DNA of 50,839 nt from a virus. The notes beneath the pieces are model-generated. The model did no database searches. It worked only from the letters and a program-made list of their open reading frames with translations, and was not told the DNA's origin. Shown here in pieces: positions 1 through 50,839 of this stretch (position 1 is the first letter of the stretch; the number at the start of each line of letters is the position of its first letter). The stretch is from positions 1-50,839 of IMG/VR virus record IMGVR_UViG_3300035698_009027; one strand, written 5' to 3'. A program made the position numbers and the translations under genes.

Positions 1-1
1 A

Positions 2-205
2 TACTTATTAGGAGTAGAAGGTAGTAAGAGTTTTGACCTTATAAGACAAGAACAGTCTTACTTAATGAAACTAGAAATTTCTGAAGATGTACGTAATTGG
101 TTACTTATGCATGATGTAGAAGTACAATCAAATGGTTCAAGAGTGTTTATCTGTAACAAAGTAAGGTATGTAGATTTAGGATTAAAAATACAAAAAGATG
201 AATAA
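2..205 (+). CDS. C-terminal end of an unknown protein (5' truncated)
   Basis: The window opens inside a gene. One frame stays open from base 2 to the TAA at 203-205 and gives 67 residues ending GLKIQKDE. It overlaps the next gene's ATG (198) by 8 bases, the tight packing seen throughout this strand, so it is very likely a real upstream gene. No domain is recognisable in the fragment, which mixes charged and hydrophobic residues without a membrane segment. It carries one of the very few CpG dinucleotides in the window, in a CGT arginine codon near base 92. Function unknown. Confidence 0.7.
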   Translation, partial: YLLGVEGSKSFDLIRQEQSYLMKLEISEDVRNWLLMHDVEVQSNGSRVFICNKVRYVDLGLKIQKDE

Positions 206-623
206 GTACTACAAACCAACAGAAGAAGAATTTGTTGAAGATTTAGAGTGTGAGTTGTATGATGAGGAGTTTAACTCATGGACTCCAGTGTTATTAGACA
301 GGAATGCTGCTAGTGCTTTTCTTCCATTGTGGCAAGCTGGGGACATTAGGGTTAAGTATTTAAACACTACTGATTTTAATAAAGTAGGATACACTTTAAA
401 GTTAAGTAAGGTAGGTACAGAGACTGTAATAGTTGACATTGCTCCTGATGGTAAAGAAACAAGTGAAGAGAGAGATGTGTATGACACAGAGAACTTAACT
501 ATCTTACATAAAAATGTGGAGGTAGGGTATTTCTATCCACAGAAACCTGTAGATAACATTAAAATGGATGGTAAACACTACAGTGTGAAGAACATAACAG
601 AGTTAAGAAAATTATTAATATGA
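198..623 (+). CDS. Hypothetical protein, 141 aa, acidic N-terminus
   Basis: I do not recognise this protein. Its first 30 residues are strongly acidic; the rest alternates short hydrophobic and polar stretches, as in a small beta-rich globular protein, with no signal peptide or membrane segment. The ATG overlaps the preceding stop region, and its TGA stop overlaps the next ATG (ATGA at 620-623), suggesting translational coupling. It lies in the run of small genes upstream of the packaging genes. A regulatory or capsid-assembly accessory role is possible, but nothing in the sequence decides it. Confidence 0.75.
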   Translation: MNKYYKPTEEEFVEDLECELYDEEFNSWTPVLLDRNAASAFLPLWQAGDIRVKYLNTTDFNKVGYTLKLSKVGTETVIVDIAPDGKETSEERDVYDTENLTILHKNVEVGYFYPQKPVDNIKMDGKHYSVKNITELRKLLI

Positions 624-1006
624 AAGCAAAAATAAATTTATTAAATATAAAGTCTTACCTTGTAGGCAATTTTAGATATGCCATTTATGAGAATAGATGG
701 AGCTTTCTTATAAGGAGACATATATTGGAGCAGATATATTGGAGAATTGAAGTTATGGACTATGTTTGTTACAAGGAAGGCAGTTGTATAATGTGTGGAT
801 GTACCACCACTGCTTTACAAATGTCAAACAAAGCTTGTGAAAAACCTTGTTATCCTACTATGTTAAGTAAAGATAATTGGAATACATTCAGAAGTGGAGG
901 TTTGATTAAGGATATAAGACTACAGGTAATTTGGAAGATGGTTAATAAAAAACCTGAAGTAGTGTACAGTAGTAATGAATTAATAAAAATAACTCACAGA
1001 CTTTAA
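620..1006 (+). CDS. Small Cys-rich, probably metal-binding protein (128 aa)
   Basis: The central part has a compact cysteine cluster: C-x2-C-x-C, then the hydrophobic stretch TTALQMSNKAC, then a C-x3-C-like pair in KACEKPCYP. This spacing resembles a small zinc or iron-sulphur binding knuckle. The N-terminal third is rich in aromatic and basic residues. From memory, similar small proteins with a CGC-TTALQ-NKAC signature occur near packaging genes of large Bacteroidota phages; I cannot verify this here. The ATG overlaps the previous TGA. Specific function unknown; a nucleic-acid-binding or assembly role is a guess. Confidence 0.75.
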   Translation: MKAKINLLNIKSYLVGNFRYAIYENRWSFLIRRHILEQIYWRIEVMDYVCYKEGSCIMCGCTTTALQMSNKACEKPCYPTMLSKDNWNTFRSGGLIKDIRLQVIWKMVNKKPEVVYSSNELIKITHRL

Positions 1007-1009
1007 TAT

Positions 1010-1312
1010 ATGAATTGGGAAGCAACACATATTGAGATAGATAAAGTAAAAGCAGGAGAGAAACACATAATGCTATTTAAAGCTGCTGGAAAAGTCCCAG
1101 AAGATTTTAAGATAGATAAGCTAGAAGTATCATGTGGTTGTACCACTCCTGAGTTTGATAAAGAACAAGGAACACTGTTAGTTACATTTAAAGCTGGAGC
1201 AGTGCCTAGACATTTACAAGAAGAAGGGAAGTATATAACAACTAAAAGAGTAATTTTGTCTTCTAATTATGGAGATACTACTTTCACTTTTAGAGCAACA
1301 ATTGTAAAGTAA
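1010..1312 (+). CDS. DUF1573-like small beta-sandwich protein (100 aa)
   Basis: The protein has the hallmarks of the DUF1573 family common in Bacteroidota: a motif V-S-C-G-C-T-T-P followed by a short loop, a hydrophobic strand (LLVTFKAG), a GKYITTKRVIL strand and an S-N-Y-G-D-T turn leading to a final FTFRATIV strand. Such domains are Ig/ASPM-SPD-2-like beta-sandwiches that usually face the periplasm or cell surface, but no signal peptide is visible here, so in a phage it could be a structural decoration or carrier domain. Its TAA overlaps the next ATG by one base. Family assignment is fairly sure; role unknown. Confidence 0.75.
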   Translation: MNWEATHIEIDKVKAGEKHIMLFKAAGKVPEDFKIDKLEVSCGCTTPEFDKEQGTLLVTFKAGAVPRHLQEEGKYITTKRVILSSNYGDTTFTFRATIVK

Positions 1313-1872
1313 TGGATTTATTCAAAGTAGAAGGGAATTTAGTAATACCAACAGAGCATGCTTTGTTAGTATCTCCTTACTCTGATATTTGGGATAGAGA
1401 CCCAGATCCAAAGAAGTTAAGTGCCAAGAGACAGTTTGCATACATTGAGTTGTGTTGCAGCTATAAGAAAAGCAATCCTTATAAGGGGTTTGCTGAAGCA
1501 GTAAGAAAACAAAAGGTAATACAAGCAATATACAGGGAAGAAGCAGAGTTATTTGTAGAAGACCAACTTATTGTTGAAGGGATGGAGTTATATGAGAAGT
1601 TAAGAGTAGAAGCATCTCCAACCTTGCAGTATTATCTATCAGCAAAAGCAGGAGCTGAGAAAATGTTAAAGTGGCTTAATGATTTTGATATGGAAGACCT
1701 TAATGAAAGAACAGGTCTGCCATTGTATAAGCCAAGAGAGATAACCTCAGCATTGAAAGATAGCTATGAGGTAATGAAGACATTAAACTCTATGGAAGAG
1801 AAAGTCCAAGAGCAATTGTTTGAGTCTACAAAGACTATAGGTAACAAGGAGATTAATCACTTTGAAAAGTAA
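1312..1872 (+). CDS. Helical protein upstream of TerL; small terminase candidate (186 aa)
   Basis: The protein is largely helical and charged, with a central Lys/Glu-rich helical region and a C-terminal coiled-coil-like segment (residues about 150-180). Size, helical character and position just before the large terminase gene fit a small terminase subunit, which would bind the packaging site and stimulate TerL. No clear helix-turn-helix could be confirmed by eye, and small terminases of crAss-like phages are hard to recognise by sequence, so this is inference from context. A 49-residue ORF separates it from TerL. Confidence 0.7.
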   Translation: MDLFKVEGNLVIPTEHALLVSPYSDIWDRDPDPKKLSAKRQFAYIELCCSYKKSNPYKGFAEAVRKQKVIQAIYREEAELFVEDQLIVEGMELYEKLRVEASPTLQYYLSAKAGAEKMLKWLNDFDMEDLNERTGLPLYKPREITSALKDSYEVMKTLNSMEEKVQEQLFESTKTIGNKEINHFEK

Positions 1873-1875
1873 AGT

Positions 1876-2025
1876 ATGACAGTAACACAGACACTTAGCT
1901 TACACATAGAGGATAAAATTAGTTATCATGAAAAGCTTAGAATACAATTTGAAGCTAGTGAACAATTTGAGCAGTGTGCTAGGCATAGAGATGAGGTAAC
2001 AAAACTTAAAAAGATGTTAGCTTAA
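1876..2025 (+). CDS. 49-aa UVR-motif-like microprotein
   Basis: An ATG at 1876 opens a 49-residue frame ending in TAA at 2023-2025, whose last base is the first base of the TerL ATG. Residues about 19-48 follow the UVR motif of UvrB, UvrC and McsA: a charged helix, an F-E-x-C-A-R-x-R-D-E-V turn and second helix start, and a Lys-Leu-rich end (KLKKML). In UvrB and UvrC this helical hairpin mediates protein-protein contact. Exact gene-to-gene fit on both sides (3 bases after the previous stop, 1-base overlap with TerL) argues that it is translated. A packaging adaptor role would be speculation. Confidence 0.65.
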   Translation: MTVTQTLSLHIEDKISYHEKLRIQFEASEQFEQCARHRDEVTKLKKMLA

Positions 2026-4091
2026 TGGTTACAGAAACTAAGATTAGAGACAAAGATGGCAAGTGGCTGAAGAGTGACTTGTTCAGAGTAGAAGCTATTA
2101 AGTTCCAAAAGTATGGATACTTCTGTTCTGATTATTGGGGAACTGCAGGATGGATAGAATATTGGGAAGAGCAGTTAAAAAGATGTAAGGATGGATTTGA
2201 GATACAAGGAGAGAGAATAACAGGTCATCATTATATGTATCTAAATTTTTGTCAGATACAAGTAGTAAAGAAATTAGAAGGGAAGAAGGCTTCCAAGAAA
2301 ACAACTACTTTTCCAGATTTCTGGGATGGAGATTATGATTACTTTTGGTCTCTTGAGATTGCAAGAAATGGGATAGAGAAACAAGAGTTGGAGGACCTTA
2401 ACCTAGGGGTGAAACCACACCCTGACTTCCTAACAGGAGGTTTCCACATGATTGTGGGGAAGAGTAGAAGGAAAGGTTATAGTTACAAGAATGGAGCAAT
2501 TTCTGCTAACTATTATAATACTGAAAGAAAAGCACAGGTTATCATTGGTGCATCAGAAAAGAAGTTTTTGTACCCTAAAGGTACAATGGGTATGACAAGT
2601 GATTACCTAAACTTCCTTAATGAGTTTACAGGTTGGAGAAAATCCAGAGATTATGTAGACAAGCAAGACCATAGAAAAGCATCTTTTAAGAAGAAAATAA
2701 ATGGGGTAGATATTGAGTCTGGTTATCAGTCAGAAGTATTTGCCCTAACCTTTAAAGATAATGCTGATGCTGCCAGGGGTAAGGATGGTATAGTTGTATT
2801 ACTAGAAGAAGCAGGAGCATTTCCTAACTTAAAAGCTTCTTATGCAGCCATCAAACCTGCACTTACTGCAGGGATGTACATTACAGGACAAATCATTATA
2901 TTTGGAACAGGTGGAGATATGAAATCAGGTACAGCAGATTTTGCTGACATGTTTTATAATCCAGTAGCTTATGGCTTAATGCCATTCATTAACACTTGGG
3001 ATGACAATGCCCAAGAGACTACTTGTGGATTCTTCCACCCAGTGACAAAGAACCTAGAAGGGTTCTATGATTTGCAAGGTAATTCAAACATTCCTGCAGC
3101 CTTAGAGTTTGAACAATCAAGAAGAAAAGTCATACTTGAAAGTAGTAATAACAGTACAGCATATCAAAGACATGTTCAGGAGTTTGCACTAAAGCCATCA
3201 GAAGCTTTTTTAACAGTGTCCACAAATGATTTTCCTGTCATAGAATTAAGAGCACAACTTAACAGAGTATTAAGAGAAAAGTTGATGTTAAAGAAGGGAA
3301 CACCAGTCTCCCTAAGAAGAGCAGAAGGGGGTAAAATCCTAGCTGAACCAGATCTGGTCAACAAGTTAAACCCAATAATACATTACAAAGTAAAGGAAGC
3401 AGACTTAACAGGATGCCCTGTTATCTTTGAGTTTCCATCTAATCCACCTAAAGGCTTGTATAAAATAGGGTATGACCCTTATAGGCAAGACCAAACTTCT
3501 GGTGTATCTTTGGCAGCAGTATATGTTTACAAAACAATACAGAAAGGAAACAGCACTAAAAACATTATTGTTGCTACTTATGTAGGTAGACCACAGACCT
3601 CAGATTCCTGCAATAGAATTGTAGAGCTTCTAGCAGAATTATACAATGCAGAAGTAATGTATGAGAATGAAGTACCTGATGTAAAGAAATACTTTGAAAG
3701 AAGAAAGAAGCTACATTTACTTGCAGCACAACCTGATGGTGTAATATCTAAGAATATCAAAGCTTCAAGAGTAGCTAGAGTATATGGGTGTCACATGAAT
3801 GAGAAGTTGAAAGATGCTGGTGCCAAGTACATAAAGCAGTGGCTACTAGAGGAGAGGGATTTTGATGAAAATGGAGATGTACTACTAAATTTAGATTTTA
3901 TATATGATGTTGGTTTACTAGAAGAGTTGATTCTTTACAATAAAAAGGGTAACTTTGATAGAGTTATGTCATTGATGCAAGTTATGTTTCAAGTAGAGGA
4001 AGATGAACTAGGCAAAGAGTACTCTGACACAGGGGAACAAAACCAGAATATAAAAGACTTATTGGAACTTAATTTGTTTAACAAAAACTAA
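2025..4091 (+). CDS. terL: Terminase large subunit (packaging ATPase-nuclease)
   Basis: This is the DNA-packaging motor ATPase and headful nuclease, 688 residues, in the usual range for crAss-like TerL. An N-terminal segment with the conserved ITGHHYMYLNFCQI stretch precedes the ATPase. The Walker A-like loop is G-K-S-R-R-K-G-Y-S at residues 145-153, the Walker B strand with catalytic glutamates is D-G-I-V-V-L-L-E-E-A-G at 254-264, and a coupling motif G-T-G-G-D lies near 300. The RNase H-fold nuclease domain starts near 480, with its first acidic residue in G-Y-D-P-Y (D484). The start codon overlaps the stop of the preceding microprotein. The portal gene follows after 10 bases. Confidence 0.96.
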   Translation: MVTETKIRDKDGKWLKSDLFRVEAIKFQKYGYFCSDYWGTAGWIEYWEEQLKRCKDGFEIQGERITGHHYMYLNFCQIQVVKKLEGKKASKKTTTFPDFWDGDYDYFWSLEIARNGIEKQELEDLNLGVKPHPDFLTGGFHMIVGKSRRKGYSYKNGAISANYYNTERKAQVIIGASEKKFLYPKGTMGMTSDYLNFLNEFTGWRKSRDYVDKQDHRKASFKKKINGVDIESGYQSEVFALTFKDNADAARGKDGIVVLLEEAGAFPNLKASYAAIKPALTAGMYITGQIIIFGTGGDMKSGTADFADMFYNPVAYGLMPFINTWDDNAQETTCGFFHPVTKNLEGFYDLQGNSNIPAALEFEQSRRKVILESSNNSTAYQRHVQEFALKPSEAFLTVSTNDFPVIELRAQLNRVLREKLMLKKGTPVSLRRAEGGKILAEPDLVNKLNPIIHYKVKEADLTGCPVIFEFPSNPPKGLYKIGYDPYRQDQTSGVSLAAVYVYKTIQKGNSTKNIIVATYVGRPQTSDSCNRIVELLAELYNAEVMYENEVPDVKKYFERRKKLHLLAAQPDGVISKNIKASRVARVYGCHMNEKLKDAGAKYIKQWLLEERDFDENGDVLLNLDFIYDVGLLEELILYNKKGNFDRVMSLMQVMFQVEEDELGKEYSDTGEQNQNIKDLLELNLFNKN

Positions 4092-4101
4092 AAATATAAC
4101 A

Positions 4102-6498
4102 ATGGCAGATATTGGAAAAGGGGTTAGACTCTCACTACAGCAAAAGAACTCCAACAAAAAGCAATGGTTTAAAGACAGAGCCAATGCATTAAAAGGAGCT
4201 TCTTTTACTTCTTCTACTCACAGTGGGGGAGTATCAGAATACAAAAGAAAGAAAGTCAACTATGACTTGTACAACAACATTATAAACCAAGAAGATTTTG
4301 CTTATGTATGTAAGCCTTTTGGTGCTGGTTCAGGAGAATTACCTGCAACCTTTACAAACAAGGATATTACTTCTCCTAGAATAAAGGCAGTGATAGGGAT
4401 GGAAATGAAAAGACCATTCTCATTTAAGACACTAGCAGTTAATGAAGAAGCTACCAACAGAAAAGAAAAGGTAAAGTTTGACATGATTAAAGAGTACACT
4501 GTATCTCAAATTATGGCTCCTATACAAGCAGAGGTAGAACAGAAGTATCAAGCACAAGCAAAAGGTAGAGAACTTACTCCTGATGAATCAAAGCAGATAG
4601 AGCAAGCAATGGCTGAAGAGATGAAAGCTATGACACCCCCTGAAGTAGGGAAGTACATGTCTAGGCAACATCAAGATCCAGCTGAAGCACTTGGACATCA
4701 ACTGTTACAAGGGATTGTACAGAAGCAGGATGTAAAAAGAAAGTTTGACAAAGGTTGGAAACATGCAACATTATCTGGGGAAGAAATTTACTGGGTAGGA
4801 CAGGTTAGGGGAAAACCTAGCTTAGGAGTGACTAATCCTATTAGGTTTGATTATGACAAATCTCCTGATACAGATTTTATTGAAGATGGAGAATGGGCAG
4901 TAGCAGAATATAGAATGACACCATCTCAGTTTGTTACCATGTTTGGAGATGAATTGACAGATGAACAAATAGACCAAGCATACACTGAAGCAAAAGGTGG
5001 AGGTCCTACAAATGCTGGAGATTGGGCATTCAATGAAACTGAAAGCCAAACAGGAAACACTTTATCAGTTTTCCATTACACATGGAAAGGACTTAGAAGA
5101 ATAGGTTTCTTAGAGTATGCTGACTTAGCAACAGGAGAAACTCAGATGACTGTAGTTGGAGAAAACTACAAAATGGACAAAGACTTAGGAGACATAAAAA
5201 TGTCTTGGGAGTGGATTCCAGAAGTATATGAAACTTATGTAGCAAGAGGAGATATGTATCTTAGGATGCAACCTGTTGAAGGGCAACACAAAGATTTAAA
5301 CAATTTATTTGAATCTAAGCTACCTTATTATGGAGCAGCTTATGACAACTTAAATTCTGAGACAACATCATTGATGGACAGAATGAAAGTGTGGCAATAC
5401 TACTACAACATCATTATGTACAGGGTAGAGCTATTAATGGCTTCTGACAAGGGTAAGCTATTACTTATGAATATTAATGCCATACCTAAGTCTTCAGGTA
5501 TAGACATAGAGAAGTGGTTGTACTATGCAGAAGCTTTAAAGATAGGTTGGGTTAATCCTAATGAAGAAGGTAACAAAGGTTTAGATGTGACTAACATGGC
5601 TAAACAAGTTGACATGTCTTTAATGTCTGACATACAGAAGTATATTGACTTAGCAGGATACATAGATGACCAATGTGGGAAGTCTGTAGGTATTACTGAT
5701 GGGTTAATAGGACAGATTGAGCAAAGAGATGCAGTAGCAAATACACAACAGAATATGTCTTCTGCTTCTACTATCTTAGAACCTTACTTTGACTTACATA
5801 ATCATGTAAAGAGAAATGTACTTCAGGCACTGATAGAGCAATGTAAAATATCATACTCTGATTCAGAAGATGAATTTATTACATATACTTTAGATGACTT
5901 GTCTACTGAAATGTTAAAAGTAGATGCTGGACTATTAGATTCTTCTACTTATGGAATATTTGTAACCTCATCTTCTAAAGCTTATGAAGCAGTGGAACTA
6001 GTTAAACAACTAGCACATGCAGCACAGCAGAACAATTCTATAAAGCTGTCTAGTGTTATTAAAGTAATTAGAGCTGAAGGAATACAAGAAGCAGAAGAAT
6101 TACTTGAGACAGGAGAAAATGAAATGACTCAACAAAATCAAGCACAACAATTACAAGCTATACAAGAGCAAGGTAAAAATGAAGAAGCTGCAAGACAATG
6201 GCAAAGAGAGACAATGGATCTTACTCAAGCTAATACATTGGAGCAAATCCAAGCTAAAGGGGAAATTGACCTACAAAAGCAAGCTATGCTTTCTATGGGA
6301 TTCAATGAGAACAAAGACATGGATAATGATGGCACACCAGATATAGTAGAGCTATATAAGGATGGTGCAGATGCAGACTTAAAAATGAGGAAGCAGAATT
6401 TAGATGAAAAAAAGTTTGAAGAGGACAAGAAACAGAACAAAGAGAAAAACTCTATAGAGAAACAAAAAATAACTCAAGCAAAACAAAAGAAAGAATAA
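4102..6498 (+). CDS. Portal protein
   Basis: The 798-residue protein after TerL has the length and organisation of crAss-like portal proteins: a polar N-terminus, an alpha/beta wing-stem region (residues about 60-560) with long helices and the polar segment IEQRDAVANTQQNM near 540, and a long Gln/Glu/Lys-rich helical C-terminus that could form the barrel. The portal is the dodecameric ring at one capsid vertex through which DNA is packaged and released. Residues 739-750 form a near-perfect EF-hand-type loop (D-x-D-x-D-G-x-x-D-x-x-E), suggesting a calcium site in the C-terminal tail. The gene overlaps neither neighbour. Confidence 0.92.
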   Translation: MADIGKGVRLSLQQKNSNKKQWFKDRANALKGASFTSSTHSGGVSEYKRKKVNYDLYNNIINQEDFAYVCKPFGAGSGELPATFTNKDITSPRIKAVIGMEMKRPFSFKTLAVNEEATNRKEKVKFDMIKEYTVSQIMAPIQAEVEQKYQAQAKGRELTPDESKQIEQAMAEEMKAMTPPEVGKYMSRQHQDPAEALGHQLLQGIVQKQDVKRKFDKGWKHATLSGEEIYWVGQVRGKPSLGVTNPIRFDYDKSPDTDFIEDGEWAVAEYRMTPSQFVTMFGDELTDEQIDQAYTEAKGGGPTNAGDWAFNETESQTGNTLSVFHYTWKGLRRIGFLEYADLATGETQMTVVGENYKMDKDLGDIKMSWEWIPEVYETYVARGDMYLRMQPVEGQHKDLNNLFESKLPYYGAAYDNLNSETTSLMDRMKVWQYYYNIIMYRVELLMASDKGKLLLMNINAIPKSSGIDIEKWLYYAEALKIGWVNPNEEGNKGLDVTNMAKQVDMSLMSDIQKYIDLAGYIDDQCGKSVGITDGLIGQIEQRDAVANTQQNMSSASTILEPYFDLHNHVKRNVLQALIEQCKISYSDSEDEFITYTLDDLSTEMLKVDAGLLDSSTYGIFVTSSSKAYEAVELVKQLAHAAQQNNSIKLSSVIKVIRAEGIQEAEELLETGENEMTQQNQAQQLQAIQEQGKNEEAARQWQRETMDLTQANTLEQIQAKGEIDLQKQAMLSMGFNENKDMDNDGTPDIVELYKDGADADLKMRKQNLDEKKFEEDKKQNKEKNSIEKQKITQAKQKKE

Positions 6499-6516
6499 GG
6501 AATAAGTTAAATTTGG

Positions 6517-6557
6517 CTATTAGGGTTAATCTCTAATAGTTAAGTTTAATACTTAAC
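6517..6557 (+). promoter_or_regulatory. Two adjacent hairpins between portal and scaffold genes
   Basis: The 92-base gap after the portal gene has two inverted repeats in tandem. One has 7-base arms CTATTAG/CTAATAG (6517-6523 and 6533-6539); the other has arms GTTAAGT/ACTTAAC (6539-6545 and 6551-6557). They share base 6539, so they would compete or stack. There is no uninterrupted T-run directly after them, so they are not convincing terminators. An RNA-processing or stability element before the strongly needed scaffold and capsid genes is plausible. The rest of the gap is plain A/T-rich leader. Confidence 0.4.
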
Positions 6558-6590
6558 TTATCTTAATATTAATACTTAAATTTACATTAA

Positions 6591-7775
6591 ATGCCAGGAA
6601 CAGAACAAACCCAAGACAACAAGACTGCAGAAGCACAAGCAGCAACAGACACAGCATTAGACAATTTTCAATGGGATGATACAGGAGGAGGAGACTTTTT
6701 TGGTATTGCTGAAACAGGAACCAAAGAAGATGTAAAACCTGATGTTGTTTCAGATGTTAAAAAGGAAGATGGAAAAGAACCCACTCCTAAAGCTGATACA
6801 AAGAAAGAAGGAGAAGAGGAAGATGAAGAAGAAGATAGTTTCTTTGATATTGTAGACAAGCCAGGAGAAACAAAAGAAGGAGAAGAGGACCAGGGAAGTG
6901 ATGAGGATGTAGATAAAGATTACTACAAAACTTTAGCTTCTAGAATGAAAGAAGATGGTATCTTTCAAAATGTAGATATTCCTGAAGGGGAAGATTTTAC
7001 AGAAGATAAGTTCATTGAATTACAGGATTTAGAGATAGATTCAAGGGTAGAGGAAGCTTTTGAGGGATTCTTTTCAGAACTAGACGCTGATGGTGCTGCA
7101 TTTTTAAAGCACAAGAAAGAAGGTGGAAGTACTGAAGATTTCTTTAAAACTTATGGTCAGAGTACAGGTGCTCCACAAGGAGACTTGGATGATGAGTCCT
7201 ATCAAGAACAGGTCAGCAGATATTACTATGAACAAGAAGGAGAAGATCCTGAAGACATAGATGATAAGATTGAGTGGCTTAAAGATAGTGGCAAGTTAGA
7301 AAAGTATGCACAGAAGTTTGATGGTAAGTTAAAAGAAAATGACAAGAAGACCAAAGAAGATTTAGCAAATAATACCAAAGCTGCAGAAAAGACTGCAGAA
7401 GAAGGTAGGTTAGCTTTTGCTACAAGTGTCCAAGAAGCTTTAGAAGCTATAGAAGAAGTGGACAACTTTAAATTTACTAAAGAGAGTAAGAAAACTTTAC
7501 TCCCTTTTATCACTAAAGCCACTGTAAAAGTTGGGAAGAACAAGCATATAACAGGTATGCAGGATAAGTTAAGTGCTACACTTAAAGATCCTAATAAAAT
7601 GTTAGTACTTGCTCAATTATTACAGAATGATTTTGATGTTTCTAGTATCATTAACAGTGCAACCACTGCTAAGACTAAAACATTGAAGGATGACATTCAA
7701 AGAAAAAAGACTTCTGTAAGACCTACAAATTCAGGTAAAGCAGGTAGTAGAAAAAGCCTTTCAGAATTTTTCTAA
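6591..7775 (+). CDS. Acidic scaffolding-protein candidate (394 aa)
   Basis: Between portal and major capsid genes lies a very acidic, Lys/Glu-rich protein of low complexity. Residues about 1-115 are disordered with long Glu/Asp runs, the middle has mixed helices, and residues about 240-350 form Lys/Glu/Ala-rich helices, with a basic C-terminal tail. This composition and place are typical of capsid scaffolding proteins, which fill the procapsid and whose basic C-terminal end docks on the capsid protein. No protease motif was seen. The assignment is inferred from position and composition; an internal head protein is an alternative. Confidence 0.7.
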   Translation: MPGTEQTQDNKTAEAQAATDTALDNFQWDDTGGGDFFGIAETGTKEDVKPDVVSDVKKEDGKEPTPKADTKKEGEEEDEEEDSFFDIVDKPGETKEGEEDQGSDEDVDKDYYKTLASRMKEDGIFQNVDIPEGEDFTEDKFIELQDLEIDSRVEEAFEGFFSELDADGAAFLKHKKEGGSTEDFFKTYGQSTGAPQGDLDDESYQEQVSRYYYEQEGEDPEDIDDKIEWLKDSGKLEKYAQKFDGKLKENDKKTKEDLANNTKAAEKTAEEGRLAFATSVQEALEAIEEVDNFKFTKESKKTLLPFITKATVKVGKNKHITGMQDKLSATLKDPNKMLVLAQLLQNDFDVSSIINSATTAKTKTLKDDIQRKKTSVRPTNSGKAGSRKSLSEFF

Positions 7776-7817
7776 AAAAGTAATTATAAATTAAAACTAA
7801 TATTAAAAAGTTAGATT

Positions 7818-9263
7818 ATGGTAGGTAACAAATTAATTACCAAACAAATGCCTTGGCATGCTAACATGACAGAGATGAACCATTTAGGTAAAGCTCTTAT
7901 TGCAAAGCCAGACAAGTTTGAGTCAAAAATTGGACAGTTGTTTACAGCTGAAAAGTATTCTGATAACCCTTTAACTGCTATGGCACTTAAAGAAGGTAGA
8001 GAGGAAAACACCAATTCTTCTATGTGGGAATGGGATATGCGTGCTGCAAGCACTAGACCTTTAGTAGTACTAGAAGATGTATCTCCTGGAGATACAACAA
8101 AAGGAAAGTTCAAAGGGACTTTCAAAATCAAATTAGATGAGAACTGGTATGAGCCAGGAGACATCATTACTCCAGGAACTACTAACAAGAAGTTCCAATG
8201 TAGAGTACAAGAAGAGCGTGTTCCTCATGGGAAAGGTTTTATCTACACTTTACGTTTGATGAGTGATAACCCACAATTGTTTATTCCTTCTATGTATTTC
8301 AAAGCAGGAACACAATGGGGTAAATTGTATTCTCAATATGCTGAAGCTGAAACTCAATCAGGTTCTACACAATATGCTTTGCCTATCACTATGGCAAACA
8401 GAATGTCTAGATTCAGAAAGAAGTACAAGGTTACAGGAGATGCACACAATGAGGTATTGGCTGTAAAGATTCCAGACTCAATGGGTACTTACCATGATTC
8501 ATGGGTTAAGTATGCAGAGGTAGAGTACTGGCAACAATGGTACAGAGAAATTGAAAGAGGATACTGGTACTCAAGAAGTACAGATTCAGTATTATCTGCC
8601 AATGGTAGACCAATCAGAACAGGACCAGGATTACAAGAGATGTTAGAAGATTCTCACACACAGCGTTATTCTCACTTAACTGCAAGGTTAATTGAAGAGT
8701 ACTTAATGGGTATTTTCTACTCAAGAGTTAAGCCAGGTGCTGCAAGAAAAATCAAAGGATATTCAGGTGAATATGGAATGATTAACTTCCACAGAGCTAT
8801 ACAAGATTGGGCAACTAAAACTGGATTTATTCAGGTGGTACAAGATTTATTTATCCAGAAGGGTTCTTCTGAATACAATGATAATGCTGTATCTGCAGGT
8901 TACCAATTCACAAAATACAGAATGGCAAATGGTGCTGAATTAGAATTAATTCACAATCCACTTTATGATGATAGAGAAATCAATTTTGAAATTGACCCTG
9001 TTACAGGTTACCCTCTTGAATCTCAAAGAATCACATTCTTAGATTTCTCAGGAGAAGGTAAATCTTCTAACTGTAGAATAGTAAACAAAAACAAGTCATA
9101 CAAACTTGGGTATGTTGCTGGTTTGACCAACCCTTATGGTCCTAATGATGGAAAGTTAATGAGCCATTCAGGTGACTTCTATGAAATGCATGTTGAGAAA
9201 CAATCAGGTATGCACATTGAAGACATTGGAAGATGTGGTGAATTAATCCTTTCTAGAAACTAG
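7818..9263 (+). CDS. Major capsid protein, HK97-fold, crAss-like
   Basis: The 481-residue product has features I associate with crAss-like major capsid proteins: a W-x-K-Y-A-E-V-E-Y-W-Q-Q-W-Y-R-E helix near residues 227-245, followed by ERGYWYSRST, the stretch NGRPIRTGPGLQEML, and a downstream LMGIFYSRV segment. It would build the icosahedral shell in several hundred copies. Unlike its neighbours it uses four CGT arginine codons (near 8040, 8217, 8253 and 8664) in a genome where CpG is nearly absent, which fits selection for fast decoding in a very highly expressed gene. An intrinsic terminator follows at 9283. No clear cleavage propeptide can be identified by eye. Confidence 0.93.
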   Translation: MVGNKLITKQMPWHANMTEMNHLGKALIAKPDKFESKIGQLFTAEKYSDNPLTAMALKEGREENTNSSMWEWDMRAASTRPLVVLEDVSPGDTTKGKFKGTFKIKLDENWYEPGDIITPGTTNKKFQCRVQEERVPHGKGFIYTLRLMSDNPQLFIPSMYFKAGTQWGKLYSQYAEAETQSGSTQYALPITMANRMSRFRKKYKVTGDAHNEVLAVKIPDSMGTYHDSWVKYAEVEYWQQWYREIERGYWYSRSTDSVLSANGRPIRTGPGLQEMLEDSHTQRYSHLTARLIEEYLMGIFYSRVKPGAARKIKGYSGEYGMINFHRAIQDWATKTGFIQVVQDLFIQKGSSEYNDNAVSAGYQFTKYRMANGAELELIHNPLYDDREINFEIDPVTGYPLESQRITFLDFSGEGKSSNCRIVNKNKSYKLGYVAGLTNPYGPNDGKLMSHSGDFYEMHVEKQSGMHIEDIGRCGELILSRN

Positions 9264-9282
9264 GAACAAAAGGACAACTTAG

Positions 9283-9314
9283 AGTCAGGGATTGAGTTCC
9301 CTGACTTTATTTTA
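9283..9314 (+). terminator. Intrinsic terminator after the capsid gene
   Basis: A perfect 9-base stem (AGTCAGGGA at 9283-9291 with TCCCTGACT at 9298-9306) encloses a 6-base loop and is followed by TTATTTTA. It lies 20 bases after the MCP stop. It would end the capsid transcript or give a graded drop in expression before downstream genes. The remaining 96 bases to the next ATG are A-rich; no convincing promoter was recognised there, though one is expected if termination is efficient. Confidence 0.88.
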
Positions 9315-9410
9315 TACCATCAGAGAAGATGATTAAAATCAAATACTAAGTTCATTAACATACAATGAAAAGAACTATATACAAGAATTAATATTTATAA
9401 GCAAAACATT

Positions 9411-10205
9411 ATGGCAAAAGTAGAAATTAGACCATTAAGTATTCCAAAATGGCATGGTAAAACAGATCAGGAATCTTTCACACAACCACATACAATAGAA
9501 GCTTTATATGACCACAATACAGGTGGTTATGCAACTGGACTAACTGAACAAGAAGTAGAAAAGTATCAAAAAAAGTTAAAAGTAGACTTATCAAGTACTT
9601 TCAATCAAGATGAACCACACTCTTTCTGGAACAGCAAGATGGGTTCAATTAAATTGGAGAATGCAACAATGATCTTAGATGATGCAATTGCACTTGAATT
9701 TGTCAGAGTTAAAATGCTTAAAGCAAGCAAGTATGTTGCTAACAGTATGAAAGATTGGGAGAATGGATTGTACCCTGAAGCTACACATGTAATTTTTGAT
9801 GAATCTGAAGAAGAGAACATCAAAGCAAGTAAAGCTAAGAAAAGACAGGCTGCAGTTAAATTATCCTTAGACCTCTCTAAAGATGCACAAGCTAGTATCA
9901 TTCAGATATTAACTAACAAATCTGTAAGAGGTAAAAGTGACAACTATTTGGTTGGGGAGATTGATGACCTTATTAAAGATAGATTGGATGACTTCCTAAG
10001 AGAAGCTAGTAAAGACAAGAAAGACTTGTTTACTACAGCAGCAGTTATGGAAGCAATTCACAGAAATATCTTGACAAAAGAAGGTACAGCAGTTTTCTAT
10101 CTATCAGATAAGATTGGCTATGATTTTGAATCAGCTGTTGAATGGTTCCAAGATCCACAGAACCAAAACATGAAGACTAGCATCTTAGGTAAACTAAATA
10201 GTTAG
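9411..10205 (+). CDS. Conserved capsid-associated structural protein (264 aa)
   Basis: This protein directly follows the MCP. Its opening segment (residues about 1-95) resembles polypeptides positioned just after MCP in crAss-like genomes: a proline-rich start, an HNTGGYATGLTEQEVEKY segment and a SFWNSKMG turn. The middle is a charged helix bundle, ending with a FYLSDKIGYDFESAVEWFQDP segment. It may be an auxiliary head or cargo protein. No enzymatic motif is visible. The gene starts 96 bases after the capsid terminator, and the next gene follows after 19 bases. Function is inferred from position only. Confidence 0.72.
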   Translation: MAKVEIRPLSIPKWHGKTDQESFTQPHTIEALYDHNTGGYATGLTEQEVEKYQKKLKVDLSSTFNQDEPHSFWNSKMGSIKLENATMILDDAIALEFVRVKMLKASKYVANSMKDWENGLYPEATHVIFDESEEENIKASKAKKRQAAVKLSLDLSKDAQASIIQILTNKSVRGKSDNYLVGEIDDLIKDRLDDFLREASKDKKDLFTTAAVMEAIHRNILTKEGTAVFYLSDKIGYDFESAVEWFQDPQNQNMKTSILGKLNS

Positions 10206-10224
10206 ACTTCTAAAACAATTAAAA

Positions 10225-10944
10225 ATGAATATAAAAGAAATGCATTATGATTTTAAGAGTAAGCTTAATAAGCTAGACTCACAACAATACAGAAACTTAA
10301 AGGTTCCTGAGATTGATTGGAAGATTAATGAAGCAATTGAACTATTCACTAAGATTGTGGCTGAACCCAAATTTGCAACCAGATTAGGGTTTGAAATAAG
10401 TCAGAGAGTAATTGATGATATCAGAACTATTGTTGTTAACTCAAAGTCCTTGACTAAGACTACAGAAGATGCAGACACTGCTATCTTTAGTTTACCAAGT
10501 GATTACTTTAATTATGTAAGCACAGGTAAATTAATAATGAAAAGTGGAGCATGTGAACTAGCTGCAGACAAGGTATTTGTAAGACAACATGATGATAGTT
10601 TTCAAGTAAGTTCATTTGATAAAAGCTCTTTCCTTTGGAGAGAAGTTAACATCAGATTTTTTAATGGAGGTATAAAGGTGTTCACATCTGGAGAGTTTTC
10701 TGTAAAAAGTTTTAATATAGATTACATCAAACAACCTGTATCTGTGAATAACAGTGAAAGTTTTGTGGGAGGTAGCTATAAAACTTTGGCAGGAGTGGTT
10801 CTATCTACTAATGTAGATTGTGACTTACCTAGTACAGTCCACAGAGAAATTATAGATTTAGCTGTAGCTATAGCATCAGGTGATTTACAAGTTCCTGATT
10901 TAACAATTAAAAAAGATAAGTTGAATTATAATCAACTTTCATAA
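10225..10944 (+). CDS. Head-completion / neck protein candidate (239 aa)
   Basis: The product has an N-terminal helical hairpin containing DWKINEAIELFTK, then a beta-rich body with a long strand ending in FNIDYIKQP, and a C-terminal segment with DLPSTVHREIIDLAVAIASG. I associate the pattern of Y-I-K-x-P followed by C-x-L-P and H-x-E-I-I-D-L-A with a neck or head-completion protein family in crAss-like phages, possibly related to gp4-type connector proteins that sit under the portal. The family placement is from memory; the helical N-terminus and the place between capsid and abundant structural genes support it. Confidence 0.68.
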   Translation: MNIKEMHYDFKSKLNKLDSQQYRNLKVPEIDWKINEAIELFTKIVAEPKFATRLGFEISQRVIDDIRTIVVNSKSLTKTTEDADTAIFSLPSDYFNYVSTGKLIMKSGACELAADKVFVRQHDDSFQVSSFDKSSFLWREVNIRFFNGGIKVFTSGEFSVKSFNIDYIKQPVSVNNSESFVGGSYKTLAGVVLSTNVDCDLPSTVHREIIDLAVAIASGDLQVPDLTIKKDKLNYNQLS

Positions 10945-10968
10945 GTCAAACATTTAAAATTAAAAATT

Positions 10969-12000
10969 ATGTCAAGAAACAATGATGTTTTTACAGTATT
11001 AATTCCAACAGTTGCAACAATTGCAGTAGCAGGAACAGGCTTAGGTGCCTTAGCAGAAGGTGCTCTTGGAGCATTTGATTATGATACAAACTTAGCAGTA
11101 GATGGACCAGTAGATAAGTTCTTCTTTGCAGTAGGTATTAAAGATTTAGATGGTGTCTCTGACATCAACAGATCAGGTGGTACACACATCCAATCAAGAA
11201 ACATAGTATCTTTAACAAGCAACTGTTATACTGCACCTGTGCAGATGGTTACAGCTAGTGAGTTGAAAGTTATGCGTTGTGGTGGAGAAGTAGGTGTAAA
11301 AGTTGAAATCAGAAACCAAGAAGCTTACAGATTAAATGGTTACAATCAAGTTGTAAAAAACTTTATAGTACCAACATCTGAATGTGTTGATTGTGATTCT
11401 ACTTGTGAGGATGAAAATTCTGCTGCAGTTTTACAAAGCTTAGTTGATTTAATCAATGATGATGCTGATAAAGTTGTAGTTGCAAGTATTACAAGTGTAA
11501 CTGCAAATTCAGTAGTAACTCAAAGTTTAGTTATGACTGTTAATCCTAAATCATTGAAGAAATTCTCTGAAATTAACTTAGGATACTTTTTCCCTAACCA
11601 AACAGAAATCATTGTGACTTCTACAAAAGGGTTTAAGAATGCTACTATTACTACACCAATGGTGTATGAAGAAGGAGCAGGAACAGATGTTAAGCAATTA
11701 GAGTATGTTGCTAATGGATGGAAGAACAGTACTCCTTACAGAGTGTCTCCTTTAAATGGAGTTGCTTTAGAAGGTGCACAGTACTTTGCTGACCAAGATA
11801 AGAAGTATGATTTGATACACTTAAGTTATGACCAAGTTTCTGTTTCAGGATGGGAATCTAATGCTCATTTCATGAGAACAATCATTGCAACTTCTAATGA
11901 AGCAGGAGCTTTAAGTAAGAATGTAGGAGATTTTGTCAATGTAATGACAGCTGGTAAAGTTGATGCTATTGAAGTATGTGACAACCAACCTTCTTCTTAG
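10969..12000 (+). CDS. Abundant structural protein candidate (head fibre or decoration, 343 aa)
   Basis: The 343-residue protein begins with a small-residue, hydrophobic segment (residues about 8-33) and continues as a beta-rich body with a Cys-containing stretch near 138-147 (ECVDCDSTCEDE) that could bind metal or form a disulphide cluster. It carries one of the few CGT arginine codons of the genome and has its own strong terminator, both signs of high expression. A head-fibre, decoration or major tail-type role fits; a tail-tube protein is less likely if the virion is a podovirus. No homologue is recognised with certainty. Confidence 0.65.
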   Translation: MSRNNDVFTVLIPTVATIAVAGTGLGALAEGALGAFDYDTNLAVDGPVDKFFFAVGIKDLDGVSDINRSGGTHIQSRNIVSLTSNCYTAPVQMVTASELKVMRCGGEVGVKVEIRNQEAYRLNGYNQVVKNFIVPTSECVDCDSTCEDENSAAVLQSLVDLINDDADKVVVASITSVTANSVVTQSLVMTVNPKSLKKFSEINLGYFFPNQTEIIVTSTKGFKNATITTPMVYEEGAGTDVKQLEYVANGWKNSTPYRVSPLNGVALEGAQYFADQDKKYDLIHLSYDQVSVSGWESNAHFMRTIIATSNEAGALSKNVGDFVNVMTAGKVDAIEVCDNQPSS

Positions 12001-12020
12001 TATTCTTTAAATTAATATAA

Positions 12021-12058
12021 ATAGGGGTTAAGGATAAACCTTAACCCTTATTTTTTTA
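12021..12058 (+). terminator. Strong intrinsic terminator
   Basis: The 9-base perfect stem GGGTTAAGG (12025-12033) with CCTTAACCC (12039-12047) encloses the loop ATAAA. The stem extends outward by a G-T wobble and A-T pairs, and is followed by TTATTTTTTTAG. It lies 24 bases after the stop of the preceding structural gene and marks the boundary between the capsid/neck operon and the accessory surface island. Confidence 0.93.
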
Positions 12059-12087
12059 GTATCTTACAAACACTTAAAAATCTTAAG

Positions 12088-13029
12088 ATGGCAGACGTAA
12101 ATCATACATTAACTACACTACAAGATGTTAACTACATCTTAAACAATGAGCCTACAGCCATTGGATTTACTCTCTCTGAGATAGACCCTTGTACAGCAGA
12201 TAAGACCATTTTAGTAGGTACTATTGAGCCTGGGGTTAACTACAAGTTACCTATAAAAGTAGATGGCAGGTATAGTGTAAAGCTAGAACTGTTAGATACT
12301 GAATCTACTATTATAATAAACCATTATGTAAAGTTACAATTATCAACTATAGAGAGCATATTTTCTGTTACCTGTGATTGTGGTTGTGGATGTGCAGATT
12401 GCACAGACCTAAACTTAGACATATACAAAGCACTACTAGCAACAAGAAATAAGATAGATACCTTAAAATATTTGTCTTCTCCTAAGTATGACTCTTTCTT
12501 TCAGAAAGTTCATAAGGGAATTAGTTGTTTAATAGAGCCACAAATTTATTGTGACATTACTACAGAATCTGTAACAGGTGTATCACAATACAATTCACAA
12601 CTTACTAAAGATTTGATATCTTTAGATTATTTAATAATGTACTTTGCTGACCTTAGAGATGTTTCAGATTTAGATGAGATTGCTTACATCAATGATAAGT
12701 ATCAATCAGAGTCTATACTTTGTTGTATAAACTCTTCTGGAGTTAACATCAAAGAAATACAAGACATAGTAAATAGCACAACAACTACTACTTTATGTCC
12801 TGTATGTCCTGAGTACACAACAACAGCTTGTCCAACAACAACAACCACTACCACTGAAGAAGTAACAACTACTGAAGATCCAGTAACAACTACTACTACA
12901 GAGGACCCAGTTACAACAACAACTAGTACAAGTACAACAACAACAACTAGCACCACAACAAGCACAACTACAACTACCACAGCAGCACCAGATGATTGTG
13001 AGTTAGTAGGAACTGCAGATGAGGTATAA
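12088..13029 (+). CDS. Cys-rich protein with Thr-rich stalk (313 aa)
   Basis: Residues 1-100 are beta-rich. A cysteine cluster (TCDCGCGCADC, about 95-105) and a helical middle follow. Residues about 227-302 are a stalk dominated by threonine runs with interspersed Glu-Asp-Pro units and the terminal linker TTTTTTAAP. The last 11 residues, D-C-E-L-V-G-T-A-D-E-V, match a motif also found twice at the end of the next protein. The architecture suggests a virion surface protein with a flexible, possibly glycosylated stalk. No enzymatic domain was seen. Confidence 0.75.
   Translation: MADVNHTLTTLQDVNYILNNEPTAIGFTLSEIDPCTADKTILVGTIEPGVNYKLPIKVDGRYSVKLELLDTESTIIINHYVKLQLSTIESIFSVTCDCGCGCADCTDLNLDIYKALLATRNKIDTLKYLSSPKYDSFFQKVHKGISCLIEPQIYCDITTESVTGVSQYNSQLTKDLISLDYLIMYFADLRDVSDLDEIAYINDKYQSESILCCINSSGVNIKEIQDIVNSTTTTTLCPVCPEYTTTACPTTTTTTTEEVTTTEDPVTTTTTEDPVTTTTSTSTTTTTSTTTSTTTTTTAAPDDCELVGTADEV
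12780..12984 (+). repeat. ACA/ACT trinucleotide-rich tract coding a polythreonine stalk
   Basis: The 3' part of the preceding gene consists largely of ACA, ACT and ACC triplets with short pure runs such as consecutive ACA units near 12832 and 12918-12950. Because the unit is three bases, slippage would lengthen or shorten the stalk without breaking the frame. The tract may therefore vary between isolates. No ACG triplet is used. Confidence 0.7.
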
Positions 13030-13044
13030 AATAATTATAGAGAT

Positions 13045-13779
13045 ATGACAATAATATTGACATTAACAACAGCAGGTATAGACACTACTGCTTTTAATCT
13101 TTATTCCAATGCAGACAGTTATACTGCTATACAAGATACTGCCACTAGAGCAGAATTGATGGCAGGTAAAACAGTTACAATGCCAGCAGGTACTACAGCA
13201 ATAAAATGTGTAGCTACAGGTGAGTGTTCTTCTGAATTGTTTGTATCAGTAATAAACAAGTTAGCTCCATCAGGTTCTATCTCTGGAGGAGATTTATTAA
13301 CATGTGTTAATACAAGTAACATCTTAACTGCAAATGTAGTTTACCAAGGTACACCTTCTTACTTGTGGTCTCCAGGAGGAGCAACTACACAAAACTTAAC
13401 TGTCAATAGTCCAGGTACATATTCAGTACAGGTTACAGATAGTTACAATAACAAGACAAGTACTATCACTAAAATAGTTTCAGAAAATGTAATAGCACCT
13501 TCAGTCAACATAGTTGAGACAGGTTCATTACCAGGTTCTGTAACACTAAGTGCAAGTGGGTCTACTGCACAAGGTAGTAAGACTTATTTGTGGAGTACAG
13601 GAGAAACTTCTGCTAACATTATAGTAAATGGACCAGGAGTGTATGATGTTACAGTAACAGGAGGACTTAATGGATGTACAGCTAATCAGAGCATACAAGT
13701 TCTTGATTGCTCAATGATAGGGACAATAGAAGATGTTACCCCAGAATGTGAAATGGAAGGTAATGCAGAAGAAGTATAA
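13045..13779 (+). CDS. Ig/PKD-like surface protein, paralogue 1 (244 aa)
   Basis: Residues 1-72 form a module (LTLTTAGIDTTAFNLYS...) shared with the next gene. Two Ig/PKD-like repeats follow, recognisable by their YLWSPGGATTQNLTV and YLWSTGETSANIIV segments, the Y-x-W-S-x-G-x-T signature common in Bacteroidota gliding and adhesion proteins. The C-terminus carries two copies of an 11-residue motif (DCSMIGTIEDV and ECEMEGNAEEV) like that ending the previous protein. Probable virion surface adhesin or decoration protein that binds a surface carbohydrate or another fibre; exact role unknown. Confidence 0.78.
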   Translation: MTIILTLTTAGIDTTAFNLYSNADSYTAIQDTATRAELMAGKTVTMPAGTTAIKCVATGECSSELFVSVINKLAPSGSISGGDLLTCVNTSNILTANVVYQGTPSYLWSPGGATTQNLTVNSPGTYSVQVTDSYNNKTSTITKIVSENVIAPSVNIVETGSLPGSVTLSASGSTAQGSKTYLWSTGETSANIIVNGPGVYDVTVTGGLNGCTANQSIQVLDCSMIGTIEDVTPECEMEGNAEEV

Positions 13780-13800
13780 ACAAGTTAACAATTATAAATT

Positions 13801-14709
13801 ATGATAACAAAAATAACATTAACAACAGCAGGGATTGATACTACATCATTTACTTTGCATTCAGATGCAGACAATTATGCTGCAACTCTTGCAACTGTAA
13901 GTAGGTCTCAATTACTAGCAGGGTATGATGTTACAGTTCCTAGTGGCACAACAATAGTTAAAGTACAAGCTACAGGAGCTTGTTCTACTAGCATTTTGTT
14001 GTCAATAACAGCTACAACTGCAGCACCTGCAAATTGTCAAGTATGGACAGCTACAATGGCTGGACAAGTTCAATCAGGAGAAAGCATGACAGTTAATGCT
14101 GTTCTTTGTGATGGAAACAGTATTACTTATGTTTTATATGAAGGAGAGTCTGTAAACTTCTGTGGTACTATAACTAGTAGCACACTTAATGGAGGAACAC
14201 TAACCTCTGGTTCAGCTTGTACTTCTGCTTACAGAAGTGTAGTACTTGCATCTAGTGGGAACAATGATTACAGTGCTTGTGCTTCATCAAGTTACACAAA
14301 TTTCTATATGCCTAATGGTTCAAGACTATTAACTGCAACAAACATTTTTAGTGCTGCAAGTGGTGGAACAAGACCAGGTGCACTTTTCTTTAGAGAAGCA
14401 TCTACAATAGGTTGGAGACAATGGACTGGAACTGCATTTGGAGGACAAGGAGAATGTGTTTCTACAGATTGTAAAACATGGACATTGACTAGTAGTAATC
14501 ATCCATCAGGAGAGTTTACTGAAATAAGATATACTCCTTGTGAAGGAGGTCCTCAGATAACAATAACTACTGGAGGTCAGACAAGTCAATCTTTCTGTGC
14601 TGATATAGACTTTATAGAGATAGTAGATATGCCAGGATGGGATGGAGTTAAAGATGACAACATGGTTGGTGGATACAGTAATTTAACAGCAACAAGTCAA
14701 AGCTGTTAA
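13801..14709 (+). CDS. Surface protein, paralogue 2 (302 aa)
   Basis: The first about 78 residues repeat the N-terminal module of the preceding protein (LTLTTAGIDTT-F-L-S-AD-Y pattern, then V-P-S-G-T-T and a G-x-C-S turn), showing a tandem duplication. It is joined by a TTAAP linker to a different, Ser/Thr/Gly- and Cys-rich C-terminal part with two similar W-x-A/L-T-containing halves. It lacks the 11-residue tail motif. The shared N-terminus is likely an attachment or assembly domain and the C-termini the variable display domains. Its stop overlaps the next ATG by one base. Confidence 0.75.
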   Translation: MITKITLTTAGIDTTSFTLHSDADNYAATLATVSRSQLLAGYDVTVPSGTTIVKVQATGACSTSILLSITATTAAPANCQVWTATMAGQVQSGESMTVNAVLCDGNSITYVLYEGESVNFCGTITSSTLNGGTLTSGSACTSAYRSVVLASSGNNDYSACASSSYTNFYMPNGSRLLTATNIFSAASGGTRPGALFFREASTIGWRQWTGTAFGGQGECVSTDCKTWTLTSSNHPSGEFTEIRYTPCEGGPQITITTGGQTSQSFCADIDFIEIVDMPGWDGVKDDNMVGGYSNLTATSQSC

Positions 14710-15152
14710 TGACTGATGAACTAATTAAATTAATAAAACAACTTGTAAAGGTCACCCATTCAAGGGTGATCTTTGTAGGGAGTTTTGTAGACACCATAAG
14801 AGGTATATCTGGAACACCAAGAGATATAGACATTATTGTAAGAAAAGAAGACTTAGCTGCCTTAGAAGTTCTAGGAGAAGTTATCCCTTTAAAATACAAT
14901 CCTATGTTTAAAGGTAGAGAAAGATATTTCATAAAGACTGAAGTTATACCTATAGATGTATTTGTAGGAGATGGTCATTTAAGTGGTGCCACATTTGAAG
15001 ATGTACTAGTAGGAGAAACACTTGTAAAGGTGTACTCTAAAGAAAGTGAAATAGAATCAGCTGCAAAGCTTGCAGAACATGTTGAATCAATTCATTTAAG
15101 TACCTCAAGAAAGTATTTAAAAAGAGCAAACAAATTAAAAGAAAGACTATAG
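14709..15152 (+). CDS. Nucleotidyltransferase-fold protein (147 aa)
   Basis: The protein shows the minimal nucleotidyltransferase signature: G24-S25 at the end of the first strand, D39-I-D41 on the second, and a third acidic residue, D83, in PIDVFVGD. A basic helical C-terminus follows. Proteins of this fold transfer NMP groups to proteins, RNA or small molecules, including sugar phosphates; the substrate cannot be read from the sequence. All three acidic residues are present, so it may be active. The ATG overlaps the previous stop, the product overlaps the glycosyltransferase start by one base, and an 11-pair hairpin lies in its first codons. Confidence 0.75.
   Translation: MTDELIKLIKQLVKVTHSRVIFVGSFVDTIRGISGTPRDIDIIVRKEDLAALEVLGEVIPLKYNPMFKGRERYFIKTEVIPIDVFVGDGHLSGATFEDVLVGETLVKVYSKESEIESAAKLAEHVESIHLSTSRKYLKRANKLKERL
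14747..14774 (+). promoter_or_regulatory. Terminator-like hairpin inside the start of the nucleotidyltransferase gene
   Basis: Eleven paired positions (AAAGGTCACCC at 14747-14757 with GGGTGATCTTT at 14764-14774, one G-T wobble) enclose the loop ATTCAA. It lies 38 bases into a gene, where such a stable G/C-rich stem is unusual for this AT-rich genome. It could act as an attenuator, lowering enzyme expression relative to the upstream fibre gene, or modulate translation. Only three T residues are contributed by the right arm, so full termination is not expected. Confidence 0.5.
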
Positions 15153-16072
15153 TGAGATATATATGTGCACAACCTACTAACAATTACTATACTTGGCAAG
15201 TAGAGGTGTTGATACAGAACTTTAAAAAGCAAGGAGTTAATCCTAATCAGATTGATATCTTGTGTTCTACTACTACAGGGGAGATTCCTGAAGTATGGAA
15301 AAGGTTACAAGCACATTATAACACTGTAAGGTTCTTCTTTTACAAAGACACAAGAAAGGATAAAAGTTATATACCTTCTATCTATTTTAATTTAATGAAA
15401 AATCACATGATGGCTCACCCTGAATTAGAAAAAGAAAGGTTATTTTTACATGACAGTGATATAGTGTTTACTAGACCCCCAGAAGTTAGTTGGGTTGAAG
15501 GTAAAACCTGGTATATGAGTGATACAAATTCATACATAAACTATGACTATATACAGAAGAAAGGAGATGACATCTATAAGATGATGTGTCAGATTATAGG
15601 GATAGACCCACTGATACCAAAATTAATGAATAGTAACTCTGGTGGTGCACAGTATATAATCATAGGAGAGAACTGGAAGTTTTGGGAAAAGGTAGAAAGA
15701 AATAGCATTGAGTTGTATTCTTATTTTAAAAGAGTTGAAAGCTCTTATGTTAAGAAGCATCAGAATGACTACCCCATACAGAAGTGGACTGCAGGAATGT
15801 GGTCATTGCTTTGGAATGCTTGGAGAAATGGTCATGAAACCAAAGTAGATACAAGACTAGATTTTGGGTGGAGCACTCAAGATATTGATGTAACTAAAAA
15901 GAATTGGATTTTACATAATGCAGGAGTGACTGACAATCAAAGTAGATTGTTTTTTAAAGGAGAGTACTTACACAAGTTGCCTTATAAAAGAATACTAGAT
16001 ATAGACAAAGACAAAGCTAGTTTCTATTATTGGACAGAAGTACAGGAAGCAGGTAAAAATACAATTTTATAA
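15152..16072 (+). CDS. GT-A-like glycosyltransferase (306 aa)
   Basis: A Rossmann-like start (MRYICAQPTNNYYTWQVEVL) leads to the acidic H-D-S-D motif at residues 100-103, the D-x-D type metal/UDP-sugar site of GT-A enzymes, then an N-S-G-G-A-Q acceptor-loop motif near 165 and W-I-L-H-N-A-G near 255, resembling the terminal His motif of such enzymes. It probably transfers a sugar from a nucleotide donor. The likely start is GTG at 15152, which overlaps the TAG of the nucleotidyltransferase gene, implying translational coupling. Placement between surface-protein genes suggests that virion fibres are its acceptors; host surface glycans are an alternative. Confidence 0.8.
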   Translation: MRYICAQPTNNYYTWQVEVLIQNFKKQGVNPNQIDILCSTTTGEIPEVWKRLQAHYNTVRFFFYKDTRKDKSYIPSIYFNLMKNHMMAHPELEKERLFLHDSDIVFTRPPEVSWVEGKTWYMSDTNSYINYDYIQKKGDDIYKMMCQIIGIDPLIPKLMNSNSGGAQYIIIGENWKFWEKVERNSIELYSYFKRVESSYVKKHQNDYPIQKWTAGMWSLLWNAWRNGHETKVDTRLDFGWSTQDIDVTKKNWILHNAGVTDNQSRLFFKGEYLHKLPYKRILDIDKDKASFYYWTEVQEAGKNTIL

Positions 16073-16090
16073 AACATAAACAATAAACCT

Positions 16091-16396
16091 ATGGCTAGCA
16101 TCATTAAACAAATAGATTACCTATACAGAGAGGTAAAATGCCTAAAAGCAAAACAGAGTGTACAAAGTGGTACAGGTGGTGGAGGAGCTGGAGGTAGTGG
16201 AGACAAACATCTTACATACATTCAACCTGCTGAACTAGAAGAGTGGGTAATAGAACATAACTTAGACAAATATCCATCTACAGTAATTGTAGATGATAAT
16301 GAAGTGGAAGTAGAAGCTTCAATTCAACACATTACCAGAAATAAATTAATAATAACATTCACACCTGGCTTCTCTGGAAAAGCCTACTTAAACTAA
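16091..16396 (+). CDS. Short fibre-tip-like protein (101 aa)
   Basis: After an N-terminal coiled helix and a Gly/Ser linker (residues about 29-37), the body ends with W-V-I-E-H-N-L-D-K-Y-P-S-T-V-I-V-D and I-T-F-T-P-G-F-S-G-K-A-Y-L-N. This matches a well-known C-terminal module of phage tail-fibre and collar proteins (W-x-I-x-H-N-L-G-K-Y-P-S-V-x-V-x-D ... F-S-x-x-F-S-G-K-A-Y-L-N). Here it is a free-standing small protein, so it probably docks on a larger fibre through its helical N-terminus. Confidence 0.82.
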   Translation: MASIIKQIDYLYREVKCLKAKQSVQSGTGGGGAGGSGDKHLTYIQPAELEEWVIEHNLDKYPSTVIVDDNEVEVEASIQHITRNKLIITFTPGFSGKAYLN

Positions 16397-16402
16397 ACTA
16401 CA

Positions 16403-17347
16403 ATGGCAGAAAGAAAATTTCTATCAGATATTAATTTATCTGGAAATCAATTGCTGAGAGCTGTGTTTCACAATGCATCATCAGCACCAACATCACCAAA
16501 GGAAGGTCAAGCCTACTTTAACACAGCAAGTAATACACTTTTAATCTATGCAGGAGGTTCTTGGGTAGATGCATTAGGTGCAAACTCAGCAACACAATTA
16601 GGAGATGGTACTAGAAATGGTACTACCTATGGTATTGACTCTGATGGGTCTCAAGATGACATTATCTTACAAAGTGCAACTACCTCTTTAGCAGGTCTAT
16701 TAAGTGCTGCTAAGTTCAATGAGATTGTAGCCAACAATGCTAAAGTGTCTAATGTAGATCACCCATTAGTTGAAGCACCAGTACCTTCTGATGCAGTGTT
16801 TACAGATACTGAAACATTAACTACTTTAGGTTTGGCTGGAAACAACCTTACTTATGTAGATGAAAATGGAGATACAACTACTTTAGATTTAACTCTTTAT
16901 TTAGATGATACTAATGCAGCAAGAATTGCAAGTGGAACTTTAAATGGTAGTACAGGTATTGCAACATTCACAAGAGATGATGCTAGTAGTTTTGAGATTA
17001 ACATGTCTGCATTTTTAGATGCAATTACTCTAAACAATACTTTGACAAGTGATTCTACAACAGAAGGATTAACTGCAGCTCAAGGTAAGGTATTAAAAAC
17101 ATTAGCAGATTCAAAAGCTAAAAGATACTCAGGTACTTTTGGTAATGGTTCTTTACTTGTTTTATCAGTACCTGCTTCAACACACCAAGTAAATTCTAAT
17201 GGACAATTTTCAGTTTTTACTGCACTTGTAAGTACAGGGGAACAAGTAGAATGTGAAGTTGTAATAAACTACACTAATGGAAACATTACAATTGAAACTA
17301 ATGAAGCTGTTGGAAATGCAGATTTATTAGTGACAGTAATTGGATAG
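16403..17347 (+). CDS. Tail-fibre protein (314 aa)
   Basis: The N-terminus (AERKFLSDINLSGNQLLRA) followed by P-x-x-P-x-x-G-Q-A-Y-F-N-T-x-x-N-x-L-x-I-Y-x-G-G-S-W is a standard start of phage fibre proteins, with the W-type collar domain at about 20-55. The middle holds fibre modules (KVSNVDHPLVEAPVPSDAVF, LGLAGNNLTYVDENGDTTTL, and TSDSTTEGLTAAQGKVLK). The C-terminus is a beta-rich tip domain. It likely forms a trimeric fibre that binds host cells. It shares its first residues (MAxRKF) with the next gene, pointing to a common attachment site on the virion. Confidence 0.88.
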   Translation: MAERKFLSDINLSGNQLLRAVFHNASSAPTSPKEGQAYFNTASNTLLIYAGGSWVDALGANSATQLGDGTRNGTTYGIDSDGSQDDIILQSATTSLAGLLSAAKFNEIVANNAKVSNVDHPLVEAPVPSDAVFTDTETLTTLGLAGNNLTYVDENGDTTTLDLTLYLDDTNAARIASGTLNGSTGIATFTRDDASSFEINMSAFLDAITLNNTLTSDSTTEGLTAAQGKVLKTLADSKAKRYSGTFGNGSLLVLSVPASTHQVNSNGQFSVFTALVSTGEQVECEVVINYTNGNITIETNEAVGNADLLVTVIG

Positions 17348-17377
17348 TTATCTGAGTAACATTTAAAAAACAATACA

Positions 17378-17827
17378 ATGGCAAAAAGAAAATTTATAGT
17401 TAATATAGAAGCTACCTCTTTCATAAAGAAGAATGGTACTTCCTCTCAGATTTTAAGGGCAGATGGAAGTGTGGATGGTAACATTTATACTTCTCTAAAA
17501 AGAGTGGGTAGTAACTTACCTACTACTGTTTCTAAGGTTTCAGGTAATCACACTATAGATTTTTCAGCTAACAATAACTTCCTGATAAATGCATCAGGAA
17601 GTTATAGTATTGTTGCTTCTATTTCAGCAGCAAATGTTGGTCAATCTGGCATGATTACTATAGTAAATTCTGCAGGAGTGACTCCAGGAAATTTACCTAG
17701 TAACCTTCTTACATCAAATGGACATGAACCAGCTTGGGTTACAGCAAGTGGTAAAACTTCCATATTATCTTATTATGTGATAAATGCAACACAGGCAATA
17801 GTAAATTACATTGGTGACTTTTCTTAA
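17378..17827 (+). CDS. Short tail-fibre protein (149 aa)
   Basis: A fibre-type N-terminus, MAKRKF, is followed by KKNGTSSQILRADGSVD, a stretch typical of phage fibre proteins (K-K-x-G-T-S-S-Q-F-L-K-A-D-G-S-V-D). The C-terminal half is a small beta domain ending SYYVINATQAIVNYIGDF. Probably a short fibre or tip subunit working with the preceding protein. The gene contains a perfect 13-base inverted repeat (17574-17605). Confidence 0.8.
   Translation: MAKRKFIVNIEATSFIKKNGTSSQILRADGSVDGNIYTSLKRVGSNLPTTVSKVSGNHTIDFSANNNFLINASGSYSIVASISAANVGQSGMITIVNSAGVTPGNLPSNLLTSNGHEPAWVTASGKTSILSYYVINATQAIVNYIGDFS
17574..17605 (+). repeat. Perfect 13-base inverted repeat in a fibre gene
   Basis: Arms ATAACTTCCTGAT (17574-17586) and ATCAGGAAGTTAT (17593-17605) flank the 6-base loop AAATGC. 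The stem is perfect with no mismatch, inside coding sequence. It could be an mRNA hairpin or a recombinase site; I saw no second copy of the arms elsewhere, so inversion is not supported by this window. Confidence 0.6.
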
Positions 17828-17838
17828 TATAAAGATAT

Positions 17839-19542
17839 ATGAATATAGGGTTCAGCAAAATCATAGAGTGGAACACATCTAAATCCACTACTACAAGTTT
17901 TAATACTTCTAGGAATACTAGTACTAGCTACATTACAACTAATGTTACAGCTACTACTTGGAGTACATCTAAGTCTACTACTACTGATTATGTTACCTCA
18001 CATTCAACTCAGACTAATGTTCCTACATCTAGGTCTACAACTACAACTTATAACACATCTAAGTCAACAACAACTACCTACATTACAACTAGGTCTACAA
18101 CAACAAGCTATAATACTAGTCACAGTACAACTACTACCTTTGATACAACTATTTCAACAGTTGTAACATGGATTACTAGTCACAGTACTAATACAGTGTA
18201 CAACACTACTAAAAACACTAGTACTACTTATAACACATCAAGAGCTACTAATACAACTTTTAGTACTTCTAAATCTACTACCACTACTTTCAGTACTACT
18301 GTGAGTACTAGCACTAGTTATCTTACTTCTAGAGCTACTACCACATCATGGAACACAAGTAAAAGTACTACCACTGTTTATAATACAAGCAGAAATACTA
18401 CTACTACTTATGAGACTTCTAAGGCTACCACAACAACATGGTCTACAAATAGGTCTACATCAGTATCACAGTCTACATCAAGGTCTACCACAACCACATA
18501 TAACACTAGTAAAAGCACTACAACTACTTACAATACCAGTAGAGCTACTACTACAACATACAGTACCAGTAAATCAACTGTTACAACATACAATACAAAT
18601 CATAGCACCACTACTACTTTTAACACAAGTATTGCTACTACAACAACTTGGAATACACTTAGGTCTACAAGCACTACTTACAATACAAGTAAGATAACTA
18701 ACAGTAGCTTTAACACTAGTAGAACTACTACAACTAACTTTACAACTAGTAAGAGTACAACTACCACTTGGATTACTAGTAGGGCTACTACAACAACATA
18801 TAACACTAGCCATAGTACTACCACTACATGGAATACTTCTTACAATACAGTTACTACTTATAATAGTAGCACAAGTTTTACTACTACTTGGAGTACAAAT
18901 AGAAGTACAGCAAAATCTCATAGTACAAGTAAAAGTACTACAACTACCTGGAGTACATCAAAATCCACTACTACTACTTGGAATACTAGCAAGAGTACTA
19001 CTACTACTTATAATACTTCAACAAGTACTATAACAAACTACAATACTTCTCACAGTACTACAACTACTTTTAACACAAGTATAAGTACAGTGACTACATA
19101 CAACACATCTAGGTCTACAACCTGGAATACAAATGTATCTACAAATACTTCTTTTAGTACTACTAGGACAACAGGTACAACTTTTAATACAAGTAGAAGT
19201 ACAAATACAACTTGGATAACATCTAAAAGTACAACTACTACTTATTACACTAGTCACAGTACTACTAAGAGTACTAATAGTATGAGAAATACTAGTAGAC
19301 TTACTAATGTAAGTACTACTACAAGCTATAATACCCTTGTAGATACTACAACTACTTATATTACATACTATAATGTAATAACTAGTTGGAACACAACAAG
19401 GTCAACAACTACTACTTACAATACAACTACTGGTAGAAGTACTAGTTGGGTTACATCAAGAAGTACAACAACAACTTATGACACTTCTGGAGGAGGAGGA
19501 GGAAATTATGACCCATCACCACCATTCCCATCTCCATCATAA
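17839..19542 (+). CDS. Giant Thr/Ser decapeptide-repeat protein 1 (567 aa)
   Basis: After a 12-residue lead (MNIGFSKIIEWN) nearly the whole protein is about fifty copies of a ten-residue unit, consensus S-T-T-T-T-(Y/F/W)-N-T-S-(K/R/H), ending in GGGGGNYDPSPPFPSPS. The regular aromatic and basic positions every ten residues suggest an extended beta or beta-solenoid-like fibre rather than a random coil. Thr plus Ser make up well over half of the residues, a mucin-like composition suited to O-glycosylation. There is no signal peptide or membrane segment. The neighbours are fibre and sugar-transfer-type genes. Probable virion surface fibre. The other strand frames here are shadows of the repeat. 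Confidence 0.82.
   Translation: MNIGFSKIIEWNTSKSTTTSFNTSRNTSTSYITTNVTATTWSTSKSTTTDYVTSHSTQTNVPTSRSTTTTYNTSKSTTTTYITTRSTTTSYNTSHSTTTTFDTTISTVVTWITSHSTNTVYNTTKNTSTTYNTSRATNTTFSTSKSTTTTFSTTVSTSTSYLTSRATTTSWNTSKSTTTVYNTSRNTTTTYETSKATTTTWSTNRSTSVSQSTSRSTTTTYNTSKSTTTTYNTSRATTTTYSTSKSTVTTYNTNHSTTTTFNTSIATTTTWNTLRSTSTTYNTSKITNSSFNTSRTTTTNFTTSKSTTTTWITSRATTTTYNTSHSTTTTWNTSYNTVTTYNSSTSFTTTWSTNRSTAKSHSTSKSTTTTWSTSKSTTTTWNTSKSTTTTYNTSTSTITNYNTSHSTTTTFNTSISTVTTYNTSRSTTWNTNVSTNTSFSTTRTTGTTFNTSRSTNTTWITSKSTTTTYYTSHSTTKSTNSMRNTSRLTNVSTTTSYNTLVDTTTTYITYYNVITSWNTTRSTTTTYNTTTGRSTSWVTSRSTTTTYDTSGGGGGNYDPSPPFPSPS
17870..19490 (+). repeat. Tandem 30-bp degenerate repeats (decapeptide units)
   Basis: The DNA repeats with a 30-base period set by the protein unit, but synonymous codons for Thr (ACA, ACT, ACC) and Ser (AGT, TCT, TCA, AGC, TCC) are mixed from copy to copy, so few neighbouring units are identical in DNA. 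No ACG or TCG codon was found despite hundreds of Thr and Ser codons. Confidence 0.85.
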
Positions 19543-19563
19543 AATTAAATTAAAAGAAACAAC

Positions 19564-20172
19564 ATGGCAATAGATCAGACATATTATAAAATGGGAGATG
19601 TTACTACTACTAATCATCTTACTTCTCCTAATACAAAAAATATTAATGCTTGGTACAAAGAGTGGAAACCTCTTTTAGATGCAAGTGTATTTGATGCTTA
19701 CATAGTAGGAAATGTGGCTGAAAAAATATTTGGTAAATCTATTATACCTACAGTAGATTTTGATGTAGCTTTGCTAGGAGACATAGCAGAGGATTATGAA
19801 AGCTTAAAAGTGTTAATGGATGAAGCTGTAAGAATAGGTTTTGACAACAAATTTTTAGTTGATATATTTCACAATGATGCTTTGTTAGACATACAGAATT
19901 TTAAGCCTATTGTTCAGATAAGACAGTTTAATCATTTTAAAAGGTCTAATGCTGATGGCTCAAACAAAAAAGAATACAAAGTAGAAGGTAAAGACCTTGA
20001 AGAAATTTATGGTGGGATGGTTAAAGCAACCTATACTAATACTGATATTATTCCTGTTAGTTGTTATAAAGCAAGAGCAAGGTTTAAAGATGGAGACTAC
20101 ATTGGAATACAAATAAATGTAAAAGATGCATTTGATGCAGATGACAACCTTTTGGGTAAAGAATTAATTTAA
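19564..20172 (+). CDS. Nucleotidyltransferase-like protein (202 aa)
   Basis: Placed between the two repeat-protein genes. Residues 46-70 read A-Y-I-V-G-N-V-A-E-K-I-F-G ... V-D-F-D-V-A-L, a nucleotidyltransferase-type G-N/S plus D65-x-D67 arrangement, and a third acidic residue is D100 in FLVDIFHND. The usual G-S is G-N here, as tolerated in some family members. The C-terminal half is a distinct alpha/beta region. It is not closely similar to the 147-residue protein at 14709 beyond the fold signature. Substrate unknown; activation of a sugar or nucleotidylation of the neighbouring fibre proteins are both open. Confidence in the fold is moderate. Confidence 0.65.
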   Translation: MAIDQTYYKMGDVTTTNHLTSPNTKNINAWYKEWKPLLDASVFDAYIVGNVAEKIFGKSIIPTVDFDVALLGDIAEDYESLKVLMDEAVRIGFDNKFLVDIFHNDALLDIQNFKPIVQIRQFNHFKRSNADGSNKKEYKVEGKDLEEIYGGMVKATYTNTDIIPVSCYKARARFKDGDYIGIQINVKDAFDADDNLLGKELI

Positions 20173-20189
20173 GATAAAAAGAAAAGAAT

Positions 20190-21824
20190 ATGCCTAATAC
20201 TTCCCATTCTACTACAACTTCTTGGAACACTTCAAGAACTACTTATGTTGTTACTAACACAAGTCATACTACAACTACAAGTTGGAGTACAAGTAAAAGT
20301 ACAGGTTATTCTAGGTCTACATCTAAAATTACTAATGAAAGTTATAGTACTTCAAAAAGCACTGTTACAACATGGTCTACAACTGTTTCAACAGCTGTAC
20401 CAGTAAACACACAAAAGACAACTACATATTATACTTCTAAAAGTACTATTACAAATTATTCAACTAGTTTAACAACTACCACAACTTATGGTACATCAAG
20501 AAGTACCACTACAACTTTTGCAACTTCAAAGAGTACAGTAACTGTAAGGTCTACTTCAAGAACTACTACTTTTGCTACAACTAGAAGTACAAGTACTACC
20601 TGGTCAACCTCTAGAAGTACTACAACAACTTACATAACTACTAGGGCTACTACTACTACTTATGCCACAAGTAAGGCTACAACAACTACTTTTGCTACTA
20701 GCCAGAGTACAACAACAACTTTTAATACCAATAAGTCAACTACAACTACTTATACCACTAATTATAATGTTATAACTAGTTTTAATACATCAAGGTCTAC
20801 TACTGTAACTAATTCTACAACAAAGAATACCTCTACTTATCATAGTACTAACAGAAGTACCACAACTACTTATAATACTGCTAGGTCAACTACAACTAGT
20901 TGGGCAACAAGTAAATCCACTACTACTACATTCCTTACATCTAGTAGCTGGACAACTACTTTTAGTACTATAACAAATTTTACAACTACTTATAATACTT
21001 CTCATAATACTAACACAACTGTTAGTACCTCAAGAAGTACTAATACAACCTGGTCTACTACTAGAAGCACAGTTACCACATACAATACTAATCACAGTAC
21101 AGTGACAAGTTATAACACTAATCATAGTACTACAACAACATTTGCTACAAGTCATAGCACTACTACCACTTATGCTACTAACCATGCAACTACAACTACA
21201 TGGACAACTACATACAATAGAATAACTAGTTTTGATACAAGCAAGTCAACTACTACAACATATAATACTTCTCACACTACCTCTACTACTTTTAGTACTA
21301 ATCACAGTACTACTACTACATGGAGCACTAGTCAAAGTACTATAACTAATTACAGTACAAGTCATGCTACAAATACATCTTGGTTAACTGACAGAAGCAC
21401 AACCACAACTTGGAACACTACTTCTTCTATTACCACTACTTATAACACTAGTCATACAACTGTAACTACTTATAATACCAATCATAGTACAGTTACTAAC
21501 TATTCTACAAGTAGTTCAAGAAACACTACATGGTCTACACAGAGAAGTACTACAACTACTTACTCAACAAGCCATATTACATTAACAAACTATAATACTA
21601 ACCATAGCACAACTACCACATACAGTACATCAAAAAGTACTACAACCACATACAACACATTAAAAGCAACAACTACTAGTTATAACACAACTTACAATAC
21701 CACTACTACATTTAGTACAAGTACATCTAAGTTGACAAACTATTCTACTAGTCATAGCACAACAACAACCTGGTCTACCAGTAGATCTACAACAACTACT
21801 TTTACAACAACATGGTATGTTTAA
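20190..21824 (+). CDS. Giant Thr/Ser decapeptide-repeat protein 2 (544 aa)
   Basis: This is a paralogue of the 567-residue protein, made of the same ten-residue unit from the second residue to the end (MPNTSHSTTTSWNTSRTT to the terminal TTTTFTTTWYV), again about fifty units. Compared with protein 1, it has more His at the tenth position and Ala before the Thr run, and it lacks both the N-terminal lead and the Gly/Pro tail. The pair may form hetero-fibres or alternative surface coats. No ACG or TCG codons are used. Start chosen at 20190 because it follows the previous stop by 17 bases. Confidence 0.82.
   Translation: MPNTSHSTTTSWNTSRTTYVVTNTSHTTTTSWSTSKSTGYSRSTSKITNESYSTSKSTVTTWSTTVSTAVPVNTQKTTTYYTSKSTITNYSTSLTTTTTYGTSRSTTTTFATSKSTVTVRSTSRTTTFATTRSTSTTWSTSRSTTTTYITTRATTTTYATSKATTTTFATSQSTTTTFNTNKSTTTTYTTNYNVITSFNTSRSTTVTNSTTKNTSTYHSTNRSTTTTYNTARSTTTSWATSKSTTTTFLTSSSWTTTFSTITNFTTTYNTSHNTNTTVSTSRSTNTTWSTTRSTVTTYNTNHSTVTSYNTNHSTTTTFATSHSTTTTYATNHATTTTWTTTYNRITSFDTSKSTTTTYNTSHTTSTTFSTNHSTTTTWSTSQSTITNYSTSHATNTSWLTDRSTTTTWNTTSSITTTYNTSHTTVTTYNTNHSTVTNYSTSSSRNTTWSTQRSTTTTYSTSHITLTNYNTNHSTTTTYSTSKSTTTTYNTLKATTTSYNTTYNTTTTFSTSTSKLTNYSTSHSTTTTWSTSRSTTTTFTTTWYV
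20199..21810 (+). repeat. Second array of 30-bp degenerate repeats
   Basis: The same 30-base periodicity as in 17870-19490, with synonymous variation between copies. Together the arrays span about 3.2 kb, split only by the nucleotidyltransferase-like gene. Short-read assemblies could misjoin or collapse them, so copy number here should be treated with care. Confidence 0.85.
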
Positions 21825-21848
21825 ATTATTTATTATCTTAGCACAGAA

Positions 21849-22421
21849 ATGGATACAATAAAAGATAGAATAACTTGGTTACAAGGAGAAGATAAAAAGT
21901 ACAGTAAGCTTTATTCTTCTGGATATCCTCATGGGGGACCTATGGGATTAGTAACAGTCTTTGATATTCCCAAAGAAAAAAAGTGTATAGATTTAGGATG
22001 TGGATTAGGAGAATTGAGTAAACACTTTACAGACTACACAGGAGTGGATGTCTCTAGCTGGGTTATAGGCTCAAACAAACAAAGAAAAATTAATGGTACT
22101 TACTACCATGCTTCTTTAGATAATCTAACTTGTATAAACAAGAACCAATATGATGTAGGTATCTGTTCAGATGTAATGGAGCATATCCCTGAAGAAAAAG
22201 TAGGAGTTATTTTAAAAAGTATATCTTTGTTAAAAGTAGGAACTTTTTATTTTGACATAGCTCTTCTGCCAAGTTCTAATGTAGATGAAGAAGGAAAAAA
22301 TTTACACCTTACTCTTTGGAAACAAGAAAGATGGGTAGAAGAACTAAAAAAGTATTTTAAATTAAAAGAAGGTAAAATTTGTGAAGGAAGTCTTAGAGTA
22401 AGTTGTACCTTGAAACAATAA
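21849..22421 (+). CDS. SAM-dependent methyltransferase, class I (190 aa)
   Basis: Motif I is D48-L-G-C-G-L-G54, the SAM-binding loop of class I methyltransferases, preceded by an N-terminal cap with GYPHGGPMG. The acidic residue ending strand two is in GVDVSS near 67. The post-motif segment S-D-V-M-E-H-I-P at 107-114 matches the UbiG/Methyltransf_11 type used on small molecules, sugars and polysaccharide termini; no DNA methyltransferase motif (DPPY, NPPY or PC) is visible. It may methylate a sugar or cap a glycan made by the nearby transferases. Substrate unproven. Confidence 0.85.
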   Translation: MDTIKDRITWLQGEDKKYSKLYSSGYPHGGPMGLVTVFDIPKEKKCIDLGCGLGELSKHFTDYTGVDVSSWVIGSNKQRKINGTYYHASLDNLTCINKNQYDVGICSDVMEHIPEEKVGVILKSISLLKVGTFYFDIALLPSSNVDEEGKNLHLTLWKQERWVEELKKYFKLKEGKICEGSLRVSCTLKQ

Positions 22422-22445
22422 TTATTAATAATTAAAAACAGAAGT

Positions 22446-22847
22446 ATGAATGCACAAACAATTATTTTAATTATCCTAGGATTAGGATTTTTTATTACAG
22501 CACTACTAGTGCTAAAGAAAAGAAAACCACAAAGTATTAATGTTACAACAACCACTAAAGCAGTAGCTACAACTACAGTAAAGCCTAGTGATGTTGATCC
22601 AAGTGATGTTAAACCAAGTGATCCAATTGCTACTACAACTACAACTACAAAGGCACCACAACCTAGTCCTAGCATTGATGCTACTAGATACAAGCCTAAC
22701 CCTAGACCAAAGAAGAATCCAGCTCCAAAAAAGAAACCAAATCCAAGACCTAAAAAAGAAGCAGTTAAAGTTGCACCTAAGAAGGTTGTTAGAAAGGTTA
22801 AAGAAGAGCCTAAAGCAAAACCAAGAAAACCTAAAGCTAAAAAATAA
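22446..22847 (+). CDS. Membrane-anchored Thr/Pro/Lys-rich protein (133 aa)
   Basis: Residues 4-23 form a hydrophobic membrane helix followed by KKRK. Two Thr-rich stretches with Lys-Pro and Asp-Pro units come next (about 34-72), then a strongly basic tail of Pro/Lys/Arg units (YKPNPRPKKNPAPKKKP and onward). The positive-inside rule would place the basic tail in the cytoplasm. The tail resembles histone-like or DNA-binding disordered regions, and the TTTTTTKAP linker resembles those of other proteins in the island. Possible roles are membrane tethering of the modification enzymes or a lysis function; nothing decides between them. Confidence 0.65.
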   Translation: MNAQTIILIILGLGFFITALLVLKKRKPQSINVTTTTKAVATTTVKPSDVDPSDVKPSDPIATTTTTTKAPQPSPSIDATRYKPNPRPKKNPAPKKKPNPRPKKEAVKVAPKKVVRKVKEEPKAKPRKPKAKK

Positions 22848-22855
22848 GTTACAAT

Positions 22856-23764
22856 ATGGAAATGTTTGACCAAAAAGTTCTTAAAGAGAGGATTGGAGAA
22901 CTTAAGAAAAGTAATAACCTAAAGACATTAGAACCTGTAGAAAGGTATTTACTTGAAAAGTTAAAGAAGACTGGTGTGAAAGCCAACTATGATGTATTGT
23001 GTGAGGAGATGCCTTACTTTGATACAATAGGTTACACAGAGTATGCAACCAACTTTATTATGTCCCCACTTAATCTAAAGATGAAAGAAGACATGATGAG
23101 GGATGCAGAGCAGGATACAGATGAATATGAAATATTAGATTATGCATCTCATTTTGCTGATAACATTAAGAATAATTTAGCTAATAAATACAAAGACAGA
23201 TTATCTGACTTTGATGGATACAAAGAGGTTACAGCTTTAGTAGTTTTACCAGGGTCTAATAAACTAAAGTCAGCTGTTTGTATCAACAAGTTAAAAGAGA
23301 TAAAGAGATTGTATGGTGATGATGTTTATTTTAAACCTCACCCACTTACAACACATGCTTTCATTGGTGAGTTGAAAGACTTATTTGGTGAGAACAGTAT
23401 ATTACCTAGAGAGATTGATTTGTATTATTTCCTAGCAAAAGTAGATAAGGTCTACACAACCCACATAAGTGAAAGTGCAGTTTATGCCATAGCTTTGGGT
23501 AAGAAGATTGAGCCTATTGATGTTTACAATGAAATAAGACAAGGATCTTTTTACAGTATAAATGTAGGTCTTTTTGAAAATCAATATGAAGGCAAAGAGT
23601 GGATTAACAAAGTCTTCTCAAGTCCAAAGTCAGGAGTGATAAATCCTAATCTTGATAAAGATTGGAAAAAGAAAGTAGATTTATATTTAGAATACATTTT
23701 AGAAAAAAGGGAAATGTATAAAGATTGGTACATAGACAGTAGAGTACCAAAAGAAAAAAAGTAA
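22856..23764 (+). CDS. GT-B-like surface-polysaccharide transferase candidate (302 aa)
   Basis: The C-terminal half has motifs seen in GT-B transferases acting on capsule and teichoic-type polymers: F-K-P-H-P followed by a Thr-rich turn near residues 159-165, then I-S-E-S-A-V-Y-A-I-A-L-G-K-K near 203-216, where the S-x-x-A-x-x-L-G pattern grips the nucleotide phosphate. The N-terminal half resembles the VVLPG-type strand and helix of the acceptor domain. Relatives include polysialyl- and glycerophospho-transferases, so the transferred group could be a sugar or a sugar phosphate. ATG at 22862 is an alternative start. Family assignment is moderate. Confidence 0.6.
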   Translation: MEMFDQKVLKERIGELKKSNNLKTLEPVERYLLEKLKKTGVKANYDVLCEEMPYFDTIGYTEYATNFIMSPLNLKMKEDMMRDAEQDTDEYEILDYASHFADNIKNNLANKYKDRLSDFDGYKEVTALVVLPGSNKLKSAVCINKLKEIKRLYGDDVYFKPHPLTTHAFIGELKDLFGENSILPREIDLYYFLAKVDKVYTTHISESAVYAIALGKKIEPIDVYNEIRQGSFYSINVGLFENQYEGKEWINKVFSSPKSGVINPNLDKDWKKKVDLYLEYILEKREMYKDWYIDSRVPKEKK

Positions 23765-23820
23765 AGAAGTAATTTAATAAAGTACCCCCTAGTGACAGCA
23801 ACAAATATAAATCCCAGGGA

Positions 23821-24393
23821 ATGACAACATTTGTACACACATTAAAACAAGCAACTATGGAAGGATTCTCCTTGTACATACAGTACTTTATTAAATTGTT
23901 TCTCAGTATTAAGCTTTTTGCAACCCCAAGTGGGATGGTATCTGGGATTTCAGTAACTACTGTATTATTATTAAGTTCAGTTCAACAGTCAATACTTCTG
24001 TTATTAGGACTATTTATGTTAGACTTTGCAACAGGTATAGCAGCTTCAATAAAAGAACAAGTAGATTACAGAAAAAAGAACCCTGACTTTCCTAAGAACA
24101 ATTTTGTATCCTCTGAAAAACTAAAGCTGTCACTAGTTAAACTCTTTACATATACTACTGTAATATTATCAGTAAATGGTATAGAAACTATCTTCAAAAT
24201 AAAAACATTTTCTTTTCCTAGCATTACAACACATAATTATTCTATCACTTTAATTGTGATAGGAGTGTGTACTACAATAGAATTTTACTCTATCTTCTTT
24301 GAGAACTTCAAAAGGATGGGGTTTGACATTATTAGTGGTATTACTAAAACTGTCAAGGCTGCTAAAAAAGTTTATGATGAAGTAAAAAAATAA
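23821..24393 (+). CDS. Holin (190 aa, multi-pass)
   Basis: Hydrophobic helices lie at about residues 20-34, 41-60, 60-81 (LLLLGLFMLDFATGIAASIKE), 103-120 and 137-155. The L-F-M-L-D-F-A-T-G-I segment followed by a basic, polar loop is the recognised core of the Bacteriophage_holin_4 (TcdE/UtxA-type) family. Holins form holes in the inner membrane and time lysis. The C-terminus is Lys-rich. The endolysin candidate gene follows 4 bases later. A later ATG at 23857 could give a shorter dual-start form, as known for some holins, but this is unproven. Confidence 0.82.
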   Translation: MTTFVHTLKQATMEGFSLYIQYFIKLFLSIKLFATPSGMVSGISVTTVLLLSSVQQSILLLLGLFMLDFATGIAASIKEQVDYRKKNPDFPKNNFVSSEKLKLSLVKLFTYTTVILSVNGIETIFKIKTFSFPSITTHNYSITLIVIGVCTTIEFYSIFFENFKRMGFDIISGITKTVKAAKKVYDEVKK

Positions 24394-24397
24394 AACA

Positions 24398-25003
24398 ATG
24401 GCAACAAAAGTAAAAAGTTACACAGATAAAGAACTCCTTGACAGAATGAAAAGCTTAGATAGCTTTACTCACATGCCAGAGTCACACCACATAATTGCAT
24501 TAAGAAGCAAAGAAGATGTGGCAGACAGGTATGATGATAAACTCTATCTGTTTAAAGGAGAGAAGTTTGTCTCAGTAATGAGTTGTACAACCAACAGTGG
24601 TAAGTATGGCTTATTAAACTTTATGAAGTGGAATAAGAAAGGCACTGCTGTAATTAAATTTGATGAAGTATATTATGATACTTTCATGAAATCTGATGGG
24701 GACTGTGTTAGACACCACAATAGTAAGATGCCATGTCTAAGACAAATGGGTCCTATGAAGTATTATAGAGACAACAACAAAGACTTAAAGATAGATGAAG
24801 CTGGAGAAGTATTTGAAGCTAACAATAGTACCAATATACATGGGAACTCTTATGTAGCAAAGAAAGGAATAATTTCCTGGACAATTGGTAAATGGGGTAC
24901 AGGATGCATAGTTGTAAATGACCTTACAAAATACTTTGAAGTTTTACTGTTAAGAATAAAGTTTAACAAGTTAATTACCTTCACAGGTTTAAAAGAATTT
25001 TAA
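24398..25003 (+). CDS. Endolysin candidate with IHG...GC motif (201 aa)
   Basis: The C-terminal region contains N-I-H-G (H148) and W-T-I-G-K-W-G-T-G-C (C170), spaced like the catalytic His and Cys regions of L,D-transpeptidase-like (YkuD-type) and related phage peptidoglycan hydrolases (I-H-G ... S-x-G-C). The central YRDNNKDLKIDE stretch, with acidic residues spaced as in a short Ca-binding turn, precedes it. Position directly after the holin supports a cell-wall-cutting enzyme that cleaves peptide cross-links. No signal peptide, so export depends on the holin. The exact family is uncertain. Confidence 0.65.
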   Translation: MATKVKSYTDKELLDRMKSLDSFTHMPESHHIIALRSKEDVADRYDDKLYLFKGEKFVSVMSCTTNSGKYGLLNFMKWNKKGTAVIKFDEVYYDTFMKSDGDCVRHHNSKMPCLRQMGPMKYYRDNNKDLKIDEAGEVFEANNSTNIHGNSYVAKKGIISWTIGKWGTGCIVVNDLTKYFEVLLLRIKFNKLITFTGLKEF

Positions 25004-25005
25004 TT

Positions 25006-25509
25006 ATGAGTGAAAACCCAAAGCTAAGAAAGAATGGAGGACCAGGCACCAAGACAGGAAATTTCCTAAGAGGTGTACTAGGTGCTGCTCCTAAACTTAT
25101 TGACCTTGTTACAGGGGGTAAGTTCACAGATGCCATTAGTTTAATTTCAGGTTCCCCTACTAATGCAGGGTTATCTGCAGATGAAGCTGACAAGGTGTTT
25201 AACATGATACAAGAAGATATCAAAGACATACAGAATGCTAGGCAGATGCAAACAGAGATAGCTACTTCTGCTAACTCAACTAAACTAGCTAAAAACTTTG
25301 TTTACTATTTAGCTATTGGAGTGTTTACATTCTCAGTAGCAGTAGTAATACTTTTATTCTTTAAGGAAGTTCCTGAAAAGAACAAAGATGTAGTAAACTT
25401 TATTTTAGGAGTACTCATAGGTACAGGTCTAACAGGAATCTTTAACTACTTTTTTGGTAGCTCTAAAGGGTCAAAAGATAAAGCAGACTTACTGTCTGCA
25501 CTAAAATAA
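25006..25509 (+). CDS. Second lysis membrane protein (holin/antiholin-like, 167 aa)
   Basis: After a Gly/Lys-rich lead and an amphipathic helix (18-36), there is a coiled region (60-95), then two membrane helices at about 98-119 and 128-150, with the C-terminal F-G-S-S-K-G-S-K-D-K tail often seen in holin-like proteins of Bacteroidota phages. It lies immediately after the endolysin candidate and its stop overlaps the next start by one base. It may be the partner or antagonist of the first holin. Confidence 0.7.
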   Translation: MSENPKLRKNGGPGTKTGNFLRGVLGAAPKLIDLVTGGKFTDAISLISGSPTNAGLSADEADKVFNMIQEDIKDIQNARQMQTEIATSANSTKLAKNFVYYLAIGVFTFSVAVVILLFFKEVPEKNKDVVNFILGVLIGTGLTGIFNYFFGSSKGSKDKADLLSALK

Positions 25510-25763
25510 TGGCAACTACTACAACAGACAAAGCTATTTTCTCAATGGAATTGAGTAAGTTAATCCCCTTAATTGTGGGATTAATGTTGGCTACAAATAC
25601 TGTGTCTCTTACAATACAAAGACTATCTAACCTAGAGGAGAAAAGTGATTATGACATCAAGGCAACCAAAAGAAGAATAGACAACTCAAGAACAGAGATT
25701 AAGTATGAAACAGAGATCAAAGATTTAAGGAGAGACTTGAAGCACTGTAAAGAGAAAAGTTAA
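25509..25763 (+). CDS. Inner-membrane spanin-like protein (84 aa)
   Basis: A short polar N-terminus is followed by one membrane helix (residues about 16-34) and a charged coiled-coil-prone region (40-84). This is the topology of an i-spanin, the protein that bridges inner and outer membranes in lysis of Gram-negative hosts, though no lipoprotein o-spanin with a lipobox was found overlapping or following it. Its position as the last gene of the lysis cassette before a terminator supports the call. Confidence 0.6.
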   Translation: MATTTTDKAIFSMELSKLIPLIVGLMLATNTVSLTIQRLSNLEEKSDYDIKATKRRIDNSRTEIKYETEIKDLRRDLKHCKEKS

Positions 25764-25779
25764 GATTAAACTGAAAGAT

Positions 25780-25817
25780 AATTAAGGTTCTACAAGCTAG
25801 AAGTTTAATTATTTTTT
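25780..25817 (+). terminator. Intrinsic terminator closing the lysis cassette
   Basis: Interrupted stem: AATTAA (25780-25785) pairs with TTAATT (25805-25810), and TTCTA (25788-25792) pairs with TAGAA (25798-25802), around loop CAAGC, with a two-base internal mismatch. ATTTTTTA follows. It is less GC-rich than the terminators at 9283 and 12021 but has the T-run, and it lies directly before a promoter-like box. Confidence 0.65.
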
Positions 25818-25819
25818 AC

Positions 25820-25827
25820 TAACTTTG
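25820..25827 (+). promoter_or_regulatory. Bacteroidota-type -7 box candidate (TAACTTTG)
   Basis: TAACTTTG matches the TAnnTTTG consensus of Bacteroidota promoters. It sits 5 bases before the ATG of the next gene, so transcription would start at or near the start codon, giving a leaderless or almost leaderless mRNA. A clear -33 TTTG partner is not visible upstream, which lowers confidence. Its place directly behind a terminator is supportive. Confidence 0.4.
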
Positions 25828-25832
25828 TGTTC

Positions 25833-26615
25833 ATGGAACACAAGGAAATTGGTAGAAAGCTTATTGAGCACTTCAAAGTAATGATATTTGATGAGCCTTC
25901 TCACACATACAAAGTAGCAGGAAAAGGGTTAACACCTGTATCAACTTTCATTAAGAAATTTGTGAAACCTTTTGATGTAGACAAGGTAGCACCTTTCTCT
26001 GCAAAGAAAGAAGGAGTTACAGTAGAAGAGATTAAAGCAAAATGGGACAAGATAAAGAATGAAGCCTGTGACAATGGTACTAAAGTACATGACTTTGGAG
26101 AAAGATTTGTAATAGATAAATACAAAGTAGAGTCTGATTTAGAATACAGTAGTGTTTTACAACACTTAAAGAATGATGAAAAGTTACAACCTAAGTCAGA
26201 AGCCTTAGTAAAGTTTTGGAAGAAAATGCCAGAACACTACTATCCAGTAGCTTTAGAGCTTAGGATGTTTTGTTTAGAGATGGGCATTGCAGGTACAGCA
26301 GATATAATACTTGTGGACAAAAGAGATGGTAGTTTAGTTATTGCTGATTACAAAACCAATAAGGATTTGTTTAAACAGTACAAACAACAAAAGTTATTAG
26401 GTATCTTTAAGCACATGAATGATACTCCTTACAGTAAGTACAAAGTTCAGCTTTCTACTTATCAAATTCTACTAGAAAAGGTAGGATTTAAAGTGAGTAG
26501 AAGATTTTTAATTTGGTTAAAAGAAGATGGGGAATATGAAATATTTGACACCTCTGATATTACCAAAGATATTATAAGCTATTTTAAAGCTAAAGTAGAA
26601 TATGCAAATTGGTAA
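25833..26615 (+). CDS. PD-(D/E)XK nuclease, Cas4/RecB-like (260 aa)
   Basis: The nuclease core is complete: H86 in GTKVHDFGE, E142 in LELRMF, D157 in AGTADIILVD, D172-Y-K174 in IADYKTNK, and the Q-x3-Y motif Q206-Y210 in YKVQLSTYQ. This is the RecB/Cas4-type arrangement; the four cysteines of Cas4 iron-sulphur proteins are absent. It probably processes phage DNA ends, recombination intermediates or host DNA. ATG at 25833 was chosen; GTG at 25827 would add two residues. It opens the transcription unit of ring and tail genes. PD-(D/E)XK proteins in such a position are known in crAss-like phages from memory. Confidence 0.87.
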   Translation: MEHKEIGRKLIEHFKVMIFDEPSHTYKVAGKGLTPVSTFIKKFVKPFDVDKVAPFSAKKEGVTVEEIKAKWDKIKNEACDNGTKVHDFGERFVIDKYKVESDLEYSSVLQHLKNDEKLQPKSEALVKFWKKMPEHYYPVALELRMFCLEMGIAGTADIILVDKRDGSLVIADYKTNKDLFKQYKQQKLLGIFKHMNDTPYSKYKVQLSTYQILLEKVGFKVSRRFLIWLKEDGEYEIFDTSDITKDIISYFKAKVEYANW

Positions 26616-26628
26616 AACATAAAAAGTA

Positions 26629-27354
26629 ATGGCACTAACAGGAAACATTATACAAAGGGTTCAAAGTCTTTATAGTAAAGGCATAGAATCTGGGTCTTCA
26701 AGGTTAATGAGAAGACACATTTATTCTAAAATGGTAAGTGTCAGAGCACTCTTATTCTTTAATAAGATAAATAAAAGACAATTCATTTCTAAGTTTAATT
26801 ACACTATGCTATCTTGTGTAGAGTTAATTAAGACTACAGAAGATAATTGTCCTTGCTTGCCTGCACCAGGATGCAAGATTCTAAGAACTAAACATAAATT
26901 ACCTAAGCCTGTAAACAGTATCAATGGTTATATGATTGACTCTGTGATGTCTGTAAACCATGGCACCATCTTTCATGAGGTAACTTACAAAAGTAAAATA
27001 TGGAGAGCTGCAGATAAGTACTCTTCAAGTAAGCCTGACTTCTTTATAAAAGATGACTATTTATACATTACCTCTACAAGAACACTAGAATCCATAAACA
27101 TCTTAGGTTTGTTTGCACATCCTTTAGATGCTTTAAACTACCCTTCAAAATGTGAAGAGGTAACAACTTGTCCTACACATCCCACTGAAATGGAGTTTCC
27201 TTTAGATGAGGAATTGGTAGATGCTTTAGTAGAACTTACTGTACAAGAAATTGCTGCAGGATTTGCAGTAGGGTATGAAGATAAAAGGAATGATGGATCA
27301 GACCATGTAGAAGGTTCACAACAACCACAGAGAAGACAACAGAGAAGACAATAG
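26629..27354 (+). CDS. Tail/neck ring protein, crAss-like family (241 aa)
   Basis: The first 65 residues follow the crAss-like ring-protein pattern: S-K-G-x-x-S-x-x-S-R-L-x-x-R-H-I-Y-S-K, then helix-forming V-R-A-L-L-F, and F-N-Y-T-M-L-S-C-V-E-L. A Cys-containing loop (CPCLPAPGC, near 75-83), a beta-rich body and an acidic helix (LDEELVDALVELTVQEIAAG) follow, then a Gln/Arg-rich tail. It probably forms part of the dodecameric neck below the portal. Identification rests on remembered family motifs. Confidence 0.75.
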   Translation: MALTGNIIQRVQSLYSKGIESGSSRLMRRHIYSKMVSVRALLFFNKINKRQFISKFNYTMLSCVELIKTTEDNCPCLPAPGCKILRTKHKLPKPVNSINGYMIDSVMSVNHGTIFHEVTYKSKIWRAADKYSSSKPDFFIKDDYLYITSTRTLESINILGLFAHPLDALNYPSKCEEVTTCPTHPTEMEFPLDEELVDALVELTVQEIAAGFAVGYEDKRNDGSDHVEGSQQPQRRQQRRQ

Positions 27355-27357
27355 CCT

Positions 27358-27834
27358 ATGAATAATATATTATCCTCATATAAATATTACAGGTCAGCAG
27401 GAGGTGGCTTAGAAGTTAATAGAAAGGACTTTTGTAAAATTGTAAATGAGTTTAATAAACACATCATGCAATTTGTTTTTGATGGAGATGAAGTTAAGCT
27501 GCCTGAAAAGATGGGCACTATCTCTGTAAAAGGTAAAAAGATTAAAACAGAGTTTGATGAAGAGCTAGGTAGAATTACTAACCAGGCTGTAGATTATCAA
27601 GAAACTAATAAGCTTTGGGCAAAGTGTCCAGAGTGTCAAAAGAAAAAGCAAATGGTTTATCATTTGAATGAACACTCTGATGGCATTAGATATAAGTTCT
27701 TTTGGAGTAAAGAAAGAATGATAGTAGAATACAAGTTGTTTTACACTATGATTTTTACAAGAACAAACAAAAGACATTTGTCTCAGTTAATACAAAAAGG
27801 ACAAGAGTTCTATGTTGAACCTACTAAATTTTAA
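27358..27834 (+). CDS. IHF/HU-like virion protein candidate (158 aa)
   Basis: Residues about 20-60 resemble the HU/IHF core: a KKDFCKIV-type helix, then V-K-L-P-E-K-M-G-T-I-S-V-K-G-K-K, matching the L-P-G-F-G-T-F-x-V strand of that family. A single C-P-E-C pair (about residue 90) and a Lys/Arg-rich C-terminal part follow. IHF-like subunits located next to tail genes are known in crAss-like phages. In a virion such a fold may be structural rather than DNA-bending. Stop and start signals are tightly packed with neighbours on both sides. Confidence 0.6.
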   Translation: MNNILSSYKYYRSAGGGLEVNRKDFCKIVNEFNKHIMQFVFDGDEVKLPEKMGTISVKGKKIKTEFDEELGRITNQAVDYQETNKLWAKCPECQKKKQMVYHLNEHSDGIRYKFFWSKERMIVEYKLFYTMIFTRTNKRHLSQLIQKGQEFYVEPTKF

Positions 27835-27837
27835 ATT

Positions 27838-28092
27838 ATGAGTGAAATAAAAATGACTAAAAGTTCTTCAGAAGGAACTGGTGTACCAAAAGGTGCAGAA
27901 ATATTAAAGAAAGACACTACTGTAAGAGTAGAGAAAATTGAAAATGGGTTTATAATCTCTAAAAATACAGAGATAAGATACAAAATAAAAGATAGGACTG
28001 ACTATGCTTATGTAGACAAAAAGTATTTTAGTGAAACAGACCCTATGGAGATTAAGCTAAATGGCAAAAGTCTTTCAGATGATTTTAAATAA
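27838..28092 (+). CDS. Small conserved virion-region protein (84 aa)
   Basis: A short protein with a polar Ser/Lys-rich start, then V-E-K-I-E-N-G-F-I-I-S-K-N-T-E-I-R-Y and a charged Y-V-D-K-K-Y-F-S-E-T-D-P-M segment. I recall similar small proteins at this place in crAss-like genomes. No enzymatic or binding motif is visible. It probably belongs to the neck/ring assembly by position, but that is inference. Confidence 0.68.
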   Translation: MSEIKMTKSSSEGTGVPKGAEILKKDTTVRVEKIENGFIISKNTEIRYKIKDRTDYAYVDKKYFSETDPMEIKLNGKSLSDDFK

Positions 28093-28107
28093 TTAAAAAA
28101 TAAGTAA

Positions 28108-29073
28108 ATGAAGGAACTAACTTACACTACTGTAAATAGGATATTCTCTAAGATAGCTAGAGACTTAGGATTAGATAACTTTTCTGAGGTTGATGCTATT
28201 GAATGGGCAGGAGAAGCTTTAGAAGCTATTGATGCTGTCACTATGCTAGAAGAATGTGTAGAATTTGTGGAAGTAAAAAACCATGCTGCACAGTTACCTT
28301 TGTTTACAAACTCAATTATACAAGTAGCACAACACAATGGAGTAATCACTACTCCTGTTAAAGTTGAGACTGCAGAAGAAGAAGAACATGAATTTCCTGA
28401 CCATACTTGTGGTATAGAAAGTGATGCTGGGTATTCTCACATACCTGTAGATGATAATGGTTATCCTTTGTTTGACTCTGATGTTTACAAATGGAAGCCA
28501 AACATCAATGTACAAATAGAGTACAACAACTTTAAATGTTCTGATGCTTACAAAAACACTTGGACTCCAGTTAGGCTAGCAGACCATTCATTTTTTAACA
28601 GTATAGTTTGTAAAGAGCCAGACAGTGAGCAACTTTATTCTAACTCTAGGAGTGAATACACTATTGTAGGAAACAACACATTAAGATTTTCTTTTCAAGA
28701 AGGTTATGTTGCAATAGCAATTAACAGACAAAAGTTAGATGAGAATGGACACCCAATGATTCCTGACCATTATTCTTACACAACTGCAGTAACTATGTAC
28801 ATCACAATGAAGATGATGGGTAGAATGTGGTACAGTGGGAGAGAAGGTTATGAAAAAAGATACTTAAAAGCTGAAGCTGATTGGCAATGGTATTGTAAAC
28901 AAGCAGGTAACAGAGGATTAATGCCTAGAGGTATTGACCAATTTCAAAACATGCTTGACCAATCTCAATACTTATTACCTAATAACTTTAGGTACAATCA
29001 ATTCTTTAAAGACTTAAGTAGACCAGAGAGCAGAAAGTTCAATGACCCAGATGGAAGAAATAATGTGCAATAA
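28108..29073 (+). CDS. Ring/tail-tubular-like protein (321 aa)
   Basis: An N-terminal helical part (residues 1-90) with the pattern I-F-S-K-I-A-R-D-L-G ... D-A-I-E-W-A-G-E-A-L-E-A-I leads into a strand-rich middle. The C-terminal half has a long amphipathic helix rich in Met/Tyr, then K-A-E-A-D-W-Q-W-Y-C-K-Q-A-G-N-R-G-L-M-P near residues 258-278 and N-N-F-R-Y-N-Q-F-F. These features match the second ring protein or tail-tubular family in crAss-like phages, which sits between neck and muzzle. It precedes the muzzle-like gene by 10 bases. Confidence 0.72.
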   Translation: MKELTYTTVNRIFSKIARDLGLDNFSEVDAIEWAGEALEAIDAVTMLEECVEFVEVKNHAAQLPLFTNSIIQVAQHNGVITTPVKVETAEEEEHEFPDHTCGIESDAGYSHIPVDDNGYPLFDSDVYKWKPNINVQIEYNNFKCSDAYKNTWTPVRLADHSFFNSIVCKEPDSEQLYSNSRSEYTIVGNNTLRFSFQEGYVAIAINRQKLDENGHPMIPDHYSYTTAVTMYITMKMMGRMWYSGREGYEKRYLKAEADWQWYCKQAGNRGLMPRGIDQFQNMLDQSQYLLPNNFRYNQFFKDLSRPESRKFNDPDGRNNVQ

Positions 29074-29083
29074 ATAATATACT

Positions 29084-32000
29084 ATGGCTCAGAAAACACA
29101 ACAAGGTCCTGTACCTAAAAGAGGTTTAATTACTGACACTTCACATCTTAATCAACCCCCAGGTGCATTAACTTTTGCACTTAATGTTGTTAATGAAAGT
29201 GAAGATGGAGACATGGGTTGGAGATCCAATGAACAAAGTAATGAGCCTTGTTATACTTTAACAAGTGGATATATCCCTTTAGGGGAAATTTACATTGACA
29301 AGAATGATAGTTTATTGCTGTCAGTATCAGAAGATGGTACTATGTCTGAAATAGGCATCATTGGTGTTAACTGTCAATATACTGTTTTAGTAAATGCAGA
29401 CTTAGGATTCAAAGCTGAAAATCAAATTAGTGGTACTTATAGATTAAGAAGGGGTTGTGAAAGAACTTTTTACTTTACTACACCCACTCCTATGCTATTT
29501 AATATGGATAAACTCAATGACTTTAAAGTTGATGAGACAGACTCTGATAGTGATTGGGACCCTGCAAAGTTTAAGTTGTTTAAAGTTTATGAAAGTATTC
29601 CAACTTTTCAGTTCATTGAAGTAATAGAAAATGGACTACTAGCTCCAGGTTCTTACAATGCTTCTATACAATACTTAGACAATGACTTAAATCCTACAGA
29701 GTGGATTACAACTTGTGAGCCAATTAAGATTTATAATGATTCAGTAAGTAAGAAGTACAGTGCTATAGAAGGTTCAACCAATGTTGTAAATGCTGCACTT
29801 AATTTTGGATTAACTAACAAAGCAATAAAGTTTAGCTTTACTGACTTTGATACATCTTATCCTTACTATAGAGTAGCTATCATTTCATCTAACACAGGTA
29901 GTGGTTTAGTGAATGAGGTAACTTTTTCAAGCCCTATTTCAACTAACATAAAAACATATACTCATACAGGTTCTTCATCTACTGTTACCACTGGTACAGA
30001 AAATGAGATACTGGCATTTAACAATGTCATTGAAGAAGCAGAATTTGTAGAGCAAATAGAAAACAAATTAATACTTGGAAAGACTAAAGGTGTACAGATT
30101 AACTTCTGTGGACTACAGAAGTATGCAAGTAAAATAAAGTCAGATGTAAGACTAGAAGAAACAACCCTTAACATCATAGGTGGCAATAACCCTAAAACAG
30201 CTACTGTAAACTTTGATGGAGTAGGTTATATGCCAGGAGAAATATATTCTTTTGGAATAGTCTACATATTTGAAGGTAGTATTCTTTCTCCTGTGTTTCA
30301 CATACCAGGAAAAGCAGAAGGACATATCTCTAGCATGTCAGACAACAACTTACTAGATTCTCCTTACCAATCTACTTCCTGTAAAGGATTCTGGGGACTA
30401 GATTCTCAAGGTGGTACTTTGCTAGGTCAGCCTATTAGGCATCACAGATTTCCTACAAGGTCAGAAATTAATGAACCTTTATTTACTGAAGACACTAATG
30501 CTGAAAGTTTTACATTAAATAATCTTGTACTTACTTTAAGTGCTAGTGCAGTTACAGGTACAACCATATCTTATGAGGTATCTTATAAAATAGATGGTAC
30601 ACCTAAGACATTTAACACTTCTTTCTTGTCATCAGTATTTGATCCTGCAGAAGGGTTAGAAAGGACTGTTGCAACTACAAGAGGAGTTATAACAGAAATA
30701 ATAATAACAGAAGACATAGATGGTGCAGGGTACACAGAGATTACACCTGGAGTAGAATCCACATCTGGAGTAACCTATGCTCAATCCATAGTAGCAAGAG
30801 TAGTAGAAACTGAAGATGCTGTCTACACTTCTAAAATAATGGGTATTACTTTCTCAGGAATAACTGTTCCTGAAGAAGTTTCTACCAATGGGTACAAAGT
30901 AATAGGGTATTACATAGTTAGAAATGAAAGAACTGAAGATGAGAAAACTGTTTTAGATTCTGGAGTAATGACACCTATGATGTTAGAAGAAAGAGGGTTT
31001 GTGGCTCATGGTCATATCTTTCCTAATTTATCTGACACTAGTAGAATAGACAAAGACATCTTTGGTCTTATACATCCAGAGAATAAGTTTAATGGTCTTG
31101 AGTATAAGAACTTAACACAAATTACACAAGAAGGAGAATACAGAATAGTTTCTCAGGCTTTATCATCAGTGCTTACACAAGATGTAGGTGCAGGAACTTC
31201 CTATGACCCTGATGTACACAAAGGTTTTGATGGAGATGGAATTACTTTGCATACTCTTACAAGAGATACTAAAGTTTCTTATCATCAGAAAACTAAGGAA
31301 TGGATTAACCCTGAAAAAAGAGGAGAAGTTTTTTACCTTAATGCTTTAAACTATAAGACAGTTAAAGATAGTGATGACAAAAGTCAAGATGTTTATAATG
31401 TATCTGGAGATAACAAAATAGGTATAGTACAACTAGAAGAGGATATTACTGATGTAAATGACATACATAAAAAATTACCTTATGTAATGCTTAAAAGAGA
31501 TCTCTCTTCTCCTTATGGAAGTTTCAGAACTCTACAGTATTACAAGGAAAATGTAAATCCAATTTACTTTGATACTACCACAGAAGATAAAGATGATGTT
31601 ACCAAGAATGGGGAACAAGCTTATATCTTAAATGGAGATAGTTACATAGCACCTATGAAATATCATAGTGCACTGTTTAATAATTTTAGTCTTGCAGATA
31701 GAGATACCAAGTCTTCTTTTTGGACTATCCTTGCAGGAGTATTACTAGTAGTAGTAGGGGTTGCAGGAGCATTAATATCTGGAGGTAGTTCTTTGGCACT
31801 TGCTGCAACAGGACTTGCTGCTTTGTCAGCTACAGCTGCAGTAGTAGTTACAGCTGTATCAATTGCAGCAATAGGTTATGGTCTATCTACTTTGTCAAGT
31901 GGTATAGAAATGGCTAATGTAATTGAAGTGTATCAGAAAATGTATGAAGCAGGTCTTAGGGACACTATACAAGATGATGACACTAAGACTATATTTGATG

Positions 32001-34735
32001 ACAGAAACCAAGCTGATGATGAATTTCAATGGCTTGGAGATGTAGTATCAAACTTATGGTTTGAGAGTGGAGTAAATATAGCACTTAGAAATGGTGTTAC
32101 TTCTATACACTCTGCTTACATAGATGCTCCTACTGCTATGACTGACTACTATCCAGAGACTGAAAACTTGACTACCAATTCAATAGAAGGGTATTTAAGA
32201 TACATGACAGGTGCTGGAAGTGCTCCTCAGAACTATTTAGATTCTTACATGTTAGAGAAGCTGACTGTAGTAGATGCAGAAAATTCTGATGGTAGATTAT
32301 ACAGAGGGTATGCAGGTGCAGAGATATATGCATTGAACAGAGATTACCAAAGAACTAACAAGCAAAAAATATTCTATGCTTTAGGTTTAGAGTATGACTG
32401 TTGTTCAAACTGTACAGAAGACTTTCCTCACAGAACATATTACTCAGAGCAATCTTTTCAAGAAGAGCTTATTGATAATTATAGAGTTTTCTTACCTAAC
32501 AATTATAGAGACCTTGAGGGTGAGAAAGGGGTGATAACTGATTTGTTCAGAATACAGAACAATTTATACATCCAAACTGAAGGAGCTTTATGGCATTTGC
32601 CACAAACTATACAAGAAAGAGTAACAGGGGATGTTGTGTCCTTCATTGGTACAGGAGAGTTTTTTGCTATCCCACCAAGAAAGATCACTGACACTGATAA
32701 AGAGAGTGCAGGTACTCTGCACAATTGGGCAAGAATGAAGACACCAAGTGGTGTATTCTTTGTATCTGCTACAGAGGGGAAAGTATATTTATTTGATGGG
32801 AACAGTTTACAGCCAATAGTTGGAGGTAATGAAACCTGGTTCAAGAATAACTTACCAGTAAAAGCAGATTTAGACTATTTAATTTCATCAGGAGTGAATT
32901 ATCCTTTGGCAAATAATCCCTCAAGCAAATTTGGTACAGGGTTTATTTCAACTTATGATACACAAAAAGAAAGATTTATATTAACTAAAAAAGATTATGT
33001 TCTTTCTAGTGGAATTTTAGATAGCACAGATTACATTACTTGTTCAAAAGATGGGCAGATAATAATCTTTGAGCCAGTAAGTGAAATAATAGCAGCAAGG
33101 CTAGCAGATGGTTGGAACTATGAAGGTTTAGAAGATTGCAAAATGAAGTTTTCTTCAGAAGTAGTCACACAAACAACTGAAATAATACAAACAGAAACTA
33201 TCATTGCTAACAAGGCTGATATCCATGTGTTCTTTGATACATCAGGTTCATTTGATGTAACAGCTTTAGGACAGATAGACAATACTATAGATGCTTGGTT
33301 AATTAACTTTAGAGCTTCAAACCCAAGTTGGACAGGAGATGTGTTTAAATACAATGACCAAACAGAGAGATGGGTAACTTATGCAGACATAATTGCAACT
33401 GATAACAGAAACAATTATAATGGTATCACTTCAGATAAAGATGTAGTAGTAATTTCATTTTGTAATGAAGCTTCTCCTTCTTATCACAGTAGTGCTAATA
33501 CTTTGCAAGCTACAACTACAGCATTCCTAGATGACTATGATAAGTTTACAGGTACTAACTTGAATGGAAACAATCCAGCACAAGATAGTCTGTACTCTAG
33601 CTTTAAGTCTTTTAAAGGAATACATTATCCTATAGTATTTCCTAATGACCATTGGACAGCACCTTCACAAGCTTTTGTGTTAAACTCTCTAGCTGCACTG
33701 AGAGGTACAAGATATACTTTTTCAGAAGTAAATGCTTTGACAGAAAACTTAGGTTTTGCATCAGGTGCATGGGATATTTTAAAAGCTTCTTTACAAGAGC
33801 CTAATTCTTATCCTAACAATGGACTAGAAAACTTTGGTTGGTTAATTAAACATGATAGGTTTAAAGATGCACAAGGAAGTGTTATAGATACTACAGAGTT
33901 TACTAATGACATTACTTTACTTTTAGAAGGTAGTAATACCACAGTAGAAGAGCAAGTGTTAGTAAATGTAATAGACACTGTAGTAGACTATACATCAGGT
34001 AGAGTAGAGTCTGACCCTATACAATATGACTTGTCTTGGACTATGAGTTATTCTTTAAAAGATAAAGAATGGGTATCATGGCATTCATACACTCCTAACT
34101 TTTATTTCTATAGACTACAAGAACATTATTCTTGGAGAAGTGGAGATAGCCAATTATGGAAACATAACAAAGCTAACCACTATCAAACTTTCTATGGTGT
34201 AAGACATCCTCATATCATTGAGTATGTAGACAACAAGAAACCTAGGGAAACTAAAATTTGGGACTACTTGAATATACAATCTCATGCACAAGAGTTTAAT
34301 CCTACTTACCAGGACTATGTTGATAAGGACATTACTTTCAACAAGCTTATTGCTTACACTTCTAAACAGTCAACAGGGTTAGTAAACCTGGTTGTCAAAG
34401 ATGAAGAGTTGGACTACTTAGACAACCAAGTAGTAAACAATGTAGACAGTATCTTAGTTGACAGAACAGAAAGAGACTGGCACTTAAATGATTTAAGAGA
34501 TGTAGTAGTTGATTACACTCTTCCATTATTCAGAAGAGACAATCTTTCATTACAATCTGAACATTATACAGATAAGGTGCTTAACACTATTGTATTAGAT
34601 TACAATAAGGAATGGAATGAACTACAAAGTTTTAGAGATAAATATTTGGTACTAAGACTTATTTTTGATAATTTTGATAACATAAAATTAATTACTAACT
34701 TTACAGAGGAGATTGAACACAAGTCTTTTAGTTAA
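29084..34735 (+). CDS. Muzzle-like tail protein with VWA-like insertion (1883 aa)
   Basis: The N-terminus follows the pattern of crAss-like muzzle/stem proteins: K-R-G-L-I-T-D-T-S-H-L-N-Q-P-P-G-A-L-T-F then a N-V-V-N-E-S-E-D-G-D-M turn, beta-rich repeated domains to about 850, then a 70-residue hydrophobic and Ala/Gly/Val-rich part (about 875-945) predicted to hold membrane-type helices. Residues about 1380-1510 contain F-F-D-T-S-G-S-F, the MIDAS D-x-S-x-S motif of von Willebrand factor A domains (D1385). The C-terminus is rich in Trp, Tyr and Asp. It likely forms the tip of the short tail and could insert into the host envelope. The role is inferred from the family. Confidence 0.75.
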   Translation: MAQKTQQGPVPKRGLITDTSHLNQPPGALTFALNVVNESEDGDMGWRSNEQSNEPCYTLTSGYIPLGEIYIDKNDSLLLSVSEDGTMSEIGIIGVNCQYTVLVNADLGFKAENQISGTYRLRRGCERTFYFTTPTPMLFNMDKLNDFKVDETDSDSDWDPAKFKLFKVYESIPTFQFIEVIENGLLAPGSYNASIQYLDNDLNPTEWITTCEPIKIYNDSVSKKYSAIEGSTNVVNAALNFGLTNKAIKFSFTDFDTSYPYYRVAIISSNTGSGLVNEVTFSSPISTNIKTYTHTGSSSTVTTGTENEILAFNNVIEEAEFVEQIENKLILGKTKGVQINFCGLQKYASKIKSDVRLEETTLNIIGGNNPKTATVNFDGVGYMPGEIYSFGIVYIFEGSILSPVFHIPGKAEGHISSMSDNNLLDSPYQSTSCKGFWGLDSQGGTLLGQPIRHHRFPTRSEINEPLFTEDTNAESFTLNNLVLTLSASAVTGTTISYEVSYKIDGTPKTFNTSFLSSVFDPAEGLERTVATTRGVITEIIITEDIDGAGYTEITPGVESTSGVTYAQSIVARVVETEDAVYTSKIMGITFSGITVPEEVSTNGYKVIGYYIVRNERTEDEKTVLDSGVMTPMMLEERGFVAHGHIFPNLSDTSRIDKDIFGLIHPENKFNGLEYKNLTQITQEGEYRIVSQALSSVLTQDVGAGTSYDPDVHKGFDGDGITLHTLTRDTKVSYHQKTKEWINPEKRGEVFYLNALNYKTVKDSDDKSQDVYNVSGDNKIGIVQLEEDITDVNDIHKKLPYVMLKRDLSSPYGSFRTLQYYKENVNPIYFDTTTEDKDDVTKNGEQAYILNGDSYIAPMKYHSALFNNFSLADRDTKSSFWTILAGVLLVVVGVAGALISGGSSLALAATGLAALSATAAVVVTAVSIAAIGYGLSTLSSGIEMANVIEVYQKMYEAGLRDTIQDDDTKTIFDDRNQADDEFQWLGDVVSNLWFESGVNIALRNGVTSIHSAYIDAPTAMTDYYPETENLTTNSIEGYLRYMTGAGSAPQNYLDSYMLEKLTVVDAENSDGRLYRGYAGAEIYALNRDYQRTNKQKIFYALGLEYDCCSNCTEDFPHRTYYSEQSFQEELIDNYRVFLPNNYRDLEGEKGVITDLFRIQNNLYIQTEGALWHLPQTIQERVTGDVVSFIGTGEFFAIPPRKITDTDKESAGTLHNWARMKTPSGVFFVSATEGKVYLFDGNSLQPIVGGNETWFKNNLPVKADLDYLISSGVNYPLANNPSSKFGTGFISTYDTQKERFILTKKDYVLSSGILDSTDYITCSKDGQIIIFEPVSEIIAARLADGWNYEGLEDCKMKFSSEVVTQTTEIIQTETIIANKADIHVFFDTSGSFDVTALGQIDNTIDAWLINFRASNPSWTGDVFKYNDQTERWVTYADIIATDNRNNYNGITSDKDVVVISFCNEASPSYHSSANTLQATTTAFLDDYDKFTGTNLNGNNPAQDSLYSSFKSFKGIHYPIVFPNDHWTAPSQAFVLNSLAALRGTRYTFSEVNALTENLGFASGAWDILKASLQEPNSYPNNGLENFGWLIKHDRFKDAQGSVIDTTEFTNDITLLLEGSNTTVEEQVLVNVIDTVVDYTSGRVESDPIQYDLSWTMSYSLKDKEWVSWHSYTPNFYFYRLQEHYSWRSGDSQLWKHNKANHYQTFYGVRHPHIIEYVDNKKPRETKIWDYLNIQSHAQEFNPTYQDYVDKDITFNKLIAYTSKQSTGLVNLVVKDEELDYLDNQVVNNVDSILVDRTERDWHLNDLRDVVVDYTLPLFRRDNLSLQSEHYTDKVLNTIVLDYNKEWNELQSFRDKYLVLRLIFDNFDNIKLITNFTEEIEHKSFS

Positions 34736-34747
34736 GATTAATCTTAA
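34732..34747 (+). repeat. 16-bp perfect palindrome at the muzzle gene end
   Basis: TTAAGATTAATCTTAA is self-complementary and overlaps the TAA stop (34733-34735). As RNA it could form a 6-base stem with TTAA loop; there is no T-run after it, so it is not a clear terminator. AT-rich palindromes of this size can occur by chance in this genome. Confidence 0.35.
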
Positions 34748-34764
34748 TAAACATTCATCTACAA

Positions 34765-36210
34765 ATGAAGAAAACTAGAAAAACTAAAAGAACTATTGGC
34801 AAATATGCCATGGGTTCAGGGAACACAGGAGTAATCAAAGGTTACATGCCTGACCCTTCTGAAGTCTTAAGACAGAATGAGATTAATTTAGACATAGCTA
34901 AAGCTGAAGCTGCTGACAATCCTTTTGTAAAAGGTCTTGACATGATAGGTCAATTAGCCACACAAACAGGTTTAAACATGTTAGGTGGTGCTATGAAAAA
35001 AGGCAAACCTAATGTTGACAAAGTACAAAAAGGAATAAACAAAGACATGGATGATGGTCTTATGGTGTTAGCAAAAGGTAGTGGAGTAGAAGGTGTACAA
35101 GGTAAAGGAGAACAAGTTCCTGTCAGAGTAGAAAAAGGAGAACTTCTTGAAACTCCAGATGGGGTAGTTACTAAAGAAGGTGGAGAGAGACATGGTAAAG
35201 ATGGAGAAGGTGGTAACACTAAATTTGTTGAAGAAGGCACTATTGTAACTTCTGATAATGAAGATATTAAGATTGCTGGAAAGACCATGGCAGAAAGAAA
35301 AGAAATTAGAATAGCTAGACTAAGTAAAATATCTAAGTCTTTAGAGACAGACCCTACTGATGCTCTAGCTAAAGAAACTTATAAAAGGACTTCAGAAAAA
35401 AATGAGTATGAAGAGCAAGCTGACTTACAAGTTCAAGAGTTTGCAAGAATGATGGCAGGAGAAAGTGAAAAGATGTTTGCAACAGGTACAGGCAAAGAAG
35501 GAGTTAAAAGTTATAGTAAAGGTACAGATGGTAAAGGTGTTAAATCTTTTGGTGGGAAACTGCTAGATGGTTTTAAAGACTTTGCAGGAGGATTTACACC
35601 AGGAGATGTTATGGGTATAGCTGGTAATATCTTTCAAGGAAACTCTGCCCTTAGTCAAGCAAGAAACAATGCAGCTGGCAGTACCCCTAATGAAAATCAA
35701 TTTGCTAACTATGGAGATGATGCAATGGCAACTTTAGGAGAAGCTGATGCTCAAATAATAGGTATGCAAGGTCAAGCTGAAAAGAAGTTAGACCAAGAAA
35801 GAACTGGTGCTATCAATAGAGTTAGAAAATCCTCTAGGAGTGCCAATGTAGTTAATGCAATGCAATTGGGAATAGATGCTCAAGCTAATGCATCAATGGC
35901 AGATATATATAGTAAGTTTGCACAAACAACTTTAAACAATATTTACAAAAAAGCTGGATTACAAACTGATATTGACCAAAAGAAAATGACAGGAGCAGGT
36001 GTAGCTGATATTGCTAACAGAATGGATGCTGATAATGCAGACACTCAATTGGGGGTTGCCAAAGAAACTTATGCAAGAAGCTTACAACAAACAGGTAAAG
36101 ACTTAAATCAAAATAAAAAGTCTAATGTTTTAGCTAATCTTACAGCACAGTTATCTAAGTATGGTTTAATTGCACAAGATGATGGAACTATTACTACTAA
36201 AAAAGTATAA
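34765..36210 (+). CDS. Internal virion/cargo protein candidate (481 aa)
   Basis: The start is basic (KKTRKTKRTIGKYAMG). Residues about 115-165 carry a beta-rich segment with V-P-V-R-V-E-K-G-E-L-L-E-T-P-D-G-V-V then H-G-K-D-G-E-G-G-N-T and E-E-G-T-I-V-T-S-D, a recurrent virion-protein module in Bacteroidota phages with conserved His and Gly. The remaining protein is Ala/Gln-rich helices. It follows the muzzle gene and precedes the other cargo genes. Likely ejected with DNA or held in the head; self-cleavage at the H-G segment is a possibility only. Confidence 0.68.
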   Translation: MKKTRKTKRTIGKYAMGSGNTGVIKGYMPDPSEVLRQNEINLDIAKAEAADNPFVKGLDMIGQLATQTGLNMLGGAMKKGKPNVDKVQKGINKDMDDGLMVLAKGSGVEGVQGKGEQVPVRVEKGELLETPDGVVTKEGGERHGKDGEGGNTKFVEEGTIVTSDNEDIKIAGKTMAERKEIRIARLSKISKSLETDPTDALAKETYKRTSEKNEYEEQADLQVQEFARMMAGESEKMFATGTGKEGVKSYSKGTDGKGVKSFGGKLLDGFKDFAGGFTPGDVMGIAGNIFQGNSALSQARNNAAGSTPNENQFANYGDDAMATLGEADAQIIGMQGQAEKKLDQERTGAINRVRKSSRSANVVNAMQLGIDAQANASMADIYSKFAQTTLNNIYKKAGLQTDIDQKKMTGAGVADIANRMDADNADTQLGVAKETYARSLQQTGKDLNQNKKSNVLANLTAQLSKYGLIAQDDGTITTKKV

Positions 36211-36212
36211 GC

Positions 36213-38180
36213 ATGGGAAGATTTTATAAAGCAACACCTGGGAATTTCATAGATAATAAGATGTATGAAACACCTTTTGAAGAGATTGCAGGCACTATAG
36301 GTCAAATAGACAAAAACATTACTGAAACTTATGATGAAGGAAGAAACATTTTAGATGCTTCTGAATCTCAAAAATTAGAATCAGATGATCCAGCAGTTAC
36401 TGCAAGGTTTGGTAAGTATAGTGACATAGTAGAACAAAGTACTATAGCTATGGATAAGAACCCACTTGACTTTGTAAAGCACAATGGTAAGCTAAGGAAA
36501 GCTTCTAGGGACTTGTCAACTGATATGAAGACAGGTATCATTGGTAGAGCACAAGAACAGTTTGAAACTTACAATAAGGAAACAGCTGAACTAGATGCAA
36601 GAACAGATTTAACTCAAACTACTAAAGACCTTAAAAAGTCTCACATACTTGCTCAATATAAAAAAGCTGGCTCTTTGAACTACAATCAAGAAACAGGTGC
36701 TTTCAATAAAATAAGTACTTTTAACTCTGACTTAGTTGGAGAGATTGTAGATGAAGATGCTTACTTAACTAAAGTAGACAAAGGTTTCCAATTCCAATCA
36801 GAAGGAGGAGGTAGCAGTAGGGTAGGTAAAGTTGCAGGAAGTAATGATGACATGCTAATCACTAGTTCTAGTAATAGAACTACTAGGAGTGCTGCTAGAG
36901 TTCAATCATATTTAGAAAAAGATTTAGACTCTAAAGACTATGTAAAAAGTAGGAGACAAATACATCAAATGGAAATGGACATGAATGGTCCCTCTAAAAA
37001 GTTAAATAAAGATGGTACTCCTATGACACCTCAACAATTAGCTGAACAAGACAAAAGAGACCTTGTTGCTAAAGGTGTAGAGAAACTTACAGGAAGTAGA
37101 GGAGCTTACAAAACATCAGCTTCTGGATTACCTGGAGCAGGCACTAACAAGAAAAAATCTACAGGAAGAGTAGATACAGGTACTGACATTGATGATACTT
37201 CTTCTACAGTAATGCCAGCAGAAACAATTGTTAAAACTAAATCAAAAGATACAAAACTTCAAAGAATATTTGACTTTGATTCAAATGACATTCCTATTAC
37301 TAATGACATGACAGATGCTGAAAAATTACCTTTACAAAACATGGCAGCATCTAAAGAAAAACTTACTAAAGCAGGATTTAAAAATGCAGAGAGTTTGTAT
37401 TCTAATACTGTAGATGGATTTACTTTAGACAAACTTGATGTATTAAGTACTGCTTTAGTAGATTCAGGTCTTTTAGATATAAATTTACCAGCTTTTGAAA
37501 AAAGAAAAGCTTCTATTGATTACTTAAATACCAAGGCAGCTCAAAAGACTAGAACAACTCTTATAATTCCTGAGTTTAATGATGGAGTTGAAGCAACAGA
37601 AGGAGACATATTAGAAGCAACAGAAGTTGTTAGAGGCATGGTTAACTCTACAGATCAAACTCAAGCAGTTGGAGAAATTTATATAACTGAAGGAGGTAAA
37701 ACTAAAAAATTACCCTCTGGAATGAGTTTTAATGACTTGGCAACTAAATCAGGAGCTGTATATATTCAACCAACAGGCAAAGGTCCATCTAGTGTACAAG
37801 AAATAGGTAGTGACAAAAATGGTTGGAAAGACAAAGCAGGTAATTTAATAAAAGCACAAGAAGCTAATAAAGAAAAAGGTATTAGGAAAGGACAGACACT
37901 AAGTAGAGCTTACATAGCTGAGAACCTTCCTGACACAAAAATAATGACTCAGAAAGTAGCTGGAAAAAATATTTACAACAATACAAAGAACCTTATCCAT
38001 ATAGTTCCTGGGGACATGAAGCAAGAAATTTTTACTGTCTATGACATAAATGGTAAAATGAAAGAAGTTAAAAGGTATGTAGCAATAGCTAAACTTCTTA
38101 GAACTAACCCAGATGGAACTCCAGGAGAAACTGTAAGTGTTAAAATAGTGCTTGACCCAGAAGATTACAAAACAAACTAA
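36213..38180 (+). CDS. Internal virion protein candidate (655 aa)
   Basis: The start, MGRFYKATPGNFIDNKMYE, and the P-F-E-E-I-A-G-T helix match the opening of tail/cargo proteins in crAss-like and other Bacteroidota phages. Long charged helices fill residues about 30-150, a Ser/Gly-rich linker lies near 195-225, and a Lys/Thr-rich part near 300-345. No enzyme motif was found. It probably co-assembles with the preceding and following proteins as part of the ejected complex. Starts two bases after the previous stop. Confidence 0.68.
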   Translation: MGRFYKATPGNFIDNKMYETPFEEIAGTIGQIDKNITETYDEGRNILDASESQKLESDDPAVTARFGKYSDIVEQSTIAMDKNPLDFVKHNGKLRKASRDLSTDMKTGIIGRAQEQFETYNKETAELDARTDLTQTTKDLKKSHILAQYKKAGSLNYNQETGAFNKISTFNSDLVGEIVDEDAYLTKVDKGFQFQSEGGGSSRVGKVAGSNDDMLITSSSNRTTRSAARVQSYLEKDLDSKDYVKSRRQIHQMEMDMNGPSKKLNKDGTPMTPQQLAEQDKRDLVAKGVEKLTGSRGAYKTSASGLPGAGTNKKKSTGRVDTGTDIDDTSSTVMPAETIVKTKSKDTKLQRIFDFDSNDIPITNDMTDAEKLPLQNMAASKEKLTKAGFKNAESLYSNTVDGFTLDKLDVLSTALVDSGLLDINLPAFEKRKASIDYLNTKAAQKTRTTLIIPEFNDGVEATEGDILEATEVVRGMVNSTDQTQAVGEIYITEGGKTKKLPSGMSFNDLATKSGAVYIQPTGKGPSSVQEIGSDKNGWKDKAGNLIKAQEANKEKGIRKGQTLSRAYIAENLPDTKIMTQKVAGKNIYNNTKNLIHIVPGDMKQEIFTVYDINGKMKEVKRYVAIAKLLRTNPDGTPGETVSVKIVLDPEDYKTN

Positions 38181-38197
38181 AATAAAATATCATTAGT

Positions 38198-41100
38198 ATG
38201 AATGAAGAAGAGTTTTTATTAAAGTATAACTTGAAGTACAATGAGATTGGTGCACTTACTACATTAAATGATGTCTATGTAAGTGAGTTTTCTAATGAAG
38301 AGGGTAGTGTTAAAAGTCATGTTTCAAAAGCAGATTTTGACCTTAACAACAAACAACAAGGAGAGGTTATTAAATCAGGCTATGAGTTTGATGAAACTAG
38401 TGACTATGGAGAGTATGACCAAAAGAAACAATCTGTAGCTAAAGCTAAACTAAATACTTATCTTCAAGACCCTAGTTTTACTACTTTAAGTGAGTTGCCT
38501 GAAAATGGTTCTAAAGACCCTAACTATCAAGTAGCTTTTGATGGAATAATGAAAGAGAAGCAGAAAAAGGGAGAGGACTATTTTTCTTCTTTTGAAGCTA
38601 TGGAACAAAACATTAGCAGAACTAGACAACAAGATATAGAAGATAATGTAGTTCTTTCTTCTTTGGAAACAGATGAAGAAAGAAAAAGTTACATAGCTAA
38701 CCAAGCAAACCTTAAAAAGTTAGAAAAGGAACATGGTAAAGATGATAAAACTTTAATTAAAGAAGCAGCAGAGATAGAGGACTTAGCTATAGGACCAAAT
38801 GGTATTCCTATGATGAGACCAGATGAAGATGCTAACATTATAGAAAAAGGTATGTTTTCTGTGATGAAAGGTTTTTCTGATGCAAAGTCTTGGGCACTAG
38901 CAGGTATGACAAGTGCAGGAGAAGGAATAGAAGATGAGAAAGCAAAAGCAGAATACTTAAGACTAAAAGATGAAGAGCATGTTTTAATTGCACCTATTGC
39001 AACTAAAAAGAAGATGGAGCTTCAGGCTAAAATGGATCTTTTAGAGAAACAAGCAGAAGATGTAGGCTACTGGTCTAGGGACTATGCTATGCTTAATAGG
39101 CAACACCAACAAATGGGTAAGAAAATAATGGAGTTAGATAACTTTGTTAATAAGGCTCAATTTGATTGGAGTATATTTTCTTCTAAAACTATTACTGATA
39201 TAGCATCTTTAGGTTTTACAGATGTACATGAACAACTACTTATTGATTTAGCTATCAGTAAGAAAATGGAAAACAAAGAAGAATTAAGTGACTTAGAAAA
39301 AGGATACTTAGAAACTCAACATACATTAAAAGATATTGATGGTTTACCATTAGAGCAATCTTTTATGCATCAAGTTACAGGAGGTACAGTACAATCCTTT
39401 TCTTTTCTTTTAGGAGGTATAGGAGGTAGAGCAGCAGGTAAAGTTATCTCAAGAGGTATCACTACTAAACTTGCTAAATTGTCTACTCCTTTAGTAAAAA
39501 CTCTAGCAGTGTCTGCAAATGTGGGAACACAAACTTTGTTACACTCAAACACTTATAATGAATCTCTAAAACAATATGTAGGAGATGTAGAGATTACAGA
39601 AGATGCAGAAGGACAACCTGTATTTTTAGCTAGACATGATTTGTACAATTCTATAAAAGAAGAGAACAGATTAAAACTTGTAGGACTTGATAGAGCTATT
39701 TTCCAAAATGAAGGAAATGCAAAAGTAGTTGCTGAACTAGAGGCATCAAAGAAAAGTTTAACAGCTTATGACAATAGTGTTAAGATGCCTATGTCAGGTG
39801 CAAAGTCTTTATTGTATGGAGGATTTGAAACACTTAAAGAAGTAGGGTCTGAACAATTTGGTGGTGCTATCTTAGGTAAACTAGGTTCTGGAGCAAAAGG
39901 TTCTATTGCTTGGATGGGTAAAAAAGCTAACATTGGTCCTAACAAATTAAGTATAGGATTAGAAAAAGCAAGAAGAAAATTCTCTAGCCTTGACAGTAAT
40001 GCTTTAAATGATTTTAACAGAATGGCAACTGCTGTACCTGGTAAAAAATTAATTGGAGGGCAAGGAGAAGAAATGTTTGAAGAGGTACTAGTGCAAGTTA
40101 TACCTACTGTAGGTAGTGATTGGCAAGATTACAAGAATCAATTAAGTGAATTAACTAAAGCTGATTTCTATGTAAAAATTGCAGCACAAACTTTTTTGAT
40201 GAGGTCTGGTATGAAAGGAGTTTCAAGTGCCAAACAAAAGTATGACACTTTTACTAAACTGTCTTCTAAAGACAGAGCCACAGCTAAGAAAGCACAAGAA
40301 GAGATGGAAGTTCTTTTTAAAACAATGGGTAAAAAAGGTGGAACCCAGGCAGATTTTAACAAGGCATTCATGCAAATAGGAGAAGGTAAATTCTCTATAA
40401 CTGATTACAACAATGCTATACAAGGCTTACAAGAGTCAGGAAATTTTGAAGAGGTTTCTACTCAAGAAGAAATGAAAAGAGACTTTGCTCAAAAGCAAAT
40501 TCAAGCAGTACAAGCACAAGGAAAGTTAAAAGAATTTAAGAAAGCTCTTAACAAAGCTAAGTACAATAAGAATTTAGATGCAGGAACTAAAGGTCACATG
40601 GCTTTCTTATCACAAGAAATAAATGAAATTGAAGGAGATGATGCTACCTATGTAAACAGTACTCAAGTAATAAACTTAAAGTCTAAAAAGAAATATACTG
40701 ATAGAGCACTTGCTAAGTTAGAAACTTCTGCTCTTAATCAAGATATTAATGAAAGTGAAGCTTTAGATGAGATTAATAAAAAGCTGAACACTAAAGATAA
40801 AACTGTTAAAGAAATTTTCAAAGGAGACTTAAAGTTTTCTCTTGGGAACATTGCAGGTATGTCTAATAATGCACAAGAATATTTAGCATTAGAGCAACAA
40901 AGACACTCTATGACTGAAGCTTCTAATGAGTTACAAAAAGAAATTGAGAGAGTTACTGACTTCAAACATCAAAATGTATTGATGAATGAACAAGATTACA
41001 GTGCTTACATTGCTAGAGTAAACAAGAAAGTTTTTAAAGGAGAAATCACTGCTGACCAATTTCAAAAGTATATAGCTGACCAACCTAGGTCTGACTTTAA

Positions 41101-44100
41101 AAAGAATTTAACTCCTGAGAGTTTAAGTAAAATTAACAGTGCTATACATGAAGAGTTAGTTAGCAATGAAACTGCTGTAAGAAAGTATTCTGCATTCCAA
41201 AAGCAAATGGAAGCAAGAGCTAAAGAAAAAGCAGCAGCAGAGAAGGCAGCTGCTTCCTTTAAAAAAGGAGGAGATGATGTAACTAAACCTGATGCAGAAA
41301 CAATCAAAGCACAAGGACAAGAAACTGTTGCAGAAACAGCTACACCTTTGACAGAAGAAGTAGTGGCAAAAAGTGTAGAAACTCCTAAAGCCAAGACTAC
41401 TGCTGAACAACAAGAATATCATCAAGTTAATTCTGATAATATCTTTGGTGCATTAAATGCAGTAGCAGAAGCAACATCTGTTTTACCAGAAACAAATGTA
41501 ACTTCTGAAACAAGAAAAGATAAACTTGTTCAAAGCAAACAAGGAGCAATAGAACAAGCTAAACTAGAACAAGTTGTTACAGACTTAAAAGCAGAAAAAG
41601 TTGCTTTAAGAGATAAAGATGGAACAATTTCTGATGAAAACATGAAAAGGTTTAAGTCTATACAAAAACTTATTTCAAAAGCAACTAAAAAAGCTACTAG
41701 GGCAGATACTTCAAATGGTGTATTTCATGCAATTAAAACTAAAAGTCCTGTAGATGGAGATCCAGTTGTTTTAACACAATCAGATGCAATAAAAGCAGAA
41801 CAAGATATACAAGAAATAATAACTAATGGTCTTAAAAATAAAAAAGACAGCAATGATATTTTATCAGAAATAACATCAAAATATAGTTTTGACATTTCTA
41901 CTGTAAGTAGTATTCTTAATTATATTGAGGACCAAGATTCAAGTGTACCAGAAGTAGGTAACAACAAACAATCATTTGCAGCATGGAGAAAAGCTTCTTA
42001 TGACAATAAGAGAGTAGAGGAAGACACAGATGATACAGAAGACCTTGATGAAGATGGTTACATAGAAATGATGTTACCAGGAGGTACATACTTAAATGAT
42101 AAAACTACTGCAACCCTTAAAGCTTATTATGAAGATAAGATTAAATGGGAAGGAGTTTCTCCCACCTTTCAAGACTTTTGGCTTGAAGCAATTCAAGAAG
42201 GTTTTATTGCTAAGAATGATTTAAGCAAAGAACAAATTAAAATGCTTGGTTTAAATTGGCAACAAGCTGGTAATGGTAAGAGTAATTGGGAATCTATTTG
42301 GGACAAGAATTATGTTAAGCCTAATAGTTTTTTATCACAAGTCTTTGAAGAGAATGGTTCTTTAGTTAAAACAGAGGAAGAGGTTATTGCAGAAATAGAA
42401 GAAGCATCTGAAGCTGCTGTAATTAAAGCAGAGCCACAACAAGTAATAAACCCTACAACAGGAGCAGTAGTTCCAGTAACTTCTGTAGCAGGTAAAACTT
42501 CAGTAGTTACTGCTAAAGCTAATTTTAAAGCAATAGCTTATCAGAATGAAACATCAGATGTACAAACAGTAAATGGTAAAAAAGTAATACAAGTATCAAA
42601 ACAAGATACTAATCAAGGTGTACCAATGCTTGCTGAAAGTAAAACTATAAACATTGTGGCTACTTTAAATAGTAACCCAGGAGATATATGGTCAGTAGCA
42701 ATGGCAACAGAAGCTGAATGGGATATACCAGTAGAAGTTACAAATACTGCTAATTGGACAACAGAGTTTATGCCTTTTTCTACATGGGTAAAAAGAAATA
42801 TCAAAGGAAGAAGCATTGAAGACTTTCAAAATTCTCCAGAGTACATTAACAAAGTGCCTATGTTGTATAGAAACAACAAACAGCAAGTTGTTGGTGTAGT
42901 AGCTGACTCTGATTGGTACAGTCCTTTGACAATAAAAGATTCAAGTAAAAAGAATGGAGAATTTGTAGAGCTTAATAACCCTACTGCTGCACATGCTAAG
43001 TCTATAAAGGAAGGTAAAGACAACACTATAGCACTTAGACAAAAGATAGCTAGTGGAGAGGTTACAAACATGGAAGTTGAAACTAGAGATGGAAGTCCTT
43101 ATGCTAAAGTCCCTAGAAATCTGCCTGCAGTTTCACTAGAGAAAGCTTCTCCTACTTCTGAAATTGTATTCTTTAAGACAGGTAATTTCTATGGCTTAAA
43201 CAATGAAAAAATAAATGAAGACAAGACTAAGGCTATTACTAATCCAGGTCTTATTAAAAAGTTAAATCAACAGAATAATTCAGGAAACAATAGTGCTTAT
43301 TATATGAGTCCTGTTTATATCAAAGATGGTGTACAGTTTTATGAAGTGATAGCTGTTCTTAGAAAAAATGAGAACAATGAAAATAGTGCTTTTGATGCAG
43401 ACATACAAACTTCTAAGTATATCTTAGGTGCACAAAAAGTTTTAAAGTTTCCTGATGCAAACCAACAAGAGTTAGGTATTACTAAAACAGAAGCTTTAGC
43501 TCTTCAAGCATTAGTGAAAGCTCAAACAGGTTTAGATATTCAAGACTATGGTGTAGCTAAAGAACTAGTTCATGGATTAATTGCAATACAAGGTTTAAAC
43601 AGTGATGCTAAAGACAGTAAGTTTACTGTATCTTCTAAGAATGTACCAATAATGTACCAAGATAAAAATGGTAACCTTGATACAAAAGAAGTAAGTTTTA
43701 CAGATGCATTGTTCTTAGGACAAAGTACAGTAGTGCAAAACACTTATGTAAACAGTAATAATTCAAAAGGTATTACAATCTCTAAAAATTCAGAGGGATC
43801 TTTTGATGTAAATGTAGCTGAAACTTATGAAAAGTTTTTAAGGAAGAGATTGTTTACAGATGTTGTGAGTTATGATATAGGTACTGAAGGTAATCCAAAA
43901 TTTACCCATTCAGTTCAGCCTATCATTAAGCTAAAAACTACCACAGCAGTGTCTGTAACTGTTGCACCTCAAGTAAAGAATGAAGTAAAGCCTACAATAG
44001 CTGTAGCAAAAGAGACATTAACTGAAGAGCAAAATGAACAAGTCTTAGCTGCACAAAATGCTTTAAGACTGTTAAATGCTTTAAATGAAGGCTCTATTTC

Positions 44101-47100
44101 TGAAGACTACATAGGAGATTTAAAAAACATAAGTAATGTAAAGAAAGCATTAAACTTAGTTTCAACTTTCTTACCTAAACAACAAAGAGAGTTAGGTGGT
44201 TACATGTTTTCTTTAATAGCAAACAACAGTACAGAAGCAAACAACTTAAATAACACTGAGTTTAAACAGTTAATTGAAAGACTTTATAAAGATAACTTTA
44301 GAGCAAAGAAAGCTGAGATTACAGCACAGTACAATATCATAAAAAGTATTGCAGATAGTGGCAACAGTTCAGAAGCTATACAAGAGCTTTTAAAGAACTT
44401 AGTTGCTACTGTAGACAATTTAGATATGGTCATTAATAACTTTGACCAAATCTATTTAAAAAAGATAAGGGAAGCAGGTAAGAAGAAATTTATAGATACT
44501 AATGTTAAGTCTGCAAAAGACTTAGAAAAAGAACTAGACAAAGAAGCTTCACAAGCTGAACAAGGGTATGTAAAAGATTACAATCAATCTTCTAATGAAG
44601 TAGTACATAAAGATAAGATTAGCAAGAAGCTAAAGAAAATATTTTCTGAGGTGAGTACAGGTGAGACTGGTTTTATGGGTATAGATTTATACCAAAACTA
44701 TGACAAGGTGTACAACAAGATAGCTAGCTTTATGTCTAACCCTTTACCATTGTCTCCAAACTTTGATACAATGATAGCTAAACTGGAGACAATTCCAGAG
44801 TTTGCTTCTATTGTAGCAAGTTTAAAAGAGTCTGATGTTGATGTTCAAAATGGGTTTGTATCTAACATGTATAAGTATGCAGCTAATGCAAAGTTTATAG
44901 CCTTTACTACTAATGGACAAACTGGTTTAGAAGGAGAAGTTTGGTTTAGTAACAGAAACAATTTAAAGCAAAAGATAAGAGAAACTTGGGACAACAACTT
45001 TAAAAGGAGTGATGTTGTTACACAAGATTCACTTAACCAAGAAAAGTTACAAAAGTTAGCTGACCAATATGATAGTTGGAAAGGAGAAGGCTTTAACCAG
45101 GACCCAGAAGTACTTAAAGAATGGTTAAGAAGTTTTGGTCTTGATATTTCTGAAGGTACTTGGGATGAACTTGTTGAAGGTAATCTTATGATTAACAGAA
45201 CAGGTCTTAGTAATGAGAAGCTATCTTTTGAAGACTTGTTTTATGATGAAGGCAAAAGAAGAGACAGATTGTTTTCTAGTTTAGCAAACTATGCTAAGAC
45301 TTATGCTAAAACTAGTTCTGCAATAGACTTTACTAAAAATGATAAGTTAGTTCCTTTTGAAGATATGAATAATATCATGAAAGGGTTAATTGAAATTGAG
45401 TCTCATCACAATGCATCTCTTGCAAACATTACAAGAAGAGATGGTGGTAAGACTGTAAGTGAGATAGTTTTTCCTAGTCATTTCCTAGACACTTTTAATG
45501 CTCTATCTAATAGTGCTGGTACAGATAAAGCTGGCATCAAAGCACTACAAGAAACTGCTTATGCAGAGAACTCTTATTGGTTAGACTTATTAATGAATGA
45601 ACCTGCTATGGCTGATGTATTCAGTTATGGAGAAACAGGGTTGATGTCTATGAGAAACATGGACAAGCCAATGAATGATTACAGTAAAATAGAAAACTTA
45701 AGTTCTCTGGATTACATGTATCATCAAAGAGCAATGTTCCAATTCATGAGAACAGAACCTTTCCCAAGATATAAAGGTTTTAAAATGAGAGTAGCAACAA
45801 TGTCAATACCTACATCTTCTGATAAAGGTAGAATGATGTTACTTAAAGTTCCTGTATTTGACTTACTTGCAATGGAGAATACTCTTACTGCAAATGACAA
45901 TGGAACAGTAAACTTTAGTCAAGACTTAAATGACTTACTTTTTGAGCAGTTAGTGAAGCCTGAACTTAACAGAATAGTAGAACATAAACTACTTGAAACT
46001 GAGCCAGACATAAAGAACTACAACAAAGGTGCAGTAAGATTTAATGCAATGGCTGGGTTGAATACTCTTAAAAACTCTGAAGGAGTGTCTGCTGTAAAAT
46101 TCTTAGAGCAAGGTGGGTCAATAAAAGATTTCACATCTCAATATAAAGATGCTGCAGTTGCTCACATTAAAGAGTTAATGGAGAATGATGTAGTGCAAAA
46201 CTTAAGTGTTATTGGAGACACAAATCAAAACTCTGATAACTTTAACAAAAAAGAGTACATAAGTAGAAACACTGCTACTACAAATCAAAAGAAGAAATTA
46301 GCTGAATTTGACTATGTAATAAATAGTTACTTTAACAACACAAACATAATGCAAACTATGGCAGGAGACCCTGCTATATACTTCAACTCAAAAGGAAGTG
46401 ATTCTACTATAGATGACAAAGCTTTACAAGCACAGTACTCAAAAGAATTAGGAGTAAACATGGGTAAAAGACTTGCCTTAATGATTGCACCTGGTATTGT
46501 TACAGCTAACTCTGATACTCAAAAACACATTCAGCTGTTCTTGAAAGACCAAAGTGAAGTTGCTAGTATGGCAGAAAACATTGTAGAGTTTCATTATGGA
46601 AAGGATGCTTTAAAAGAAGAGTTCATGGGTAAAACCTATGACCAACACATTAAAGATTTAAGAGATAAGAAGTCTACTGATGTAGTTAAGGAACAATTAA
46701 ATTTAAAGTTTGCTAAAGTAGCTAAATTCTTTGATATTGAATCTACTGATGCACAAGAGTACACTACACTTAGAGAACATTTAAGATTGTTAGTAGGAGA
46801 AGGTAAAATTACTCAAGACAAGGCTGATGAAATTCATGACCATGTGTTTGTAAAAAAGTTACCTTTAGATAGAAATGATAAAGATGTTCAATTGGTTTTA
46901 CAACCTATGAAGCCTGTTTACACAGGGTCTGTTATCAAAGATGGTATCAATAGAATAATGTATATCAAATCTTCTTCTTTCCCATTAATTCCAGACCTAA
47001 TTACTGGAACAGGTTTAGAGCCACTAATGAATAAGATGAATGAGATTCAAGAACTTTCAGGAGGTAAAACTGTAAGAGCTTCATATCAATCTGCTAATAA

Positions 47101-47986
47101 AGTAGGTGCTATGGCAACTGAAATAGATCCTTTTAGTCAAAATGATTTAGATGGATTAACTACTAATTGGAACAGTACAGATTTACACCCTACTGATAGT
47201 ATGGTTCTTAATGGTATGGGTCTTAAAATACAACAAGACATACCATTTAAGTCTGCTGTAAAAGGAGATGATAAGGTATCTATGGGTACACAAATTTTCA
47301 AACTATTATTTGGAGATGGAGTTGCAGATATTAACACAGATGACTTTGATGGTGCTTCATTACAAGAAGAGTTCTTTGAAGCTTTTTCTGTAATGATAGA
47401 CATTAGCAAGCAAAACTTGTTAGACAAATTAGGGTTAGATGAAAACTACAAGCCTATTGATAAAGCTGAATCTTTTGAAAAACTTAGTGAGTTATTAAAA
47501 GAATCTGCAGAAGAAAGAGACTTCTCTGATAATGATTTAAAATTATTAGATGTAAATGAATCAACAAAAAGGGATGGCTCTAAGGTAAATCACTTTACCT
47601 TGCCACTATGGTTTTCTGGGAACAGTAACAAGTTTGAATCTATGCTTACTGCTATTGTAAACAATAAGATATTTAAACAAAAATTACCAGGAAACTCTTT
47701 TGTAGTAGGGTCTGAAGCAGGTCTTACAATAAGAACACAAGAAGATTTGTTCCAAGAAACAGAAGAAGTTGTAGAAGAAGTAGTAGTGCCACAAAAAGCA
47801 CAACCTGTTGCAACTGACTTGACTGCTGAACAAAAAGCAGAAGCTAAACCTGAGTTATCAATGTCTTTTGTAAGTAGGTCTGAACTTACTAACTCTGAAG
47901 ATATAGATAAAACTCTTGAAGATAACAATAGAATAAAAGATGAGTACACAGAACTTGAAGACTTAATGGGTTGTTTATGGCAGTAG
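38198..47986 (+). CDS. 3262-residue giant virion protein
   Basis: The longest gene in the window. Residues 1-380 are charged helices. A hydrophobic Gly/Ala-rich stretch (about 395-450, with SFSFLLGGIGG) could touch membranes, and the middle is low complexity with Lys/Glu/Ala helices (about 1000-1400). The last 500 residues hold the recurring giant-phage-protein motifs Q-P-M-K-P-V-Y-T-G (2902-2910), Y-I-K-S-S-S-F-P-L-I-P, S-A-N-K-V-G and S-M-G-T-Q-I-F-K-L-L-F-G (from 3028). Such giants are thought to be packaged and ejected; some relatives carry RNA polymerase activity, but no D-x-D-x-D catalytic triad is visible here. Confidence 0.75.
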   Translation: MNEEEFLLKYNLKYNEIGALTTLNDVYVSEFSNEEGSVKSHVSKADFDLNNKQQGEVIKSGYEFDETSDYGEYDQKKQSVAKAKLNTYLQDPSFTTLSELPENGSKDPNYQVAFDGIMKEKQKKGEDYFSSFEAMEQNISRTRQQDIEDNVVLSSLETDEERKSYIANQANLKKLEKEHGKDDKTLIKEAAEIEDLAIGPNGIPMMRPDEDANIIEKGMFSVMKGFSDAKSWALAGMTSAGEGIEDEKAKAEYLRLKDEEHVLIAPIATKKKMELQAKMDLLEKQAEDVGYWSRDYAMLNRQHQQMGKKIMELDNFVNKAQFDWSIFSSKTITDIASLGFTDVHEQLLIDLAISKKMENKEELSDLEKGYLETQHTLKDIDGLPLEQSFMHQVTGGTVQSFSFLLGGIGGRAAGKVISRGITTKLAKLSTPLVKTLAVSANVGTQTLLHSNTYNESLKQYVGDVEITEDAEGQPVFLARHDLYNSIKEENRLKLVGLDRAIFQNEGNAKVVAELEASKKSLTAYDNSVKMPMSGAKSLLYGGFETLKEVGSEQFGGAILGKLGSGAKGSIAWMGKKANIGPNKLSIGLEKARRKFSSLDSNALNDFNRMATAVPGKKLIGGQGEEMFEEVLVQVIPTVGSDWQDYKNQLSELTKADFYVKIAAQTFLMRSGMKGVSSAKQKYDTFTKLSSKDRATAKKAQEEMEVLFKTMGKKGGTQADFNKAFMQIGEGKFSITDYNNAIQGLQESGNFEEVSTQEEMKRDFAQKQIQAVQAQGKLKEFKKALNKAKYNKNLDAGTKGHMAFLSQEINEIEGDDATYVNSTQVINLKSKKKYTDRALAKLETSALNQDINESEALDEINKKLNTKDKTVKEIFKGDLKFSLGNIAGMSNNAQEYLALEQQRHSMTEASNELQKEIERVTDFKHQNVLMNEQDYSAYIARVNKKVFKGEITADQFQKYIADQPRSDFKKNLTPESLSKINSAIHEELVSNETAVRKYSAFQKQMEARAKEKAAAEKAAASFKKGGDDVTKPDAETIKAQGQETVAETATPLTEEVVAKSVETPKAKTTAEQQEYHQVNSDNIFGALNAVAEATSVLPETNVTSETRKDKLVQSKQGAIEQAKLEQVVTDLKAEKVALRDKDGTISDENMKRFKSIQKLISKATKKATRADTSNGVFHAIKTKSPVDGDPVVLTQSDAIKAEQDIQEIITNGLKNKKDSNDILSEITSKYSFDISTVSSILNYIEDQDSSVPEVGNNKQSFAAWRKASYDNKRVEEDTDDTEDLDEDGYIEMMLPGGTYLNDKTTATLKAYYEDKIKWEGVSPTFQDFWLEAIQEGFIAKNDLSKEQIKMLGLNWQQAGNGKSNWESIWDKNYVKPNSFLSQVFEENGSLVKTEEEVIAEIEEASEAAVIKAEPQQVINPTTGAVVPVTSVAGKTSVVTAKANFKAIAYQNETSDVQTVNGKKVIQVSKQDTNQGVPMLAESKTINIVATLNSNPGDIWSVAMATEAEWDIPVEVTNTANWTTEFMPFSTWVKRNIKGRSIEDFQNSPEYINKVPMLYRNNKQQVVGVVADSDWYSPLTIKDSSKKNGEFVELNNPTAAHAKSIKEGKDNTIALRQKIASGEVTNMEVETRDGSPYAKVPRNLPAVSLEKASPTSEIVFFKTGNFYGLNNEKINEDKTKAITNPGLIKKLNQQNNSGNNSAYYMSPVYIKDGVQFYEVIAVLRKNENNENSAFDADIQTSKYILGAQKVLKFPDANQQELGITKTEALALQALVKAQTGLDIQDYGVAKELVHGLIAIQGLNSDAKDSKFTVSSKNVPIMYQDKNGNLDTKEVSFTDALFLGQSTVVQNTYVNSNNSKGITISKNSEGSFDVNVAETYEKFLRKRLFTDVVSYDIGTEGNPKFTHSVQPIIKLKTTTAVSVTVAPQVKNEVKPTIAVAKETLTEEQNEQVLAAQNALRLLNALNEGSISEDYIGDLKNISNVKKALNLVSTFLPKQQRELGGYMFSLIANNSTEANNLNNTEFKQLIERLYKDNFRAKKAEITAQYNIIKSIADSGNSSEAIQELLKNLVATVDNLDMVINNFDQIYLKKIREAGKKKFIDTNVKSAKDLEKELDKEASQAEQGYVKDYNQSSNEVVHKDKISKKLKKIFSEVSTGETGFMGIDLYQNYDKVYNKIASFMSNPLPLSPNFDTMIAKLETIPEFASIVASLKESDVDVQNGFVSNMYKYAANAKFIAFTTNGQTGLEGEVWFSNRNNLKQKIRETWDNNFKRSDVVTQDSLNQEKLQKLADQYDSWKGEGFNQDPEVLKEWLRSFGLDISEGTWDELVEGNLMINRTGLSNEKLSFEDLFYDEGKRRDRLFSSLANYAKTYAKTSSAIDFTKNDKLVPFEDMNNIMKGLIEIESHHNASLANITRRDGGKTVSEIVFPSHFLDTFNALSNSAGTDKAGIKALQETAYAENSYWLDLLMNEPAMADVFSYGETGLMSMRNMDKPMNDYSKIENLSSLDYMYHQRAMFQFMRTEPFPRYKGFKMRVATMSIPTSSDKGRMMLLKVPVFDLLAMENTLTANDNGTVNFSQDLNDLLFEQLVKPELNRIVEHKLLETEPDIKNYNKGAVRFNAMAGLNTLKNSEGVSAVKFLEQGGSIKDFTSQYKDAAVAHIKELMENDVVQNLSVIGDTNQNSDNFNKKEYISRNTATTNQKKKLAEFDYVINSYFNNTNIMQTMAGDPAIYFNSKGSDSTIDDKALQAQYSKELGVNMGKRLALMIAPGIVTANSDTQKHIQLFLKDQSEVASMAENIVEFHYGKDALKEEFMGKTYDQHIKDLRDKKSTDVVKEQLNLKFAKVAKFFDIESTDAQEYTTLREHLRLLVGEGKITQDKADEIHDHVFVKKLPLDRNDKDVQLVLQPMKPVYTGSVIKDGINRIMYIKSSSFPLIPDLITGTGLEPLMNKMNEIQELSGGKTVRASYQSANKVGAMATEIDPFSQNDLDGLTTNWNSTDLHPTDSMVLNGMGLKIQQDIPFKSAVKGDDKVSMGTQIFKLLFGDGVADINTDDFDGASLQEEFFEAFSVMIDISKQNLLDKLGLDENYKPIDKAESFEKLSELLKESAEERDFSDNDLKLLDVNESTKRDGSKVNHFTLPLWFSGNSNKFESMLTAIVNNKIFKQKLPGNSFVVGSEAGLTIRTQEDLFQETEEVVEEVVVPQKAQPVATDLTAEQKAEAKPELSMSFVSRSELTNSEDIDKTLEDNNRIKDEYTELEDLMGCLWQ

Positions 47987-48351
47987 ATAAAAAGAACAAA
48001 GATTTTATAGAAGAATTTGCAATAAGTGAGAAGAGACACAGGGAACTTATTCTCACTATCAAAGGCATAGTTAATGAAATGCCTAAGACTGAAATAGACC
48101 TTTCTTCTTTAGAGACAGTAAAGGATTCTATTAACAAACTCATTAGTACTCAAAAGTTTGCAAACACTACTCCTGACAATAAAGTAGAACTATTGGACAG
48201 TATTAAGAATTTAAGTGCTAACTTTGTAGAAAGCATGGTTGAGTTAAGAGCTGCAGTTGAGCTATCTAACAGACCCAAAGAGTATGTTTTTCATGTTGAA
48301 AGAGACAATGAAGATAATAAGATTACTAAAGTAATAGCTAAAACTAAATAA
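47977..48351 (+). CDS. Coiled-coil protein after the giant gene (124 aa)
   Basis: ATG at 47977 overlaps the giant gene's end by ten bases; a TTG at 47971 would add two residues but ATG is preferred. The product is charged and helical (about 10-90) with Leu/Ile heptads, ending with a strand motif F-H-V-E-R-D-N-E-D-N-K-I-T-K-V-I-A-K. This ending resembles a short conserved C-terminal module of phage virion proteins (F-x-V-x-R-D-x-x-G-x-I-x-x-V). It may be an assembly or tail-attachment factor for the fibre genes that follow. Confidence 0.65.
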   Translation: MAVDKKNKDFIEEFAISEKRHRELILTIKGIVNEMPKTEIDLSSLETVKDSINKLISTQKFANTTPDNKVELLDSIKNLSANFVESMVELRAAVELSNRPKEYVFHVERDNEDNKITKVIAKTK

Positions 48352-48518
48352 TGAAAGCATTTGCAATTGTACAAGATACACAGAACACTGGAGACCAGGA
48401 CTTATCTGCATATCAAACAATTGAAAATGCAGATTATAAACTATCACTAAAATCAGATACAGACCATGAACATGAAATAGGTAACATGAAATTGTTATTT
48501 GAAAACTCTTTATTATAA
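48351..48518 (+). CDS. 55-aa small protein
   Basis: The ATG overlaps the preceding TAA by one base (TAATG) and the frame runs 55 residues to TAA at 48516-48518. The product, beginning MKAFAIVQDTQNTGDQDL, is polar with an acidic His-containing segment (DTDHEHEIG). Tight coupling to the upstream gene makes it likely to be translated. No family recognised. Confidence 0.55.
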   Translation: MKAFAIVQDTQNTGDQDLSAYQTIENADYKLSLKSDTDHEHEIGNMKLLFENSLL

Positions 48519-48561
48519 ACACAATTACTATTAATATATACAACCATTAACAACAAACACA

Positions 48562-49209
48562 ATGAGCTTAATCCAAAGAATTTCAGACTTAACCATCAGG
48601 GTTGGTACTGAATTTAAAACAGTAAAAACGTTAATAGCAGGAACTGCATCTGGTAGTTTAACAGCATTAACAACAACAGTAAAGACAAGTATTCTTGCAG
48701 CAATCAACTCACTTAAAACTGAAGTAGATGGCAAGCAAGCAAATTTAGGTTACACACCTGAAGATGAAAACAACAAAGGTCAAGCAAATGGATATGCTCC
48801 ATTAGATGCTAATGCCAAAGTACCTGCTGCACATTTACCTGCTTATGTAGATGATGTATTAGAATCAGCTGATTTTGCTAGTTTACCAGCTTCTGGTGAA
48901 ACAAGTATTATCTATGTAACATTAGATGATAACATCACTTACAGATGGACAGGTTCAGGGTATGTAGAGATTTCTAAATCTTTAGCTTTAGGAGAAACTT
49001 CTTCTTCTGCATATAGAGGAGATAGAGGTAAGATTGCTTATGACCATTCACAGATTACAGATGCTAACCCACACCAAACTACATTTGAGCAATTATTAGC
49101 AAAACCTACAACAATTGCTGGGTTTGGAATTACAGATGCATTTACTAAAGATGAAATTGGAGATGTAACCACAAACTATGTGTCTGCATTTGAATCAGCT
49201 TTGCTATAA
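48562..49209 (+). CDS. Tail-fibre protein with collar-type modules (215 aa)
   Basis: A short N-terminal helical adaptor (MSLIQRISDLTIRVGTEFKTV) is followed by G-Q-A-N-G-Y-A-P-L-D-A-N-A-K-V-P and F-A-S-L-P-A-S-G-E-T-S-I-I-Y-V-T-L-D, then Y-R-W-T-G-S-G-Y-V-E-I, S-L-A-L-G-E-T-S-S-S-A-Y-R-G-D-R-G and H-S-Q-I-T-D modules typical of phage fibre shafts. The final residues are a short tip. It carries the only ACG threonine codon I found. The adaptor is shared with the next gene. Start chosen at the ATG after an AT-rich leader. Confidence 0.87.
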   Translation: MSLIQRISDLTIRVGTEFKTVKTLIAGTASGSLTALTTTVKTSILAAINSLKTEVDGKQANLGYTPEDENNKGQANGYAPLDANAKVPAAHLPAYVDDVLESADFASLPASGETSIIYVTLDDNITYRWTGSGYVEISKSLALGETSSSAYRGDRGKIAYDHSQITDANPHQTTFEQLLAKPTTIAGFGITDAFTKDEIGDVTTNYVSAFESALL

Positions 49210-49212
49210 TAC

Positions 49213-49488
49213 ATGAGTCTAGTATCTAAAATATATGACTTAGCTGCAAGAATTGCACTAGAAATTAAATCACTTAGGGAGTCAAGGTTGAAAAATACCT
49301 CTGACACCCTAGATGGTGATTTAGATATTACAGGTTATGTTAAAGCAAATGGAACTGTTGAGGGATCTAATTTATCAGGTAACAACACAGGAGACCAAGA
49401 CACTATATACCCAATGGTACATAGTGCAAATATGATGATGAAGCAACAAACTGAATTTATTAAATCTATAAACAACAATTGGATATGA
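49213..49488 (+). CDS. Short fibre-like protein (91 aa)
   Basis: Its first about 22 residues (MSLVSKIYDLAARIALEIKSL) repeat the adaptor helix of the preceding fibre protein. L-D-G-D-L-D-I-T-G-Y-V-K-A-N-G-T-V-E-G then L-S-G-N-N-T-G-D-Q-D follow, the latter a classic tail-fibre motif. The protein ends soon after it, at N-N-W-I. Its TGA overlaps the next ATG (ATGA at 49485-49488). It is either a deliberate short subunit or a fibre split into coupled parts. Confidence 0.75.
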   Translation: MSLVSKIYDLAARIALEIKSLRESRLKNTSDTLDGDLDITGYVKANGTVEGSNLSGNNTGDQDTIYPMVHSANMMMKQQTEFIKSINNNWI

Positions 49489-49691
49489 CATCAGAAGAAA
49501 TAGCTATTATGGCTTTGCAACAAACTAATTCTGAATTAGTAGCTGCTGTTAATACAACCAAAGCAAATATAGAATCATCAATAAATGATGCAGTTGTCTT
49601 AGCTGGAGATACAGTAGTAGCAGGGTTAATATCAGTTACTAGTAATTCCATAGCTTCTAAGACTATGTTTCTTAGATACTTAAATAAATAA
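49485..49691 (+). CDS. Small helical protein in the fibre locus (68 aa)
   Basis: The frame begins at ATG 49485 (a TTG at 49479 would add two residues) and overlaps the previous stop as ATGA. It is almost entirely helical and rich in Ala, Ser and Thr, with no domain signature. It resembles a coiled segment of a fibre shaft. Together with its neighbours it suggests that the fibre is built from several small coupled subunits. Confidence 0.6.
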   Translation: MTSEEIAIMALQQTNSELVAAVNTTKANIESSINDAVVLAGDTVVAGLISVTSNSIASKTMFLRYLNK

Positions 49692-49694
49692 ATT

Positions 49695-50306
49695 ATGCCA
49701 ACAAATCAAGACATAGTAGACAACATAGTTGTTTTAGATGACTCAGTTCAAGAACTATTAATAGAAGCAGGAGTGACTAAAGATGCTGCTGATGCTTTAA
49801 TAGCTGCTTTTCAAGCAACAAAAGACAGAGTAGATAATGAACTAAGTGAAGTAGATAATACTACAGATGCTAATAAGCCTTTGAGTTTGTCTATCATAGA
49901 AGCACTACTACTTAAAGTAAATATAAATACTGTAAGTACTGTAAATGGGGTTTCCTTATTAACAGGTGTACCTTTAGTTATAGAAAGGGGTGCAGTATCA
50001 AGAAGAACATTATCTTATGAATTAAGAGGGACATTAAGAAGTCCTGCAGCACCATTACCAGTTGCTGATGATTCAGTAGTAATAGAATCTATAGGAGAAT
50101 TTATCTATGTAGAAAGCACAGGAGAACCTGATGAAGATGAAACATGTTTTACATCAGTACACCCAGATACAGGAGTAGCTATAGGACAATGGTTATTAGA
50201 AATACCACATCCAGACTACTTAAATGCAGCAGACTTATTTAAAGATGCTATCTTAGATGAATGGATGGAAGATGAAGAAATTAGAATAGCAGGTTACAAC
50301 AACTAA
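49695..50306 (+). CDS. Fibre-associated protein (203 aa)
   Basis: The N-terminal helix is acidic, followed by V-D-N-T-T-D-A-N-K-P-L-S and V-S-T-V-N-G-V-S-L-L-T-G-V-P-L-V-I, sequences common at fibre shaft junctions. The C-terminal half is an acidic beta domain (S-I-G-E-F-I-Y-V-E-S-T-G-E-P-D-E-D-E) followed by H-P-D-T-G-V-A-I-G-Q-W-L-L-E-I-P, probably a tip or receptor-contact domain. Starts 3 bases after the previous stop. Confidence 0.78.
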   Translation: MPTNQDIVDNIVVLDDSVQELLIEAGVTKDAADALIAAFQATKDRVDNELSEVDNTTDANKPLSLSIIEALLLKVNINTVSTVNGVSLLTGVPLVIERGAVSRRTLSYELRGTLRSPAAPLPVADDSVVIESIGEFIYVESTGEPDEDETCFTSVHPDTGVAIGQWLLEIPHPDYLNAADLFKDAILDEWMEDEEIRIAGYNN

Positions 50307-50318
50307 AAAACAATTCAA

Positions 50319-50839
50319 ATGATAACATTAAAAGCACGTAGAACTCTGAATGCTATTGAGACAGGGACTTTAGATAGTTCAGGTTTAGAAGCTAGATTAG
50401 CAGACCCTGGACATTTAGCAGAATTTTACAGTCTGTTAGCAACTAAAAGCCAAACTAGAAGAATGGCTTCAAGTGAATTAACAATGGAAGCAATTGCTTT
50501 TAGTGAAAAAGCTCACAAAGCTATTTTTCAATCTTCTACAAATTACAATACAACAGCTGCTCAAGCAGTTGCAGATAGTCCTGTAGCTATGGCTAAAATG
50601 GCTGTGTCATTAGATGCTTTAACAGTAGCTATTGAGAACCCAGTATCATGGGCATTATTTACAAACAGTCCTTACTATGAAGTAAACATTAAAACTATTG
50701 TAGCATTATTTGCTGGATTAGATGCAAGTCTGTATGAGTCTATTCAAGAAATGATAGAAGACCCTGCAGCAACTTATGAAATTGCAGCAAATGATAATGC
50801 AATGACTGCACTTGTAAATAGTACAATAGCTATGACTAA
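50319..50839 (+). CDS. Ala-rich repeat protein, 3' truncated by the window
   Basis: An ATG at 50319 opens a frame that stays open for 173 residues to the window edge (the last two bases belong to an incomplete codon). The product begins MITLKARRTLNAIETGTL and has repeated Ala/Met/Ser patterns (S-P-V-A-M-A-K-M-A-V-S and N-A-M-T-A-L-V-N-S-T-I-A-M-T), resembling the S-x-A-M-x-A-I-A repeats of phage tail proteins. An Ala-rich fibre or tail protein is likely. A CGT arginine codon occurs near 50338. Confidence 0.7.
   Translation, partial: MITLKARRTLNAIETGTLDSSGLEARLADPGHLAEFYSLLATKSQTRRMASSELTMEAIAFSEKAHKAIFQSSTNYNTTAAQAVADSPVAMAKMAVSLDALTVAIENPVSWALFTNSPYYEVNIKTIVALFAGLDASLYESIQEMIEDPAATYEIAANDNAMTALVNSTIAMT

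Follow-up and report, generated by a model that had tools for sequence, protein, structure and literature searches.

CpG depletion in crAss-like phages and the case for selection against the dinucleotide

Among the viruses of the human gut, crAss-like phages rank with the most abundant. Suppression of the dinucleotide CpG is familiar from RNA viruses and small DNA viruses of vertebrates, in which it proceeds via ZAP or via methylation and deamination. In phages, the avoidance of restriction sites, which are palindromes, is noted as a general phenomenon in passages of PMC4246573. Here, we describe a stretch of viral DNA of 50,839 nucleotides (IMG/VR record IMGVR_UViG_3300035698_009027; the whole stretch, positions 1–50839, is called the window) in which CpG is almost absent, and we compare it with its relatives.

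The window appears to be that half of a crAss-like phage genome which encodes the structural proteins. The products assigned as terminase large subunit (TerL; 2025–4091, plus strand, phrog_6681), portal protein (4102–6498, plus strand, phrog_6547) and major capsid protein (MCP; 7818–9263, plus strand, phrog_11589) match PHROG families and are homologous to crAss-like proteins, and judged by this homology the window is part of a crAss-like phage. The terminase served for phage placement and for the search for relatives; tblastn with TerL and MCP gave Fipvunavirus, crAss001, cr56_1 and phi14:2 among the matches listed. Fipvunavirus, the nearest named genus, has no order assigned in the NCBI taxonomy, and placements on long branches of the phage tree were flagged as unsure.

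CpG content of the window

Exactly ten CpG were counted in the window, against about 1,443 expected from mononucleotide frequencies (observed/expected, o/e, 0.007). The near-total absence reported by the first-pass annotation, with ten CG, is thereby confirmed; eight of its ten positions were exact and two (7084 and 50338) were each off by one, and its expectation of about a thousand was too low. It was also right that the depletion is specific to CpG, the other plus-strand ratios being 1.01 for GC, 1.16 for TG, 1.24 for CA, 1.27 for AG and 1.44 for CT, with AT second-lowest at 0.78. Two longer IMG/VR records are as CpG-poor as the window: G001 (67,838 b) covers all of it and G002 (62,118 b) covers 49,752 b, both at 100% identity and each with 12 CpG, so an assembly artefact is unlikely. 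Neither the window nor these records exceed a ratio of 0.3 or return to normal CpG elsewhere.

The coding set (41 ORFs, 48,222 coding bases) contains 8 CpG; when the codons were redrawn with the proteins preserved, at the codon frequencies of four related phages (50 draws per phage), the means ranged from 564 to 1,445, and redrawing with the window's own codon usage gave 510. At codon junctions 2 CpG were observed vs 547 expected.

Four of the ten residual CpG lie in the MCP gene, every one a CGT arginine codon (8040–8041, 8217–8218 and 8664–8665 in the context GCGT, 8253–8254 in ACGT), the remaining arginines of this gene being encoded by 21 AGR codons; nearly all arginine codons of the window are AGR. 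Another CGT arginine codon is at 11275–11276 (GCGT, ORF 10969–12000). The others are at 92–93 (ACGT), 7085–7086 (ACGC, ORF 6591–7775), 12096–12097 (ACGT, ORF 12088–13029), 48629–48630 (ACGT, ORF 48562–49209) and 50337–50338 (ACGT). The intervening 36.5 kb (12098–48628) are free of CpG and include two plus-strand Thr/Ser repeat genes (17839–19542 and 20190–21824), in which, as had been remarked, there is no ACG or TCG codon.

Spread of the depletion and loss of palindromes

The first-pass annotation called such depletion unusual for a phage, which looks right with the qualification that it recurs in crAss-like phages, crAss001 included. CpG depletion comes in degrees and reappears across separate crAss-like branches: 9 CpG were counted over the whole record of a divergent 89-kb relative (o/e 0.006), Bacteroides phage crAss001 has an o/e of 0.03 in the 50 kb examined and the cultured Fipvunavirus Fpv20 of 0.08, and other relatives reach up to 0.9. 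Normal or high CpG is no bar to thriving on Flavobacterium psychrophilum, as seen from Fpv5, isolated on the same host strain as Fpv20 (950106-1/1; 1.54 vs 0.08), and 6H, from the same host species (0.96). The idea that the phages imitate a host genome devoid of CpG, or reflect a host mutational bias, deserves next to no credence: we found no evidence in its support, the CpG contrast just described was seen between phages of a single host strain, and TACGAT occurs hundreds of times in each of 296/296 Bacteroidota genomes drawn (judged by eye, the minimum was 318, for a genome of 1.6 Mb, and the smallest ratio to a control word about 0.2) and not once in G001, in the crAss-like record G029 or in the half of crAss001.

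The pressure could also be self-imposed, if a phage-encoded CpG-cutting nuclease destroyed host DNA and the phage's own genome had to be CpG-free. The almost complete lack of CpG throughout the 89-kb record and the nuclease genes common to the clade agree with this. We nevertheless hold it improbable, as we found no protein family shared by all six purged genomes and missing from all seven CpG-richer ones (several genomes being incomplete), G033, with a CpG ratio of 0.39, has 35 of the 37 families present in at least four purged genomes, and the top candidate, found in 4/6 purged and 0/7 richer genomes, is a weak PRTRC_A match (NCBIfam, 18.9 bits, cut-off 101.8).

Many of the CpG-depleted phages also lack GATC, CTAG or GGCC. 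Observed over expected counts in G029, Fpv20 and crAss001, respectively, are 0/223, 2/224 and 0/174 for GATC, 4/215, 14/244 and 2/276 for CTAG, and 0/36, 1/39 and 0/54 for GGCC; in the window, GGCC (0/37) falls short of composition along with CpG. The CpG ratio declines as the number of purged palindromes rises (rho -0.60, 28 genomes that are not 28 independent points because they are mutually related). The coupling between purging and CpG loss is loose, as seen from cr107, without GATC and GGCC yet with CpG at 0.68, from G014, with none of 11 tetramers purged yet CpG at 0.19, and from the window, where GGCC is the sole purged word of the 11 despite almost no CpG.

These palindromes bear on whether DNA or RNA is sensed. 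Because CpG reads identically on both strands, a DNA target and an RNA target look alike in sequence data, and with 48,222/50,839 bases of the window coding, a host factor that acts on phage transcripts by binding or cleaving their CpG, in the manner of ZAP in vertebrates, might be considered. We give it a slight chance: some of the co-purged words are palindromes of the kind usual in DNA restriction, CpG is retained in tRNA genes of crAss001 (18 of its 44 CpG are within 1.73 kb of tRNA genes), and we know of no bacterial ZAP-like factor for CpG in RNA.

CpG is depleted in 10/10 NCGN contexts, save for CCGG in some phages, which is spared in G014 (0.99), G015 (1.27), G025 (1.11) and G032 (0.80) and partly in G017 (0.45). 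In strongly depleted genomes CCGG is zero, mildly beyond the general CpG loss (expected 3.0 in Fpv20, 2.7 in G006 and 6.3 in G010). The contexts of residual CpG differ between phages, RCGY only in the window and ACGA, CCGA, TCGA and ACGT in G029, which counts against one fixed enzyme. Many ordinary restriction-modification systems with longer CpG-containing sites (CCGG, GCGC, TCGA, ACGT, CGCG, GCSGC, CGCAG and others), summed over time on phages without DNA modification, could instead have acted without any two-base enzyme. Site purging in these phages is indeed strong, some palindromes lie below the CpG average (TCGA 0/258 in G006, ACGT 2/167 in Fpv20, CCGG 0 in both), and the sites of F. psychrophilum CSF259-93 include CCGG, CGCG, GCSGC and CGCAG, according to sections of PMC11837570. 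The counts speak rather against such a sum, since ACGA is equally depleted (0/471 in G001 and G002 together, 4/392 in G029, 6/298 in crAss001). To our knowledge, ACGA is in no common four-base recognition site. Six-base CpG contexts were no more uneven in crAss-like phages at CpG 0.08–0.46 (chi2/df 1.7–3.3) than in phages at 0.59 or above (1.3–4.2), with Fpv5 (6.65) set aside, near-zero genomes excluded and lower power where CpG are few. We regard this explanation as rather unlikely, while giving it more weight than those above.

Differences between close relatives

Changes of T/C and A/G that form or break CpG were compared with identical changes in other contexts, in pairs from Fipvunavirus, crAss001 and the window's clade, for which the closest pair is G001–G006 (81% coding identity over the aligned region). 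Where CpG is involved, synonymous T/C differences are 4- to 40-fold less frequent than in other contexts. At third positions of NNY codons, they number 6/2,934 before G vs 132/6,175 before A or T for Fpv20–FpV4, 1/704 vs 64/1,559 for crAss001–Bcn2 and 2/275 vs 166/622 for G001–G006. Between Fpv20 and Fpv1 (99.78% identical), 130 CpG are kept and 2 changed, and CpG-forming T/C or A/G differences are 1/10,288 vs 44/30,160 before A and 49/35,524 before T. Other changes at fourfold sites behave alike: T<->G (2/168 involving CpG vs 23/132 elsewhere) and A<->C (0/90 vs 21/127) in G001–G006, and A<->G (0/369 vs 26/429) in crAss001–Bcn2. With few events, fourfold T<->C in Fpv20–Fpv1 (0/1,260 vs 4/3,273, p 0.58), A<->C in four Fipvunavirus pairs (p 0.11–1.0) and G<->C in 8/8 pairs were not significant. 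As a control, 46 CpG-normal pairs, drawn from 38 loci whose CpG o/e was at least 0.5, gave ratios of 0.75–1.14, with p < 0.05 in 1/46. Transitions and transversions involving CpG are therefore suppressed while CpG-normal pairs are unaffected, which indicates that purifying selection on CpG itself, and not mutation, maintains the depletion.

CpG methylation followed by deamination, a cause suggested by the first-pass annotation, finds no support here. If host-methylated cytosines in CpG decayed to TpG or CpA, hypermutable CpG would make CpG/TpG/CpA differences at least as frequent as normal; the rarity found instead is already present at 0.2% divergence, where 130/132 CpG are intact, is absent in CpG-normal pairs and extends to transversions to or from CpG. 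In the window, fourfold third positions before G are A in 0.57 and T in 0.40, vs 0.375 and 0.51 elsewhere, and a nineteenfold CpG gap separates two phages of one host strain. Turnover of CpG between Fpv20 and FpV4 is, on the other side, above average (20/110 changed vs about 4 expected at 1.9% divergence), and 16 of these 20 are CG <-> TG or CA. A cytosine-5 methyltransferase was found neither in Fpv20, crAss001, G029 and the window's records nor in the other crAss-like records searched; PF00145 was matched in 0/26 and 0/8 viral records and the enzyme in 0/3 MAGs carrying crAss-like terminases. The only phage matches were Fpv5 (CpG 1.54) among five records, 6H giving none, and phi4:1 (0.25 in 30 kb) among nine. 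Mutational decay is thus very improbable.

A possible CpG-directed host defence and known systems

Besides deamination, the first-pass annotation had listed CpG-directed restriction by the host or another CpG-sensing pressure. CpG-directed selection fits best, since many of these genomes have also been purged of palindromes of the restriction type. CpG loss looks like evolved evasion of a bacterial defence. On this reading, the phage lineage is under purifying selection against CpG in every flanking context and has shed nearly all of it through synonymous and codon-junction changes, and the agent may be a restriction enzyme or comparable defence in Bacteroidota hosts, for which CpG in phage DNA is a two-base palindromic target and so one more purged 'restriction site'; we put the chances of this reading at about even. 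Some of these phages spare CCGG and others lack it, which suggests, with less confidence, that cytosine methylation at CCGG may block the agent. Single CpG would be tolerated where function may need them, in tRNA genes of crAss001 and possibly in the capsid CGT codons, so that each site would be costly and not lethal. It is a more tentative proposal that a widespread, undescribed Bacteroidota defence reads bare unmethylated CpG, is blocked by CCGG methylation and has repeatedly been escaped by crAss-like phages. No enzyme recognising bare CG was found in this analysis, and we know of no published one with such a site on unmodified DNA; this and the phages of normal or high CpG on the same host species count against a two-base agent. 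In F. psychrophilum, the Fpv host, each strain has about ten methyltransferases, and the sites of several include CpG, as described in PMC11837570.

The depletion in the model isolate crAss001 makes the cause testable in culture. A CpG-directed defence would be a bacterial counterpart to animal self/non-self recognition by CpG, would account for the odd codon and dinucleotide usage of this major group of phages and would point to easier entry into these bacteria for DNA that is free of CpG or methylated at it. Host prediction from dinucleotides can fail, as the phages of one host strain at 0.08 and 1.54 illustrate.

As in restriction-site avoidance, short palindromic words are almost wholly lost, most strongly in particular lineages; unlike it, a bare dinucleotide is purged with all flanks, to about 0.6% of expectation over 50–90 kb. 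Vertebrate viruses share the dinucleotide and the selection at synonymous sites, whereas here the host is bacterial, the virus a large dsDNA phage, the ratio 0.006–0.03, and restriction palindromes are lost too. Fipvunavirus (Fpv1, Fpv4 and Fpv20, on F. psychrophilum), the nearest named among the matches listed (TerL 50%, MCP 61.5% identity), resembles the window in structural gene order and in low CpG (0.08), which is still about 10 times higher, and differs in having GATC and CTAG purged. Fpv5, with high CpG and its own cytosine-5 methyltransferase, is the opposite of Fpv20 in composition, but has CATG at 1/199 expected. Finally, crAss001 (Kehishuvirus, Steigviridae) is like the window in its CpG of 0.03 and its absence of GGCC in the 50 kb examined, and unlike it in a distant MCP (25.7% identity), in the near absence of GATC and CTAG and in the share of its CpG that falls in tRNA genes.

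Extent of CpG loss in the window phage

The 50,839 bases of the window contain 10 CpG dinucleotides, against 1,443 expected from base composition, an observed/expected ratio (o/e) of 0.007. The ten positions listed in the first-pass annotation were confirmed by recount, within one base each, and its view that the loss is specific to CpG also holds, the GC, TG and CA dinucleotides being normal or raised. A null model preserving the encoded proteins gave mean CpG counts of 510 to 1,445, compared with the 8 observed in 41 ORFs; codon junctions hold 2 CpG out of 547 expected, and arginine is encoded, in the 39 ORFs counted, by 474 AGA or AGG codons versus 5 CGT codons. Two longer IMG/VR records of the same phage, G001, which holds the whole window, and G002, which holds 49,752 b of it, both at 100% identity, contain 12 CpG apiece.

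The residual CpG lie partly at places where function could require them. CGT arginine codons account for five of the ten in the window, four of these in the capsid gene, and in the Bacteroides phage crAss001 18 of 44 CpG are found within 1.73 kb of tRNA genes, ten of the 18 being TCGA (tRNA genes were looked for in the window, the structural half, and none was found). All ten window CpG have the form RCGY; at a chance of ~0.28 per site, from neighbour counts, ten out of ten would occur about three times in a million, the CGT codons contributing to this bias. The nine residual CpG of G029, a divergent relative, are without it.

The terminase, portal and capsid genes of the window match phage families of the same function, and the nearest named phages, among the matches listed, are the Fipvunavirus of Flavobacterium psychrophilum (large terminase, TerL, 50% and major capsid protein, MCP, 61.5% identity), with crAss001, cr56_1 and phi14:2 more distant. 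Related terminases also occur in three assembled-genome loci, from Prolixibacteraceae (42%), one bacterium (45% over half the protein) and Spirochaetaceae (30%), which are remote matches and could stem from faulty binning; those in the Prolixibacteraceae and Spirochaetaceae assemblies (L082 and L084) are crAss-like, and the latter family would be an unusual host unless binning was at fault. Other genes of the window include two near-pure Thr/Ser-rich repeat genes with NTSKSTTT-like units (17839-19542 and 20190-21824, 567 and 544 aa); for the second, a tblastn search of 50,697 phage records (E 1e-5, low-complexity filter on) gave no match. Two genes among those of the tail (14709-15152 and 19564-20172) look by eye to be of nucleotidyltransferase type, with no Pfam match, and a PD-(D/E)XK nuclease gene (25827-26615) within the structural module is shared by 5 of 6 CpG-purged, 2 of 4 intermediate and 3 of 7 CpG-richer genomes.

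Distribution of the trait among phages and hosts

Among the 45 loci retrieved with the window TerL, two of which are the window phage and some others near-duplicates, CpG o/e is below 0.02 in 6, below 0.1 in 22, below 0.2 in 29 and at least 0.5 in 7. Among the 50 retrieved with the crAss001 TerL (crAss001 itself included) it is below 0.1 in 10, below 0.2 in 24 and at least 0.5 in 6, and none of the 15 loci found with the phi14:2 TerL or of the 3 found with the cr107 TerL falls below 0.2. G029 retains 9 CpG in 89,359 b (o/e 0.006) despite only 50% TerL and 35% MCP identity to the window; the ratio is 0.08 in the whole genome of the Fipvunavirus Fpv20 and, in the first 50 kb, 0.030 in crAss001 and 0.037 in its relative PhiCrAssBcn2. 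Strongly depleted phages have less depleted neighbours on the TerL tree (G029, 0.006, and G031, 0.188; Fpv20, 0.082, and G033, 0.389; crAss001, 0.030, and phi14:2, 0.461), the longest branches, including crAss001 and phi14:2, being flagged as unsure; the degree of depletion has therefore changed repeatedly. The tree, built without the window phage (L001 and L002), kept 54 of 56 rows, the other two having fewer than 380 aligned residues. Some sequences were read in part: bases 1-50,000 of crAss001 and PhiCrAssBcn2 (full records in the methyltransferase search), 40 kb of cr107_1 and cr124_1, and 30 kb of four Cellulophaga phages; the phi14:2 concatenation lacked 1,999 bases, G017 its last 434 and G025 its last 1,203, and G030 was used at 20,000 b in the earlier analyses, up to the NCGN-context counts, and at 22,859 b in the later ones.

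Low GC content as the cause is ruled out by L183, with a GC of 0.42 yet a CpG ratio of 0.042. Mimicry of host composition is also rejected: Fpv20 (0.08) and Fpv5 (1.54) are both listed with the host F. psychrophilum 950106-1/1, and a CpG-containing word, TACGAT, is present in the hundreds in all 296 Bacteroidota genomes drawn, versus 0 in G001, G029 and the crAss001 half (minimum values read by eye). In 6H, a phage of F. psychrophilum strain MH1 that encodes a putative integrase, the ratio is 0.96. Fpv5 (L089, KU599880) represents the opposite extreme, with AG/CT at 0.43, TA at 0.47, 1 CATG of 199 expected, no CGCG of 73 expected, CCGG 4.35-fold above expectation, and a C5 methyltransferase gene at 30491-31462.

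A phage-encoded cause is unlikely, since no protein family was found in all six purged and none of seven CpG-richer genomes (some of them partial, including that of the window), and G033, with a CpG ratio of 0.39, has 35 of the 37 families present in at least four purged genomes. A self-encoded nuclease is likewise rejected, as no gene tracks the trait. The homing-endonuclease genes of Fpv20, considered as CpG islands, are only slightly richer (9 CpG in 3,675 b) than the rest (125 in 86,262 b), which does not bear out a match with the CpG peaks. A conserved cassette with a ThiF/E1-like protein (L088:13191-16467), next to a gene whose homologue in the relative G006 is a weak PRTRC_A match, was discarded as a marker of the CpG-poor clade: ThiF-type genes are also present in PhiCrAssBcn2 and G033, with no link to CpG.

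Selection against CpG itself

Mere hypermutability of CpG would leave the formation of new CpG at its usual rate, and T/C differences between very close isolates would then be at least as frequent before G as before A or T. Of the 89,148 sites aligned between the Fipvunavirus phages Fpv20 and Fpv1, 194 are different, with 130 CpG conserved and 2 changed; their T/C differences (A/G on the other strand) number 1/10,288 in the CpG-forming context, compared with 44/30,160 before A, 49/35,524 before T and 13/12,887 before C. The direction is the same for Fpv20 against FPSV-S29, FpV4 and G034, and weaker against G030. Synonymous third-position T/C differences, before G vs before A or T, are 0/3,570 vs 22/7,832 for Fpv20-Fpv1, 6/2,934 vs 132/6,175 for Fpv20-FpV4, 12/1,788 vs 285/3,849 for Fpv20-G034, 15/713 vs 132/1,600 for Fpv20-G030, 1/704 vs 64/1,559 for crAss001-PhiCrAssBcn2, 2/275 vs 166/622 for the window phage and G006, and 23/415 vs 174/729 for G012-G019; suppression is weaker (23/737 vs 98/1,265) in the less depleted pair G015-G025 (CpG ~0.33). 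Transversions at fourfold sites are also suppressed (window phage-G006: T<->G 2/168 vs 23/132, A<->C 0/90 vs 21/127). Taken one by one, the fourfold tests that rest on few events do not reach significance, and pairs sharing Fpv20 or G001 are not independent. In 46 control pairs from 38 loci with o/e of at least 0.5, many sharing a member and those with <1,500 codon bases or <0.2% divergence skipped, the ratios are 0.75 to 1.14, with p <0.05 in one.

Since differences involving CpG, both transitions and transversions, are suppressed and CpG-normal control pairs show no such effect, CpG itself is selected against in Fipvunavirus, in crAss001 and in the clade of the window, whose genome enters the comparison through G001. 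Methylation followed by deamination, an option offered in the first-pass annotation, does not agree with T/C differences that are rarer, not commoner, before G in close isolates. No C5 methyltransferase (PF00145) was found in the crAss-like records searched, including the full crAss001 record, and CA/TG excess, uninformative at equilibrium and not tracking CpG loss, was set aside as a test. The unrelated, moderately CpG-poor Cellulophaga phage phi4:1 (L156; 0.25 in 30 kb, CCGG 0/32) carries its own C5 methyltransferase, a finding more in keeping with deamination than the others are; moderate depletion is thus not confined to crAss-like phages. In crAss-like phages, selection against CpG is extreme, linked to lineage and repeatedly changed; no prior report of CpG-poor phages appeared in titles or abstracts among the matches listed from the open-licence literature, which is not proof of absence.

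Restriction-type words and a candidate defence

Many CpG-poor crAss-like genomes also bear the mark of restriction avoidance at words without CpG. The observed/expected counts of GGCC are 0/37 in the window, 0/58 in G006, 0/77 in G010, 0/36 in G029, 1/39 in Fpv20, 0/50 in phi14:2 and 0/54 in crAss001; those of GATC are 0/223 in G029, 2/224 in Fpv20, 2/261 in G010, 0/338 in G017 and 0/174 in crAss001; and those of CTAG are 4/215 in G029, 14/244 in Fpv20, 18/430 in G017 and 2/276 in crAss001. CTAAG, CTCAG, CACTG, GACTC, GTCAC, AAGCTT and CTTAAG are purged in both G029 (L123-L127) and Fpv20 (L085, L088), the TerL of each being ~50% identical to that of the window, and these common words suggest that their hosts have a similar restriction repertoire. 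CpG o/e falls as more non-CpG tetramer palindromes are purged (rho -0.60 in 28 phage genomes, -0.61 in the 22 crAss-like ones, uncorrected for kinship), with counterexamples in cr107, which is without GATC and GGCC at a CpG ratio of 0.68, and G014, with none purged at 0.19.

CpG is lost across all flanking contexts, with the exception of CCGG. ACGA, which is not known to be part of any common 4-base recognition site, has observed/expected counts of 0/471 in G001 and G002 together, 4/392 in G029 and 6/298 in crAss001. CCGG is spared in G014 (L064-L068; o/e 0.99 vs 0.08-0.30 in other contexts) and also in G015 (L074-L075), G025 (L081) and G032 (L132-L134), the four together ranging over 0.8-1.3 vs 0.08-0.6 elsewhere; the sparing is partial in G017 and slight in crAss001 (0.13, other contexts 0-0.07). 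It is absent from the records of the window phage, G029, Fpv20, G006, G010, G012, G019, G030 and G031, absences individually mild given the overall CpG loss (3.0 expected in Fpv20, 2.7 in G006, 6.3 in G010), and clearly lacking in phi14:2 (1 vs 24 expected) and 6H (9 vs 35). A longer motif containing the spared CCGG was not seen in the five genomes examined, the G014 sites being spread throughout. A simple reading is that CCGG may be methylated in some hosts and so shielded from a methylation-sensitive CpG agent; as PF00145 had no match in the five sparing records (G014, G015, G017, G025 and G032), such methylation would be the host's.

The main alternative is that CpG loss adds up from the avoidance of numerous restriction sites that contain CpG within a longer word. 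Restriction-modification systems at CCGG, CGCG, GCSGC and CGCAG are indeed carried by F. psychrophilum strain CSF259-93 (PMC11837570), but contexts of the ACGA type are lost as well. We favour, with a confidence kept moderate because no enzyme was found, though the ACGA-type loss counts against the main alternative, a candidate agent in the form of a Bacteroidota defence directed at CpG, which these phages would escape and which would work in the manner of a restriction system whose target is only two bases long.
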